From: Polytrichum commune
Taxonomy: Eukaryota; Streptophyta; Polytrichopsida; Polytrichales; Polytrichaceae
Direction of reading: 5' to 3'
DNA length: 64,000 bases
NCBI GenBank assembly: GCA_950295325.1
Contig: OX485809.1
Coordinates: forward strand, 31,434,001 to 31,498,000
Part shown: piece by piece, positions 1 through 64,000 of the stretch
Position numbering within the stretch: the first letter of the stretch is position 1
How the letters are laid out: every line of letters starts with the position of its first letter
Translations under genes and position numbers: made by a program
The notes under the pieces: generated by a model
Databases searched by the model: none
What the model saw: the letters and a program-made list of their open reading frames with translations, nothing else
What the model was told of the DNA's origin: nothing

Positions 1-104
1 TTTTCCTTGATACATTCCTTGATTATTATTTTGGGTTGATGTGAATTTTATATTGATGCAAAATATCATGGATTTCTTTATGAGTTTATAATTAGAAGAC
101 TTTG

Positions 105-226
105 TTTGGGTCGCTCGGCCCAAACATGATGCTTTGTTTTGTGTTTGGGTCGAGCGACCCAAACAAGGGGCTGTGTTTGGGTCGGTCGACCCAAACAATA
201 GGCTGTGTTTGGGTCGTCTCCCCAAA
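105..226. repeat. Left palindrome cluster of element A
   Basis: There are four inverted repeats of about 20 bp at 105-124, 144-163, 176-195 and 208-226, roughly 32 bp apart. They are variants of TTTGGGTCG-NN-CGACCCAAA. The central dinucleotide differs (CT, AG, GT) while the arms are mostly kept; the fourth copy is degenerate. The same arms occur in the array at 15194-15824. By analogy with element B this cluster would lie just 5' of a minus-strand ParB-type gene beyond the left edge of the window. Confidence 0.85.
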
Positions 227-490
227 CAGTATTATTTTAATATATTTTTTAAACTTGGCATGTAGCATATACAATGCTTATGCATTGTGTATGCTACAAC
301 ACCGTGAATCTACAAACACATATTGGTTAAAATAAAATACAATACCTTTCAAAGATGTTGTGCAGACAATTTGGAGTAGAGCAGGTTGTTCTTCCAATAA
401 TTCTCAATATCAAACAAACTGTGAGAAAGTTCAATGAGAAACTTTCAAACAACTATCAACTCTCTCAAACAGCTCTTGGATCTCTCAACC

Positions 491-730
491 AACTCCTGAA
501 TCTCACACAGAACTACTGAATCTCTCAAAAGACTTCGAAATGTCTAAACTAACTCCTGAATCTCACACACAACTACTGAATCTCTCAAAAGACTTCGAAA
601 TGTCTAAACCAATTCCTGAATCTCACACACAACTACTAAACCTCTCAAAAGACTTCGAAATGTCTAAACCCACTCCTGAATCCCTCACAAAACTACTGAA
701 TCTCTCAAACGACTTCGAAAACTCTCAAAC
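491..730. repeat. Four tandem 60-bp units
   Basis: The 60-bp unit beginning AACTCCTGAATCTCACACA repeats four times with a few substitutions. Because 60 is divisible by three, an open frame runs through it and reads as a 20-residue repeat. Beyond 735 the frame loses all structure, and no coding function is supported. Confidence 0.85.
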
Positions 731-1019
731 AACTCTTGATACTCTTAAAGAACTCTTGAATTTCACAAGCACTCCTAAAACTTCCAGTACAAACACCTGG
801 ACCTCCCAAACAGAAGCTTTATCTCCTACACAATGTTCTACTAACTTCCCTCAGCACTTTCCAACACTCTTCAACAGTCTTGGACTAATTTCCTTCACAC
901 TCACGCTCGAAAACCCTCCTCCGTATGTTTCTGTTTCTTTCAAAATAAACCCTAACTTCCAAGATTGCACTGCGGCTATTCTATTGTAGAGCAAGAGGAA
1001 GGAGGGAAATAGAAGAATT

Positions 1020-1250
1020 AGAAGAAAGCAAAACGCGGGTGAATGTGAAGAAAACCCACACCAAGCCTGAATCGCCGTGGCGCTTTGCGAAAGCGGCGCT
1101 TCAGGAGAGGCGGCGCTTCCAAGCAAAGCGCGGAGCGTAAGCTTGGCGCGGAGAGAGAGAGAGAGAGAGAGAAAGAATGAAAAAATGTGACGGTTGGGGT
1201 TTTGTTTGCCTCGGGAATTGGCCCCCAACCGCATGAATAGGGTGCCCACA
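1020..1250 (-). promoter_or_regulatory. GC-rich block with a GA/CT microsatellite, candidate minus-strand promoter
   Basis: An island rich in GCGC and GGCG (about 1065-1160) adjoins a (GA)n run at 1151-1174 that reads as a CT patch on the minus strand. Similar GC-rich plus purine-rich blocks occur at matching places in element B (29700-30230) and element C (61200-61500), each upstream of the minus-strand ParB-type gene. Pyrimidine patches are common near plant transcription starts. No TATA box is clear. Confidence 0.3.
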
Positions 1251-1499
1251 GGTTTAGGGCACCCACGGAAACAGGGTTACAGGGAACCCTAAAACCTAAA
1301 GCTTGACTCTAAACCCTTAGCGGGCCTACCTCTTTAAGAGTACATAGGCTATTTGCCTCATAGCATAGGTTGCATTCTACAATATCAACTTTTTGTAAGT
1401 TGAAAACCTTTTGAGTTTGTAAGTTCCTCGCCAATTGCCTTCAAAACTAATTTTTAGTAGGTTAAAATCCTTCATATCTTTTAATGTTGTAGGTTTTAA

Positions 1500-1605
1500 A
1501 ATCAAAATTTGAGTACTAAGTGGGATCCTTGGCAGGAATTGAACCTGGCTAAGCCTTTCACCACGTTTGAAGGCCAAGGATTAACCAAGTCTTTTTTAAA
1601 GAGTT
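1500..1605 (-). mobile_element. tRNA-derived SINE-like head
   Basis: On the minus strand the segment carries GGTTCAATTCC (near 1532-1542), a good match to the RNA polymerase III B box, about 45 nt downstream of an A-box-like TGGTTAATCC. A 9-bp inverted repeat (ATCCTTGGC/GCCAAGGAT) encloses the block. The fold is too short and lacks a proper anticodon arm, so it is not a functional tRNA gene. A SINE head or tRNA-derived remnant is the simplest reading. No target duplication or A-rich tail was found. Confidence 0.4.
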
Positions 1606-2104
1606 GATTATAAGTTATGAAAGGTTGCTAAAATTCAAATGAGTTCAAGGGTGAAAGTTCTCACCATGTTCTCATTCAACCTCTACTCTTCCTGCAAGAT
1701 ATAGCCTAAAGATATGTACTTAGGCCAACTAATTTCCCAATTTGAAGAAGGATGAATGGCTAAAATCCTCTCTTTTAAAAAAAATTTAGGCAAAATTTCC
1801 TAAATGTTTTTTATCACATAGGTTGATATCCTATGTTTTTAAATTGTCCATAGGCTCTTTGTCCTACACTTTCAAAATTTTATAGGCTAAGTCACTAATT
1901 TTGTAGGCTGCATTTGTTTTAATCGGTATATTCATTAATTTGGGATTTTTTCGGCATTTTGAGAAAGTTACAAATATAAGAACATGGATAAAATCGCACG
2001 TACATTGGAGAATGTTGTAAGATGCAAATACTTTGAAGCGGGTGTTCATATCAAGAACGCAATTAAGATCTCATATGAAGATGGTTTAGGTAGGACGACC
2101 CAAA

Positions 2105-2165
2105 CATTACACTATGTTGTTGTGGTTCATATATTAATTTGAGAGAAGAGAAAATCTCAAATTAG
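2105..2165 (+). other. Internal sequence resembling the right terminus of element A
   Basis: About 45 bases, including CATATATTAATTTGAGA and a short stem, align with the right end of A at 19560-19610. The outermost AATATAGTGTT is decayed here to AAATTTTAG. It may be a remnant of another copy or an internal duplicate of the terminus. Nothing else in the surrounding 1750-2700 bp looks genic. Confidence 0.45.
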
Positions 2166-2716
2166 CAAATTTTAGGGTTTAGGTTCTTTTGGACCCTGCT
2201 CTAAACCCTTATTAGTTTTTTCAAAAGAACTATGGAGTACCCTAAGGTGCTACATAAAATGTGTTATTCTACAAAACTAACCATTTATATAGCCAGCGCA
2301 TTCTTACAACAAAACTTTATGCTAAACTAATACTTATCCCCTACTTACATGACACCATACCCTAAATTTTCCAAAATCATTGAAGGCATTGGTTTCTCTT
2401 TTGTTTGAGCATGTTAGAAAAACCATATAATTGCGTTATATTTAACGATGTAACCATTCACATTTAGTCTTTACCAATGATGCCAACAATTCACACGATA
2501 TTGAATGAAAAAAAAAAGATTACACACACCCCCCAACATGTGGAACAATTTAGAATAATTGAGTGTGGAGCCTAATAAATGAATACCTTCCCCAACTGCA
2601 TTTTGCAAGGGTTTTGAAATGCACGATCCTTATTTGAAAATGCGAACATGCTCAAGTTTTAAGTACATCCCTTAGATCGTGACTTTCACGAATCACATAG
2701 TCGCCAATAAATCATG

Positions 2717-3390
2717 GTTCATGATATATTTAATATATAGATTGTGATATAAGAGTAAATGGGATAAGCACAACATCAAATGAAGCCATTCAAGCAATCA
2801 TGTTGTTATTCCCTGTTCCTTCCATGTATATTAGATGATGGCGCAAGATAAAATAGATGTTGTTTGTATATGGGGGCATCAGTGAACCACAACTACATTT
2901 GGTGTTTAGGGTTTAGGGTTTAGGAGATAGGAGATAGGAGATAGGGTTATAACATATTAATCTATCCAATGTCAATGTATAACATTGTCTTACTCGTGAG
3001 AAGAGTCTTATAGGAAGGTTATAGTGAAGACGATGTTGATTATGTTAATTTGTTATTTGAGACGTTTAAACGCGATATATTGATTGGTCGTGTGTTTAAT
3101 AAATATATTAAACGACTAATATGTTCATATTTAATATAAACATATATTTAATATATAGAATGTCATGTAAAAGTAAATCGAAGAAGCACAACATCATGTT
3201 GTTATTCATTGTTCTCTCCACATGTATTAGATAATGGAGGAAGATATAACAGATATTGTTTGCATAATATTATGAAGAAGAGTCTAATCGGAAGGTCATA
3301 GTAAATACAATCTTGATCATGTTAATATGTTATATGGGACGTTTAAACATGATATCCTAATTGGTTTTGTATTTAGTCAATGCGTATTTC
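2717..3390. repeat. Diverged tandem duplication of about 300-400 bp
   Basis: The blocks 2717-2877 and 3135-3275 align (both carry ATATTTAATATATAGA and then AAGCACAACATCA). The blocks 2993-3105 and 3268-3390 align (both carry GACGTTTAAAC). Substitutions and indels show the duplication is old. No open frame is conserved. Confidence 0.7.
2904..2946 (+). repeat. Short interstitial telomere-type tract
   Basis: Three units of the plant telomere motif TTTAGGG are followed by degenerate GGAGATA units. It is far too short to be a telomere and is probably a remnant of repair or replication slippage. A similar tract lies at 3597-3616. Confidence 0.7.
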
Positions 3391-3596
3391 ATGTTGTGGA
3401 TGTTATAAGGGTTTAGGGTCCAATCTTGGATGTTTTGCTCTCACACATTAGTAAACTTGAAGTGAACTTGAGGATGGATTCAAGTAACATTAAAAGATTG
3501 AACTAGAAAGGGACATTGGTAGTTAGTATCCCCTTAACAACGTCCACATACGTTCGTCATTGCCACTCTTGCATGCGAGATAATAGAGCAAGGTTC

Positions 3597-3616
3597 TAGG
3601 GTTTAGGGTTTAGGGG
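3597..3616 (+). repeat. Short interstitial telomere-type tract
   Basis: Two to three TTTAGGG units end in a G run. It lies in otherwise unremarkable AT-rich sequence within element A. Confidence 0.65.
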
Positions 3617-3929
3617 GGACAAATAAATAATTCTATTCATCATGACAATGGCCTCAAGCCTTGGAAACTCTCTCATAATTGCAGCCTCCAAATGGCCCAA
3701 ACCCCACCTAAATAGGTTTACACTTGAAAGCATTGAATGGAGTTGTGTTTGGGTCTACATATTGGTTAAAATATACCTTGATGATATTTGAAAAAATTAA
3801 TGTGGCCGCCACCCTTCCTCCCAATGGCGTATGTCATATCCACACAAAACAAAACAAATAGATTAAATAACATAGACTAAGTCATATGACGGCTGGGGTA
3901 TCAGAGGGGCATTGATAGATGCGCATTTT

Positions 3930-4090
3930 TCTACTATAAATAGAAAACGGGGAATTATGTCAGGAGGTTTGAAATAACCTCTGCAAGAGAAGAAGGCGGG
4001 GAAGGCATCCAATGACTAAGTCTGGGAAGCGGAGGTGGATAGTATAAAGGGGCGCACCCCCCAAAAGTCGGTCCTTTTTTTCTCTTCTCC
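3930..4090 (+). promoter_or_regulatory. Candidate promoter of the element A DUF7869 gene
   Basis: TATAAATA occurs at 3935-3942 and a second TATA-like TATAAAGG near 4045-4053, followed by a pyrimidine-rich stretch (4072-4092) typical of plant transcription starts. The block around 4045-4095 (TAAAGGGG, C-run, CTTTTTTTC) loosely resembles 33345-33385 upstream of the matching gene in element B. The retrotransposon at 4296 now separates it from its gene by 10.8 kb. The assignment is an inference. Confidence 0.35.
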
Positions 4091-4290
4091 CGCTGTGGAA
4101 TTCGTAGAGAGAACTCTTAGTAGGAGCTGTACTTCAAGGTTCGTGCATGCTGCCGTTCATGAGCACTTATCCATAGCATGCAAGTTCATGAGCACCTATC
4201 CACAACATGCAAGCCCACCGTGAACTTTGCAATGAGCTCAAATTCAACACACCACGCAATATCCGCCGCATTATACGCCGGATTTTGTGG

Positions 4291-4295
4291 TGTAC
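4291..4295. repeat. Target site duplication TGTAC, left copy
   Basis: The 5-bp TGTAC directly precedes the TG of the 5' LTR and is repeated at 15130-15134 directly after the CA of the 3' LTR. Five bases is the usual duplication for Ty3/gypsy integrases. Confidence 0.95.
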
Positions 4296-4996
4296 TGTGA
4301 GCCCAAAAGGGTGCCCACATTTAGTCTTAGACCCTTGAAACGTTAGTTGATGCACTTTGAAGTAGCATGTTACTTCACAAAAATATAAAAAGAGTGAAAT
4401 GTTAGTCTTAGAAGTACCATGTTGTAAGAGGCTAGGATGTGAGTTGTTATTGTGTTTTTACCTTCGGAAGGATTTGAGTGAATGAGGATAGGTAAGAAGA
4501 ACTTGGATTGAGTAGTTAGTGAGTAGGCTAGTACAAATGGATGGAGACAACCAAAGTGACTCAAGAGGCAAGTGCATTCGAATTGGGATGAATGGAGGAT
4601 CACATGGAGCGCACAAGTGGACCACCTCATCATGGCCATTTAATGGGGAAGGCCCAAGGAAGAATGCAAGGTGGAGGATAAGCAAATTCTCAAAGCACCA
4701 ATCAAATCACGAATTAAGCATCGTGGTTTGAATTAAGTGGTGAGCGACGATTTGGGAAAGTAAGGGGAGAAAGTTATGGCGGCGGAAAGCGAAGGAGGCT
4801 AAGTTTGGGTTGAAGCATCCCAAGTTTGGTAAAGTGTGGTAGGTAGAAAGCCAAGGCTAGTTAAATGTTCGAATTAGGATCCTTGTTGATCATTTGAGGG
4901 AGGAAGACTTAGAAGATAGGATTGGCGCCTACTAAGTAGGAGGAAATCTCAAGGGCTTATCGTGAGCCTTGAGGGTGCTCACCCCCTCAAGCTTAC

Positions 4997-5004
4997 TATA
5001 TAAT
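4997..5004 (+). promoter_or_regulatory. LTR TATA box
   Basis: TATATAAT lies 700 bp into the LTR, followed by a pyrimidine-rich stretch (5008-5040) that fits a plant transcription start. The same motif is at 14019-14026 in the 3' LTR. Confidence 0.6.
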
Positions 5005-5514
5005 CCCTCATTCTTCCCTCACTCATCCTCTCTTTCCTTTGTGCTCCAAGGCACCCCACGAGTTATAAGTGTGGGTGTGGGAAGCCATATTGGAGCACAT
5101 GTGTGTGCTTAGTTTTTAGTTTGAGAGCCAAGGCTTGTTAGCCTTGAAGAGGGCTTGACCTCTTGGTAGAATTAGTGTTGACGTGAAGGATTTTAAAGTT
5201 AATTCATGATTCCAATTTATGGTACTTAAAGTTCATGTTTTGAATACACGTGGTTGCAAGTTCCATGTTTAAGAGTTGAGCACTTGATGTTGTGATGAGT
5301 GCAAAAATATACTTGTGTGGATTAGTTGGTCTTAGTGAAGTTAGGAAATTCTCTCTCCCCCTCTCCTCTCTAGGATTTTAGGATCTTAGGATTAGAGAAG
5401 AATTGTGTGATTAGAAAGGGGTTGTTAGTAGAATTAGGGAAATTAGGTAGGAAGATTAGTTAAGGGCTTGAATAATTAGTGAGGTAGTTGGGGATTACAA
5501 CTACAAAGTTGTGG

Positions 5515-5760
5515 GTTCATGAAGGAGCTGGGTTTGTTTAGTTAGAAAGTAAAGAGCTGGGTTTATGAAGGACCTGGGTTTGTTTAGTTAGAAGCTAAGG
5601 AGCTGGGTTCATGAAGGAGCTGGGTTTATGAAGGAGCTGGGTTTGTTTAGTTAGAAGCTAAGAAGCTGGGTTTATGAAGGAGCTGGGTTTATGAAGGAGC
5701 TAGGTTTATGTAATTAGAAAGTAAAGAGATGGGTTCATGAAGGAGCTTAGTAGATAGCCT
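5515..5760. repeat. Tandem repeat inside the LTR
   Basis: Units built on GGAGCTGGGTTTATGAA and GTTTAGTTAGAAGCTAAG alternate about seven times with variable length. An identical copy lies at about 14537-14782. It lies downstream of the putative start, so it would be in the transcribed leader. Confidence 0.8.
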
Positions 5761-6107
5761 ACCTAATTAGCTTATAGACAAGTAGTTAGTTACATTATGC
5801 TAGTTAGTGTTATGTGTGGCTTTCACAAGTAAATGTATTTGAGATTGACTATAGAGAATAGTGTTTTTTTAACACTTGCATCCTCTCTTTAAAAATAAAC
5901 CACGTGCACAAATTAATGGAGAATGTGGAGCACTCTCGCGATGGCAAGACAAAGGAAGCAAAGACCAAAGTTAAATCCAAGACCACTTGAAGGGTGAACC
6001 TTGCACTATGGACTCATCCAAGTCCAAATCCAATACCGCGGAGGAATGTGAGCCCAAACCCACTACTCGGACTACGGACGCTTAAGGGTGGGGGGTTTGG
6101 CCTCACA

Positions 6108-6132
6108 TAATTAGTGCGTCTGCCGGGAGCGA
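6108..6132 (+). promoter_or_regulatory. Candidate primer binding site
   Basis: Immediately 3' of the LTR, the stretch AGTGCGTCTGCCGGGA (6114-6129) looks like the complement of a tRNA 3' end. The expected TGG is TAG here and is offset by about five bases. I cannot name the tRNA with confidence. Confidence 0.45.
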
Positions 6133-7016
6133 AGCGGAAGGTAGTTACAAGACTTGGAGGCGACTAGGGGACTTGGAGGCAACTAGGAAAAATTGGAGAC
6201 ACAAACTTGAGAGAAGGGAAGGAGCACCCGAAACTCGGTAAGTATTCTCTCTTTGGGTTACATTTGAATTCATTGTATTTCAACTATTCCTTGGAATGAA
6301 TTGCATTGTCAATTACGCAAATTCATTTTTAAGGAAGGAGCGCGGCGAAGGTACGTCCTCAACCTTTTTGGGGATTTGCTAAGAACTTAAAAGGAACCTA
6401 TAACCGAGTAGCTCATTAAAACATTAGAGGGTAAATTCACCTTAGGACATTGAACTTTGACACTCACCTCGGGGTGAGTCTCAAAGTTTTGGGAGTTGTC
6501 ATTTCATGCTCTAGATTAAATTAATATTTCACAAAGTTTATGGTGTTGTTACATTGAGTCACGATTGAGGGGAGTGCTAACTCACAGGGGGATGCGATTG
6601 CTCAAGGTATGTTTATTTCTTCAAAGTGAACTCATTAACTAATTAAGGAATGCCTTTTGTACTCGTGATTGTTGTTATCCGTTGTAGAGGGTAATTCCCG
6701 AATTGTGGATGGTGTGAGAAGTTGAAGGGTGAAGCCTCGACTTTTAACATAATCTACTCGGAAGGTCACCCCCTCACAATCGGTATTGTGGTGAGTGTTA
6801 ATTTGCGGGAAGGTGCGGAGGTGATGCTCCGACTTAACCAAAAAATTAACATGAACATGCCTATCCCCTATTGGGATTCTTTCACCTAAGTGGGCTTGCA
6901 GGTTCTTTTCCTCACCTCCTAAAAAAATTATAACCACACCAAGACAAGTGAAAATATTAAGAGGGGAATTGCTAGGATTATGTGTGGTCAAGTGAGGGTC
7001 GATCGATTCTTATGGA

Positions 7017-10000
7017 ATGCAAGGTAGGACTCGCTCACAAAAACCAAGTTTGATAGTAGGACTAGAGAAATCTACTCGAAAGAGGCGGTCCTCTAAAATC
7101 AGTGATAGATTAGAACAAGATAATGTTAGAATAGAGAGTTGTTTGAACGTCGAACCTAGGACTAGGTCAATTCTAGACACCTTAGAACTTGGAGCTCAAC
7201 TTGAAGAGGAGATCACTCCCTCCAAATTGAGTGGTGAAACTTCTTCGGAAAATTACACACTTAGAGAAGAATTCCCGGTAGAAGTTGATAGGGGATTGTT
7301 GAATAGTTCACCGGTCACCATGGCCGAGGAACGGGGGATGGATCCACCACCCATACCCCCAATTCCGCCCATACCTCCTATACCTCCAATAGACCCATTG
7401 GTTAGGCCAAGAGGCCTACCAATTGTGGTTCCACAAAATTTAGCAGCGATGGATATGCCATCTCATCTCCCTAAATTTTATGGGACCAAGGATGAGGACC
7501 CCTCTCGGCACATGGAACGGTATATCGAACGGTTGGCTAGCTTCCTCATAACCGACCCGGGTTATTGGTTAGTGTGGTTTCCTACCACTCTAGAGGGGGA
7601 AGCCTATGAATGGTATCGGGATCATGCCGAGGGACATTTTAGGGGATGGGAACAATTACAAAGGGAGTTTCTTAACGAATTTAGGCCGGAAGTGGGTCAA
7701 AGTACCGCATTAAGGGCATTGTCGTCATTGAAGCAAGGAAGGGAGGAAGAAATTTCGGCTTACATTAGGAGGTTTGATTTAGTGTGCACTAGATTTGTGG
7801 GTACCATGCTCAACGACGACACGCTAAAGCAATTTTTCATTCAAGGGTTTTTTAAGTCCGGAACTATTAGGGGTGTTCTAGAAAGGAATCCCTTGACCTT
7901 GGCGGATGCCAAGCGTGCGGCTAGAGATATTGAAAACTTGGATAAAGATCACGAAAGGCTATGGAGAAGGGAGGATGAATTGATCCCACAATTCATCCCC
8001 ATACGCCCTAGGGTGGTAGCGGTAGAACCTGCTAAGTATGAGAACCAAATTCCATATGCCATTGTGGACACCGGTCCCCGACCTTTAGCGGTTAGGGAAC
8101 CGGCACCTCTTTTGGCACTACCGGCCCCTAGAACGGATCCACACTTGGAGGAGGTTGAGAGAAGACTAGGTGCTAGCCAACTAGGATTCCAAGAGGCTAT
8201 GATAAAACAAATGCAAAGCCTCACGGATCAAATGTCATTAATGATCCGGAGTCAACAACCGGGGCCTCCACCCCCGGTTGAGTCGGGTAGGCATTCTTCC
8301 GGATTATGGTGTGTCCAATGTGGCCAACCGGGCCACACGCGTCAATTTTGTAGAAGTGGACAAAACCGTGACCAAAGAGGAAACGGTAACCCACCTCAAC
8401 AAAATCAACGAGGTCAAACGCCACCTCACTATGGAAATGGAAGCAATAGAGGACCACAACCTAGAGGGCAAGGTGGCCAAAATTTAGAGAAGAAGGAATT
8501 TCATCCCTTTTGTGGAAGGTGGCACGCTCAAGGACAATGTTGGTCCGAAGGTCAAGAGTTTAATTGTAGCAATTGTGGAGGAAGTCATCCCTCGGATACG
8601 TGTCGCCAACCGGACAAAATAATTAATGTCCCTTACCCGGTGGCTAATCCACAACAACAAGCAAGGGATAATATGCGAGGTGCTAGGCCACAAGGAGTAC
8701 CGGCCAATGAACTTAGGCCACCTAACTTATACTATGACCATAGTAATGCTAGGCAAACTTTTCATCCACCGGCGGGCTTGCAAACTACAACCGGTTACAT
8801 TCCAATACAAAATAGACAAGGAGTTCCACCTAATGGTAGTAACGGGAGACAAGCGCCTCCAACGGATCCGGGACCATCTAACTCCCAAGATGTTAGGTTC
8901 ATGGATGGAGTGTTGGAGGCCACATGTGATGACATGCTTCCTCTTCCAACGAGAATTGGAGAGGAGCAAAGTCAATGGCCTCCTCACACCAATGCTATTA
9001 CATATGAGTTAGTGAAGGGTAAGGGTGTGGTTGAAGAAGCACCTGCACTAGCGGTAACTACTAGGGCTAGAAGAGGGGATGCCCCGTTGGAGGTAGGAAT
9101 AGGAGAGCAAGGAAATTACTCTTCGGATGAAGAGATTAATCTCTCCGAGTTGGATAGGGTAGCTAGAAGAGCTACTAAGGATGTGGAGAGGGAAAATATA
9201 ATTTTACAAGATAGGGAGAGGACTAATGCGGTACATGACTTGGATAATAGCGATGTGGGTGAATGGGAAGGACCGGGGGTTCCCGTAGACGAATTCGACG
9301 TAGTGGGTAATTCTAAGGTGGAAAGATCTACCGGGTACGACTTGTGGGCGGACCTTAGTACACTCAAGGCGGATATTACTTTCGGCCAACTATTGGAAAT
9401 TTCACCCACGGCAAGGAAAACATTAAAGGAGGGAATGCCGGTACACAAGAGGATGAGGAAGGTGAAAGCTAAAATAGCCGCTAGGATCCAATCACAAGGT
9501 GGAAGACACGTGAAAGCTATAGAAATAGAAGTTGTTATAGTAGATAAGGTGGTTCCTAATGTGCTAGTCGACGGAGGGAGTAGTCTAAATATACTACCGG
9601 AGGATACTATGAAAAAATTGGGACTTGGACTCACGGGGCCTTCACCTTTGGTCATAAATATGGCAAATCAAAGTTCGACTACGCCTTTGGGGATGATCAA
9701 GGATTGTAGAATGACTACGGGAGGTGAGGAGTACTTGGTCACCTTCCATGTCATTAAAATGCACTCCAACAAGGACACCTTCCCCATTTTGCTAGGTAGG
9801 CCTTGGTTGCGGATGGCGAATGCTATGGTCAATTGGGGTGGACCTAAACCATCCATCACTTATGGTCCGGAGGGTAATAGGGTCATAGTGTCCATTGGTT
9901 CATTAGAAGGATGGATGGAGAAGGAGATGTATTTGCCATTGGAGAAGGAAATTGATGACTTAAACGAGAATGAGATTGGCAAGGCATTGGTGGGAGTCGT

Positions 10001-13000
10001 CCATCCCGAAGGTCAAAGGGTTGTTATAGATTCGGGCTCGGGAAGTCTAGGTCCTAATTTTTACAATTATGGGGATAATGGGGATTATGCCCAATGGCTA
10101 AGGGAGTACCCCGAGTCCGAGGTTGATGTAATGGTTACATTTCACCAAGTAGGCTTAGGGAGTGAATTTCCTAGTGTTAGTTTAGGAGAGGGCTCATTGT
10201 TGGAGCCATGTGAGGTGCTCACCGAGGAAGAGTGGGTTAGCGGTGGGTTAACACCTTGGGTAGATGACGTGGAAGAGGGTGAGGTTAGTTTAATTCATGT
10301 AGATGGGACTCAAGAGGAGGATGTGATTATTGAGTCATCGAAATTGGAGGAGCCTTTCAATTTCAAGACCACGTCTACGGGGATAGTTGTAGGTCAAGAT
10401 GTGAAAGATTACCCCAATGTGCCTTCCGATTGGTATCGGAACAAAGAGGAACAAGCACATGTGTCGGAAGCGGATTGGCGGTACGTGGATGTGAAATTAA
10501 AGAATGGAAAAACCCGACAAATGAAGATGGGCTCCAAATTGGGGGAGAAAGAGGTTAGGGAGTATAGCAATTTGGTGGATGAGTTTAGTGATACTTTTGC
10601 ATGGTCCTACGATGAGCTTAAGGGAATTCCTAGGGAAATGGTAGAGCACCGGATTCCTTTAATTCCGGGGGCGAGGCCAATTAGACAAAAGGAGAGGAGG
10701 ATGAATCCTCAATTGCAATTGTTGGTGAAAGCGGAATTGGAAAGGTTATTGAAGGCCGGGTTTATCAAGCCGGTGGAAATCACGGATTGGGTTTCTCCTA
10801 TGGTCTTAGTAAAGAAAAAAAATGGGAAATTAAGGGTTTGTGTCGACTATAGGAAATTGAATTCGTGCACACAAAAGGATCACTTCCCCTTACCTTTTAT
10901 CACCTTGTTGCTTGAGGAGGTTGGAGGTCATTCGCGATATACCTTTATGGATGGGTATGCGGGTTATAATCAAATTTCCATAGCCCTCCAAGATATCCAT
11001 AAAACGGCTTTTACTACACCTTGGGGTACTTTTGTGTGGGTAGTGATGCCATTTGGGTTATGTAATGCCCCGGCTACTTTCCAACGATTAGTAATGTATA
11101 TCTTCACCGACTTGTTGTTCAAATCCATGACCGTCTTTGTGGACGATTTTAGCACACAAAGTAATGTGGATGATCACCTACATTGTGTTAGGGAGGCATT
11201 GGTTAGGTGTAGGAAGATGAGGTTAGCATTGAACCCGGATAAGACATTTTTGGGAGTGAATAAGGGAGTGTTGTTGGGTTATGTCGTTAGTGAGAAAGGT
11301 AGAGAACCCGATCCGAATAAGATTGCGGCCATAAGCGACTTGGCAACTCCAACCAATTCCAAGGGGATCTCTAAGTTGTTAGGACATGTGGGATGGTACC
11401 GGGAACTTATTCCTAATTTTTCAAAGATAGCGGTGCCCATTACCCATTTGCTCAAAAAGGATGTCAAATTCGAGTGGACGGATGCTTGTCAAAAAGCCTT
11501 TGAGGAATTGCGGGATAGGTTGAGCACCTATCCGGTGTTGATACCACCCAATTGGGGTAAACCTTTTCACGTCTATTGTGATGCTAGTAATGTGGCAATA
11601 GGGAGTGCGCTTTGTCAAGCAACGGGAGAAAAAGAGAAGGATCAACCTATAGCTTATGCGAGTAAGCAATTGACCCCCGCCGAAAGAAACTACTCTACAA
11701 CGGAGAGGGAGTGCCTAGCCATGGTGTTTTCCGTTAAAAAGTTTAGGCATTACCTCATGTGCAACCCGGTTGTATTTTTTGTTGACCACATGGCTATCAA
11801 GTATCTAATTAACAAGGCGGAGTTAAGTGGTAGGTTAGCTAGGTGGGTTTTGTTATTAGAAGAATTCGACTACACGGTGGAATATAAACCGGGTCGTATG
11901 CATTTACAAGCGGACCACTTGTCTAGGTTGTCGGAGGAGATAGGAAAAAATCCGGTAAATGATATGTTAGTAGATGATAGCCTCTTTGTGGTCACTTCTA
12001 CACCGGAGTGGTATGCGGGCATAGTGGAATTTCTAACAACCCACAAGTTGCCCAAAGAGTGGACAAAAGAAGAGAGAAGGAAGGTGAGGGTAAATAGTAG
12101 GCAATTTGTTGTAGTGGGCCATAGGTTGTTTAGAAGGGGGTCCGATGGTATTTTACGACGATGCGTGTCAAAAACGGAGGTTGAAGCGATTTTAATCGCT
12201 TGCCACGATAGCGCTTGCGGCGGTCACTTCTCGGGTCAACTCACCGGGCAAAAAATACTTAGAGCGGGCTACTTTTGGCCTACACTATTTAAGGACGCCC
12301 ATGACTATGTAAGGAAATGCGACGCTTGCCAACGGTATGCCCGAGACGACCTTAGAATGGAGATGCCTTTACATGTATCATTACCCTTAATTCCTTTCGA
12401 AAAATGGGGCATCGACTATGTGGGTGAGGTCCATCCCCAATCTTCAAAAGGAATGAAATATATTGTGGTGGCAACCGAGTACCTCACCAAGTGGGCGGAA
12501 GCCAAAGCGGTGAAGACCGACACGGCGGAACACGCGGCAACATTTATGTACGAAAACATAATTTCGCGGTTCGGGGTGCCGAAGATCCTAGTAAGCGATA
12601 GGGGTACTCACTTTTTGAATGACTTGATTCGAGAGATGACAGAGAAATTTAAAATTGATCACCGGAAGACTACTCCCTACCACCCACAAACCAATGGACA
12701 AACGGAAAGGGTTAACGAAATTTTGGTGAGTATACTACGTAAGACGGTTATAGACTCGAAGCGGGATTGGGATACGAAACTAACGGCGGCACTTTGGGCA
12801 TACCGTACAACCTATAAGGTAACTACGCGTGCTACACCATTTTCCTTAGTCTATGGTCTTGAAGCGACACTACCAATCGAATATGAAGTCGAGTCACTTA
12901 GGGTGGCCGTGAGTACGAGACTTACCGAAAGTCAATCCTTACGAAATCGCCTAACCGATTTGGAAGCACTTGACGAAGGGAGGAGAATGGCGGCTCAACA

Positions 13001-13256
13001 TATTGAGGCAATCCAAAGAAGGAGAAAGATTACTTTCGACAAACGACATAAGAGAAGGGCCCTAACACCGGGAATGATGGTCATGATTCAAGACGCACGA
13101 AAGCTTGAATTTCCGGCGAAATTCAATGCGGTATGGTTAGGACCTTACCTTGTCTATGAGGTCTTTCCTAATAATTCAATTCAATTGGAAACGTTGAATG
13201 GTGAGCTCTTTCCTACCCGTACATCGGGAAGTAGATGTAAGGAGTACCGAGCTTGA
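7017..13256 (+). CDS. gag-pol: Ty3/gypsy gag-pol polyprotein
   Basis: A single frame of 2079 residues encodes the retrotransposon proteins. A gag domain is at about residues 145-310. It is followed by zinc knuckles, of which CVQCGQPGHTRQFC (about 432-445) is canonical and a second Cys/His cluster is near 515. An aspartic protease carries the variant DGGS motif (about 850). Reverse transcriptase (about 1240-1420) has the active site FVDDF in place of the usual YxDD. RNase H starts near DAS at about 1520. Integrase follows, with its HHCC zinc region (about 1728-1770) and catalytic Asp, Asp and Glu in GIDYVG, SDRGTHF and NGQTERVNE (about 1800-1897). No frameshift separates gag and pol, and there is no chromodomain. 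All key catalytic residues are visible, so the element may be autonomous. An ATG at residue 102 is an alternative gag start. Confidence 0.96.
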   Translation: MQGRTRSQKPSLIVGLEKSTRKRRSSKISDRLEQDNVRIESCLNVEPRTRSILDTLELGAQLEEEITPSKLSGETSSENYTLREEFPVEVDRGLLNSSPVTMAEERGMDPPPIPPIPPIPPIPPIDPLVRPRGLPIVVPQNLAAMDMPSHLPKFYGTKDEDPSRHMERYIERLASFLITDPGYWLVWFPTTLEGEAYEWYRDHAEGHFRGWEQLQREFLNEFRPEVGQSTALRALSSLKQGREEEISAYIRRFDLVCTRFVGTMLNDDTLKQFFIQGFFKSGTIRGVLERNPLTLADAKRAARDIENLDKDHERLWRREDELIPQFIPIRPRVVAVEPAKYENQIPYAIVDTGPRPLAVREPAPLLALPAPRTDPHLEEVERRLGASQLGFQEAMIKQMQSLTDQMSLMIRSQQPGPPPPVESGRHSSGLWCVQCGQPGHTRQFCRSGQNRDQRGNGNPPQQNQRGQTPPHYGNGSNRGPQPRGQGGQNLEKKEFHPFCGRWHAQGQCWSEGQEFNCSNCGGSHPSDTCRQPDKIINVPYPVANPQQQARDNMRGARPQGVPANELRPPNLYYDHSNARQTFHPPAGLQTTTGYIPIQNRQGVPPNGSNGRQAPPTDPGPSNSQDVRFMDGVLEATCDDMLPLPTRIGEEQSQWPPHTNAITYELVKGKGVVEEAPALAVTTRARRGDAPLEVGIGEQGNYSSDEEINLSELDRVARRATKDVERENIILQDRERTNAVHDLDNSDVGEWEGPGVPVDEFDVVGNSKVERSTGYDLWADLSTLKADITFGQLLEISPTARKTLKEGMPVHKRMRKVKAKIAARIQSQGGRHVKAIEIEVVIVDKVVPNVLVDGGSSLNILPEDTMKKLGLGLTGPSPLVINMANQSSTTPLGMIKDCRMTTGGEEYLVTFHVIKMHSNKDTFPILLGRPWLRMANAMVNWGGPKPSITYGPEGNRVIVSIGSLEGWMEKEMYLPLEKEIDDLNENEIGKALVGVVHPEGQRVVIDSGSGSLGPNFYNYGDNGDYAQWLREYPESEVDVMVTFHQVGLGSEFPSVSLGEGSLLEPCEVLTEEEWVSGGLTPWVDDVEEGEVSLIHVDGTQEEDVIIESSKLEEPFNFKTTSTGIVVGQDVKDYPNVPSDWYRNKEEQAHVSEADWRYVDVKLKNGKTRQMKMGSKLGEKEVREYSNLVDEFSDTFAWSYDELKGIPREMVEHRIPLIPGARPIRQKERRMNPQLQLLVKAELERLLKAGFIKPVEITDWVSPMVLVKKKNGKLRVCVDYRKLNSCTQKDHFPLPFITLLLEEVGGHSRYTFMDGYAGYNQISIALQDIHKTAFTTPWGTFVWVVMPFGLCNAPATFQRLVMYIFTDLLFKSMTVFVDDFSTQSNVDDHLHCVREALVRCRKMRLALNPDKTFLGVNKGVLLGYVVSEKGREPDPNKIAAISDLATPTNSKGISKLLGHVGWYRELIPNFSKIAVPITHLLKKDVKFEWTDACQKAFEELRDRLSTYPVLIPPNWGKPFHVYCDASNVAIGSALCQATGEKEKDQPIAYASKQLTPAERNYSTTERECLAMVFSVKKFRHYLMCNPVVFFVDHMAIKYLINKAELSGRLARWVLLLEEFDYTVEYKPGRMHLQADHLSRLSEEIGKNPVNDMLVDDSLFVVTSTPEWYAGIVEFLTTHKLPKEWTKEERRKVRVNSRQFVVVGHRLFRRGSDGILRRCVSKTEVEAILIACHDSACGGHFSGQLTGQKILRAGYFWPTLFKDAHDYVRKCDACQRYARDDLRMEMPLHVSLPLIPFEKWGIDYVGEVHPQSSKGMKYIVVATEYLTKWAEAKAVKTDTAEHAATFMYENIISRFGVPKILVSDRGTHFLNDLIREMTEKFKIDHRKTTPYHPQTNGQTERVNEILVSILRKTVIDSKRDWDTKLTAALWAYRTTYKVTTRATPFSLVYGLEATLPIEYEVESLRVAVSTRLTESQSLRNRLTDLEALDEGRRMAAQHIEAIQRRRKITFDKRHKRRALTPGMMVMIQDARKLEFPAKFNAVWLGPYLVYEVFPNNSIQLETLNGELFPTRTSGSRCKEYRA

Positions 13257-13317
13257 CTAGGCAACTTACCCTTGGAGCAAGAGATGTTTGGATTCATCCC
13301 CCGATGGTCGCCAATTA

Positions 13318-15129
13318 TGTGAGCCCAAAAGGGTGCCCACATTTAGTCTTAGACCCTTGAAACGTTAGTTGATGCACTTTGAAGTAGCATGTTACTTCAC
13401 AAAAATATAAAAAGAGTGAAATGTTAGTCTTAGAAGTACCATGTTGTAAGAGGCTAGGATGTGAGTTGTTATTGTGTTTTTACCTTCGGAAGGATTTGAG
13501 TGAATGAGGATAGGTAAGAAGAACTTGGATTGAGTAGTTAGTGAGTAGGCTAGTACAAATGGATGGAGACAACCAAAGTGACTCAAGAGGCAAGTGCATT
13601 CGAATTGGGATGAATGGAGGATCACATGGAGCGCACAAGTGGACCACCTCATCATGGCCATTTAATGGGGAAGGCCCAAGGAAGAATGCAAGGTGGAGGA
13701 TAAGCAAATTCTCAAAGCACCAATCAAATCACGAATTAAGCATCGTGGTTTGAATTAAGTGGTGAGCGACGATTTGGGAAAGTAAGGGGAGAAAGTTATG
13801 GCGGCGGAAAGCGAAGGAGGCTAAGTTTGGGTTGAAGCATCCCAAGTTTGGTAAAGTGTGGTAGGTAGAAAGCCAAGGCTAGTTAAATGTTCGAATTAGG
13901 ATCCTTGTTGATCATTTGAGGGAGGAAGACTTAGAAGATAGGATTGGCGCCTACTAAGTAGGAGGAAATCTCAAGGGCTTATCGTGAGCCTTGAGGGTGC
14001 TCACCCCCTCAAGCTTACTATATAATCCCTCATTCTTCCCTCACTCATCCTCTCTTTCCTTTGTGCTCCAAGGCACCCCACGAGTTATAAGTGTGGGTGT
14101 GGGAAGCCATATTGGAGCACATGTGTGTGCTTAGTTTTTAGTTTGAGAGCCAAGGCTTGTTAGCCTTGAAGAGGGCTTGACCTCTTGGTAGAATTAGTGT
14201 TGACGTGAAGGATTTTAAAGTTAATTCATGATTCCAATTTATGGTACTTAAAGTTCATGTTTTGAATACACGTGGTTGCAAGTTCCATGTTTAAGAGTTG
14301 AGCACTTGATGTTGTGATGAGTGCAAAAATATACTTGTGTGGATTAGTTGGTCTTAGTGAAGTTAGGAAATTCTCTCTCCCCCTCTCCTCTCTAGGATTT
14401 TAGGATCTTAGGATTAGAGAAGAATTGTGTGATTAGAAAGGGGTTGTTAGTAGAATTAGGGAAATTAGGTAGGAAGATTAGTTAAGGGCTTGAATAATTA
14501 GTGAGGTAGTTGGGGATTACAACTACAAAGTTGTGGGTTCATGAAGGAGCTGGGTTTGTTTAGTTAGAAAGTAAAGAGCTGGGTTTATGAAGGACCTGGG
14601 TTTGTTTAGTTAGAAGCTAAGGAGCTGGGTTCATGAAGGAGCTGGGTTTATGAAGGAGCTGGGTTTGTTTAGTTAGAAGCTAAGAAGCTGGGTTTATGAA
14701 GGAGCTGGGTTTATGAAGGAGCTAGGTTTATGTAATTAGAAAGTAAAGAGATGGGTTCATGAAGGAGCTTAGTAGATAGCCTACCTAATTAGCTTATAGA
14801 CAAGTAGTTAGTTACATTATGCTAGTTAGTGTTATGTGTGGCTTTCACAAGTAAATGTATTTGAGATTGACTATAGAGAATAGTGTTTTTTTAACACTTG
14901 CATCCTCTCTTTAAAAATAAACCACGTGCACAAATTAATGGAGAATGTGGAGCACTCTCGCGATGGCAAGACAAAGGAAGCAAAGACCAAAGTTAAATCC
15001 AAGACCACTTGAAGGGTGAACCTTGCACTATGGACTCATCCAAGTCCAAATCCAATACCGTGGAGGAATGTGAGCCCAAACCCACTACTCGGACTACGGA
15101 CGCTTAAGGGTGGGGGGTTTGGCCTCACA
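13318..15129 (+). repeat. 3' LTR
   Basis: This is a copy of the 5' LTR, with T at 15061 where the 5' copy has C. The 60 bases before it contain no clear purine-rich tract; they include instead a run of C at 13298-13302. Confidence 0.95.
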
Positions 15130-15134
15130 TGTAC
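15130..15134. repeat. Target site duplication TGTAC, right copy
   Basis: It matches 4291-4295 exactly. Confidence 0.95.
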
Positions 15135-15193
15135 TTGGGCGAACCTTCACCTTTACACTAGTGTTGGCGGGTTTTGAGTCTGACCCTATGAGG

Positions 15194-15824
15194 TTTGGGT
15201 CGACCGACCCAAACCTGTCCACTAGTGTGTTAGGGTTTATGTCTGACCCTTAACAGGTTTGGGTCGGTCGACCCAAACCCCAACCCCAGTGTGTTAGGGT
15301 TTTTGTCTGACCCTTATCAGGTTTGGATCGACCGACCCAAACCCCTACGTGGTGTTGGTGGATGTACCCTTGTGAGGTTTGGGTCAGTCGACCCAAACCC
15401 CTACCCCAGTGTGGTAGGGTTTTTTTTTCTGACCCTTGTCAGGTTTGGGTCGACCGACCCAAACCACTACCTGGTGTGGGTGGATGCACCCTTGTGAGGT
15501 TTGGGTCGGTCGACCCAAACCCCTACCCCAGTGTGTTAGGGTTTTTTCCTGACCCTTATCAGGTTTGGGTCGACCGACCCAAACCCCTACCTGGTGTGGG
15601 TGGATGTACCCTTGTGAGGTTTGGGTCGGTCGACCCAAACCCCTACCCCAGTGTGTTAGGGTCTTTTTTCTGACCCTTATCAGGTTTGGGTCGACCGACC
15701 CAAATCACTACCTGGTGTGGGTGGATGTACCCTTGTGAGGTTTGGGTCGGTCGACCCAAACCCCTACCCTAGTGTGTTAGGGGTTCAGTCCGACCCTTAT
15801 GAGGTTTGGGCCGGTCGACCCAAA
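15194..15824. repeat. Right palindrome array of element A
   Basis: Eleven palindromes of 20 bp, based on TTTGGGTCG-NN-CGACCCAAA, lie 56-65 bp apart, from 15194-15213 and 15258-15277 to 15805-15824. The spacer alternates strictly between AC and GT, so neighbouring sites are in opposite orientation. Two sites make one 120-bp tandem unit, whose intervening sequences (TGTGTTAGGG and GGTGGATG blocks) are also repeated. The array lies 200 bp 5' of the DUF7869 gene. Single substitutions occur in a few arms (for example TTTGGATCG near 15321). Confidence 0.9.
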
Positions 15825-16024
15825 CCTGCACCAAAATAATTCCTGGAACTTGTTTTGGACTTGCACACAGTGTTGGGAGTTCACATTGTAGTTGTGTTGG
15901 AAATGTCTTCATCCTCGGTGTCCCCATTGATCATGGTGTCTTGCATTTTCCGATATTTGATTCTTTTGGACCCTTACATTCTTTCCATGTGTGTTGAGGT
16001 TTCATGTGCATGTGTGTAGGCGCA

Positions 16025-19000
16025 ATGGAGGGAGTTGGTGGAAGAGGGGATTCCTTCTCTGACGACATGGGCAACACCCAATCTCCGTCTGGGGATGAGC
16101 TAGACATTGTTGGGGAGGATAGTTTTGATGACAGTGCAGATGAAGGTGACTTGGGGAGTCCTTCGCCATCTGCCCCTTCTTGCCCCACTGTGGAATGTGC
16201 TGGGCTTTCACGAGCTTCATGGGTGAATTTGGATGTAGTACTTGTTAATGACAGTGGAGTTGCTGTGGCGGAGGGTATTTGTCGTAACACACATCCACAA
16301 GATTGCATTGATGAAAACCCCCTTGGCACCGAGGACGTTGGAGTTGTTATATTGGAATCACTCGTACATTCCGAAGTTAATCCAACTCATAGGTTCTCGT
16401 TGCGAAGGTGGCCGTTGAGGAATGTGACAATTGATGGGGTTAATTTGCATGAGCATGAGCGACGACACATCCAAATCCAAGAGGAGCTCCAAGCAAACAT
16501 TCGGCCACGCAAAGGCCTACGGAAGTACGATACATTGGCACGTCCTATTCCGTCTGCAAATGAGTGTAAACGTCAAAGGTTGCTTTGTGAGGAGTCCATT
16601 AGAGAAGTTGCCACAAAGGATTGTTGTGTACATCGTTGTTGCCAATTGTTCCCAAGGGATAAATTGAAGGCCATCCGCGAGGAAATGTGGTTTGGAGATT
16701 TCCGTCTAAGATCCACCAAAAAGCTTGATGTCCATAGGGCGATACATGTGAACGGAGCGGGTCGCAAGGTCATCACCCTTCAGAGCATAGACGTGTGTTG
16801 TACGGCATGGTACATCATTCACGGTGTGTCGAAAGCGGAATTTTATAGACAAGCCGCGTATGCCAAGGAAGGCCGCCGGTCCCATCACCATGGGAATACG
16901 GGCTTAAAGAAACCAAGGGAAGCAACGAGACAAGCAACCGCCACTCTGGCAACCATCATTGTCCCCCTTGCCGATGCAATGCCACACAAAACACGCACAC
17001 TCGCAACCGGTGAAAAGGTTGTGGAGAAGGTTCTTCCTACAGGCACGAAATGGAAAGACATATTGTTGGACGTAAACGCAGTTGGCGAGAAGGCTGGGTT
17101 GGACCCTATTTCGTTGTCGAAACTGAGTGCAATAAAAAAATCTTACTTTAGCGAATACATCACAAAAAGACGAGGCGACAAATTTGCGCGTTGTTCTAAA
17201 TGCGAGAAGTTGAAACGCCTTCGAGATGCACACACGATGGGGACAGAGTCCTATGCCGCACATCAAATGAACTATTTCAAGCATGTGAACATGCAAGAGG
17301 CACACCGTAATGATTACTACACAAATAGAGCTTTGTCCATCTCTAGGCCTTTGGAGGTCCTTACAATCATCCATGACAAAATGGACCATGCCAAAACAGC
17401 CTCACCATGTTTTGCAAATCGAATAAAAGCCACGGACGGCCTTTTTAAGCTTCCTGTATCGGTTACAGGTGATTTCGATAACAATTGCATTGCATTACCT
17501 AAACACAAATTTGTGCTTTAGGTTTGTACTTGGGACCATAGATGTACAGCAGGTGAATTTTTTGGTGTCATAGTTGAATATTAAACCATTGCGTTGGCTT
17601 TGCAGGGATGATTGCACATGGACATGGTGATGTCAAGTATGCTCATTATGCTCTTGATTTGTATCCGGCGGATTCAAACCACACGATAGGGTCATTTGCA
17701 AAGCTTTTACGTGATTTGGAGAAACCGCCGTCCTATTCATCAAGATTGTTATTTGAAAACTCGGGATCAACACCTCTATATGAAGCGGTCTTGGATGGAA
17801 GAGATGTATGCGTGCACTCCTTGCCGGAGCCACCAAGTGAAGATGTGATTGCCAAGAATTTGCCCCCAACTCTGCGTGTCCAATTGGACAATTGTGCGAA
17901 GGACAATAAAAGTAGATATGTTTTTGTATATTGGTCGTTGTTGGTTGCGAAAGACATTTTCAAGGAGGTTTTTGTGTCCTTTCTATTGGTAGGCCACACG
18001 CACGACGATATCGATGCATCTTTTGGGCGGTGGAGCATGAAGTTGCGCGAGGAGGATTTTCCAACAATCCCATTGTTGATGAAGTCGTACATGGATTTGG
18101 AGAACATTCCCGTCATCCCCCATATGATCGAGGAGGTTCCCGACTTCAAGGCATTTATAGAACCGTATATTCGAAGCGGAGCTCACCGATTGATCGGACA
18201 TACGAAGGCACAACAATTTCGGTTCTACGTGCGTGACGATGGTGTCCCCGCCATGCAATACAAGTTGTTGTGCACGTCACAAGACTGGAGCCCGCCGGAG
18301 GGTCTCCTTGTATGGCGTGTTGATGGGGAGGGAAGGACGATGTTGCCTGACGGAGAGCCTAAGCCTTGCAAACCAATACCCATGAAGAATTTGGAGGACA
18401 TTTGTAAAGGCATATCAGGCTTCATACAATATTGGGAGAGTTTGAGGGTAGCGGATGTTGGTGGATCGTGTTGGCTTCGTTACGGAAGTTGGATACAATA
18501 TTGGACACGTGTTCGTGGCGCTTTGGCAAACCTTCATCAAGATACACCCCTTACTTTAAGGCATGGGTTTTGGCCACAAACACGTGTCAATGTACAAGCT
18601 TCGGAGGCTAGTCTTTTGGGAAATGGAGAGGTTCGAGAGGAGTTTGATGTGGACGACCATTACGTGGGGCCTGCTAGTAGTCGTCCGCCACCATCTTTCC
18701 GCATTGCAGTGGATTGTCATGAAGGTTATATGCTCATTTTGCGTCCTGGAGATGAGACATATGCAAAGCCAGTGTGGGTGGCAAGAGCTTTGTCCAATCC
18801 AAATTTTGTAACTTCCAGCCCTCATTTTCGACAAATACAAGTAGAGTACTACCGACCGACAACACGGAATGAAGATGTTGTTCGGCATTATACAGGCTGG
18901 GATACAAACCAACACTTTCGGTGGAAGGTGGATTCTGAGCACGGTCCATCTTGGGTAGATACAGATTCCATATTCATAGCATGGAAACCACGGAAAAATC

Positions 19001-19092
19001 ATAGTGGATCAGTGTCCATCCCTCAAAAGTACATAACTTTTGCAAAAGACAACCTTGCTCGGATCGCAGAAGAAGCAACCCACGTTGAATGA
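16025..19092 (+). CDS. DUF7869-type protein, candidate DDE transposase of element A
   Basis: There are two exons, 16025-17468 and 17606-19092, joined by a 137-bp GT-AG intron (phase 1) for 976 residues. I chose the ATG at 16025, in good context (GCAATGG), because it matches the start of the copy in element B; an upstream in-frame ATG is at 16004. The N-terminal 60 residues are acidic. A Cys-rich patch follows (DCCVHRCCQ, about 200), then HGN (about 289) and a CxxC (about 396). Three acidic motifs come next: HDKMDHAK (about 449), QLDNCAKDN (about 575) and GHTHDDID (about 612). DUF7869 proteins share these motifs and their order. The D/D/D pattern suggests an RNase H-like nuclease, but this is an inference. 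The gene lies between the palindrome array and the right end of the element. No lesion is visible. Confidence 0.8.
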
Positions 19093-19539
19093 GAAGTTGG
19101 TAGGATTGTGTTAGCATGATTATAGTGTAATATGTAATTCGACAAATATATATTACTCATATGTGTGCTCCTCAAACTTGGGGCAAAGTTTGGGTAGAGC
19201 TTGCGAATGCTATATTGTTTGGGGTTGGATGAATATCCATTTACTATATTTCAATGCAGTTGTGAAGTTCATTTTTTTTATTAAGTTTGGGACTAAATTT
19301 TCCATTGAAGAAAAATGCATTTATTGCATGTACTTTGTATGTTGCAATGTCTATATTTTATTGACCATGCTAATAATAGAAATCATTTCATATGTTTCTT
19401 GGGTGAAACTAGTTTGGAGTGCTCTACCCAAAGTGTTTTTGTTGATGAAGTTGATGTTGAGTGCTCTACCATATGTGCTTATGTACACACATAATAGATT
19501 TGGGATATTAGAACATATAATATATTTGAGATTGTTCGC
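19093..19539. other. 3' flank of the element A gene, no gene seen
   Basis: AT-rich sequence lies between the DUF7869 stop and the right terminus. The short open frames on both strands have no recognisable content. It presumably holds the polyadenylation region. Confidence 0.5.
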
Positions 19540-19624
19540 AATATAGTTTCGGAACACGGAATGTTGTTTGATCCATATATTAATTTGAGACTAGAGAAAG
19601 TCTCAATTTAACGAATATAGTGTT
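19540..19624 (+). repeat. Right terminus of element A
   Basis: The terminus has an imperfect stem (GAGACT...AGTCTC at 19587-19605) followed by AACGAATATAGTGTT. The same order of stem and end sequence closes element B at 57805-57843. The similarity stops exactly at the TT, where LINE sequence begins. Confidence 0.75.
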
Positions 19625-21328
19625 CAAAGATGCTGGCGACTGTCCAGATCTGCTCGAAGCAGGTGATCATTTGTTGTCGTTTCTCCTCATTGCGCTTATG
19701 TCTAAATAGCTCCTTATAGGCTTCCATTGCGCAGTATACCGTGTTCTTCCATGCTTTCCAAAGTACCGCTCCCAGATGGAATTGCTCTTCACTGAAAGCG
19801 TGTGCAACTTTTTGACACCAAATTGCCCACAGGAGCTGCGCCCGCAGGATATCCCACGGTGTCTCGGAGTTAATAGTGATCGATGCCGCCGTGTCCCACC
19901 TCAAATCTTCCTCGACACTGGGGCCGGGCGGGTCTGTCATTCTTCCTCGACTTATTTCCTTCCACGAGGTGTAACCACAGGTGAGGCCTGCTACTTGTCT
20001 CGTATTCCGGAATAGAGTCCAGGCTTGACTGACCTCTGAGCATTCAAGAAATGCATGTTGCAGCGTTTCCCGCTCTTGGGCAGGGCAGATTTGGCAGGTA
20101 TTAGGAAGTCCAATCCTTTCTCGCCACACTCCGACTGGTAGTCCTTCAGTAAGGACTAACCACTGCATCGCTGACACTTTGCGGGGGAGATGAGGATGCC
20201 AAATTCTATTAAAGAATTTGGCTCGAGTCTTTCCATCCATGCCTGTTGCTTCCAGCTCTGCGTCCACCGGCATTTGGTGGTTGTCCTGGCGTAGAGCCAC
20301 CCTGTGCCCCCGTTTCGTAGTATAATTCAAGATCGTCGTTTCGGGAAGTATCCCTAACCTTCTCCAGGTCCACTCTTTCGGGACCCATTCTAGGTGGCTA
20401 ACCCAATTATTGCCCCATAGCCAAAGTTGCTGTTCTTGTTCTAAGTTGTCTAGTGGGTTGTAATCAGTTATCATGTTTCTAGGGCCTCCCGTCTGAACTA
20501 CTCTTACCTCTCGGGAGTCAGGTGGTAGCTTGTGGTTGTGACTGACTAGCTGCAGGCGTTCAGTGTCGTCTTTTTGGTACAGGGATGCCTCTTGGGGTTC
20601 GCTTTTGGTGAGGTGGTAGACGCTCCGAATGCTGCCATCTTCCTCCCTCGGTGCTAGCCACTGACCCACCGTGGCTGGGGGCATCGGAGTGGCGTCCTAG
20701 GGGACACTGTTGATTACCTTGGTGTATAATTGCGACGAGACTCGGGCGCGATGTAGGCGAAAGAGTTCAGGAAAGGTGCGCCACCCATGGCCGTCTTGTC
20801 TGGCTAAATCTTTAAGCATACCGTAGCCTTTTGATGCCCACCAAAGCATGTTGGACCGCGGAGTTGTCCCCCATTGTATGCCTTCCTCACTAGTGAGGAA
20901 TCTGTTGCCGAAGATAGGTTGCCTTGTGATTTCTGACCAGCTTATGGGGTCCTGTTGTTCCAGGCCCGACTGGATTGTTCGCCACGCTCTCATCACGCCC
21001 TGCCACATCGAGGATCCCTGCTTTACCAGGTTTGCTGCATTCATTATCCAGTTGGCATTGGAGGGCCATCGTCCTCTCCTGGATTGCTTTGTTTGCGCTA
21101 CTCTGTAGCGCACTAGGACCTTCCATGGCTCGTAGCCAGGTGACATGCCTCTAACGAGTAATTTGACCAGTAATGCCGAGGCCTGCCATTGTGGGTCGAG
21201 GATTTTTATCCCTCCTCGGACGATTGGGAGCACTGCCGTTGCCCATTTGACCCGAGCTCGTGCACACGACACCTCTTTGCCGGACCAGATGTAATTGCGC
21301 ACTGTGGTCCGAGCTAACTTAAGGGCAT
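19625..21328 (-). pseudogene. LINE reverse transcriptase C-terminal fragment
   Basis: On the minus strand one frame runs across the segment with a single in-frame TAG at 20697-20699. The upstream 200 residues (RNYIWSGKE..., then a basic GGIKILD-type stretch) resemble the end of plant L1-type reverse transcriptases. The downstream part carries the zf-RVT zinc-binding domain: FFNRIWHPHLPRKVSAMQW, then CQICP and HAFLEC with the spaced Cys/His set. Both ends are cut by terminal sequences of elements A and B; the last five residues of the open frame come from A's terminus. No endonuclease domain, 3' tail or target duplication remains. It is a dead fragment of an older insertion. Confidence 0.85.
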
Positions 21329-21356
21329 AACACTATATTCGTTATTTGGAGACTTT
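21329..21356 (+). repeat. Left terminal inverted repeat of element B
   Basis: These 28 bases start AACACTATATTCGTTA and match the reverse complement of 57816-57843 at all but one position. A GAGACT-type partial stem follows, as at the right end. Confidence 0.85.
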
Positions 21357-21638
21357 TTGTTAATTTTGAGACTATTTAAGGACGTGGCTTTCACATTTAT
21401 AGGAATGAAAACACTAAAAATATGCTATGTTCCCAATTTTGGAAACAAATAAGAGACTCAAATGCATGGAACTACACATTAACAATAAGAAAATGGGATA
21501 TATGAAAACATTTGCATATGGAAAATCAATATCATATTTATTGAATAGGGGTTGAAGTACAAAATGCAAGTGGAATATCCAATATTAGGCGAAAGTCCTA
21601 GAAACATAATTCCACAACTACATGTATGTTAATATAGC

Positions 21639-22535
21639 CTATACGTTCGGTTCATGATTACGACTCACTACTTTTGCTTTTGCAATACTATTATTAGCAT
21701 TTACGGCCGTTTCACGTTCCTTTGCTTTCATGGCCTCCATGGCTCTAAAGATCTCGGGTCCGCGGCTGTAACCTTGTTTATTTGTTGACCCCGAATATGC
21801 GCCATTTGCCCATATTTGCCGACCCCCTTCCGAATAAGTGGAATACGAATGCGTTTGGGAAACCGAACGTCTTGCACTCTTCCGTAGGGCCAAACAACGA
21901 TCAGACTCGCAAGAAGCTGTCTTCAGTGTTCGCCTATCCAATGACGAAGTCGATGATGCCCGGCCCACATTCGTGTACATTGGGGTCTGAACAATGACCA
22001 TAAATATATATAATGAAGTGGGTTAGTATAAGTGGTTACAAGTTACGGATGGAAGTCCGAAAAACCCAAGAAGTTGAAATGCACTAATACACGGAAATCA
22101 TCAAGGAAAAACTTGAGAATGCCAATAGTTGGGCACCTTCGCCTTTGGGGCGCTGGTTAGAGCTTTTGGGACATCGACGGGTGTAGATACAAGCCCGAGA
22201 GGGACGTTCGCAAACGCCGGGACATCAATTTGGGGTTCATCCATGCAAAGGCGTCTGGTCGACCGTGGGTTACGGACGTGCTTCTCACTGCGGAGGGGAG
22301 ATGGAGATGGACTTGGAGAGTAATTGAGTTTTGCAACCTTTGCAGGAGGGCTATCCACGACTCCGTCTTCAAATCCGGAGTCTTTGGAGTAATCAACAGC
22401 AAAGGCAGCATCGACGGCCGAATATTGGAATAGTGAAGGCATTGCAACGTCGCTCATACCAAGGGAAAGGGAGCCGGTGTCTGCCTGAGATGCAGACATG
22501 CCATTGACGACACTTTTGGGTGCTTGGTGAGGCAA
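21639..22535 (-). CDS. Two further coding exons of unknown function near the left end of element B
   Basis: The exons 22535-22113 and 21986-21639 are bounded by plausible splice sites (acceptors CTTAG and TTCAG, donor CAA/GTTTTT) and join in frame (phase 0), giving about 256 residues. The first is rich in Ser and Pro, with an SPSPSPSP run and Lys/Arg clusters. The second ends in a charged helix-like segment (MEAMKAKERE). Phase 0 at each junction matches the neighbouring ParB/HAD gene, so these may be its last exons. I found no clean donor before the HAD stop at 22628 to connect them. No known domain is recognised. Confidence 0.45.
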
Positions 22536-22627
22536 CTAAGACACAAAAATACATTACAAAGATAAGGGGAGAAATGTTAGATATTTACATGGAGAGTCCA
22601 AGTACAAACCCAAAATCATCAAAGTTT

Positions 22628-25600
22628 TCATATTAATTTATTGAGTCTAGCGTAGCCGTACAATCTCCTAAATTCCTCATCTTGTGGGCCTAGAGGCCTA
22701 TTGCCAATTGGGTTGGAGAGCACAAAATCCGGGACACTTCCGGGGTGATAGGCAAGCCTCCTAATGTAGGGTCCTAGTTCACTCTCTAGAAAGTTGTCAT
22801 TTCTATCGCTTTCCCAAGGATCCGGGAATATGCAATTGCCCGGGGGATTGAGAATACTCTTTGCCGGGCTGTCGTCAATGAGGAGTGTGTTATCTGGGGT
22901 GGGCCAACAACCGTGGGGAACCCCCTCCAACATAGGGACGCCCACCCAGAGGTTCTTCCTCAGGACCTTTAAGAATTGAGGCCCACGACCTCCTCCAACC
23001 TTGGGTACAATATTGCCACTACGGTCATAGAGGTCATCGCAGTGTTCTTGACCGAGAAGCAAACATGGCATTGCGAGTTCTCGGAAAAGGAAACCGACGA
23101 TGGCCTTCGTGTTGTCCATGAGCATAGAGCTCCAGATGATGACATGGGCGAAGCCAAGGACCTCACGAAGGAAGCTCCTCAAACCGGGGCGGGCACGTAC
23201 AACCTTCTTATTTATGAGAGTATCGAAATGTCCGCCGTAATCCATGTCTTGTGGACTACGGAAGGGCCCCTTGGACGCACTATTCGAGATATGTTTGGAT
23301 TGACAAAGCACCCCATTGAGGTCAAATATTATGAACGGTTTCATCATGGGCGCGCTTGGTTTTCCCGCGGGGTTGCGACATATCTCCGACGGACCCTGTG
23401 ATGGAACATTCTATCTAGGTAAATGGTACTACTCAAGAAAACCAATTGACAAGCATGGATAAACTCAACACAAATTATAAGGCCAAAAATAATCCGAACC
23501 ATCCAGTTGAAAAATTGGTATTAATGTAATTGGTGATATACATTTGGTGAATAATATACATTGTCGCAAAAAATATCTGTTGAAGTTAATGGAATCTATG
23601 CTAACAAAATTGTATCCACCCGCCGGGCGAAGTCGAGGATTGAACTCGATAATATACACACGCCACGAAGGAGGCAGACAAGGAAGTTTTGGACGCGCGT
23701 CCGTAACGTGGGAGGCATGCTCAAAGGTTGATTACCTCTTCAAGGGCGAGGTCCGCGCCAGCAGTGCCTCCCTCACCTGGCCCCGTCATGGGCACAGGAT
23801 CCGGACGCGCGTCCGCAAAATTGTCCAGATCTTCGACCACCAACAAGGTGTCTCCAGCCGCTTGCGACCCTTGAGTATCCACGTAAGGCTGATCCTCATC
23901 TGTGGAGTCTTGGCTGCCCCGCATATGTACATCTTCATCGCCGATGGGGGCATTGCCATGTCACGTGCCGGTATCTCCTCCACTCCTGTAGGATGAGAGG
24001 AGGGCTCCTCTGGAGTGGCGACAACAAGGGGAGAGGGCGGGACAATCAACGCGGGGGCTGGATAAGCATGCTCGGGTATATACACCGCATGGCTACTAGA
24101 CGGAGGCCGCATGAGAGTGGGGGGCATAGACATGACGGCATCGGGAGCTGTATAGACTACAGGGGGTCTTGCCTGCAAGCTCTGCATCAGGCTCATAAAT
24201 TGTTGACTTTGGGCCAAGAACTGTTGATTTTGGGCCATGAGATCGGCGTGCCTTCGAGCAGACTCCAACCTAGCTTGCTCCATCTCAACTTGGATGGCGG
24301 CCATCTTTTTGGCGTGCTCCTCGTTAGCTTCTCGAAGCCGTTGGTCAAGCTCTTCCTTCATTCGCCTCTCCATCTTCTCGTCCAATTCGGACACTGACAT
24401 CGGCTCTTTCTTCACCTTGCCAGGTTCCGTAGGCAAGGCAGAGATGGCATTGTGAATCCTAATCTCATCCTCGTCTTCATCGGAGAGCTCCAAGACCGCG
24501 CCTTCAGGGTATTCGTTGTATGGCGTCTTGTTCCTCTTTCGTCGACTCTCACGATATAGAGAGATATCAGGCCTCAATATCAACTCCAGCACATGCCTCC
24601 CCTCCATAGGGGGTAGATCTGAATGTTGAGATCCCCCTCCAGATGAAGCGGTGCATCCGCCTTCTGCCGCAAGGTCCACATCCTTCTCGGCCATAACTCC
24701 TAGAGCACGAGATGGACCCGCAGTTGAGGGAAATCCAACTCGAGAGGTGGGAGTCCCAAAAGGTGAGAGAACAGGGGTATGAGGGACCCTTATCGGAGTG
24801 AAGTTCACGCGTGCCTCCTGCGCATCCGTGTCGTCTGTTCCCAGCAGGAAAGCACTTGGATTAATTGGGTCGCGAACAAGGCCGTGTAAAGGCTCCTGTG
24901 TGGAGGGTTGCGCTCTTGGGGAACTGGGATCTTGGTCCTCTTCAGGGTCTGTCTCCATTCCGGGCATTGCCTCTTCTCTAGAAGAAAGAGGCACAACAAG
25001 ATGGGGTGTAAGGACGTCCATGATGTCCTGGATATCCATTTTGGAGGCCATTACCCTGTGAGTATGGGCGTCATCGTAGTCGGAATCTTGCACAAAAGAA
25101 TTCACCTGCAAGCCAAGCATCTGGACCATAACAAGAAAATTAGATAAGAACAATAGTGGTGATTGCATATAAATGAGGCTAGATGTCAACACGTTATACG
25201 GACGCGCGTCCGTAAAACCACCACTCAAAAGTTGGACAATTTTACGGACGCACGGTCGTAAAATTCACATGCACCTGATACTGGGTTTTTACGGACGCGC
25301 GTCCGTAAAATAACTATGCAAAAGATAGGTGGGTTGAAAGACAAACAAATACTCACCAGTGCTGCATACATAAACTTCGTGCCTCCGAAGACGTTGTAAA
25401 CTGTCTCACTCATGACAGTTAAAGCCTTCAAGACCCCTATATAAAAGTCCATCCGGAGCTCGAACGCCGGATAGATTGCATGCATTGTCTCCTCAACAAG
25501 CTCCTTGGGATGTGGTGGCGGCAACGAATAGACTTTCCTGAACACCTCGTGTGGTTTAATGGGCAATCGCCCAGTTGGGGAAGACTTGCGTGTTAAGAAA

Positions 25601-28098
25601 TAAAGCTGCACAGCTCCCACTTGCTTCACCCCCCTTGCCTCTTGAATGAAAGTGATCCCTTCTGTCTTCGCTGGGATGTAGGTGCTGTGGTACATATCGT
25701 ATTCGAGGTCCATCGTTGATGTGTACAGATGGACAATGGATGTGGACCTCTCTTGCTCTACAATCCATAACCACACATGAGGCTCGAAGAGGGCAGGCGA
25801 GCGATAGCTCTTGAAGGCTTTTAAGAAGGGCTTGTAGAAGGGTGCTCCCGCAACGTCTTGCTTCCATGCTCCGGAAATTGCACGAAAATCAAAAATGGCG
25901 AAAGGGCAACCCCTGGGGTCATCTCTCACAAAGGCTCTTGAAGCATGGGTGTCCCATGCGCCGAACTTCATGCCCTTTGCGACCGTGCAGAATCTTGCAA
26001 ACCCTCCAAATTTCGCGTTCTTTTTCCTATCGAGAAAGTGAACATACAACCATGCCTCCCTCTCGTCGATGGATCCCTTCTTTTCGTTCCTTCTGGATCG
26101 TTGGGCAAGGAAGGATGATGCCCCTCTTATCAAAGCTCGCATTGAGACGCCATTGATGTGGTATTCACCCTTCAGCTTCCTCCAATTCTCCCACACGATC
26201 TCACCATCACTATTAATGAGGTTGTGGGTGGGTAGCAATTTGCTAATCTCCCTTACAGCCATGGTCTTCTTCTTTCTGTAATCGCACCATTCCTTAATGT
26301 GGTACGTGGATGGCTTCATGTGCTTCGGCCGCTTCAGAAAGATTTTGGGATAGGGCAGAGTTCTTCTAGGAGTTTCTAGAAGAATGTGTTCTGCTGCCCT
26401 GTACAGCTCCGAGTCCATCAATCCTTGGAGGGGACGAAAGAACTCTCGCAGGATTGGTGGTACCTTAACTTTTGAGTCGCTCTTGTAGGTGTTCTCCGTA
26501 TCTGGATTGACAAGGTCGCCGTTGTTGTGGGCATCGAAAAGTCGCAACCATATTGACCACGTCTCTTCTGTTGCAGTGATGAGCTTGAGTTCGCCTTTTA
26601 ATTCATGCACTGTTTTCATGCCGCTTGTCTTCATGTCTATACTCGAGAACTTTGTCAATATGGCATTGCTGAATGTCTGCAAGAGGCGCGAATTGCAAGA
26701 AATCAGAACATTGAATTCAGTACAGATTAAATTCAAATATTTGAATAAGTGGGAGGAGAAGGGCCACATTTACGGACGCACGTCCGTAAATCTATTTGAA
26801 TAACATACCTGCCATTTTGGGTTCTTCACGACAACATTATCTCTTTCTTTTGGGGGACATTCGTGCTCCACCCACAAGGTCCTCCCAGCCACGATGTTGG
26901 CTGCCCATGAAGCCTCGAACTGCCTCACTTTATTCCCCTGGTTCATGAAGGCAGATATTGCTATGAGTTGGTTCGAGTCCTTGGAATGCACGACGAATGC
27001 CTTCCAATATCGGATTGTCTCCTTTAATGGGCTTTTCCACTCGTCGTCTTCAAGGAGAGCTTTTGCAGCCATTACACTATGTTGGCCGTCGATAATATAG
27101 AACTCTCCATTCTTGAGAATCGGCCAATTTTTTTCGTTGACTTCAACGATAGGATCCTTTGGTGTCACACAAATGGTTTGCCTGTCAAACTTGGGGTTGT
27201 TCATGATGTTGTTCATTTGCCACCATACACCGCTTTCTTCTTTTGCTCTGGTATTCATACTTTCGGTGCCCTTGTGGCATTTGTAGACGTCTACTTCGAA
27301 AGTAAAATACCTACCAAGGGGCCAGCATCCCTTCGTCTTCTCATCGAACTCTTGGAATATTTTTGTTGAGAGTTCGGCGTCAGGGCGTTGACCCTTTTTG
27401 AGGAGTGGAGCGACAGTCAATGTAGAGCTGACATCCGGACCCTCTGTTAGTCCAGAGTCCATCTGCGAGTGAGAGCGTTTACTCGCCTGTCTGCTCCCTC
27501 TTGATGCACCACTCTGCGAGGGCCTTGAGGATTCCGGCACTGGTTTAGGCACACGCTTGGGTCGTTCAGGAACGACTTGTTTTTTCTTCTCTTTCCCCTT
27601 TCTGGCCTCTAGCAAGGCTCCATTTACTCTTGTTACATTGTTCAAGAGTTGTCCAAGCCGCTTACCCGTCCAAGGTGCATTGCATGCATAGTCTTGGAAC
27701 TCCGTCTGGAGATTGAAGCAAGCCGCATCTGTACTAGCATTCTCACACTCATTTTTGTTGAAGGGGTGGTAGGATTCGTGCAAAATGAAAGTGACCCGAT
27801 CTTCTTTCTTCTCAAGGTCTATTACTACATAATCCCCTTGTGCCACTGCACACTCTACTGTCCACGATTTAAGCTTTATCCACTTCTCAGCTTCATCTAT
27901 GTCCGTCTTCATTTGATATGCAAATCTAAGCACAAATATTTCTTTCTCGTCCTTTTCTACCAATACTGTCCAATTATCCACAATTTCATCTTGTGGCTTG
28001 TAATGGTCGTTGGGACTTATGTCTTTGATGGCTTCTGGTAGCGGAGGAATGAGAGCTTCTGCGAACATCTCAATTGCATGTCTCTTTTTAGATGCCAT
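22628..28098 (-). CDS. Multidomain protein: ParB-like, methyltransferase-like, coiled coil, FCP1/NIF phosphatase
   Basis: Four exons, 28098-26809, 26676-25357, 25120-23736 and 23395-22628, join at consensus GT-AG sites, all phase 0, for about 1587 residues. Exon 1 contains FYIIDGQHSVMAA (DGQH at 337-340), the signature of the ParB/sulfiredoxin-like fold. Across the exon 2/3 junction (about 858-880) NVFGGTKFMYAALMLGLQV resembles motif I of amino-methyltransferases; no DPPY motif is seen. Exon 3 has a coiled coil (about 1110-1185) and an acidic tail. Exon 4 is an FCP1/NIF-type HAD domain with FDLNGVL, RPGLRSFL and LLIDDSP; the usual second Asp is Asn. One base appears missing in a C run (plus-strand G at 23946-23950), and the frame shifts there. 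The ATG sits right after a splice acceptor, so 5' non-coding exons are likely. The domain combination is new to me. Confidence 0.7.
23691..23814. repeat. Two palindromes at the end of ParB/HAD exon 3
   Basis: GGACGCGCGTCC occurs at 23691-23702 (in intron 3, continuing as GT on one side only) and at 23803-23814 (inside coding exon 3). The second is flanked by C on the left and G on the right. They show that the palindrome can lie in coding sequence. Confidence 0.85.
25198..25309. repeat. Three palindromes in intron 2 of the ParB/HAD gene
   Basis: ACGGACGCGCGTCCGT occurs at 25198-25213 and near 25291-25306. Between them, 25241-25262 is a decayed copy with a CACGGTCG change. All lie between the donor at 25356 and the acceptor at 25121. 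Confidence 0.9.
26769..26790. repeat. Palindrome in intron 1 of the ParB/HAD gene
   Basis: The arms TTTACGGACG and CGTCCGTAAA are perfect, with spacer CA. It lies in the 132-bp intron between 26677 and 26808. Confidence 0.9.
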
Positions 28099-28152
28099 CT
28101 GCAAATGATAAGATAGATAAGTTAGAATTCTTGGCAAAAGATATAGATCATA

Positions 28153-28300
28153 CTTTACGAACGCGCGTTCGTAAAGTTTTCCAAATTGTCTCAATTACAT
28201 TTTTGGATCCAAATGAAAAGATACATTTCTTCCAAATACGCATAACGCGTATATTATATACTCAAATATCTCTATAAGTTATGGACGCGCGTCCGTAAAC
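28153..28300. repeat. Two palindromes just 5' of the ParB/HAD start codon
   Basis: The first, 28153-28176, is a perfect 24-bp palindrome in which both arms carry the same change (CGAACG and CGTTCG instead of CGGACG and CGTCCG). The second, 28279-28300, has TATGGACG on the left and CGTCCGTA on the right. They begin 55 bp upstream of the ATG. Confidence 0.9.
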
Positions 28301-28349
28301 TTCGCAAAGATAGTATGGTGGTAAATATCAATGTATTCAAGTTACGGTT

Positions 28350-28490
28350 AATATTTTTTTTGAGAGTCTTGTTTCACACCTACATTTTTTTTGAGAGTCT
28401 TGTTTCTCACCTACATATATTTTTGAGAGTCTTGTTTCTCACCTATATATATTTTTGAGAGTCTTGTTTCTCACCTATATATATTTTCCA
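28350..28490. repeat. Short tandem repeat GAGAGTCTTGTTTCTCACC
   Basis: About four units of 37-39 bp contain TTTTTGAGAGTCTTGTTT and a CACCTAYAT stretch. The same motif recurs inside each 135-bp unit of the adjoining array. Confidence 0.8.
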
Positions 28491-28495
28491 CAAAG

Positions 28496-28932
28496 TTTAC
28501 GGACGCGCGTCCGTAAACTTTGAGTATTATAAAGGCTATTTTAATATGCCTAATATTACAATATTTGGCTTCGTTTGCGTAATATATTGTTTGAGAGGCT
28601 TGTCTCTCACCTACCCAAAGATCCACAAAGTTTACGGACGCGCGTCCGTAAACTTTGAGTATTATAAAGGTTATTTTAATATGCCTAATATTACAATATT
28701 TGGCTTCGTTTGCGTAATATGCGGTTTGAGAGTCTTGTTTCTCACCTACAGGAAGATCCACAAAGTTTACGGACGCGCGTCCGTAAACTTTGAGTATTAT
28801 AAAGGCTATTTTAATATGCCTAATATTACAATATTTGGCTTCGTTTGCGTAATATGTTGTTTGAGAGGCTTGTCTCTCACCTACACAAAGATCCACAAAG
28901 TTTACGGACGCGCGTCCGTAAACTTTGAGGAT
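28496..28932. repeat. Array of 135-bp units each bearing a palindrome
   Basis: Palindromes at 28496-28517, 28631-28652, 28766-28787 and 28901-28922 are exactly 135 bp apart. Each extends to a perfect 32-bp palindrome when the flanking CAAAG and CTTTG are counted. The DNA between them is nearly identical and AT-rich. Frames open across it only because 135 is divisible by three. Confidence 0.95.
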
Positions 28933-28974
28933 TATAAAGGCTATTGTAATGTTTGCGTATTCCAATGTTTTCAT

Positions 28975-29740
28975 TAATGCTCCGTGTTTTTCGGGACTTT
29001 ACCTTGTCGTCCAATATGGTTTTGCCCTCCAAATAAGAATGCAATCTTATTTCACTGCAATAGCAAACACTGCACTGCAGATTGACAACATAAGGCACTT
29101 TCAGAACACTGACATGTCCATAACTAAATGATTCTTAGAATGTAGCCATAGACAAAGTACTAAACAAATTCAGAATTCCTTGAAACTGGAATCTCACATT
29201 CTCTCATGCTAACCTTAAGCCCTAAACCACAACAACCCAAAATTGCAATCATACAAAATGCAATTGCAATGTTCTAAAAAACTTACCTTTCTAGAGTGTT
29301 TGCTCCTAAACCACAACTAGCTGCTCCTGCTGCAGCTAATACCAACTGCAAATGAACAATAAAATTGAGGTCAGAAACCTCTAGTAATTCAATGTGCACA
29401 TGCATGATTCAACATTGAGAACTACTCAAAAAAAGTTGCTCATAAATCAAATTCATGCAACACAAGTGAAAGGAAACTATTGATTTGTATGCAAAAAATA
29501 TAATGAACTACATGGTGAAGCTACAACTGAAACCCTAATGAGCAACATCTGAAACACTAATTACCCTTGCAACAACTGAGATCAACAACTGAAAACAACC
29601 TAATGAGCAGTAGCAAGCAACAATGAGCATCCTAATGATCTAATGAGCAGCAAGCAAGCAAGCAGCAAGCAAAACTTACTAATGAGCTAATGAGCTAATA
29701 AGCAAATGAGCAGCAAACAAGGAGAACTTACTCTAGCTCT
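28975..29740. other. Intergenic stretch of element B, no gene seen
   Basis: The sequence is AT-rich, with GAGCAAGCAA-type short repeats (29590-29710). It probably corresponds to the 5' untranslated exons and introns of the minus-strand ParB/HAD gene. No exon can be assigned. Confidence 0.4.
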
Positions 29741-30250
29741 GACGCGCGTCAGCAATTGACCAATAAGAATGAGTTTTGCATTGTGAGGAAAGAGAAGCAA
29801 GACCAGCAAGGGAAGCAAGAGAAGAGAGAGAAGAAAATGAAGATAAGGGTAAGAAGCAAGAGAAACAAGAGAAGAAAGTGAAGAGAAGCAAAAGAAGCAA
29901 AAGAAGATGAGCAGATGAGCAAGAGAAGATGAGAAGATGAGCAAGAGAAGATGAGCAAGAGAAGCAAGAGCAGATGAGCAAGAGAAACAAGAGAAACAAG
30001 AGAAACAAGAGCTGCAAGAGAAGGAAGCAAAAGCACGAAGAGGAGGGCAAAAGGGAGCTGGTGTACTTTGAAACCCTATAACCCTAAAGCAAGAGAAGCA
30101 AGAGCAACAGTAGAAGGAAAGGAAGGAAGAGATGATAGAGAAGGAAGAAAAGCACGAAGAGCGAGGGCGAAAGGGTGCTGGAGTACTTGGAACCCTAAAA
30201 CAATGGCGTGCCTCCACGTGTCCCTACCCCAAACGTCGCGCCCAATCGCC
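29700..30250 (-). promoter_or_regulatory. Purine-rich block and candidate promoter of the ParB/HAD gene
   Basis: A long AGAGAAGCAAGAG-type run (29785-30160) reads as a CT-rich patch on the minus strand. It contains duplicated segments (30020-30075 and 30145-30200, both ending ACTTKGAAACCCTA-like or GGAACCCTAA). It is preceded at 29747-29760 by the small palindrome CTGACGCGCGTCAG. Comparable blocks occur in elements A and C. The transcription start is not resolved. Confidence 0.35.
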
Positions 30251-30831
30251 GGCCTATACCCTTACGTGGCATCACCCTACTGGTCTATATTTGGTATTGA
30301 AATAGGGGTTTAATTTATACTTAGTTTGGTGATTTTATTATCATATTATGTCATAATAACATCTTATGTTTATGCTAAGGCAAGTTAAAAGTCACACTAA
30401 ATGTCACTCTAAATATAAAATGAGCCATCTCGTTGCCTCTTCTCTTCACTTTTGATAATGAGTGAAATATTCATACGAGCTCTAGAAAGTATTCATTATT
30501 TTAGGAAATTATATTAGGGTGTGAGGTTGAGTAAATTATTATGTCATTGTCAACAATTAAATGACATCAATAATAATAATAATATCATTTTGGAACTCCA
30601 AACAATGAGAGAAACTAACTACAATTTCTAGTGTGGCCTCTATGGAGAGTGGGGGAGCACCTTTCATTAAAACCTAGAATCACGTGCGTTCACTGCATAC
30701 TCTAAAAACCCCCTAATATATACAAGTGATTTTTTTTGAAATGAAGTAATACACATACAATTGCAACAATAAATATACAAGCGACAATATGTATACACAA
30801 AAAAACATCCATTCATATATATTAATCATTA

Positions 30832-31147
30832 CTCGGGGGGGCAGTGTGTTAAAAAAATAAGGATATAGGGGGGTATTACTTTCAATTCTCTTATTTTTTT
30901 CACATGCTATCATTATATAAATTTCTACTTTGGGTTAATAGAAAAATGGCTTGCATTACTTATAATTCCAAATTACCAATTATTCCATACCCTATACTAC
31001 TTTAAAGATGTCCAGTGCCATTTTTGATACCCTATATTACTCTTAAGTCCATTTATAATTTTTTGCCCCCATGTTTTTAAAATACCCTATCATTTGTTTG
31101 CACGTATATTGCTACTCCAACCAATGACTGCCCCCCCCCCCCGAGAG
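30832..31147. mobile_element. Small fold-back (MITE-like) element with G/C-tract ends
   Basis: The left end CTCGGGGGGGCAGT and the right end ACTGC(C)nGAGAG are inverted copies. TCATTA flanks both sides (30826-30831 and 31148-31153), a possible target duplication. The 316-bp interior is AT-rich and has no frame. The superfamily is unclear. Confidence 0.45.
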
Positions 31148-31153
31148 TCATTA

Positions 31154-33600
31154 ACATCAGTATACAAATGCAATTATTGTCTCTAAGTCTACCATGGAAT
31201 GATCAATAAGATCATATGTCCACTTGTTGTTAGCCCCTTTTGATACCAACATAAACCAATCTCCACGTTTGATGGACGGTCCATCAAGTCAAATGGATCC
31301 CTATACTCCACCCAACGATTACCAAACTTCCTCCGCATCCTATAAACTCTCCCAACAAACCAAACCTTATGAAAACTTATCCAATATGAACACTTATGAT
31401 ATATAGTATAGTAACAATACCATACAAGTACAATTATTCTATACTTTTTAAAGGCCTTCCATATATGTACGTAACTATAAATTATAACATGTATACCATA
31501 TGTATATGCAATACGGCAAGGTCCAAATCAATACCCCTCCTGTGCACTCACGTATAACTCGTACATGTTTAGTACAGTGCACCCCCCGAGCTATGGAGGG
31601 GACTCTATATTTCGAGAATAGTAATAATATTCAATAAAAGGATGTCTTGTTGATTAACTTCAGTATAAGAATTCTTTTTCTTCTCAAAGGTGGGATTCAA
31701 ATGCAATTGGGGCAATATACCAATTGGCCACAAATTCTCATGAAACTTTGCCAAGAAATACTTGTGAATCCCTCAATTATCGCAATAAGTTGTGAAACGC
31801 AATTAACAAAACCGAAACATCGAGATATGGGGAGAATTCATATGCTTGTAATACCTTAAACAACATTACGGATTAATTCAATCCCTCCACACATAGGTTT
31901 ATGCTTGTATTAAAACAAAATGCATGGGTATGTGTTGAATGTATATCCCTCTTGTACATTAAACAACCTTTCGGATCCATCCAATCCTTCCACACATAGG
32001 CCTCAGCTTGTATTATCGCTTATAAGTAGTAGCAAACTTGTTTATATTTGGAGTTTTCTTTCGGTGGTGAGTTGTGTTTAGGACTCGATTATAGAATACC
32101 AATATACGATCTTCAAAACCTTTCATCAAAAGTATATGTTTAAAGTAAATGGTTTAAAGCCAAAGAAAGATTTAAAAAAATGAAAGGTAAGGTTACCCCT
32201 AAATTTGCTTCACATTTGAAATGTTTATGGTTTTATTTTACAAAATTTAAAGGTAGTCATATAGTTTTGAATTACTTCCACTTAAGGCTACACATGTATT
32301 GGGAGTTATTCAGTTAACCATGCGTACCGTATGTCGTCGTGTTTGTTCAGGGGTGGGCGGTTATAGGGTATAGGGTATAGGGTATAGTGTTTAGGGTTTA
32401 GGATTTAGGGTACCACGTATGAACTAATGAGAGTATCCCCCTTCTGTCACCAACTTAAAATTGCTTGCCTTTATAATATTTGGATACCCTACCCTCCCCT
32501 TCTCTCCATTATGCTTTGTTGGGCTCATAATGTTACTTAGAACAACAACTGCTATTGTTTGAGTCAATATTGTAGATAATGTACATGGGGTACTAAAAAT
32601 TGTTTTTTGTCTCACGTATAGTACATTAAGAATGCTAGTATTATTTTTTTTGAAATAAATGTTGATGTATTGAAGGGGGCCCTAAGGTTAAGAGAGGAAA
32701 TTGAGAATATTGATTTTAAAGCAACCCATAGTGCCTATGACAATAGATGTGCTATTTTCATGGCATCTAGGCGCTCAAAGTTTGTGTACGTATTAATATA
32801 ATTATGTATAGGTGTGTAAAAGTGGGTAAATTAAACGGGTTGGATGGTAGGGTGGTGGCAAATGTAATTACTAGTTTAAATGCTAGATGAGAGGAGATAA
32901 CATGATATTGGAGTGAATATCATTACATCGTATGCAAAACAATAAAATAGATGCTAGTTTAATTTTGAATGACACGTATTTTTATACTCCATGTACTATT
33001 GTTGTTGTTGTGGTTGATGTTTCATACGACACTATAATTTTCTGTCTCCTAGTTCTACAATGACCTCTCAATATTAGGTACTTCAATATTATAAACCACC
33101 CCTCAACAATGTTCAATGCTCATATATTATTAGCCTATTTTCTTTGTTGTCCACCATAAATACGTAGATGCCTTTTGCTTTGTCATTATGTGGACTCATC
33201 GTCTATGCATGTTGTCCACTATGAATACACATTCCATTGTAAGGCTGGCACACGGAATGTAGTAATGTTAGGTTTTTATTTATAGGACGTAGATGGTGGC
33301 TAGTATCCTATGTTGGAAAACGGATCCAAGGGAAACGATCAGTACTTAAGGGGACACCCCTCCACCAAGGGACTCTTTTTGCATCTCAGATGTGGGTTGC
33401 GCTGCTTGGACCCTTGTAGTGTTCTGGATGTTTATTTCGTGCAGGTACAGATCCTATTGCAATGGACCTTTTATACCCTAAACACTAAATTCCAAGCCAT
33501 AAACCCATTAGTGGAGCCAATTTTTATGTGGATTGCACTGTCTGGATCCTTATAGTGATTGATTTTTGTTTATGGCAAGTATCGTTCCTGGTGAAATGGT
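31154..33600. other. Intergenic stretch of element B, no gene seen
   Basis: No convincing frame or RNA gene is present. A GGGTATA/TTTAGGG-type short repeat sits at 32355-32412. Around 33300-33560 the sequence becomes less AT-rich and includes two similar 90-bp segments (TGGATTGCACTG.. and TGGGTTGCGCTG.., each followed by TTTATTTCGTGCAGG or a variant). These may be part of the 5' leader of the DUF7869 gene. Confidence 0.4.
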
Positions 33601-33625
33601 CCTATTATGGCGCCGCAAATCACGG

Positions 33626-34470
33626 AGGTTTACGGACGTGCGTCCGTAAACCTTAAACCTCTTGCTTGATTGGATATCTATTGTTGTGAGAATTATACTT
33701 CAGCTATTTCATGTACATTGAGGTTTACGGACGCGCGTCCGTAAACCTTTAACCTCTTGCTTGATTGGATATCTATTGCAGTGAGAATTATACTTGACCT
33801 ATTTCATCTACATTGAGGTTTACGGATGCACGTCTGTAAACTTTTGCACCTTTTTGTTCCATTGTTCGGTATTGCACCTGAGCTGACATCATGACCACTT
33901 GCCATGTATAGTATACCAACGAGACTGTATTGTCATGAAAATTTTCTGACTCACGTCCAGTAACCTAAACCTATTTGTGCTAGTAATGAGGTACAGAGAG
34001 GTTTACGGACGCGCGTCCGTAAACCTGCAAACCTTTGGTTCCATACTTTTCACTATGTGCCATATAGAATATTACATTGAGACTGTACGGTCAATGGAGG
34101 TATAAGATCCCTAAACCCTAAGCTTACATCACCCTATGTGTCATAGTATAATATTTTGACATTCATAATACACAGTAGGAACCTGGCACCTGGACATCTT
34201 GGTTTCCTAAACCTCTGTGTGTCTTGCACAACACTGACTTTTGACATTCGGATGTTTGCGGACGCACGTCCGTATACCTATGTTGTATAGTTTGCGAAAA
34301 CATTTGCGCATGATATTGACCTCTTTGACCATGAAGAGATTTACGGGTGCGCGCCCATAAAACTGTCATGTTTTTGTTGTCTGGACCTTTCCGCCGACTA
34401 TGAACAAATAAAGACATATGTATGCGCGTGCTTGCACTGATAATGTTGTTACATGGAGATATACGTACGC
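33626..34470. repeat. Palindrome cluster 5' of the element B DUF7869 gene
   Basis: Seven sites occur near 33628, 33721, 33820, 34008, 34256, 34340 and 34452. All vary GGTTTACGGACG-NN-CGTCCGTAAACC. The second and fourth are perfect. The sixth has GGG in place of GGA with the matching CCC on the other arm. The others carry C-to-T or G-to-A changes. Short repeats (CTCTTGCTTGATTGGATATC) accompany the first two. Confidence 0.9.
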
Positions 34471-36080
34471 GCGTTCGTATACCAATGTGTCTTTGTTTCC
34501 AGGCCATGAAATCCACTATTGTTGACATTGTGTTTCATTGACAATAAGCGTTAGGACTATCCATGACATTTATTGAATGGGATATTTTGACATACTCTTC
34601 ATGTGGGTCACTTGTAGTGGCCATGGATTCCAACGTCCGAGATAGTGCATTCGAGTTCTCTTCGGAAGCGTCAAGCTATGCTAGCGAATTTGAAGGTGTC
34701 ATGGAACATGAAACTACAATTGGTGTCGCCAATGCAGAGGATGATTTCATACCAACATGTGAGGGTTATTCGCGGGAACAATGGATTGATCTTGATGTTG
34801 TCATAGTCAATGGATACGGCGTCCCCGTGGCCAATGGTGTTTGTAGGAACTCAAATCCTACGGACTGTATTGATGCAAATCCCCTTGGGGAGGAAGATGT
34901 TGGGGTGTGCATTTTGAACTCCTTACATCCATTGGAAGTACCTCCTGGTTGGAGATTCTCTCTTCGTCGATGGCCGTTGCGAAGTGTTCTTCACGATGGT
35001 GTCAGCTTGTGGAATCATGCACGTCGTTTTGAGGAAATACAAAAGACTTTGTTCGCCACAATGCGTCCTAGACAAGGTCGGCGTAAATATGATTCCGTTC
35101 GCGTGCCCCGTGAACCCACGCAATGTCGTCGAGATCTAACATTGGGAGACACATCTATTAGGTCCGTAGCAACAAAGGATTGTTGTGCAAAATTGTGTTG
35201 CCAACTATTTCCCCGTGACAAAATCAAATCTTTGAGACAAGAGATATGGCTTGCGGACTTTCGGATGCGATTTGCAAAGAAACTTGAAGTCCATCGCAAC
35301 ATACACTTTGATGCCGAAGGTCGTAAGGTTGTGACCTTGGAAAATATAGAGGTATGCTGCACGGCATGGTACATTATACATGCAGTTTCAAAGGCAGATT
35401 TTTATAGGTTCCGGAACTACCCGCTGCAAGGACGGCGTTCTCGGTTCCATGGCAACTCTGGTACAAAGAAGCCCAGGGAGGCAACACTCCAAGCGGCTGC
35501 AACACTATCAACCATCATTATGCCATTAGCAGATGCGATGCCACACAAGACACGGACTCTGCCGTCGGGGGAAAAGGTTGTCCAGATGGTTTTGCCTACA
35601 AGGACAAAATGGAAGAACATACTTATGGATGTTAATGAGGTTGGCGAAAAGGCTGGATGTGGGCCGATTTCGTTGTCAAAATTGAGTGTGATCAAGAATC
35701 AACAATTTGCAGAGTACATTACGAAGAGGCCTGGGGATAAGTTTGCCAGGTGTTCTGCTTGTGAGAAATACAAGGGCCTTCGAGATGCACATCCCATAGG
35801 GACTGAGTCGCACAATAGACATCAACGGAAATACATTGAGCATGTCAACAACCAAGAGGCACACCGTCAAGACTACTACAAGAATCGCGCATTATCGATA
35901 ATGAGGCCGAATGAGGTTTTGACAATCATTCATGACAAAATGGACCATGCGAAGACTGCGTGCCCTTGTTATGCACGGAAAATAAAGGCTACAGATGGAT
36001 ATTTCAAGCTCCCAATATCTGTCACAGGTTCGTTGGTTTTCACATTTTTTTTGCGAACCCACATACTCATCGTTAAGAGG

Positions 36081-36098
36081 TACGGATGTACATCCGTA
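36081..36098. repeat. Palindrome in the intron of the element B DUF7869 gene
   Basis: TACGGATGTACATCCGTA is perfect over 18 bp. Relative to the core, both arms have changed symmetrically (GGACG to GGATG and CGTCC to CATCC), which CpG decay on both strands could also explain. Confidence 0.85.
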
Positions 36099-36526
36099 AG
36101 TGTTTGTTCATTTTCTTGGCCTGCTTGCGGAAAAATTGAATTTCCTTATCATAAATGATATTGGAATGTACTTCTCATTTGTATGTCTTAATTCAGGTAT
36201 GATCGCACATAGCCATGTGGACGTCAAGTATGCACATTATGGCTTGGATTTCTATCCAGGCGACGCCAATCATACCGTAGGGTCTTTTGCAAAACTTCTA
36301 CGAGATCTTGAGAGTCCGCCAACATCATCCTCTCGCGCTCTTTTTGTTGGATGTGGAACAACACCGATTTATGAGGCTGTGCTAGAGGGGAAAGAAGTAT
36401 GTCTATCGTCACTGCAAGAACCGCCTGAACAAACCGTTCTTGCTAAACCTTTGCCTCCAACTCTACATGTGCAACTGGACAATTGTGCCAAAGACAACCA
36501 CTACAAGAAAACCAGCCCAATGTGAC

Positions 36527-37410
36527 CGGATGTGACTAAGGGCATATGACTATGTAGTCACCTCAGTCATTGGTTTAGTCTAAAATCAGTCCTAAGAGGG
36601 TCCAGTCATGGTCTAGTCATATACGTAGTCATATTTTTGAGGACCTGGGTGGGAACATCTACGGGAACGGGACATATGTTCTCCTGCCCGGTTCCCAGAG
36701 TCATGCTATGAGTGCTCACTATGTGTAGTCATGCTAATGCTAATGCGTTATGTATGTCTTACTGTAGTAAGAGAGTTGGTTTGGGTGACTACATGACTTC
36801 CTGTAGTAAATGAACTGACTAATAGTTGTCATATATTTCAATCAGATGATTTTGAAGTCCTCTAGTCGTTGGCTCCATGGGTGAGTGTTGTGATATAGAA
36901 GTAGGTCTATAATCTTCACTTACATAATAGCTCGTCTATTCAACACTACCATGTCTGTGCGCAAACATGATCACGTGTCATTTTAGAGGCACCCCATCAT
37001 AGAAACAGGAACTAAACACACCTTCAAAAATTAGTAAGTAATTGGCTTGGGCGTCCAGAAATCATGATTCCACTTGGAATATCTTCCCACTTTCTTTTCA
37101 GATGCACGACATTGCCGTGTATGCTTAACCAGGCTACAGAATTCCCATGCTCACAACAAAGCCGTTATTGATCACCTTCCCATACTTTTTTGAGATGCCA
37201 AAGTGTTTGCAAAATAACGTAGTCATGTGGACAGTTTTCTTTACTGGATTCAGTCATGACTGCGATATAACATAGTCACAGACACAATTTCCTTTACTTA
37301 TATTGGTAATGAACCCCCTTTGTCCATACAACTTTAATTTGTTAACTGTGCAATCTCTGTGAGTACTCTTTTGCTGTACCAAAATTCTACAGATAGTAGT
37401 TGGGCTCCTA
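36527..37410. repeat. Left subterminal region of the CACTA element
   Basis: Short motifs such as TAGTCA, AGTCAT and their complements occur in many copies in both orientations, densest in 36527-36900. Subterminal repeats of this kind are the TNPA-binding sites in En/Spm. No gene is present. Confidence 0.65.
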
Positions 37411-37415
37411 CAGTC

Positions 37416-40400
37416 CTACTGTGGTGATTCATCATTGTAGTCTGCCTCTGTATCCTCCATTTGCATAGCAAGCTGCACCTCGTTGCTAGAAAGCTCCCTG
37501 GAACTTGATAAAACAGGTGGCATTGCTACGGCATCATCAGCGACATGATGTGCCATCAATCCCTGAGTTACAACATCGTCGCATAAGCTTAGGCAGTGTA
37601 GATCTGGTCTTCCTTTAGCCATGGAAGTCACTCTCACACTTCGTGCCTCTTTGCGTAGAACTACCTTCCATCCAGGATGTGCCACATCGTCAACAAAGAA
37701 GACCTGTTGAGCATGAAGAGGAAACGCAAACGAATCTGATGAGTACGGAATGGTACGGTCAATGTTCACGAGAGTGAAACCGTACTCATCTCTTTTCATA
37801 GTTGCCCGTGGCGCGGACCCACTTACAATACAGTAGGAGTATTTCGAACTTCCTATAGTCAACCCCAATAATCTCTTCGACCCACCCCACGTACTCCACG
37901 TTCGCAAGCCTGTGATTCTTGTCCTTTCTGCTGGAACGACAAGATTGTGAGAATGTTGCAGCTACTCCGCTGTCGCACGTTGACAAGTGGCCCTCTGCTC
38001 CTCGCACACGTATATGGTTCCCGTATGCATACATGCTGCGATACGATTTTGCCTCGCATGAAGGTGGTAGGACAAGGCCAAGAATATCTTCATGGACCTC
38101 TGTGCCTGCTGCCACATCCCGTTGCACCGCGATAGGAAACCACTCAGAAAACTGCTCATTCCTTGCGATTGTTGGATACTCTACTCTTCTGCCCCATGAT
38201 CGACGACGTATCTCTGCACGCATTCTGTGCCGCGCTTCCATCTCCAAGTAGTGACGTCTGATTGGAAGCCACAGTGGATGGAAATTTTTTTACATAACAA
38301 AAACAGCCGGCAGATAAATGTAAACGTCATCAACATCTAATTCCCTAGTCATGTGTTGCAATATGATGACTGAAATTAGTACGCAATAGACCTTTATTGA
38401 CTATAGAGTCATATTGTCCCTTCTAGACAAAGTGCATGACTAAAACATGTGATGCTTACTATCTGTTAGTCATGTGTTGCAATATGATGACTGGAATTAG
38501 TACGCAATAGACCTTTGTTGACTATAGAGTCACATTGTCCCTTCTAGACAGAGTGCATGACTAAAACATGTGATGCTTACTCTCTGTATGACTGTAGAGG
38601 CTCAGCATTCGTGAGAACAAACTCATGAATCCGTGCCCTCAGCTCTGATATCAAGAGTCGATATCGACCTGTACCCTCCGCGTCCTCACTCTTGGCCCCT
38701 ACTTCCTCCTCATCGTCCCAAGTCCTCCTGCGTGTTAGCTCACAGTCTTGCATGTACTCTGTGCAAAATCCTAACGCCTCCTCTATTGTGTACCCCCTCG
38801 CCATGGATCCCTCAGGTTTTGCTCGTTGCCTAACATAGCCCTTCAGTCTCTTCAGGTACCGCTCAATAGGATACATCCATCGGGTGTGTACGGGACCACA
38901 TATATCCAACTGCTGCACTAGGTGAATGGGGAGGTGCGACATGACATCAAAGAATGAAGGTGGAAAAACCATCTCTAGCATGCATAGAGTCTCAGCTGTG
39001 TACTCCAATAACTGTTCCATGGACGAGGGATCTACGGATTTTGTGCACAATCGTACAAACACCCGGCTAAGCCGCATTATTGCCACCCGCGTATCCCTGT
39101 CTAAGAGAGTGCGCAAACACAAGGGGAGCAATTGTTGCATCAAGACATGGTAGTCATGAGATTTCAGCCCCTTCAAGTCCCCATCCGACGCAATGCATTT
39201 TGCAAGTTGGCCAGCGTAGTTCGTAGGAGTCTTCAAATTGCGGATAATGTCTATGAATTTTGCCTTCTCTTCTTTCGATAGTACATATGGAGCTGTTGGA
39301 AGTACGACAAACCCATGTTTCCTTCCTGGAAGAGGGTGCAGATATGGTCGAATGTTGGCCTCTTTTAAGTCTAGCCGGGCCTTCAAAGTGTCACGGACTC
39401 CCCAAATTGTTTTCATCACGTTCTCGCAGATGTTTTTTTCGCAGTGCATGGGATCCAAAAGATGTCTAATGAGGAGGTCCTGCCAGAAATCCCAGCAAAG
39501 CATTCCAGCGTCAAATTTACTCACTTTCGACAAAGACTCTTAAGCATTCATTGAAAAGATATAGGTCCATATTTTGTTTCATCCATACTGGCAGTCATGG
39601 ATTTCAGAAATTGCACTATTCACAGTCACTCTTCTTACCAACCAGGTTACTAGAGTCAGTCAACAATTATAACTGAACATACTGGAACCAATGATTGATT
39701 TCAGAAATTGCACTATTCACATTCAACCTGCTAACCGTGTTTGTTACTAGAATCAGTCAACAATTCTAACTATTAGTTACTGGAACCAGTGATTGATTTC
39801 AAAAATTGCACTATTCACATTCAACCAGATAAGCGTGTTTGTTACTAGATTCAGTCAACAATTCTAAATGTCAGTTACTGGAACCAGTGATTGATTTCAG
39901 AAATTGCACTATTCACATTCAACCAGATAAGCGTGTTTGTTACTAGATTCAGTCAACAATTCTAAATGTCAGTTACTGGAACCCGTGAATGCGCTAAGTA
40001 CCTGCCAATACGGAAGCTTGTACAGAGCGGAGAGCCGCTTCACTCCGGTGCGCTGAATGGGGTCGCCTTCTCCTCCACCTCTTCTTCCCTGTGACTCTTG
40101 CAGGAAGGACAATCTTTCTTGTGCATAGCCCTTGATGTCGCATCCTGTTAGAATTGGAGGGGGAGGTCGGTACTCCTGTTGACCATCAAATGAATGCTTG
40201 AGCCTACGATATGGATGCCATCTACTGAGATACCGGCGGTGACCTAAATATACATTTTTTCCGAGAGCCTTTGACCGCCGAGTTGTAACATCTGGCCCAC
40301 ACTCGGTACACGCTCTATACCCTTTTGTGACTTGGCCAGATGTGAGTCCGTACGCAGGGAAGTCGTGAATGCACCAAAGAAGTAGAGCCCGTAGTTTAAA

Positions 40401-42126
40401 ATGCTGTCTTGGGGGCTCTTTAGACACATCTATGGCTGGTACCCCTTTCCAAAGTTCCAAGTGCTCTTCAATCAATGGAGTAAGGTACACATCGATGTTC
40501 TCCGAGGTCACGCTCTCGCGACCTGGAATAAGCAATGCAAGCATGATGAAAAATGGCTTTGTCACTAGTCATGCAGACAAATTATAGTAAACCTTCTTAC
40601 CATGCTCGTTACTAGATGCAGTCAACAATTCTGAGTGTAGATACTGGAACCAGTGACTGGTTTCAGAAATTGCACTATTCACAGTCACACTATTACCATG
40701 CTGGTTACTAGATGCAGTCATCAGTTCTGAGTGTAAGCAATACCTGGAATAAGCAATGCAAGCATGATGAAAAATGGCTTTGTCACTAGCCATGCAGGCA
40801 AATTATAGTTCACCAGAAGGACCGGCCATGTCGAGTGACTGAGCGACTGGTTTCCGAACGGATTCACACCGTCCAATGCCATCCCCAAGCGTATGTTCCT
40901 ATGCTCATCTGTAAAGTTGGCATCCAACGAATCAATATGCTTCCAGGCCTTCGAGTCGGGGACGCATTCCACATTAATACCCTCCTTCTTCTGATTGGCA
41001 TGCCATTTGTTAAGTTCCACCAATCTTTTGCACCGGTACATGCGCTTCAGACGGGGAATCAACGGAAAGTGGCGTAGGATTTTGGATGGGATTGGGCTGG
41101 ACTCCAACTTGTATCTCGGGGCGTTGCACTTTGGACAGGACTTCGCATCCTGCAACTCCTTCCTGAATAGGCAACATCCATTGCGGCATGCATGAATGTT
41201 GTTATAGGACAGTCCCAGCTTCACCACATACTTCCGGGCTTCATAGTGGGAACGGGGTAGGTAATTGTCGCTTGGAAGGAGAATATGCAGCAGTTGAAGT
41301 AGTTCATCAGCAAATGCATTCGATACTCCAAACACCGCAAAGCAATTGAGGAGCAGCAGAGTTGCGACCAAGCGACTTGTTGTGGCACCTGCAAAGAGGG
41401 GAGTTCGGGCATGCGCAAGTAATTCCTCCATTAAATCTGCCGTGCAATCCCCTTCCTCCCCGGGGATTGCGTCGTCCTCCTCCACATCGTCTGTTCTTCT
41501 ACAATCCTCACGGTCTTCGTCCTCGAGGTTATCGTATCTAGAGAGGCACTCCATGATCATTCTTATTGCGTCCATGCCCCCATTGTTGTTGTCCAGCTGA
41601 TGAGGGCTTTCCCTAACTTCCTCTTCAACAAGGTCCTGTTCCGCATCCACGAGTCCAGCCTGAACATAGCACACCCCCGGAATTAATAGTTGAAAGTATT
41701 TTAGCACTGGAACATTACCTGATTGCGTGTCCGATATGACTGGATTTAGTGAGAATGCATGACTAGTTTTGGTGGGATGTTACTTATGACAGTCAACCTT
41801 GATTAGAATCAGTCATATGTGACTAGACCTAGTCACAAATTCTAATAAAAACCAGTTATGTTGGCCATGCCATATTGAACTGTTCTAGTCATATTTCAGC
41901 TGTTCTCCTAGTAGTTATGTAGACATACCAAAATAGGCACAGTGAATTGAGGGTCTCTTCCGATGGTTCTGAGATGCTTGCGAATGGTTCCCCTACTGAT
42001 GCAACGACCTCCCATACAGTTCCTGCATGGGCAACGGTAATGCGTTAGCCCCAATCTATCTGCCTCTCTCTCCTCTAGTTCCCAGAGGTGGAGGTCGCTT
42101 GCCCCCGTCGCTCCACGCCTAGCCAT
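37416..42126 (-). CDS. TNP2-type CACTA transposase
   Basis: Five exons, 42126-41929, 41659-40744, 40522-40002, 39536-38581 and 38257-37416, give about 1143 residues. Exon 1 is the transposase-associated zinc domain (CPCRNCMGG). Exon 2 has CPKCNAPRY and the tnp2 core MALDGVNPFGNQ followed by STWPVLLVNYNLPAWL. Exon 3 continues with IDVYLTPLIEEHLELW. Exon 4 has DPMHCEKNICENV and then DUF4218 (LKSHDYHVLMQQLLP, RWMYPIERYLKRLKGYVR). Exon 5 holds DUF4216 (DEYGFTLVN). The summed exon length leaves one base too many. The frame changes within DUF4216 near 37795-37810, just before DEYGFTLV, so the last 130 residues are out of frame. This may be a mutation or a base error. Introns 2 to 4 consist largely of tandem duplications. 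All core tnp2 blocks are present, so it may still supply transposase. Confidence 0.88.
38345..38588. repeat. Tandem duplication forming TNP2 intron 4
   Basis: Two 122-bp copies (38345-38466 and 38467-38588) include the exon 4 donor region, so a second potential donor (GTAAGC) exists. Nearly the whole intron (38258-38580) is accounted for by them. Confidence 0.85.
39590..40000. repeat. Tandem repeat of about 116 bp inside TNP2 intron 3
   Basis: Three to four copies contain GATTTCAGAAATTGCACTAT and TACTAGATTCAGTCAACAAT. The same repeat, diverged, occurs in intron 2 (40590-40735). Confidence 0.85.
40518..40815. repeat. Duplicated exon segment that bounds TNP2 intron 2
   Basis: About 70 bp of the exon 2 end (40744-40812) recur at 40523-40590 directly before exon 3. 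On the minus strand each copy ends TTATTCCAG followed by GT. The first copy is exonic and the second, which has an in-frame TGA, is intronic. Splicing from the AG/GT of one to that of the other removes one unit. Confidence 0.85.
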
Positions 42127-42139
42127 TTGTCAATGTAAG

Positions 42140-43520
42140 GCGGTCAATGCCACTTGCTCCTGTTCAGAAAACCACGCGGAATTGAGCGTGGGAACTAAAA
42201 ACCCTAATCACACTACAATTTCACAACATGGATCTTGACTGGTTATGCCAGAACTCTCAGTTTAACCATCAAGTTCACCAAATGACAGCTACCAATATCT
42301 AGAATACTAGACTCACTGCCACACGTACTCCCCCCCCCTTCATGTAAGCTTAAAAGAGAACTTCAGACTGGAAGGATTTTGGTGGCAGTCCTTAAAGTCT
42401 ATATCTGCTTCAGGATCATCCAACTTATGGACGCCCTAGCTTGCAAGACTCACCTAGGTCAGTCATAAGTTTGGTTTTTGTGATTGTACAAAGTCACAAT
42501 CCTTCTTCATATAGCCAGTTCAGTAGTGAGAAGTTTGGTTCATGTGACTGACTAATAATTCAGAGTAACAACATCCTCCACAAATTGATATACTATAATA
42601 GTTAAATTTGCCAACTATAATAAAATACCAATAGATATGAAGTCTATAAACAACCTATGACACGAGTTCATGAAATCGCGCAGTCAAGTGTCTCAAATGC
42701 TTCAACAAATAGGCACGTGCATAAAAATCCCACTGAAATCAAAAAATATAAATCAAGTCCATTGTCAATGTTAAATGTATTGTTAGTTGCTGAACTCATA
42801 GTACTTCAGCCAGTTCAATGACCAACAACTTTTGTATGTGGAGAACAATATAGGTATTGCAATTTTATTCAGCATATCAAATCAACTACATATCAAGTCA
42901 ACTACATATCAAGTCAGACTACATATTCAACATATCAAGTCAACTACATATCATGTCACTACCGTCAGTTACATGAACCAAACTGCTAACTAGTGAACTC
43001 TCTATGTGCTGACTTTTTATGTGACTTCGCACCGTCACATAAACCAAAAGTATGACTAACCCTGGTCAGATCATCCTTCAGCAAAAAGGAATGAAGAAGG
43101 GAGCAAGGGTTGCGACCACATGTTTACAGAATTCGACCCTTGGTTGATTGCTAGCAGTCATACGATGCAAATATGTATCCATTACTCTTATTCTTTATTC
43201 CACTTACCACTAGCTGCCAAGAATCACACATATCATAAATACTCATCAAAAGCTCACATGTGATGCAACTTCCCACAACTTCCCACAACTTCCCATTCAT
43301 ATTCAATTGAATAGAGTGCTCTTCATGACTTATCATAAATCACCAAGTGTCCTATGACGTCCTCTCTATCTAGAAGCCCATACTGAATCCAACATAGTAA
43401 TCACCTATCAACACTCTATATAGTGTTAAGCCAAACAACAGTCTACGGTGATCTATCAAATGCAATAATTAAGAGTTCCATGAATATTATTCACTTGAGG
43501 CATGGAAGTGAAGTATCCAC
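42140..43520. other. CACTA interior, no gene seen
   Basis: This is non-coding sequence between the first TNP2 exon and the captured exons, with scattered AGTCA motifs and a CATATCAAGTCAACTA short tandem (42880-42960). It probably contains the TNP2 promoter. No clear TATA box was found. Confidence 0.4.
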
Positions 43521-43529
43521 ACTGCACAC

Positions 43530-44595
43530 CTGTGCCCTGTATGTTGAAAGAAAAGTCCGTAAGGCACCTTCACTGGTTGCTTAAATTTACTTGTATCAAG
43601 TGTCTTGCCCACCTGTAATATTAGACAAGATTTCGATTTAATATTGAAGTGACGAGGGACATAGTTATTCAAACTTGACTCTTCACAAACCAGCGTGCAA
43701 TCTCAAAGGTGCAGCTAACTGGGACTCGAAATGTGAGAACTCACAGAAGGACCAACTGGAGACAAACTAAAATAAGGCAAAAAACTCTAACCTTCTCATA
43801 GTCCCAAACATTAAGCAATCCATCCTTAGCACAGCTTCCGAAAACGGATGCTCTGTCAGGACACCACTGCACATTGCAATCCACAAGGTCATTCATTAAG
43901 ATAAGTGGGCCTGATTTGGTTAATCGGACACCTATGTTTGAGTGGTGTGTGGGTAGGTGCAGATTGAAGATTGGACACCAAAGAGACCTGTGTTTGAAAG
44001 AGATTCGACCCTGTGCTCAAAAATTGTCAACCATTCTAGACTCAACAGTCAACATAATTGGGGTGCCTAGTGGCCTTCTTATGGCTCACCATCAGTGGAC
44101 TTTAATAAGTTGAAGCAACTCAAGATTAGCTCGGAAACTTTCATTGATCATGGCTTCTTCATATACATTTGCGGACATACAAATTTTTTAACCTCACGAC
44201 TCCAAGTAGTATAAGGCAGTTGGAGTTTAAAGGTTGAGAGTTTTGTCAAGCAGTTACTTCCAATATTCAGCTGACATTCCTTATTTTGTTTTTTATACCC
44301 AACATTTTGCAATTTCCAAATGCACTGTGGGAGAACATCACATTTTCCATGACAAGGATCTTTACTTGCAAATAAGGGTGCTATACAATGACAAATTACA
44401 AATTCCAGTTAACTATGTGCGCAAGTGCTGATAAATTTATACAAGTGAAATAATTTAATTACTGCTGATGCAATTGAGTATACCTGGACACACAGTACAA
44501 CAGCATAATGCCCTTCAAATTGCTCAATAGGAGCTCCTTGACCACTAGCTGAAATTTTGCGGTGATCAAACAACCTTACAGAAGCATCTGCTGAC
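43530..44595 (-). pseudogene. Captured exons of an MSI4/FVE-type WD40 protein
   Basis: Three minus-strand exon-like pieces with good splice sites occur: 44595-44484 (ADASVRLFDHRKISASG...EGHYAVVLCVQ), 43866-43792 (WCPDRASVFGS, then DGLLNVWDYEK) and 43612-43530 (VGKTLD..., LFFQHTGHR). In order they match consecutive blades of plant MSI4/FVE. This is a small internal part of a roughly 500-residue protein and cannot function. Introns are retained, so capture was from genomic DNA. Confidence 0.75.
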
Positions 44596-44679
44596 CTGTG
44601 CATATATCATCACAAGTGCCATGTCAAAAGAGAAACACAATATTGATGTCATCAGGAATACCTTCTCTGGATGTGAATT

Positions 44680-45985
44680 ACCTCAAAGGAGCGCACAAAA
44701 TTCGTGAAGAGAGTGGGCAAGAAAGGCTCCCAATCAAAAGAGCTTCTTGAGTGCTTGATGCAGCGTGCAATAAGAGAAGCCCACTGTAGATTCCAATACC
44801 GACAATTGGGAAGTGCTGCCCAGAGGCTAAAGCACTCAGATATCCAAGCACTGTAGACAGTCATAAACCCAAGCAGATTATAAGATGTTGCATACCCAGA
44901 GATGTTATGTCACCAAAAACTTGTCCTCCTAAACAACATCTTTCAGGGTACTCCTGAGCATCTAAGGATTGTACAATTTCATCCACACTAGGACTAATCC
45001 AGGGGGGATCTGGGTAAAACCTCCCACTCCTAACACTCAAAAGCCTGTAAGCTACAAGTGGCTCTCTGCATACCTTGGGGATTTATTTAGTCCATGTTCT
45101 ACTGCCTCCATCATAGTTGGAGGCATGAAGAGTGTGATGAAACCCATAGCTTCCAAAGATGAGTTATGTACCACGTCATCAAGGGCAGGTCTGCAGAAAG
45201 GAACAACCTACAAATGAGATATTCTTCTCTACTTCTAAAGGGATAACACAAACCACAAAATGGTCTAGGCAAGAAATAGATGTTGCAATGCACTATCTGA
45301 ATTTGATTTGTCCTTGAAAAAGACAATAGTTACAAATAAAGGCATCCAAATCAATGCTCAATGACATTTCAATAACCTAAAGAGGCTCTTTTTACGTCTG
45401 AAAAAATATTCAATAAATAAGAAAACACAGGCTCTTGGAGTTTGTGGAAATATGTTGCGTTGATGATAGATGCTGTCTAGGATTAAGCAAGGATCTAACA
45501 AGAACAACAAACACAATAGTGACTGGTCTCAACCAACAATCCCACTATCTGTAGCAACATCAGTTCAAGATATAATCACCGCCATGAAAATGTACGGATG
45601 GCACACAGTTTTGAATGAGATTTTTCATGTTGCAGAATTAGTACATCCCACAACAACTAGAATGGTAATGAATGTTGTCACATCAAATTCAATAAAAGCC
45701 TTAACGTACAATCTGTAAAGCAATGGGTGGCATCCGTTAGTATGGAGATGTGATTAATTAGGTATTTGGCACCCATCTACAAGACCACAACAATCTAAGT
45801 TGTTCGCATGATAGCAACATCTCACTTTGTTTGAGGGCAGAATGTGGTTCATTCTTTCTACATAGAGAACATACCGGAATTCAGACCAAATTTCAATTGT
45901 TGAATCAGGTTGGAAGTAGTGACGACAGCAGCGTACAAGTGTAGTAATAGAGTCCAAGTGGTGCATCTTTAATCCAAGTCCTTCA
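44680..45985 (-). pseudogene. Captured exons of proteasome activator PA200 (PSME4/BLM10)
   Basis: Three pieces in gene order occur: about 45985-45875 (HLDSITTLVRCCRHYF, EIWSEFR), 45190-45074 (HNSSLEAMGFITLFMP) and 44850-44680 (ECFSLWAALPNCRYWNLQWA..., FLPTLFTNF). They resemble successive stretches of plant PA200, from the residues around its EIWSEF block. Exon borders have consensus splice sites. The parent protein is about 1800 residues, so this is only a fragment. Confidence 0.7.
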
Positions 45986-46284
45986 TAGGGTTACCGTCTG
46001 AGGATTTCAGAAACAAATCACACGCTCAAGATTCATAAACTAGATTCTTAGTTTTCCAAAACAAGACTCCAACCTCTACCTTAAGAGTGTGAAGCAGCAT
46101 TGACTCGTGCTACACTAAGTCAATACAACCAACACTAAAAATCAGCATTTGAAGGCATCAAGTGAAAAGGAACCATGGTGATGAGATGGAAAATTTCCAA
46201 AAGTACAGAGAGTCCAAAATGCCTAGGGTCGGTAAAGCAGAAAAGATGAAAAAAGCAAAATCAATTTTGGAAAGATTCACAAAC

Positions 46285-46368
46285 CTGGATGAAGCGAGGC
46301 TTCATGTGTCCCCATTTGGCCAAATGTCGACCTTCATGGTAGCCTGGGACTGAGGCAATTAATCGAAC
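46285..46368 (-). pseudogene. Captured exon of tyrosyl-DNA phosphodiesterase 1 (TDP1)
   Basis: An exact 84-bp exon (acceptor CTACCAG, donor CAG/GTTTGTG) encodes 28 residues including VRLIASVPGYHEGRHLAKWG. This fits the conserved VPGYH...KWGHMKLR block of plant TDP1. No other TDP1 exon was recognised nearby. Confidence 0.6.
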
Positions 46369-46559
46369 CTGGTAGACAAGTTAATCAGAGCCGGGACAAG
46401 TTAATCAGAGCCGAAGGCTGGTTTAGGAGCAGATATAAAGGGTTACATAAAGGATGTGTACATACATTGAGTTAGGAATAAAATGAAGCTCCACTTACAT
46501 ACAGGACTACAAGATACAAATGAATGCAGAAGTGCAAATTGAGAGGTGCAAGTTATCTG

Positions 46560-47480
46560 AGGGTATACCTAGGTTTTCAATAAGCTTATGCTATGAGCCA
46601 GCACTGGTGATTGCAAGTGAACTTGAAAATAGACTAAGAATTTCATCAAGATTGTTTTCAGAAAGAGTCAGCATGCCCTTAGAGGGAGTGCAAAACCTCA
46701 AAATTTATCGAATGCATTGCAGTTGCTATTGGATATTCTGCAGCATTGTCCCCTCTTAACCCAACAACAAAGGTGAAGTCCAGGACATAACATTCACCTG
46801 GTGGGAACAGAAAATGATGCTGAAGACAAACACAGTCATGCACTAGAGACTGGATTCTGCGAGTACGTTCAGGAAAAAGGTCAACATTCAGGCATGACAG
46901 ACAAAAATTAACTACATCTACAAAGTCTATTGTGATACAAAGAGCTCAGGTGCAGGTTAGACTACCACAACAAAATTTAGTTGGTAATCCTGAACAAAGG
47001 TTGCATATCTAGCACATCATTGCAATGACCTCCACCATGAACTAATTATGCATGTGTCATCTCCCAAAGCAACCAGCTGTAGGAAAATATGATACTCACA
47101 ATAAAACAACAGAAGCCTTCTCCATAGAATTCGCATGGACCTTGATTGAAGTTTACTCTTTCAAGGTGACACTTGCATTTCCTGAAAAAAAATCTGTTAA
47201 TTAGGCAGCCATGGCCATCAGGGAAAGTATATAAATGAGAAGGATGACACATGAAGAACTTTCATTTAAGATGCAAAATCTTGCAGTGAAGGAACAACAT
47301 TTACAGGTACAAGTAATAAATGGCATCTATAATGACACTTCTCCAAAGTGAGTTTAGAAATTCAATCAGTTGTTCACCTGCAAGGATTCTGCAAGTGCCT
47401 CTCTACTTGCTTGAACTTCGTTACCTTCTCCACCTTCAATGCCAGATCCAGGGCCTTCTTTAATGCTGCCACTGTCATCA
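46560..47480 (-). pseudogene. Further exon-like segments of unknown origin
   Basis: A segment at about 47474-47380 reads AALKKALDLALKVEKV... between a good acceptor and donor. A segment at about 47180-47100 reads KCKCHLERVNFNQGPC.... Another near 46800-46690 reads GECYVLDFTFVVGLRGDN before a stop. All lie on the minus strand, in the same direction as the recognised captured exons. I cannot name the source genes. Confidence 0.35.
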
Positions 47481-48041
47481 CATGTACAGAACATACAAGA
47501 ATCAGCAAATGCGGTTTCATAGCTGGAAGTGACTAATTTGTGAGCAGTTGCAATGAAACACAAATACGCATCAACTCTTAACAGACATCAATTACTCATT
47601 GTAGTAGATACATCCATACCTCCCTGAGCTCTTTAACGGTTCCTTCCAGCATGCAAGCCAAAAGAAGCCCAGAGCAGAGTAACAACCATTTGAACCATTT
47701 ACCCTTATAATACCATCACCCCAGTGGATTGAAATTCTCGAACACCATAGCTAAACCCTAAACCCCTAAAGCAGCCTAGACAGTAGCAATTAGATTTGTA
47801 CCTTAATGTGACTAGAAACCCTAAACCTGAATCTTTGCATTTCACTTTCTTTACAGATCCCTAAACCCTAAAAGCGGCCTACTTACTGGCGGCGTTCAAA
47901 CGTAGTGGTGCTACTCTCTGATCTAAGCAGCATTAAGTTCACAAATTGACGCTGGCAACGGCTCTCACCTGATTTTCAAAATGGCGATGGCAAGGGCGCT
48001 TGAATGCTTCCCACGCCTCAATGCTCCTGCTTGCTCTGGCG

Positions 48042-51000
48042 ATGGAGACGCCCACGAACGCCGTTGCAGCGCCTTCGGCAACTGAAGAGGACGACACCAA
48101 CTCCAAGGACCGGGGTTCGGAAGGATATGAGGACCAGGCATCGGAGGAAGGGTTTGGGAGAGACGAGGACGCCGAAGTGCCCGAGTACGAGAGGCTGCGG
48201 CAGGCGAACTTACGGAAGAACGCCCTCAAGCTACAGGAGCTTGGAGTCCCCATTCTGGCAGCATCGTTGAAAGAGTCAACAATCACATGCACGACCGAAG
48301 CGGCAACAGGAGAGGGGAATCACGCGACCGTGAAGAGCACCCGCCGCGCCGGCGCCAGCAGCCTCGAAAACCCACGTTTAGGGTAAGGAAACCCTAAACC
48401 GTAGCTCCTAAGGTCATCCTCCTGGCCTCCTCTATTTAATGTGAGCATAACTCCTTCATTGAGTTTGGTTTCGACCTCACTAACTTCAGGTTTGCTTGAC
48501 CTGCAGAGAGGATTACAGTGGGGGTTTGGAGCTCGTGCATCGGAGTAAGCGACTAAACAAAAACCCACCAAGATCTGGCACAACGTTGCGGAGTGCAAGG
48601 AAGAAGCACAAGGACGCGGAATCGAAGGAATCGAAGGAGGGCGGGCGGAGCGTGAATAGCAGTTCCAAGGAGTGGCACAACGAAGAGGAGAACACGGACA
48701 ACGAAGCTGACATCTGGCTTGAAGACGAGCATGGCAATGGCGATGATGACACCTTGCCAGTAGGAGTGGGAAAGCCACATCAAAGCAAGCAAAATCCTCA
48801 GGTGAGTGTACTAACTCACTGTTGGGATTTCTTCACATGCTGTAAGCATTCATTTGGGGTGGGTAATCGTCAAGTGTAGCAACGATGTGTCGCTACACTG
48901 AGTTAGATTTAAGGTGGAGCAACGTCTGGGCAGTTTTTGGGCATAGTCGATCAAGATAGGAAACCGCAAATAGAGGCTGCTATTGTGAGAATCACGAAGT
49001 CAAGACGACTTTTGGACCACAACAATATCATCAGTGAGGTGACCAAGCAGCTCCAAGCTCGCTTTTTACCGAACCCTGCTGTGATTAAAAAGCGCATTGA
49101 ATCCTTGATTGAAAGAGAATTTCTGGAAAGGGATAGGGTAGACAGAAAGTTGTATCGATACCTGGCCTGATGGGTGTAAAGACAAGGATGTTTGGTTAGA
49201 GGTGAGCAGAAGAGGTGCATGGATGAGTTTCTACTCCCTGGTGTGCTACTTGTTGCTCACAATAGTTTGCATGAGGGTAAGGGGAACCTTGTGTGAGCTA
49301 CATAAAATTTCTCCAGTTTAGGTGCATCAGAAAACAAAATCTTCAGTCCTTCCTGATGGATGTCCTACGCTGGCTACAACGTGCTCTGTGAGAGTGGAAT
49401 CCCTACTGAATTTCTAATAATTCTTGGTGGAAGGCTTAAGGTTCAAGTTCAAAACAAACTTCCAGTTTAATGAGCACCAGCAGGTTTAGGAAGGGCAATG
49501 TATATGCTTTGAAGTGTTCATTTTTGAAGCAACTTCTTTTTCAGGTGTAGACCGTCTTTCGATTTCTGTATGTCAATATTTTTCTTTGTATATTTACTCC
49601 TCAACTCACTTTTGACAGTATTCAAAAGGAAAATGGAAAGGTATATCCCAGCCTTCATGCGCCGTAGTATGGTTTTTGTCCTGTCCAGATCACAAGTGTC
49701 CATTTTCAATATGCACACTTATCTTTTTGAATGTCCTACTATTTCTGGCTCATCTTTATTCCGTTTTAGAATCTGTGAGCAGGCAGAAGGCGAACTTGCC
49801 TCATGAATGTTGAATTTTCTTTTCAAGTGCACAGGCTTCTCTTATCAATCAAGCCCTCAAATCTTGTGATGAACTAGGTCAGTTTGAAAGAAGAGTGGGT
49901 GGATTTTGCAATTGTATTTGTCATAGTTTCAGTGAAAGCACAGGTTTCTAAGTAGATTCAATGAAGGATGCCTGAGATTCCTCTAAAACAAACGGTAATT
50001 CTCATGAAGCCTGTCAATTAAACCAATTATTTATCAAACTCAAGTAGTTCATCTGTAACTAGCTGTCAGTTCTCCCCGGACCATGATGTGGAGCCTGCAT
50101 CCTGCAAGGCCAAGCCTGCCATCTCTATATAGACTACCAATAACTTGCAAGAGCACAACCTTATTAAAAAAAAAAAAAAAAAAATTTCAATTTATTTCAT
50201 TTCTCAAATTACCAAGCCCCTGCACACTTGCACTTCCCGATTTGTAGGCAGCTTGCCCAGCGAGCTATTGATTATCTTCATCAGCTTGTTTAGTATACTT
50301 GAGATGCGAAGTAATTGGAAAAGCTGACCTCTCTTAGTGCCTTCCAACTGTTAACCCTTATAGGTTCGAAAGGCCCGTTATGGGCCTGAAGGTGTCATAC
50401 AGAGGGGTTTAATGCTTGATTTTTTTTGCGATGGGTCAAAAGATACCATTTCTGAAATTCTCATGAAGCCTGTCATTGGCAGTCTTGGACAGTCCACATG
50501 TTTCTACTCTCTTTGTGGCCGGTCTAACAACTTACAAGTAGCGTTGTGCAATCACCAGGTAAGGTTTTTTTAGTAAATTTTTTTGGCATCCTTTGAATAC
50601 ACAGCTCAATCGAGGGGTTAGGGTAGCAAAATAAGATTGTCAATCAATGTATCTGGAAGGTTTGTCTATATCACAACTAAATCAAGATGTGTAATTCCAT
50701 GGGCTTGGAGAAGGTCACTTGGTCAGCCGCATCTTGTATTGAGCACTAACATTTCTTGCAGCGCTTCAGCTCTCTCTGGTATCGTTTCTTGTTTGCCTCT
50801 GCCTTCCTTATATATGGCTGGATTCATTTACAGGTGAATGCAATTAAACAATTTCCATAAGCTCCCTTTCCATGTTGACACCATGTTATGAGTCCACTGG
50901 AAAGAATTTCTTAGAAGTCTTTTTGTTGAAAAGAATATTTTCATTGGTTTTGATTGCCCAAGGCTGTCGACAAATTCAGACCTGTTTATTCTTCCCACAA

Positions 51001-54000
51001 TGACTTCATCTGGAACTAGTCACTGATCACTATATTATGGTTATGTATGCTGCATTCCTTAATGTAAAGTTTTAGTCTAGCTGCTATCACAGTGTTTGTA
51101 AATATATCTCAAATCGCATTGAAGAATTAATGATTTTGTCAGGCAATAATGGAAGGAAGACAAAAGGCATGATAGGTACACATTTATGAGGGTTTTGAGT
51201 GGGGACCTTCTTATATTTTTCGCTCATGTTTTGCCATTGTGAGCCCAGTATCCTCCCGACATCTCCGAAGGAAATGTTGGGGTTGTCGCTCGTGATGTTC
51301 TCTCGCTGGTTCTAGTCACATGAACTAAATAGTTGACTAACAAACTTCGTATGCGTTGAGCTCATGTGACTGGTTCTAGTCACATGAACTAAATAGTTGA
51401 CTAACAAACTTCGTATGCGTTGAGCTCATGTGACTGGTTCTAGTCACATGAACTGAGAGAACGACTAACCTTGACATTGAGATTGATGACCTCTGTATGC
51501 ACTGTGCAGGCCAGAGCTCAGACAACCGAGCCAACTGTTTGGGAGGTGCGCAAGCGAGGTCCTGGAGGTTGTGGAATTCCAAAACCCACGTCAACGAGCC
51601 TCCGTCCGCCGCAAAGAGACCGACCCCAACACGACAAACCCCTTAAGATGTCAGAGGATTCACTAACAGGGGAGCCCTTCGATTACTGCAATGACGTAGT
51701 ACCCGAGCTTCCTCGTGTTCAGGGAGGCAACACACCTCCTTCGCGTGGCCGAGGCCTCCCCCGCCACGGCCCCATTAGCAGCTTGGACCTTCAAATTGCA
51801 GAAAAACAACTCCAACTACTGCAATGGAGGCGAGCGATGGAGATGCAGGAGCCTGTGGTGAACTCGTCCACGTATTCCCCATCGGAGATGACTGAGAGCT
51901 TAGGTAAACCCTCATATTCCAGAGACCAGAAGTCCAGACGACGGGTCGCTTTGAAGCAACAACAGGCTCAGGAGGTCACTTTTCGAGATGCTGGAGGGCC
52001 CAGAAAACACCTTGTGGAGGTCGATCTGAGGGGACATCCACAAGGACAGAATCGTCCGCTGTGGCTAACATGTCTTCGAGGTCATGCGCAGGATATAGAT
52101 TTCAGCGAAGACAACTACAAGAATCTCAACACTTCGATGCTGCTCGCTGTTAAGGAACGAGTGGACAACACTTTTGAGTACCATGGGGGCCTTGGCAAGG
52201 TGACAGAGGAGGCTTTCCACAGCATATTGAAGGGCCAACTGAAGGTGAAGAGATATCAGTTGAAGAAAATAATGCAAGAAGGGAAGGACAAGCCAAAGCA
52301 CATTCGGCATGACCATTGGGTGAAGTTGTCAAAACTCATCTTGGAGGAGAAAAAACAACAGGAAGCAGAGAAGTTGCGATACAGCCGAGCCCAAGTGAGG
52401 AGGCCATCTTCAGCCGGGCGCAACGAAGAATATGTTCGAGCTCAATTGGTAAGTCTTCAGTCCATTACAGCTCCAACCTCACAACTTGCAAAACATCCGT
52501 ATCCACTCTATATTGGAGACCCACATGCAACATAATATATGATAACTTTCAACCTGGGAATAGAAACAACCTCCTCTTATGAATGAAGCCTCGTAATATA
52601 AGCGATACTCTTTGAGTACTCAATGGCAATTGCCACAATACAACTACCCTATTAGAAATATTTGCAATAGGCAGATAAGGTTGAAGATGATCTCAAAGGC
52701 TGTACAACTGTTCCAATGCGAAAACCAGGTCATGATGTGGCTAGGTGCAGTCATCAAATTAGAGTATGTGACTGTCATCAGTCATCACCAGAGTTTGAGT
52801 GATTTTTTTGGGTCATAGAGAATCTAAGATTTTGTAATCATGCAGCACTAACTATAAGATGTAAGATCTTTGTGCAGGCCATTAAGCTGGAGAGAAGCCC
52901 AACTAGGGTTGAAATTGAAAGGGAGCTTGCACGCGACAAAGATGCCCCTCGAAGACTCATTCCCAGAAGTGAAACCTCCCTGAGTAGCCGAGTGTCTGAT
53001 GCAAAGCCAAAGCAGGACAGTGATTGGCGGAGAGCGATGGAGAAGAACATTGAACGCATCATGCAGCACCTGCAGATTCCCGTTGTCACCCCCATGAAGG
53101 CAGCAAGTGCAAAAGGCAGCTCCAGCTCAGAGTCCACCGGCACCGACACTTCACGAAAGCCAGATCAGGTCCAAGAAAGCTTGATGCCACTGCAGGTACA
53201 AACATGACTTCATGTGTGTTGTCCAGCTCCTGTTGTTACAGCTCCTGCTTGGGCACTTCTTAAAATCTTGTGCCTTAGTTCTAGAAGAATTCACCATGCC
53301 AAGTTCGTTACTGTTTGTAGTCATTGATATGGAAACAGTGACCAGGCTTTACTAGATGCAGTCATGAACATCAAATTCGTGATGGATAATAGTAATGAAG
53401 CTAGAATATGTGACTTCTCACAGTCATCAGTTTAATATGTATTACTATCCATTGTCATTGAATTCAAATAAGTGACTGGAATTCACAAGAAGGTGAGGCT
53501 TTGTTGAACCCATTTACAAACATTGCTCTTGATCAAAAGCAATGACTGAGTGGATCCTTATACTTTGTAATCAACTGGGTTTGCAGCAAGTAGGGGAGTG
53601 CGAATCGCAGCCGGCAGATCCGGAGAAGGCAGAGGAGATTCCTGCAGTAGGTGACGTGAAGGACTCACATCCGTCGGGAACTTCGAGCAACCCTACAGGA
53701 GGCACTCCGGATTGTGGTACAGTGACCGTGGCAGAGTCAGGAGGACGTGCCCCAATTGTGTACTCAACTCGGAATTTGAGGGCTTCGAAGCCTGCAAAAG
53801 AGGACACTCGCACCCAGAAGAGAATGCGATTGACAGAGGTTGAGAAGCTGAAGAAAGATCCCGATGACACAAAGAAGCAAAGGGCAGTCCGGGGGAGCAA
53901 AGCTCAACCCGAGAAGAGCAAGGAGGCCAACATTGATAGTCAGCAAAACGCGAAAGGGAAGAGGAAGAGAAACATGAACGCAACGGTAAGTGAAGATGTA

Positions 54001-54806
54001 AGTGCACACATGCCATGTATTTTCACAGGTTTCTTTTTCTGAAAGCACCTATTCAGTGATTCAATCCCAACTGATCCATGTTTTGTGTGTGTTTTTTTTT
54101 ATAGGTTGTACAAGAAACCGAGGGCCCGGATTTAAAGAAGGGTGACCCTGTGATCCTTTCCAAAAACTTGAACGTACAGATAAGTGAACATGTAAGTGCC
54201 ATGTGCCACTTCCTGGAATGTTGTGCCTTAGGTCTTTAGAAATTCAATATGGCAAGTTCGTGACTGTTTGTAGACTTGTAGTATGGAACGAGCGACCAGG
54301 CTTGATTAGATTCAGTCATGAAGTTAGAATACGTGACTGATATTAGTAATGACGTTAGCATATGTGTCTTCTCACAGTCATAGCATTTGAATAATTCCCA
54401 TGAGCCTTGGAGATGTACATCGTTGTATAAAAGCAACAATTGAGTCCCAACTGATGCCTGTTTTGTGTTGTTATTATTATTATAGGTTGCACAAGAAGGT
54501 GAGGACCCGGAGTTCAAGAAGGGTGACCATGTGAGACTCAAGGGAATTCAAGAAGGGGAGGAGGATAAAGTTGTGGCACTCGGGAAAGTGCAGAATGTAG
54601 CTGGTGCTTCTCTACACGGGAGAACCATAATTGCAGGATGTGTGTCTGTAGAAGTGTTGAAAAGCCTAGATGACGACTACAGTTTGTTTGCACCCATAGA
54701 TCTAGATGATCCACCCGTGACCTTGGTAGGACAAGCAGTAGGGCACTTTATAATGTGGCCCACAGAGTTCATGGACATTGATATGTCCTTTTCCCAAGCA
54801 GTTTAG
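48042..54806 (+). CDS. TNPA-like second protein of the CACTA element
   Basis: Seven exons, 48042-48382, 48507-48801, 51510-52448, 52878-53195, 53587-53985, 54105-54191 and 54486-54806, join in frame at consensus sites for about 899 residues. Exon 1 has an acidic start and [20 protein letters not shown], a block typical of plant CACTA accessory proteins. Exon 3 ([18 protein letters not shown]..., then [20 protein letters not shown]) resembles the Transposase_24 (Ptta/En/Spm) region. Exon 5 is basic. Exon 7 ([33 protein letters not shown]) resembles DUF8039. Exons 6 and 7 begin alike and appear duplicated. The 2.7-kb intron 2 holds a captured CUL3 fragment. Its likely role is binding the subterminal repeats. 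The start is uncertain; 48021 is an alternative. Confidence 0.75.
48947..49170 (+). pseudogene. Captured C-terminal neddylation domain of CUL3
   Basis: The reading [20 protein letters not shown] ... [20 protein letters not shown] ... KLYRYLA and stop matches the CUL3 C-terminus, including the modified Lys in the IVRI-x-K motif. It begins at a plausible acceptor (GGCATAG) and keeps the natural stop. It sits in the same orientation inside intron 2 of the TNPA-like gene, so alternative splicing could add it to that protein. Confidence 0.85.
49171..51300. other. Rest of TNPA-like intron 2, no gene seen
   Basis: This is probably CUL3 3' flanking DNA plus element sequence. There is an A run at 50165-50182. 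I see no further coding segment. Confidence 0.4.
51305..51470. repeat. 62-bp tandem repeat
   Basis: Two full copies and one partial copy of CTGGTTCTAGTCACATGAAC... end just before TNPA-like exon 3. The unit contains the AGTCA motif of the subterminal regions. Confidence 0.85.
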
Positions 54807-54889
54807 AATGATGGAGTTCCAGTTGCAGAGCATCATGTTTCAGCTATGAAATTTTCTCTTTCAATGAAATGTGTTCAAATCATTTGCAT

Positions 54890-55933
54890 GACCTGACGCA
54901 GTGCTCACAACCGCACGGTTGACTTGTAATAGTCTTGATGTCTCATTATCCCACTAATCTGAAACTAAAATCTATGACTATGCACCGTAAGAATGGCAGA
55001 TTCGACTGCATGGCATACGTTTGCACTAAACTAAGGACAATCAAGTCCTAGACAGATGCTTCCGATTTAATATTGAACTTTGACTCCCAGTAGTGAAAGA
55101 AACGAGTATACAAGGACTCCATGCAGTCATCAGATGATATGGGTGACTATGTGTAGTGACGCACATTTGACTTTACAGTGTCGTATTCTCTTAGGTGTGT
55201 ATGATGTAATACAACCACAATCAAATCACTATGCATAGTGATCAAACCATTGCTATATTCTCTAAACCCTCACTATAATTAGTCATGCCCATCTCATGAT
55301 TTCAGTACTGGAGACCAATATCTCACTACAATTAGTCATAGCATTCAGAAGTCATTTCAGTATTCGTGACTATGTGTAGTCCAATAGATGCGACTTCAAA
55401 GAGTCTTATTATCCCAACTCAATTTATGACGTATTTCAGTCATCATCTCACTACTGTTCGTAGTGATAAAACCAGTCATGTATTGACTGATACCTCACTA
55501 CAATTTGTCATATCACCACGAAGCTATTTCAACATTTGTGACTATGGGGTGTCAAATAGATGTGACTTCAAAGAGTCGTATGCTCCCAACTCAATGTATG
55601 ACTACAAACAGTCACCATTTTACTACTATGCGTAGTGATGGAACTAGTCATGTATTGACACATACCTCACTACACATAGTCATGCCAAACAGACCCTATT
55701 TGCATATAGATGACTACATATAGTCATAGAGGTATGACTATATAGAGTCATATGGTCCAAGTCTCACTGCAGGTCCCGTTTTGAGGTCCCAAAACACTGT
55801 GGGAACGCAACATTGGGAACAAGAAGTGTCCGATATGACCCCTAGTCAGATTGTCCGAAGCGACTAACTCAAAATGACTACAAACAGTGCTAGTCACATT
55901 TTGGTTTATGCTGTATTGTAGTCATAAAACCTA
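54890..55933. repeat. Right subterminal region of the CACTA element
   Basis: Dense AGTCAT, TAGTCA and CACTACA motifs occur in both orientations, with two related blocks of about 170 bp (55366-55500 and 55535-55690). It mirrors the left subterminal region. Confidence 0.75.
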
Positions 55934-57186
55934 GTCACATTGGGCTGGTTTTCTTGTAGTGAACAAATGTCGATACGTGTTTTGTTTTTGGTCATTGCTC
56001 GTAGCCAAGGGCATTTTCAAAGAAGTGTTTGTGTCTTTTTTGATGGTTGGCCACACGCATGATGACATTGACGCTTCATTTGGACGTTGGAGTATGAAGT
56101 TGCACGAGGAGGATTTTCCGACGATTCCTCTTCTCATGAAATCATACATGGATTTGGATAATGTGCCAGTCATCCCGCATTTGATTGAAGAAGTGCCCGA
56201 TTTCAAAGCGTTTATCGAACCATTCATTCTTAAGGGAGGTGACCGTTTAGTGGGCCATACCAAGGCTCAACAATTCCGATTCTATATGCGTGATGATGGT
56301 TTGCCGGCCATGCAATTCAAAGTTTTGTGCACTTCCCCGGATTGGGGTCCAGAGGAAGGGATACTCGTATGGCGCCAAAACGAAGAGGGCAAATGTATGC
56401 TACCTGATGGGGAGCCGAAGCCTTGCAAATCCAACCCCATGAGGAATGGACCAGAAATCATCAAAGGTATATCCGGATTCATCCAATATTGGAAAGAATT
56501 GTGCGAGGAAGACATCACAAGGCGTGTTCAGGATACCCACGAACCATTGATTACGTACTGGGATCGCATTCGCTCAGCATTGCTAGCACCCAATGTCGAA
56601 ACACATTCATGTTTGACACAAGGTTTTTGGCCACAAAGCCGAGTGACAATCGTGGAATCTGAGGCCAATGTTCTTCGACAATGGGGACATCCGTGAAGAG
56701 TTCGTAGCGGACGACCATTATGTTGGCCCAGCTCGTAATCGTCCGGCTCCATCATTTCGTGTGGCTGTTGATTGCTACGAAGGGTATATGATCCTCGTAC
56801 GTCCTGGAGATGAGGAGCACCCTAAACCGATTTGGTTGGTAAAAACATTATCATCACCAAATTTTGTTCCAACTAGCCCAAATTTTCATCAAATTGAGGT
56901 GGAATATTGCCGTCCTAGCACCAAAGATCAAAATGTGCTCCGCACATATTTAGGGTGGGACACCAAAAAAGGTTTCAAATGGACAATGGACTCAGCATAC
57001 GAACCAATATGGATAAACACAGATACCATACTTTGTGCTTGGAAACCACGCAAAGGTTCCAAATCAGAGACAATGACCATCCCCCAAAAACATATAGATT
57101 TTGCCAAAGACAACTTGGCACGTATTGCTGCTGCAGAAAACGATGTCGAGAATGGAAATGAAGCTGAAGATGAAGATGGAGAATGA

Positions 57187-57815
57187 TATTGACGTAGGGT
57201 TGGACCACAATTATTTGAAATGTGTCTTGGTTTTTCATGAAATATATGACATTGGGGTCGAATACTATATTAGACACATTTTATAGCAATTTTATAGATT
57301 ACAATTATATATCATGATTGTATTGATTTACGGATGTGGAATCCAACTTCACATGCGCTATCAAATGTTTTTTATATATTTGTGTTTATGGATGTGGAGT
57401 CCAAACTATATAATTATATTGCAGATGCTAATTTGCAATTTCTTATACACACTGTCAAATTATTTTAATATTGTTGCGTTTGGGATGTGCCGTTCAATTC
57501 ACCCACAATTGGCTAAGATGTTATGTTTGGGATACGCATCCAAGAGTCCCTAGATATAAAATCAGATGGCTATTTATAGATTCGTTAATTTTGTTCAATA
57601 CAAAATCAAAAATACAAAATAATTGTGAATTTGTGACATTGGAATATTGTGTTGGCGTAGTTTTGATTATCCCCCAAATAATTACTATATTTAGAAACAT
57701 ATATATTCATCACATATGGATCTTTCGAACATTATGTTGCCATTGTTCCCCATGTTCCCTATGTTCACAATATTCACATCCGAAACTACGGGTCCAATTT
57801 ATTTTGAGACTTTCC
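57187..57815. other. 3' flank of the element B DUF7869 gene
   Basis: AT-rich non-coding DNA runs between the stop and the right terminus, 660 bp against 530 bp in element A. Confidence 0.5.
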
Positions 57816-57843
57816 AAAGTCTCCAATTAACGAATATAGTGTT
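57816..57843 (-). repeat. Right terminal inverted repeat of element B
   Basis: It ends AACGAATATAGTGTT and is preceded by an imperfect stem, TTGAGACTTTCC / AAAGTCTCC. Confidence 0.85.
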
Positions 57844-58159
57844 AATGGCTCCAGGTGAAATCTATGCCTTTTGCAGTCGATGAACAAAGTGCGTTCTTCG
57901 AGTCCTTTGAGCACCGATACATTAAGCTGGTCGCAATCGCCGACCGATGCCAGGGTTATTGCGTTTCCTGGGTTTGGAATCCAATTTTTTTCTATCATGT
58001 ATGCGAAGGTTAGTTTTAACGGAGATTCCTTGTCCCTCCTGTGTACCTGAATTGACCAGTGTCTCAAGTGAGTGTCTTTTAATTCCCAATAGACACCCTT
58101 CTGCCCTATTTCCATTGTCCCAACAAGGTCTGTCCATAGCACTTCCTTGTACATGTCAC
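57844..58159 (-). pseudogene. Truncated ParB/HAD-type first exon of element C
   Basis: The exon starts after a good acceptor (TTGCAG at 58160) and has an ATG at 58154. HWSIQVHRRDKESPLKLTFA, followed by YMI, aligns with NWTVLVEKDEKEIFVLRFA, followed by YQM, in exon 1 of the element B gene, and weaker similarity continues for about 50 residues. It stops at the right end of element B (57843), so the DGQH region is missing. As in B, a palindrome cluster lies directly 5' of it. Divergence from B is strong, so the homology call is moderate. Confidence 0.5.
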
Positions 58160-58280
58160 CTGCAAGACAAATTGAAATGGTTAGTATTTGTGGAATAAAG
58201 CAAGCTTGAGAAAGCTTGCACCTTGAGGCTATCGCATACGTTGATAGAAAGGATTTACATAATGTGAGGGATGAGTGTGT

Positions 58281-58523
58281 AAGGGAAAACTTCCTCTCGG
58301 TCGAGAGGAAGTTTTCCCTTTCCTGCTGTATGTTGATAGGGGTGGATTGAAGGCTAGGGAGTGAGGGTTAGGAGAGGGCTAATAAGATGAGTGTGCAAGG
58401 GAAAACTTCCTCTCGGTCGAGAGGAAGTTTTCCATCTCCTCAAGTCTGCGTGTGATGGTGGGGAGGGGCTCTTAAAATGAGAGCACAGGGGAAAACTTCC
58501 TCTCGCTCGAAAGGAAGTTTTCC
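58281..58523. repeat. Palindromes of element C, proximal group
   Basis: Three inverted repeats occur, 58281-58320 (19-bp perfect arms), 58400-58433 and 58488-58523, built on AACTTCCTCTCG-NN-CGAGAGGAAGTT. The spacers are GT, GT and CT. The third has one arm mismatch. Confidence 0.9.
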
Positions 58524-58559
58524 CTTTCCTGCTGTCATGTTGATAGGGGTTTGTCATCG

Positions 58560-59165
58560 AATACCTAACCCACAACATTCTAAATTGAAGGAAACCAAAA
58601 AAAATATAAAAGACATGCATCCATTCCTCCATATTGGATTTACTAACATAATATAGACTAATTAAACATTAAACCAGCCCCCACGCTCCCCATGAGTAGG
58701 GATTGATGAACAAACATCACATATCAGTTGTAAAAAACAATGACACTTTTTTTCTTTATCATTTTCTTGAAGTCGAACTTGTACCTTGCAAAGAGGGTTG
58801 AATTCAAGGCAAGGGAGTCGCAACTCGCGAAACTGTCTGAGATAACGAACCTGCCATTTTCCAACCATAGATCACCAAAATCGATTAATAATGTATGAAG
58901 ACGTTTGCTTACCACAGTAATTTTAGTCGCAAGCTCCATCAAAAACTTCTCTATTAAGCATTCACCACAGCACATACTCAAGATTGTCGGTAATTAGACA
59001 TCTTGGTTCCAAGTATCCAGTTCTTTGTAATGTGATCATCAATGAGCTTGATTTGAAACGTGCTTCTGCCTAGTGCAAGGATGACGATATTGACACAGAA
59101 AAATGACTCGAAGAATTGACATCTTTGAATATTTAAAAAATGATTGTAGGCTAGGGAGACGTCAG
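58560..59165. other. Stretch between the two element C palindrome groups
   Basis: Minus-strand frames such as 58981-58724 are weak. A short 5' exon of the ParB-type gene could be here, but I cannot support one. Confidence 0.35.
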
Positions 59166-59790
59166 TGTGTGTGTGAGGGTGGGGAGGGCTCTTAAAATGA
59201 GAGCGCAGGGAAGAACTTCCTCTCGAGCGAGAGGAAGTTTTCCCTCTCCTCAAGTGTGAGTGTGAGGGTGGGGGGGCTCTTAAAATGCGAACCACCAGGG
59301 AAAACTTCCTTTCGAGCGAGAGGAAGTTTTCCCTCTCCTCAAGTGTGAGTGTGAGGGTGGTGAAGGCTCTTAAAATGAGAGCGCAGGGAAAACTTCCTCT
59401 CGAGCGAGAGGAAGTTTTCCCTCTCCTCAAGTGTGAGTGTGAGGGTGGTGAGGGCTCTTAAAATGAGAGCGCAGGGAAAACTTCCTCTCGAGCGAGAGGA
59501 AGTTTTCCCTCTCCTCAAGTGTGAGTGTGAGGGTGGTGAGGGCTCTTAAAATGAGAGCGCAGGGAAAACTTCCTCTCGAGCGAGAGGAAGTTTTCCCTCT
59601 CCTCAAGTGTGAGTGTGAGGGTGGGGGGGCTCTTAAAATGCGAATCACCAGGGAAAACTTCCTCTCGAGCGAGAGGAAGTTTTCCCTCTCCTCAAGTGTG
59701 AGTGTGAGGGTGGGGGGGCTCTTAGAATGCGAACCAGCAGGGGAAAACTTCCTCTCGCCCGAGAGGAAGTTTTCCTTCCCATCCTGGTGC
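59166..59790. repeat. Palindrome array of element C, about 90-bp units
   Basis: Seven units of about 89-90 bp each contain AACTTCCTCTCG-NN-CGAGAGGAAGTT plus a GTGAGTGTGAGGGTGG and GGCTCTTAAAATG linker. The spacer is AG in six units and CC in the last. The first unit has one changed base in its left arm. Confidence 0.95.
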
Positions 59791-60579
59791 TTGTGAGGGA
59801 GGGTTTGTGTGAGGGATAAGTTCTCCACACTATTTTGTGACACTATTTTGAGTTTTGTAACATTGACTTGAATCAAGCATTAAATACCGACTGTGAATTC
59901 ATGCAATTGATATCAATGCACATGCCAAAACATAACTATTGTGTCAATGGCACTATCAGACTGCAATGGCTCAATTTCTTCCAATAAGATGTGATTTTTC
60001 AATGAGACTGCATGATTATCACACAAACAATTAACGCAGAAGAAAGACAAACTTTGGAACTAGTTCGGCAACAACAAACACAATATAATCACTGGAGATT
60101 GAAAAGAAGAACATTTGCTTAGTTTAGTTTCTAGGGTTTAGTGTTTACATTGATGAATGCCACTACAGCTACAATTGCTACATTGATATTCAGCTAGATC
60201 CACCATTATTTGAGGAAGTTGAGGAACAAAACATTGAAGATACTATGTTTACTTATTCCGATATGAGGGAGTAAGATGCATTCAAACGTAACTAAATAAC
60301 CACCTTATATCCGAGTTCTCACTGTATCTGCAGATAGTGCATTCTCACTATTGCAAGCAGACTATGCAATCAGCATCGCCTCCCAAAGTTTAGAGAAACC
60401 ACCTACCACCCAAGAAAATCTTTTACTAAGGACAGAGGGTTAGTGTGAAAATAGTCTTTGGCACAAAAGAACAGTTGTGGTCAACACATCTCATTGCAGC
60501 TTACTTGAGTTCAGCTGATTCAAAAGATCAAATTAGCAATCACACATCTTTCAATCCTAGACATTCAACCCTGACATTT

Positions 60580-60990
60580 CAGCAACCAAGCACATTCAAC
60601 CCAACACAATGAACCCAACACATTCAACCCAACACATTCAAGCAAGAAATTTCAGCAACCTAAAGCATTCAACCCAACACATTCAAGCCAGAAATCTCAG
60701 CAACCTAAAGCATTCAACCCAACATATTCAAGCATGAAATTTCAGCAATCTAAAGCATTCAACCCAACACATTCAACCCTGAAATTTCAGCAACCTAAAG
60801 CATTGAACCCAACACATTCAAGCAAGAAATTTCAACAATCTAAAGCATTGAACCCAACACATTCAAGCCAGAAATCTCAGCAACCTAAAGCATTCAACCC
60901 AACACATTCAACCCTGAAATTTTTGCACCCCAACCAACAACTCAACACATTCAACCCTGATAGACCAACAACTCAACACATTCAACCCTG
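60580..60990. repeat. Tandem repeat CATTCAACCCAACACATTCAA
   Basis: Units of about 45-65 bp alternate ACATTCAACCCAACACATTC and GAAATTTCAGCAACCTAAAG. An open frame runs through part of it but is simply repetitive (ALNPTHSS-type). Confidence 0.85.
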
Positions 60991-61199
60991 ATAGATAACT
61001 CAAACACATATTCTAAGTGGAGAGAGCACAAATCTGACTTGAGAGATGCACACCAGTTATTTTCAGATGTTAATAGAAATCGCACAAGACCAACAGATTC
61101 AAAGCACATACAATCATACTCATAATGACTCAAAGAATGTGCATCAAATCGCTCCATACCAACATTCAAACATGAAGTTTTAAGCAAAATCTGGTGTAG

Positions 61200-61500
61200 T
61201 GGTGGAATACTCACCAGAAGTTGTGAGGCGCGCCGAAGATTTCCGAAGCCGCTGGATATGCACCTCCGCGCCCAAACCTGGAGTAGTGGGAGATTGCATG
61301 GAAATGCAATGAGGCGAGGAAATGTGAGGAAATGCGAGGAAAAGAGAGGGAGAGAGTTGGAGTGAGGGAGGGAGGGAGGAGGGGAGGGAGGAGGTGCGGC
61401 CAGAAATGAAAAGGCGCAATGATTCCGAAGGGACTCCACCCAGGGGCCTCGGATAGTGGCCCGCATCGACGGCCTACATTGAGCCGTCATTATAAACGGC
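61200..61500 (-). promoter_or_regulatory. GC-rich and purine-rich block, candidate promoter of the element C ParB-type gene
   Basis: GGCGCGCC at about 61228 is followed by a GAGGGAGGGAGG run (61340-61395), pyrimidine-rich on the minus strand, and another GC-rich stretch (61430-61480). Its position relative to the palindromes matches that in elements A and B. Confidence 0.3.
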
Positions 61501-64000
61501 CAAGATCATCTCACCTACCCATGATGACCCTCTATACCGACTAATAGCCCGTGTAGGGGAGCTCCAATCGACATGTGTCGATAGAGTACGTTTGGACCGG
61601 GGGGGGGGCACCTAGGCAAACCTATATATATTTATGTAAAGGCGGGCTTCATACCTCAAAAGAGACCCCTGAACATGGATCTTGTCTTTCAATTTTATTT
61701 TCTTGCACTTTGGCAATTCCTCGTCTGTTAAGTGATAGATAAATTATTATGCAAGCACCATGATATAAAGCACGGACAAAAATTGAATGGCTATTACCCT
61801 TTTCTTGGGGTCCAGAACTTCACACTCCCTTCAAAAAAAATTTGCAACCCTTCAAAAAAGAAGGGGTGATTTTTATTAAACCCTTCAAAATGGAGTATGG
61901 CAAAGATTCTTATAGAGTCTCTTGATTTTAAAGATATTTGGGAGAGGTGAATGAATGATTCATAAAAGATTTCAAACGTGATTTAGATTGTGAGTTTCTT
62001 ACATCTTTATACTACTGCTTTCTTGTTGTCCTCGAGATTATCATTGATATCAATATGTTGAGATGTCATTACCATTTTATTGTACTTAAACATCCATGTT
62101 TCATTAATGAAATAGTTCTATCTTTTAACCATGTGTGTTCTTTGGTCTTACTTGTTTTATAGTTTTCAACGTTGCTTAAATGATAAACATGGTAATGTGC
62201 ACTTTCAACAAAAACTTCAATACATACATGAAAGGCAGTTTTTGAGGTAACCCTTCATTTTGAAAGGGAAAATTTAGAGTTACCCTTCCCTATGAAATAC
62301 AAGCAACCCTTCAAATTATTGCCTTTATACAACATGAGCAATTCATTCAAATTATCTCAACCCATCTTTATAAAACATCAGTATTTCATTCAAATAAGAA
62401 GCATTACTAGTGATGAGTAAATCTTCCATATGCGTGCCAAACTGTTTCATGAAATTTGACTATAATAAACACACAAAACATATTTGCTTTAAGAACATAT
62501 GATAAATATGGAAGAGAAGGTACTTGAAATACATTAAGTTGTAACACATAGTTTTATTTGGCACACAAAACCTTGACCTTACAACACTTTGATTATGATG
62601 AGATGACCTCCAAGTTGGGCACATGTCTCTTTTAAAATCCATGCCATGCAACTCATAATATTTAGGCCAAAGTTCACGTTGTGAGTGGAAAAATCACATC
62701 TACAAAATGGTAATGGCAAAATGTTGAACCGACTTTGATCATTAATGCATCCATGTGTCTATAATCATGGTGTAATGTTGTAACGTTGTAAATATAGCCT
62801 CACCTCTTACATGGAGGCTGTTACATGGAGGCTAGACTTGGTTTTGAAGAATTCATTAAATCGGATGTGATGCTTGAAATTATGCCTTCTGAACATTGCC
62901 TACTGGGAATAGTTTTATATCAACCCCTCATTTTTTTGAAGACCAAATTAAATGAGATGAGATGAGATAAAAGCTGCCTACACATAGTTTTAAAAATCCA
63001 CCCGAATAGTTGCCTCCAATTAGAATTATAAACCACGACTAGTTGCCTGCCATGAAAATTATAAGTCGTTCACAATGTTGAAATTTTATCAAAAATTCCA
63101 AAAAGTTGGGTAGTTTGACCTATGGTACATGTATCAAAAAAACCAAATAATCAGGTTTTCAATGCAATCATATGCTTCAAAACATATTTGTTTCCTACAT
63201 ATAATTACATTTTTGGATCCTTTGTTAGAAGGGCCACAAGGGGTTCCTACATTAAAACAAATTGCATCACTCAATATTGGAATAAAACGCATTGTAAGTG
63301 ATTATAATCAGGGCCGCATAATACGGGATTTGCATACCCGGTAAACGCACGCGATAACGAAATGGAAGGGGGGTGTGATTGCCCCGAGCCCTACTATTAT
63401 TATAACGGAACACTCAATAACAACTAAATAATGTTATGGAGACCATCATCTAGTTGGTTAGTAATGATTCCCATTGCTTGGGTCCACATCCTCTTTTCTT
63501 TTTAGTTCTTAAAATGTGGTTGTGCATTAAACATTTTCCCATTTTCATGCATCTCATTTAAATCTTGCCCTTCCACTATTTCACACATATATTGTGGGCC
63601 CATTGTGGTGTTATATTGGATTAGATACACTCACATTTCAAGGTCAAAGGCATCAAGGAGGCATACTTAATCATGTCAATTATGAGATCATAGCTACCGA
63701 AAAAACTAATAAAGTCAATAAGTAAGTGAGCTAAGTTAAGCATTTCTTATATGGACATTTTAAACCTCTGCACCCACTTATCGTTGGATATGAAACAAGT
63801 GGTTACCTTATCCAAGTCATGATATAGCCATTTCTTAATCATTTTTGGAGACCATATGATGATCTTGACCGTTGTCCCTATTTTAGATCATAGTACTCTC
63901 AAGTCTTTTTCCGAGTGGATCATAAAGTTGATATCAGCCGCTATCTCGTAGACGCCCTTGTGCTTTATTACTCCACGCAATTAGCCTTTTTGACAACATG
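61500..64000. other. Right end of the window, no gene seen
   Basis: AT-rich sequence contains short repeats of the ACCCTTCAAAAT type (61830-62330), a G run at 61597-61607 and an imperfect palindrome at 61568-61583. By analogy with A and B, the DUF7869 gene of element C would lie just beyond the right edge. Confidence 0.45.

Follow-up and report, generated by a model that had tools for sequence, protein, structure and literature searches.

VANDAL transposons have a Mutator-type transposase, CACTA/EnSpm elements generate 3-bp target duplications and carry many, tandemly spaced subterminal sites, and Ginger elements, which are integrase-like transposons, generate 4-bp target site duplications (TSDs). 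In Arabidopsis, VANC binding and methylation loss have been reported, and the targets turn over fast (PMC5735166; PMC10398659). The CMCT clade is defined by C(2)C and H(3-4)H between the second D and the last E and as a whole has TSDs of 2-5 bp; the target duplication of Zisupton (KDZ) is 8 bp (PMC12730594). In the open-access literature searched, DUF7869 was not mentioned, and no giant plant ParB transposon, moss superfamily or palindromic bryophyte transposon like the present one was found; the element may have a name in Repbase or Dfam. The locus described here belongs to a high-copy ~17 kb cut-and-paste DNA transposon family.

The window is the whole stretch of DNA that was analysed, 64,000 nucleotides at positions 31434001-31498000 of the source contig; the genome comprises 407.8 Mb in 64 contigs. 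Coordinates follow the window numbering, and negative values or values above 64000 lie beyond the window (124 kb extension). The features are collected in Table 1.

Table 1. Features of the three elements and of the insertions nested in them.
Feature	Position	Strand	Basis and remarks
E1, DUF7869 transposon copy	21329..57843		TIRs and 10 full-length genome relatives; ~17 kb own sequence plus nested CACTA
E1 left terminal inverted repeat AACACTATATTCGTTATTTGGAGACTTT	21329..21356	+	End-pattern comparison
E1 right terminal inverted repeat	57816..57843	-	End-pattern comparison
NIF/HAD phosphatase-like ORF, either a gene of its own or the last exon	22628..23410	-	PF03031 E 4.4e-13; E2 counterpart 42% identical
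Three E1 palindromes, ParB intron 2	25195..25309		Motif scan
ParB-side exon 2, methyltransferase-like domain	25357..26676 (approximate, by eye)	-	51 homologs; P0156 model
E1 palindrome, ParB intron 1	26769..26790		Motif scan
ParB-side exon 1, DGQHS motif, weakly ParB-like	26806..28098 (approximate, by eye)	-	28 homologs, alignment
Six E1 palindromes TTTACGGACGCGCGTCCGTAAA 5' of ParB gene	28154..28922		Four in 135-bp tandem array
Seven E1 palindromes 5' of DUF7869 gene	33629..34481		Motif scan
DUF7869 transposase gene (likely), exon 1 with the beginning of exon 2; bounds are those of the ORFs	34548..36498	+	Similarity to E2; homologs
Nested CACTA/EnSpm element	36499..55961		28-bp TIR, TSD AAC, Transposase_21 and DUF4218 proteins; 19.5 kb
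DUF7869 gene, remaining exon 2	55962..57186	+	PF25273 E 4.7e-27; first bases are CACTA target duplication
E2, second element	1..19624 in window; left end -7534 (7.5 kb left of window)		TSD CAAA
Three E2 palindromes GTTTGGGTCGACCGACCCAAAC 5' of E2 ParB gene	104..196		Motif scan
Young Ty3/gypsy LTR retrotransposon nested in E2 spacer	4296..15130		LTRs 99.945% identical, TSD GTACT
E2 palindromes, 11 sites, 5' of E2 DUF7869 gene	15193..15825		Motif scan
E2 DUF7869 transposase (likely), two exons, no stop	16004..19092	+	ORF and profile match
E3, third element, partly in window	57846..64000		Third palindrome at 58290-59769
E3 ParB-side ORF, suggestive at most	57846-58367
E3 DUF7869	66888-69255 (extended coordinates)		Similarity

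The inverted ends of E1 differ in one of 28 bases, as the earlier note had read them, and the three matches to the end pattern were reached in none of 100 shuffles. The third copy, at 19597-19624 with two mismatches, is the right end of E2. AACACTA is the start of the shared sequence at eight loci, the window's own included. The divergent gene pair also stood: the ParB-side gene lies on the minus strand and the DUF7869 gene on the plus strand. The size of 36.5 kb had to be corrected, because a single element of this length is ruled out by the nested CACTA/EnSpm element, and E1 proper is ~17 kb. The nested element also splits DUF7869 exon 2, and the window copy is therefore not intact. E1 is without a target duplication in the window (flanks GCAT and AATG), and its flanks are unrelated, with a LINE at one side and probably another element at the other. 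Given these mismatched and unrelated flanks, the simplest reading is that E1 is probably the recombination product of two copies. With a split transposase exon and mismatched flanks, the autonomy ascribed to this copy does not hold.

The left end of E1 has at least 40 matches in the genome, at least 28 of them at 100% (the window's own included), and the right end likewise has at least 40. Among the 40 left-end matches listed, 30 pair with a listed same-strand right end within 60 kb, 24 of them at a distance of 17.1-17.35 kb. Ten relatives, the next in the list after the window copy and all 100% identical to it over the left 172 bases, were examined. All ten have both ends, with one mismatch in one right end, and an exact 4-bp target duplication (TAGT, ACCT, AATA, TGTA, ACAA, CTTT, CAAT, TGAG, ATAT, and CTAC). 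They are 17.2-18.3 kb long and, in the nine pairs compared, 99.46-99.97% identical over 12.7-17.3 kb. The aligned parts of the DUF7869 exons are unbroken in nine of the ten; in the tenth, exon 1 is interrupted close to its end by an insert of ~1 kb. In four relatives both ParB exons are free of stops and frameshifts over the alignment, three further relatives have their sole ParB stop at residue 430, which is the predicted exon edge, and in three the exons are broken elsewhere. Terminal inverted repeats with a constant TSD, as in DDE/D cut-and-paste transposons, are thus present in 10/10 relatives and in E2. The earlier note had looked to full copies with the same two genes and a constant target duplication, and the genome supplied both; ends independent of the genes, or single-copy genes, were not the outcome, as the 24 end pairs at this spacing show.

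E2 is inserted in the ORF of a LINE and has the gene order of E1 (NIF, ParB exon 2, ParB exon 1, palindromes, DUF7869); the aligned parts of its ParB exons and DUF7869 contain no stop. Seven other places match the joined flanks of E2 across the junction and lack the insert (best 79% over 175 bases, others 70-72%), the two remaining rows of the search being E2's own flanks. These seven matches are related empty sites, of the kind that the earlier note had asked for. E2-type ends occur genome-wide 345 times in forward and 357 times in reverse orientation vs 0 for the reversed-pattern control. The 98 ends listed on contig 1 include 35 pairs of neighbouring plus and minus ends no more than 60 kb apart, and 21 of these span 14.4-18.6 kb; we infer that these pairs carry the same genes. 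For E3, an hhalign E value of 0.18 and a score of 1.6 bits, exceeded by at least 8 of 2000 shuffles, give no significant ParB homology. E2 and E3, the element-specific palindromes and the methyltransferase fold had gone unremarked in the earlier note.

The structure model of DUF7869 has a predicted RNase H/integrase fold, on which the protein is read as a putative DDE/D transposase. Motifs with three invariant acids were found in 12/12 DUF7869 sequences, and these acids are presumably the catalytic ones. DUF7869 is likely the transposase of the family, as had been proposed. E1 and E2 DUF7869 are 65-66% identical (58-70% for single pieces of the window copy). Named protein relatives come from two mosses, Ceratodon and Physcomitrium, and a more remote one from Chara, so that the host is probably a moss. 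Foldseek gave no match at E <= 0.001 for either the DUF7869 or the ParB-side model. PDB sequence searches returned nothing useful; weak interleukin-2 matches were taken as chance. In the prokaryote genome set, one relative contig (L001, 55% identical) was found in a cyanobacterial MAG, where it is probably plant contamination; IMG/VR yielded no relatives. L001 has a fourth palindrome, GTTTAGCTCGACTCGAGCTAAAC, at 33, 113, and 488, 5' of its DUF7869 gene, with decayed copies 3'. This motif was derived from L001 itself, whose sites are missed by an even-length scan; an odd-length scan gave three 21-bp palindromes vs 0-2 in 20 shuffles. GTTTAGCTCGACTCGAGCTAAAC was absent from the window at <=6 mismatches, and no end like AACACTATATTCGTTA was found in the 4.3 kb of L001 at <=4 mismatches.

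In the ParB-side homolog P0156, exons 1 and 2 are joined in one ORF. The model of this protein has a beta-class DNA N6/N4 methyltransferase fold at residues 642-861; pLDDT is mostly under 60 in the ParB-like part. Of the ParB-like/HAD protein of the earlier note, the HAD part is a clear NIF domain, in a last exon or a separate gene; the ParB part is weakly matched (PHROG ParB E 0.016; Pfam DUF6551 with a best E of 0.012, in 12/27 members when E values up to 1 are counted). Exon 2 has DFR in place of DPPY, conserved at >=90% and present in E2 too, and GG(S/T)K is kept. The catalytic (D/N/S)PP(Y/F/W) of beta-class methyltransferases was not found, motif IV being placed by strand order and not by residue-level alignment. 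The domain, as modelled, is probably inactive. Between E1 and E2, identity is 32% for ParB exon 1, 37% for exon 2 and 42% for NIF; the fast divergence of ParB and NIF may have other causes than a link to the palindromes.

The window contains 31 near-perfect 22-bp palindromes (two outside the three families) vs 0-1 in five shuffles. The earlier note had placed palindromes 5' of both genes; this is so, and the ParB introns hold sites as well. E1, E2, and E3 have three different ~22-bp palindromes, one per element. The E1 palindrome TTTACGGACGCGCGTCCGTAAA has 20 sites at <=6 mismatches, every one of them within E1 but outside the nested CACTA; the E2 palindrome GTTTGGGTCGACCGACCCAAAC has 16 sites in the window, with the nested retrotransposon free of them, and the E3 palindrome CTTCCTCTCGAGCGAGAGGAAG has 10; three shuffles per motif gave 0-1. 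In the 124 kb extension at <=5 mismatches, the palindromes stay element-specific with one exception, an E3-type site (three mismatches) at 88356 that belongs to none of the described elements. Each of the ten E1 relatives contains 20-21 E1 palindromes (<=4 mismatches); the examined flanks have none in nine of them and three in one. In a copy of 17.3 kb, the main clusters occupy the stretches ~6.9-7.6 kb and ~12.4-13.4 kb, and tandem arrays of 135, 95, and 88 bp occur. Site positions match between E1 and E2: immediately 5' of the ParB ATG and farther upstream, within both introns (1 and 2), between exon 2 and NIF, and upstream of DUF7869. In the protein database, 45/79 ParB-side homologs have an ORF with palindrome-type peptides (e.g., LRTCVRK, FTDARP, and YERSFV), by a regular expression composed after inspecting ORF tails, and 54/56 occurrences are at ORF ends; 200 shuffles gave a mean of 0.23 and a maximum of 3, and the DUF7869 set 0/116.

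The reading that we favour, by a slight balance of probability, is a ~17 kb transposon family whose ParB/methyltransferase-like protein reads the palindromes of its own element and keeps the element transcribed or unmethylated. DUF7869, acting as a DDE/D transposase on AACACTATATTCG ends, would generate the 4-bp target duplications; the ends, duplications and full copies are observed, and catalysis by DUF7869 is argued for by the predicted fold and the invariant acids. The divergent gene would supply the ParB/methyltransferase-like protein, whose catalytic motif, and with it methylation activity, has apparently been lost. As a candidate DNA-binding factor, this protein would recognise the palindromes of its own element, which contain CpG and lie in introns and in both promoters, and would keep the element transcribed or counter host DNA methylation. 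Gene order, motif exclusivity and unequal divergence were observed: E1 and E2 have ends and transposase in common, and palindromes and ParB-side protein not, so the simplest link is that the protein reads the palindromes. Between subfamilies, protein and palindrome would change together while transposase and ends stay common, a co-variation that rests on two complete elements and one partial element. Different palindromes beside the same genes in related elements suggest a self-targeting, fast-changing control system. A wider reading, put forward tentatively and less probable than not in our judgement, is that the family would be a separate DUF7869 superfamily in which a phage-type ParB/methyltransferase serves as a sequence-specific anti-silencing factor co-evolving with its palindrome, each subfamily having an address code of its own in introns and promoters, with hundreds of such ends in one 408 Mb plant genome.

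The palindromes might alternatively be binding sites for transposition, at which the transposase or an accessory protein assembles the ends, like Spm TNPA sites. Many palindromes per element and their tandem spacing are in keeping with this, but the main clusters are internal, in promoters and introns, a location that favours a role in expression or silencing over end recognition, and E1 and E2 differ in palindromes despite common ends and similar transposases; we regard this role as unlikely. About as unlikely is a role as hairpins in the RNA of introns and 5' leaders, for processing, splicing control or small-RNA production. Several palindromes are indeed in introns and just before an ATG; arrays also lie upstream of the ATGs, however, and hairpins do not account for one sequence common to both genes of an element.

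That the palindromes are passive, i.e., duplications, tandem or dispersed, which gene conversion has made uniform within each lineage, would fit the 135-, 95-, and 88-bp arrays, but appears quite improbable in view of the isolated copies that E1 and E2 have at corresponding places in introns and leaders and the palindrome-type peptides at homolog ORF ends, which suggest selection or a targeted process. The DGQHS motif, the weak ParB matches and the clustering of palindromes near the ParB-side gene recall parS-like centromere sites, through which a ParB-like protein would partition or maintain an excised circle. No ParA-like gene was found among the E1 ORFs scanned (part of E1's ORFs), and sites lie within introns of the ParB-side gene itself; this explanation is very improbable. 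Reading of the palindromes by the element's own protein remains the preferred account.

DUF7869, a domain without assigned function, gains a likely transposase role with known ends and TSD, and the family would add a second case, unrelated to the first, in which transposons seemingly mark themselves by lineage-specific sites that an element-encoded protein reads. With near-identical copies at hand, the exons of some being uninterrupted, silencing evasion becomes testable in the source plant, probably a moss, and the protein-palindrome pairs could reveal by what means long palindromes are read by a methyltransferase fold.

Among known transposons, Zisupton (KDZ) differs in its target duplication, since the family has a TSD of 4 bp. 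A place among the Ginger elements, which have an rve-type integrase sequence, would fit the 4-bp TSD, and the predicted DUF7869 fold resembles integrases; in the Pfam scan, the exon 2 ORFs match DUF7869 alone. CACTA/EnSpm and the CMCT clade also have CACTA in the ends, several proteins and internal repeated sites (PMC12730594, in the part available). Unlike the 3-bp TSD of the nested CACTA, the TSD of the family is 4 bp, and the D2-D3 segment of E2 has no CxxC and, by eye, HTH as its only histidines. DUF7869 as a CACTA relative by virtue of its ends is not supported (4-bp TSD, no C(2)C, no CACTA-transposase similarity); in the comparison with the nested CACTA transposase, which covered a partial piece and is a weak test, no similarity was found. 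Fungal DNA transposons encoding TET/JBP likewise carry a DNA-modification-related gene; as described in the available part of PMC12730594, theirs is a dioxygenase, whereas the present gene has a methyltransferase fold without the catalytic motif, and the transposases differ. Phage ParB-N6_N4 methyltransferase fusions also join a ParB-like part to a methyltransferase-fold part (PMC12704722, in part); here, in contrast, the gene is a spliced plant gene in a transposon, the ParB part is weak and the catalytic motif is apparently lost. C5-methyltransferase retrotransposons of dinoflagellates and charophytes are eukaryotic elements with a methyltransferase, but a DNMT in a retrotransposon (PMC5890265, in part), not an N6/N4-type fold in a DNA transposon. 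VANDAL/VANC resembles the family in having an element-encoded protein and noncoding target motifs that are often tandem and strongly different between related elements (PMC5735166; PMC10398659, in part). The family differs in its DUF7869 transposase (the E1 and E2 transposase ORFs match DUF7869 only among the 10 ORFs scanned with Pfam), in its palindromic sites and 4-bp TSD, and in that binding and loss of methylation are here only proposed. By analogy, the likeness to VANDAL/VANC appears to be one of way of working and not of membership.

The two LTRs of the Ty3/gypsy retrotransposon in E2, a second DUF7869 element, share 99.945% identity (1813 bases compared), and this insertion is very young. 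Between E2 and E1, the DUF7869 transposon copy, the LINE-like ORF is broken by E2, and the left end of E1 begins within this stretch. The two tandem arrays of the nested CACTA element are possibly intronic.

Features and their coordinates
Feature	Position	Details
Ty3/gypsy retrotransposon	4296-15130	nested in E2; LTR pair, TSD GTACT
LINE-like ORF fragment	19608-21332	(-) strand
Tandem array	38346-38587	within CACTA transposase region
Tandem array	39592-39988	within CACTA transposase region
Third palindrome array	58281-59775	E3; 88-bp repeats
E3 DUF7869 gene	66888-69255	extended coordinates

An ORF at 57786-58367 is broken by E1 and adjoined by the palindrome array of E3, the third element, whose DUF7869 gene is 51.7% identical in its main piece. 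AACACTATATTAGGTA, at extended position 79142 (L014), resembles the left end and may represent another subfamily. A DUF7869 gene with its own palindromes upstream was also observed in CADCWO010000071.1, assigned to a cyanobacterial MAG, where this contig is probably plant contamination.
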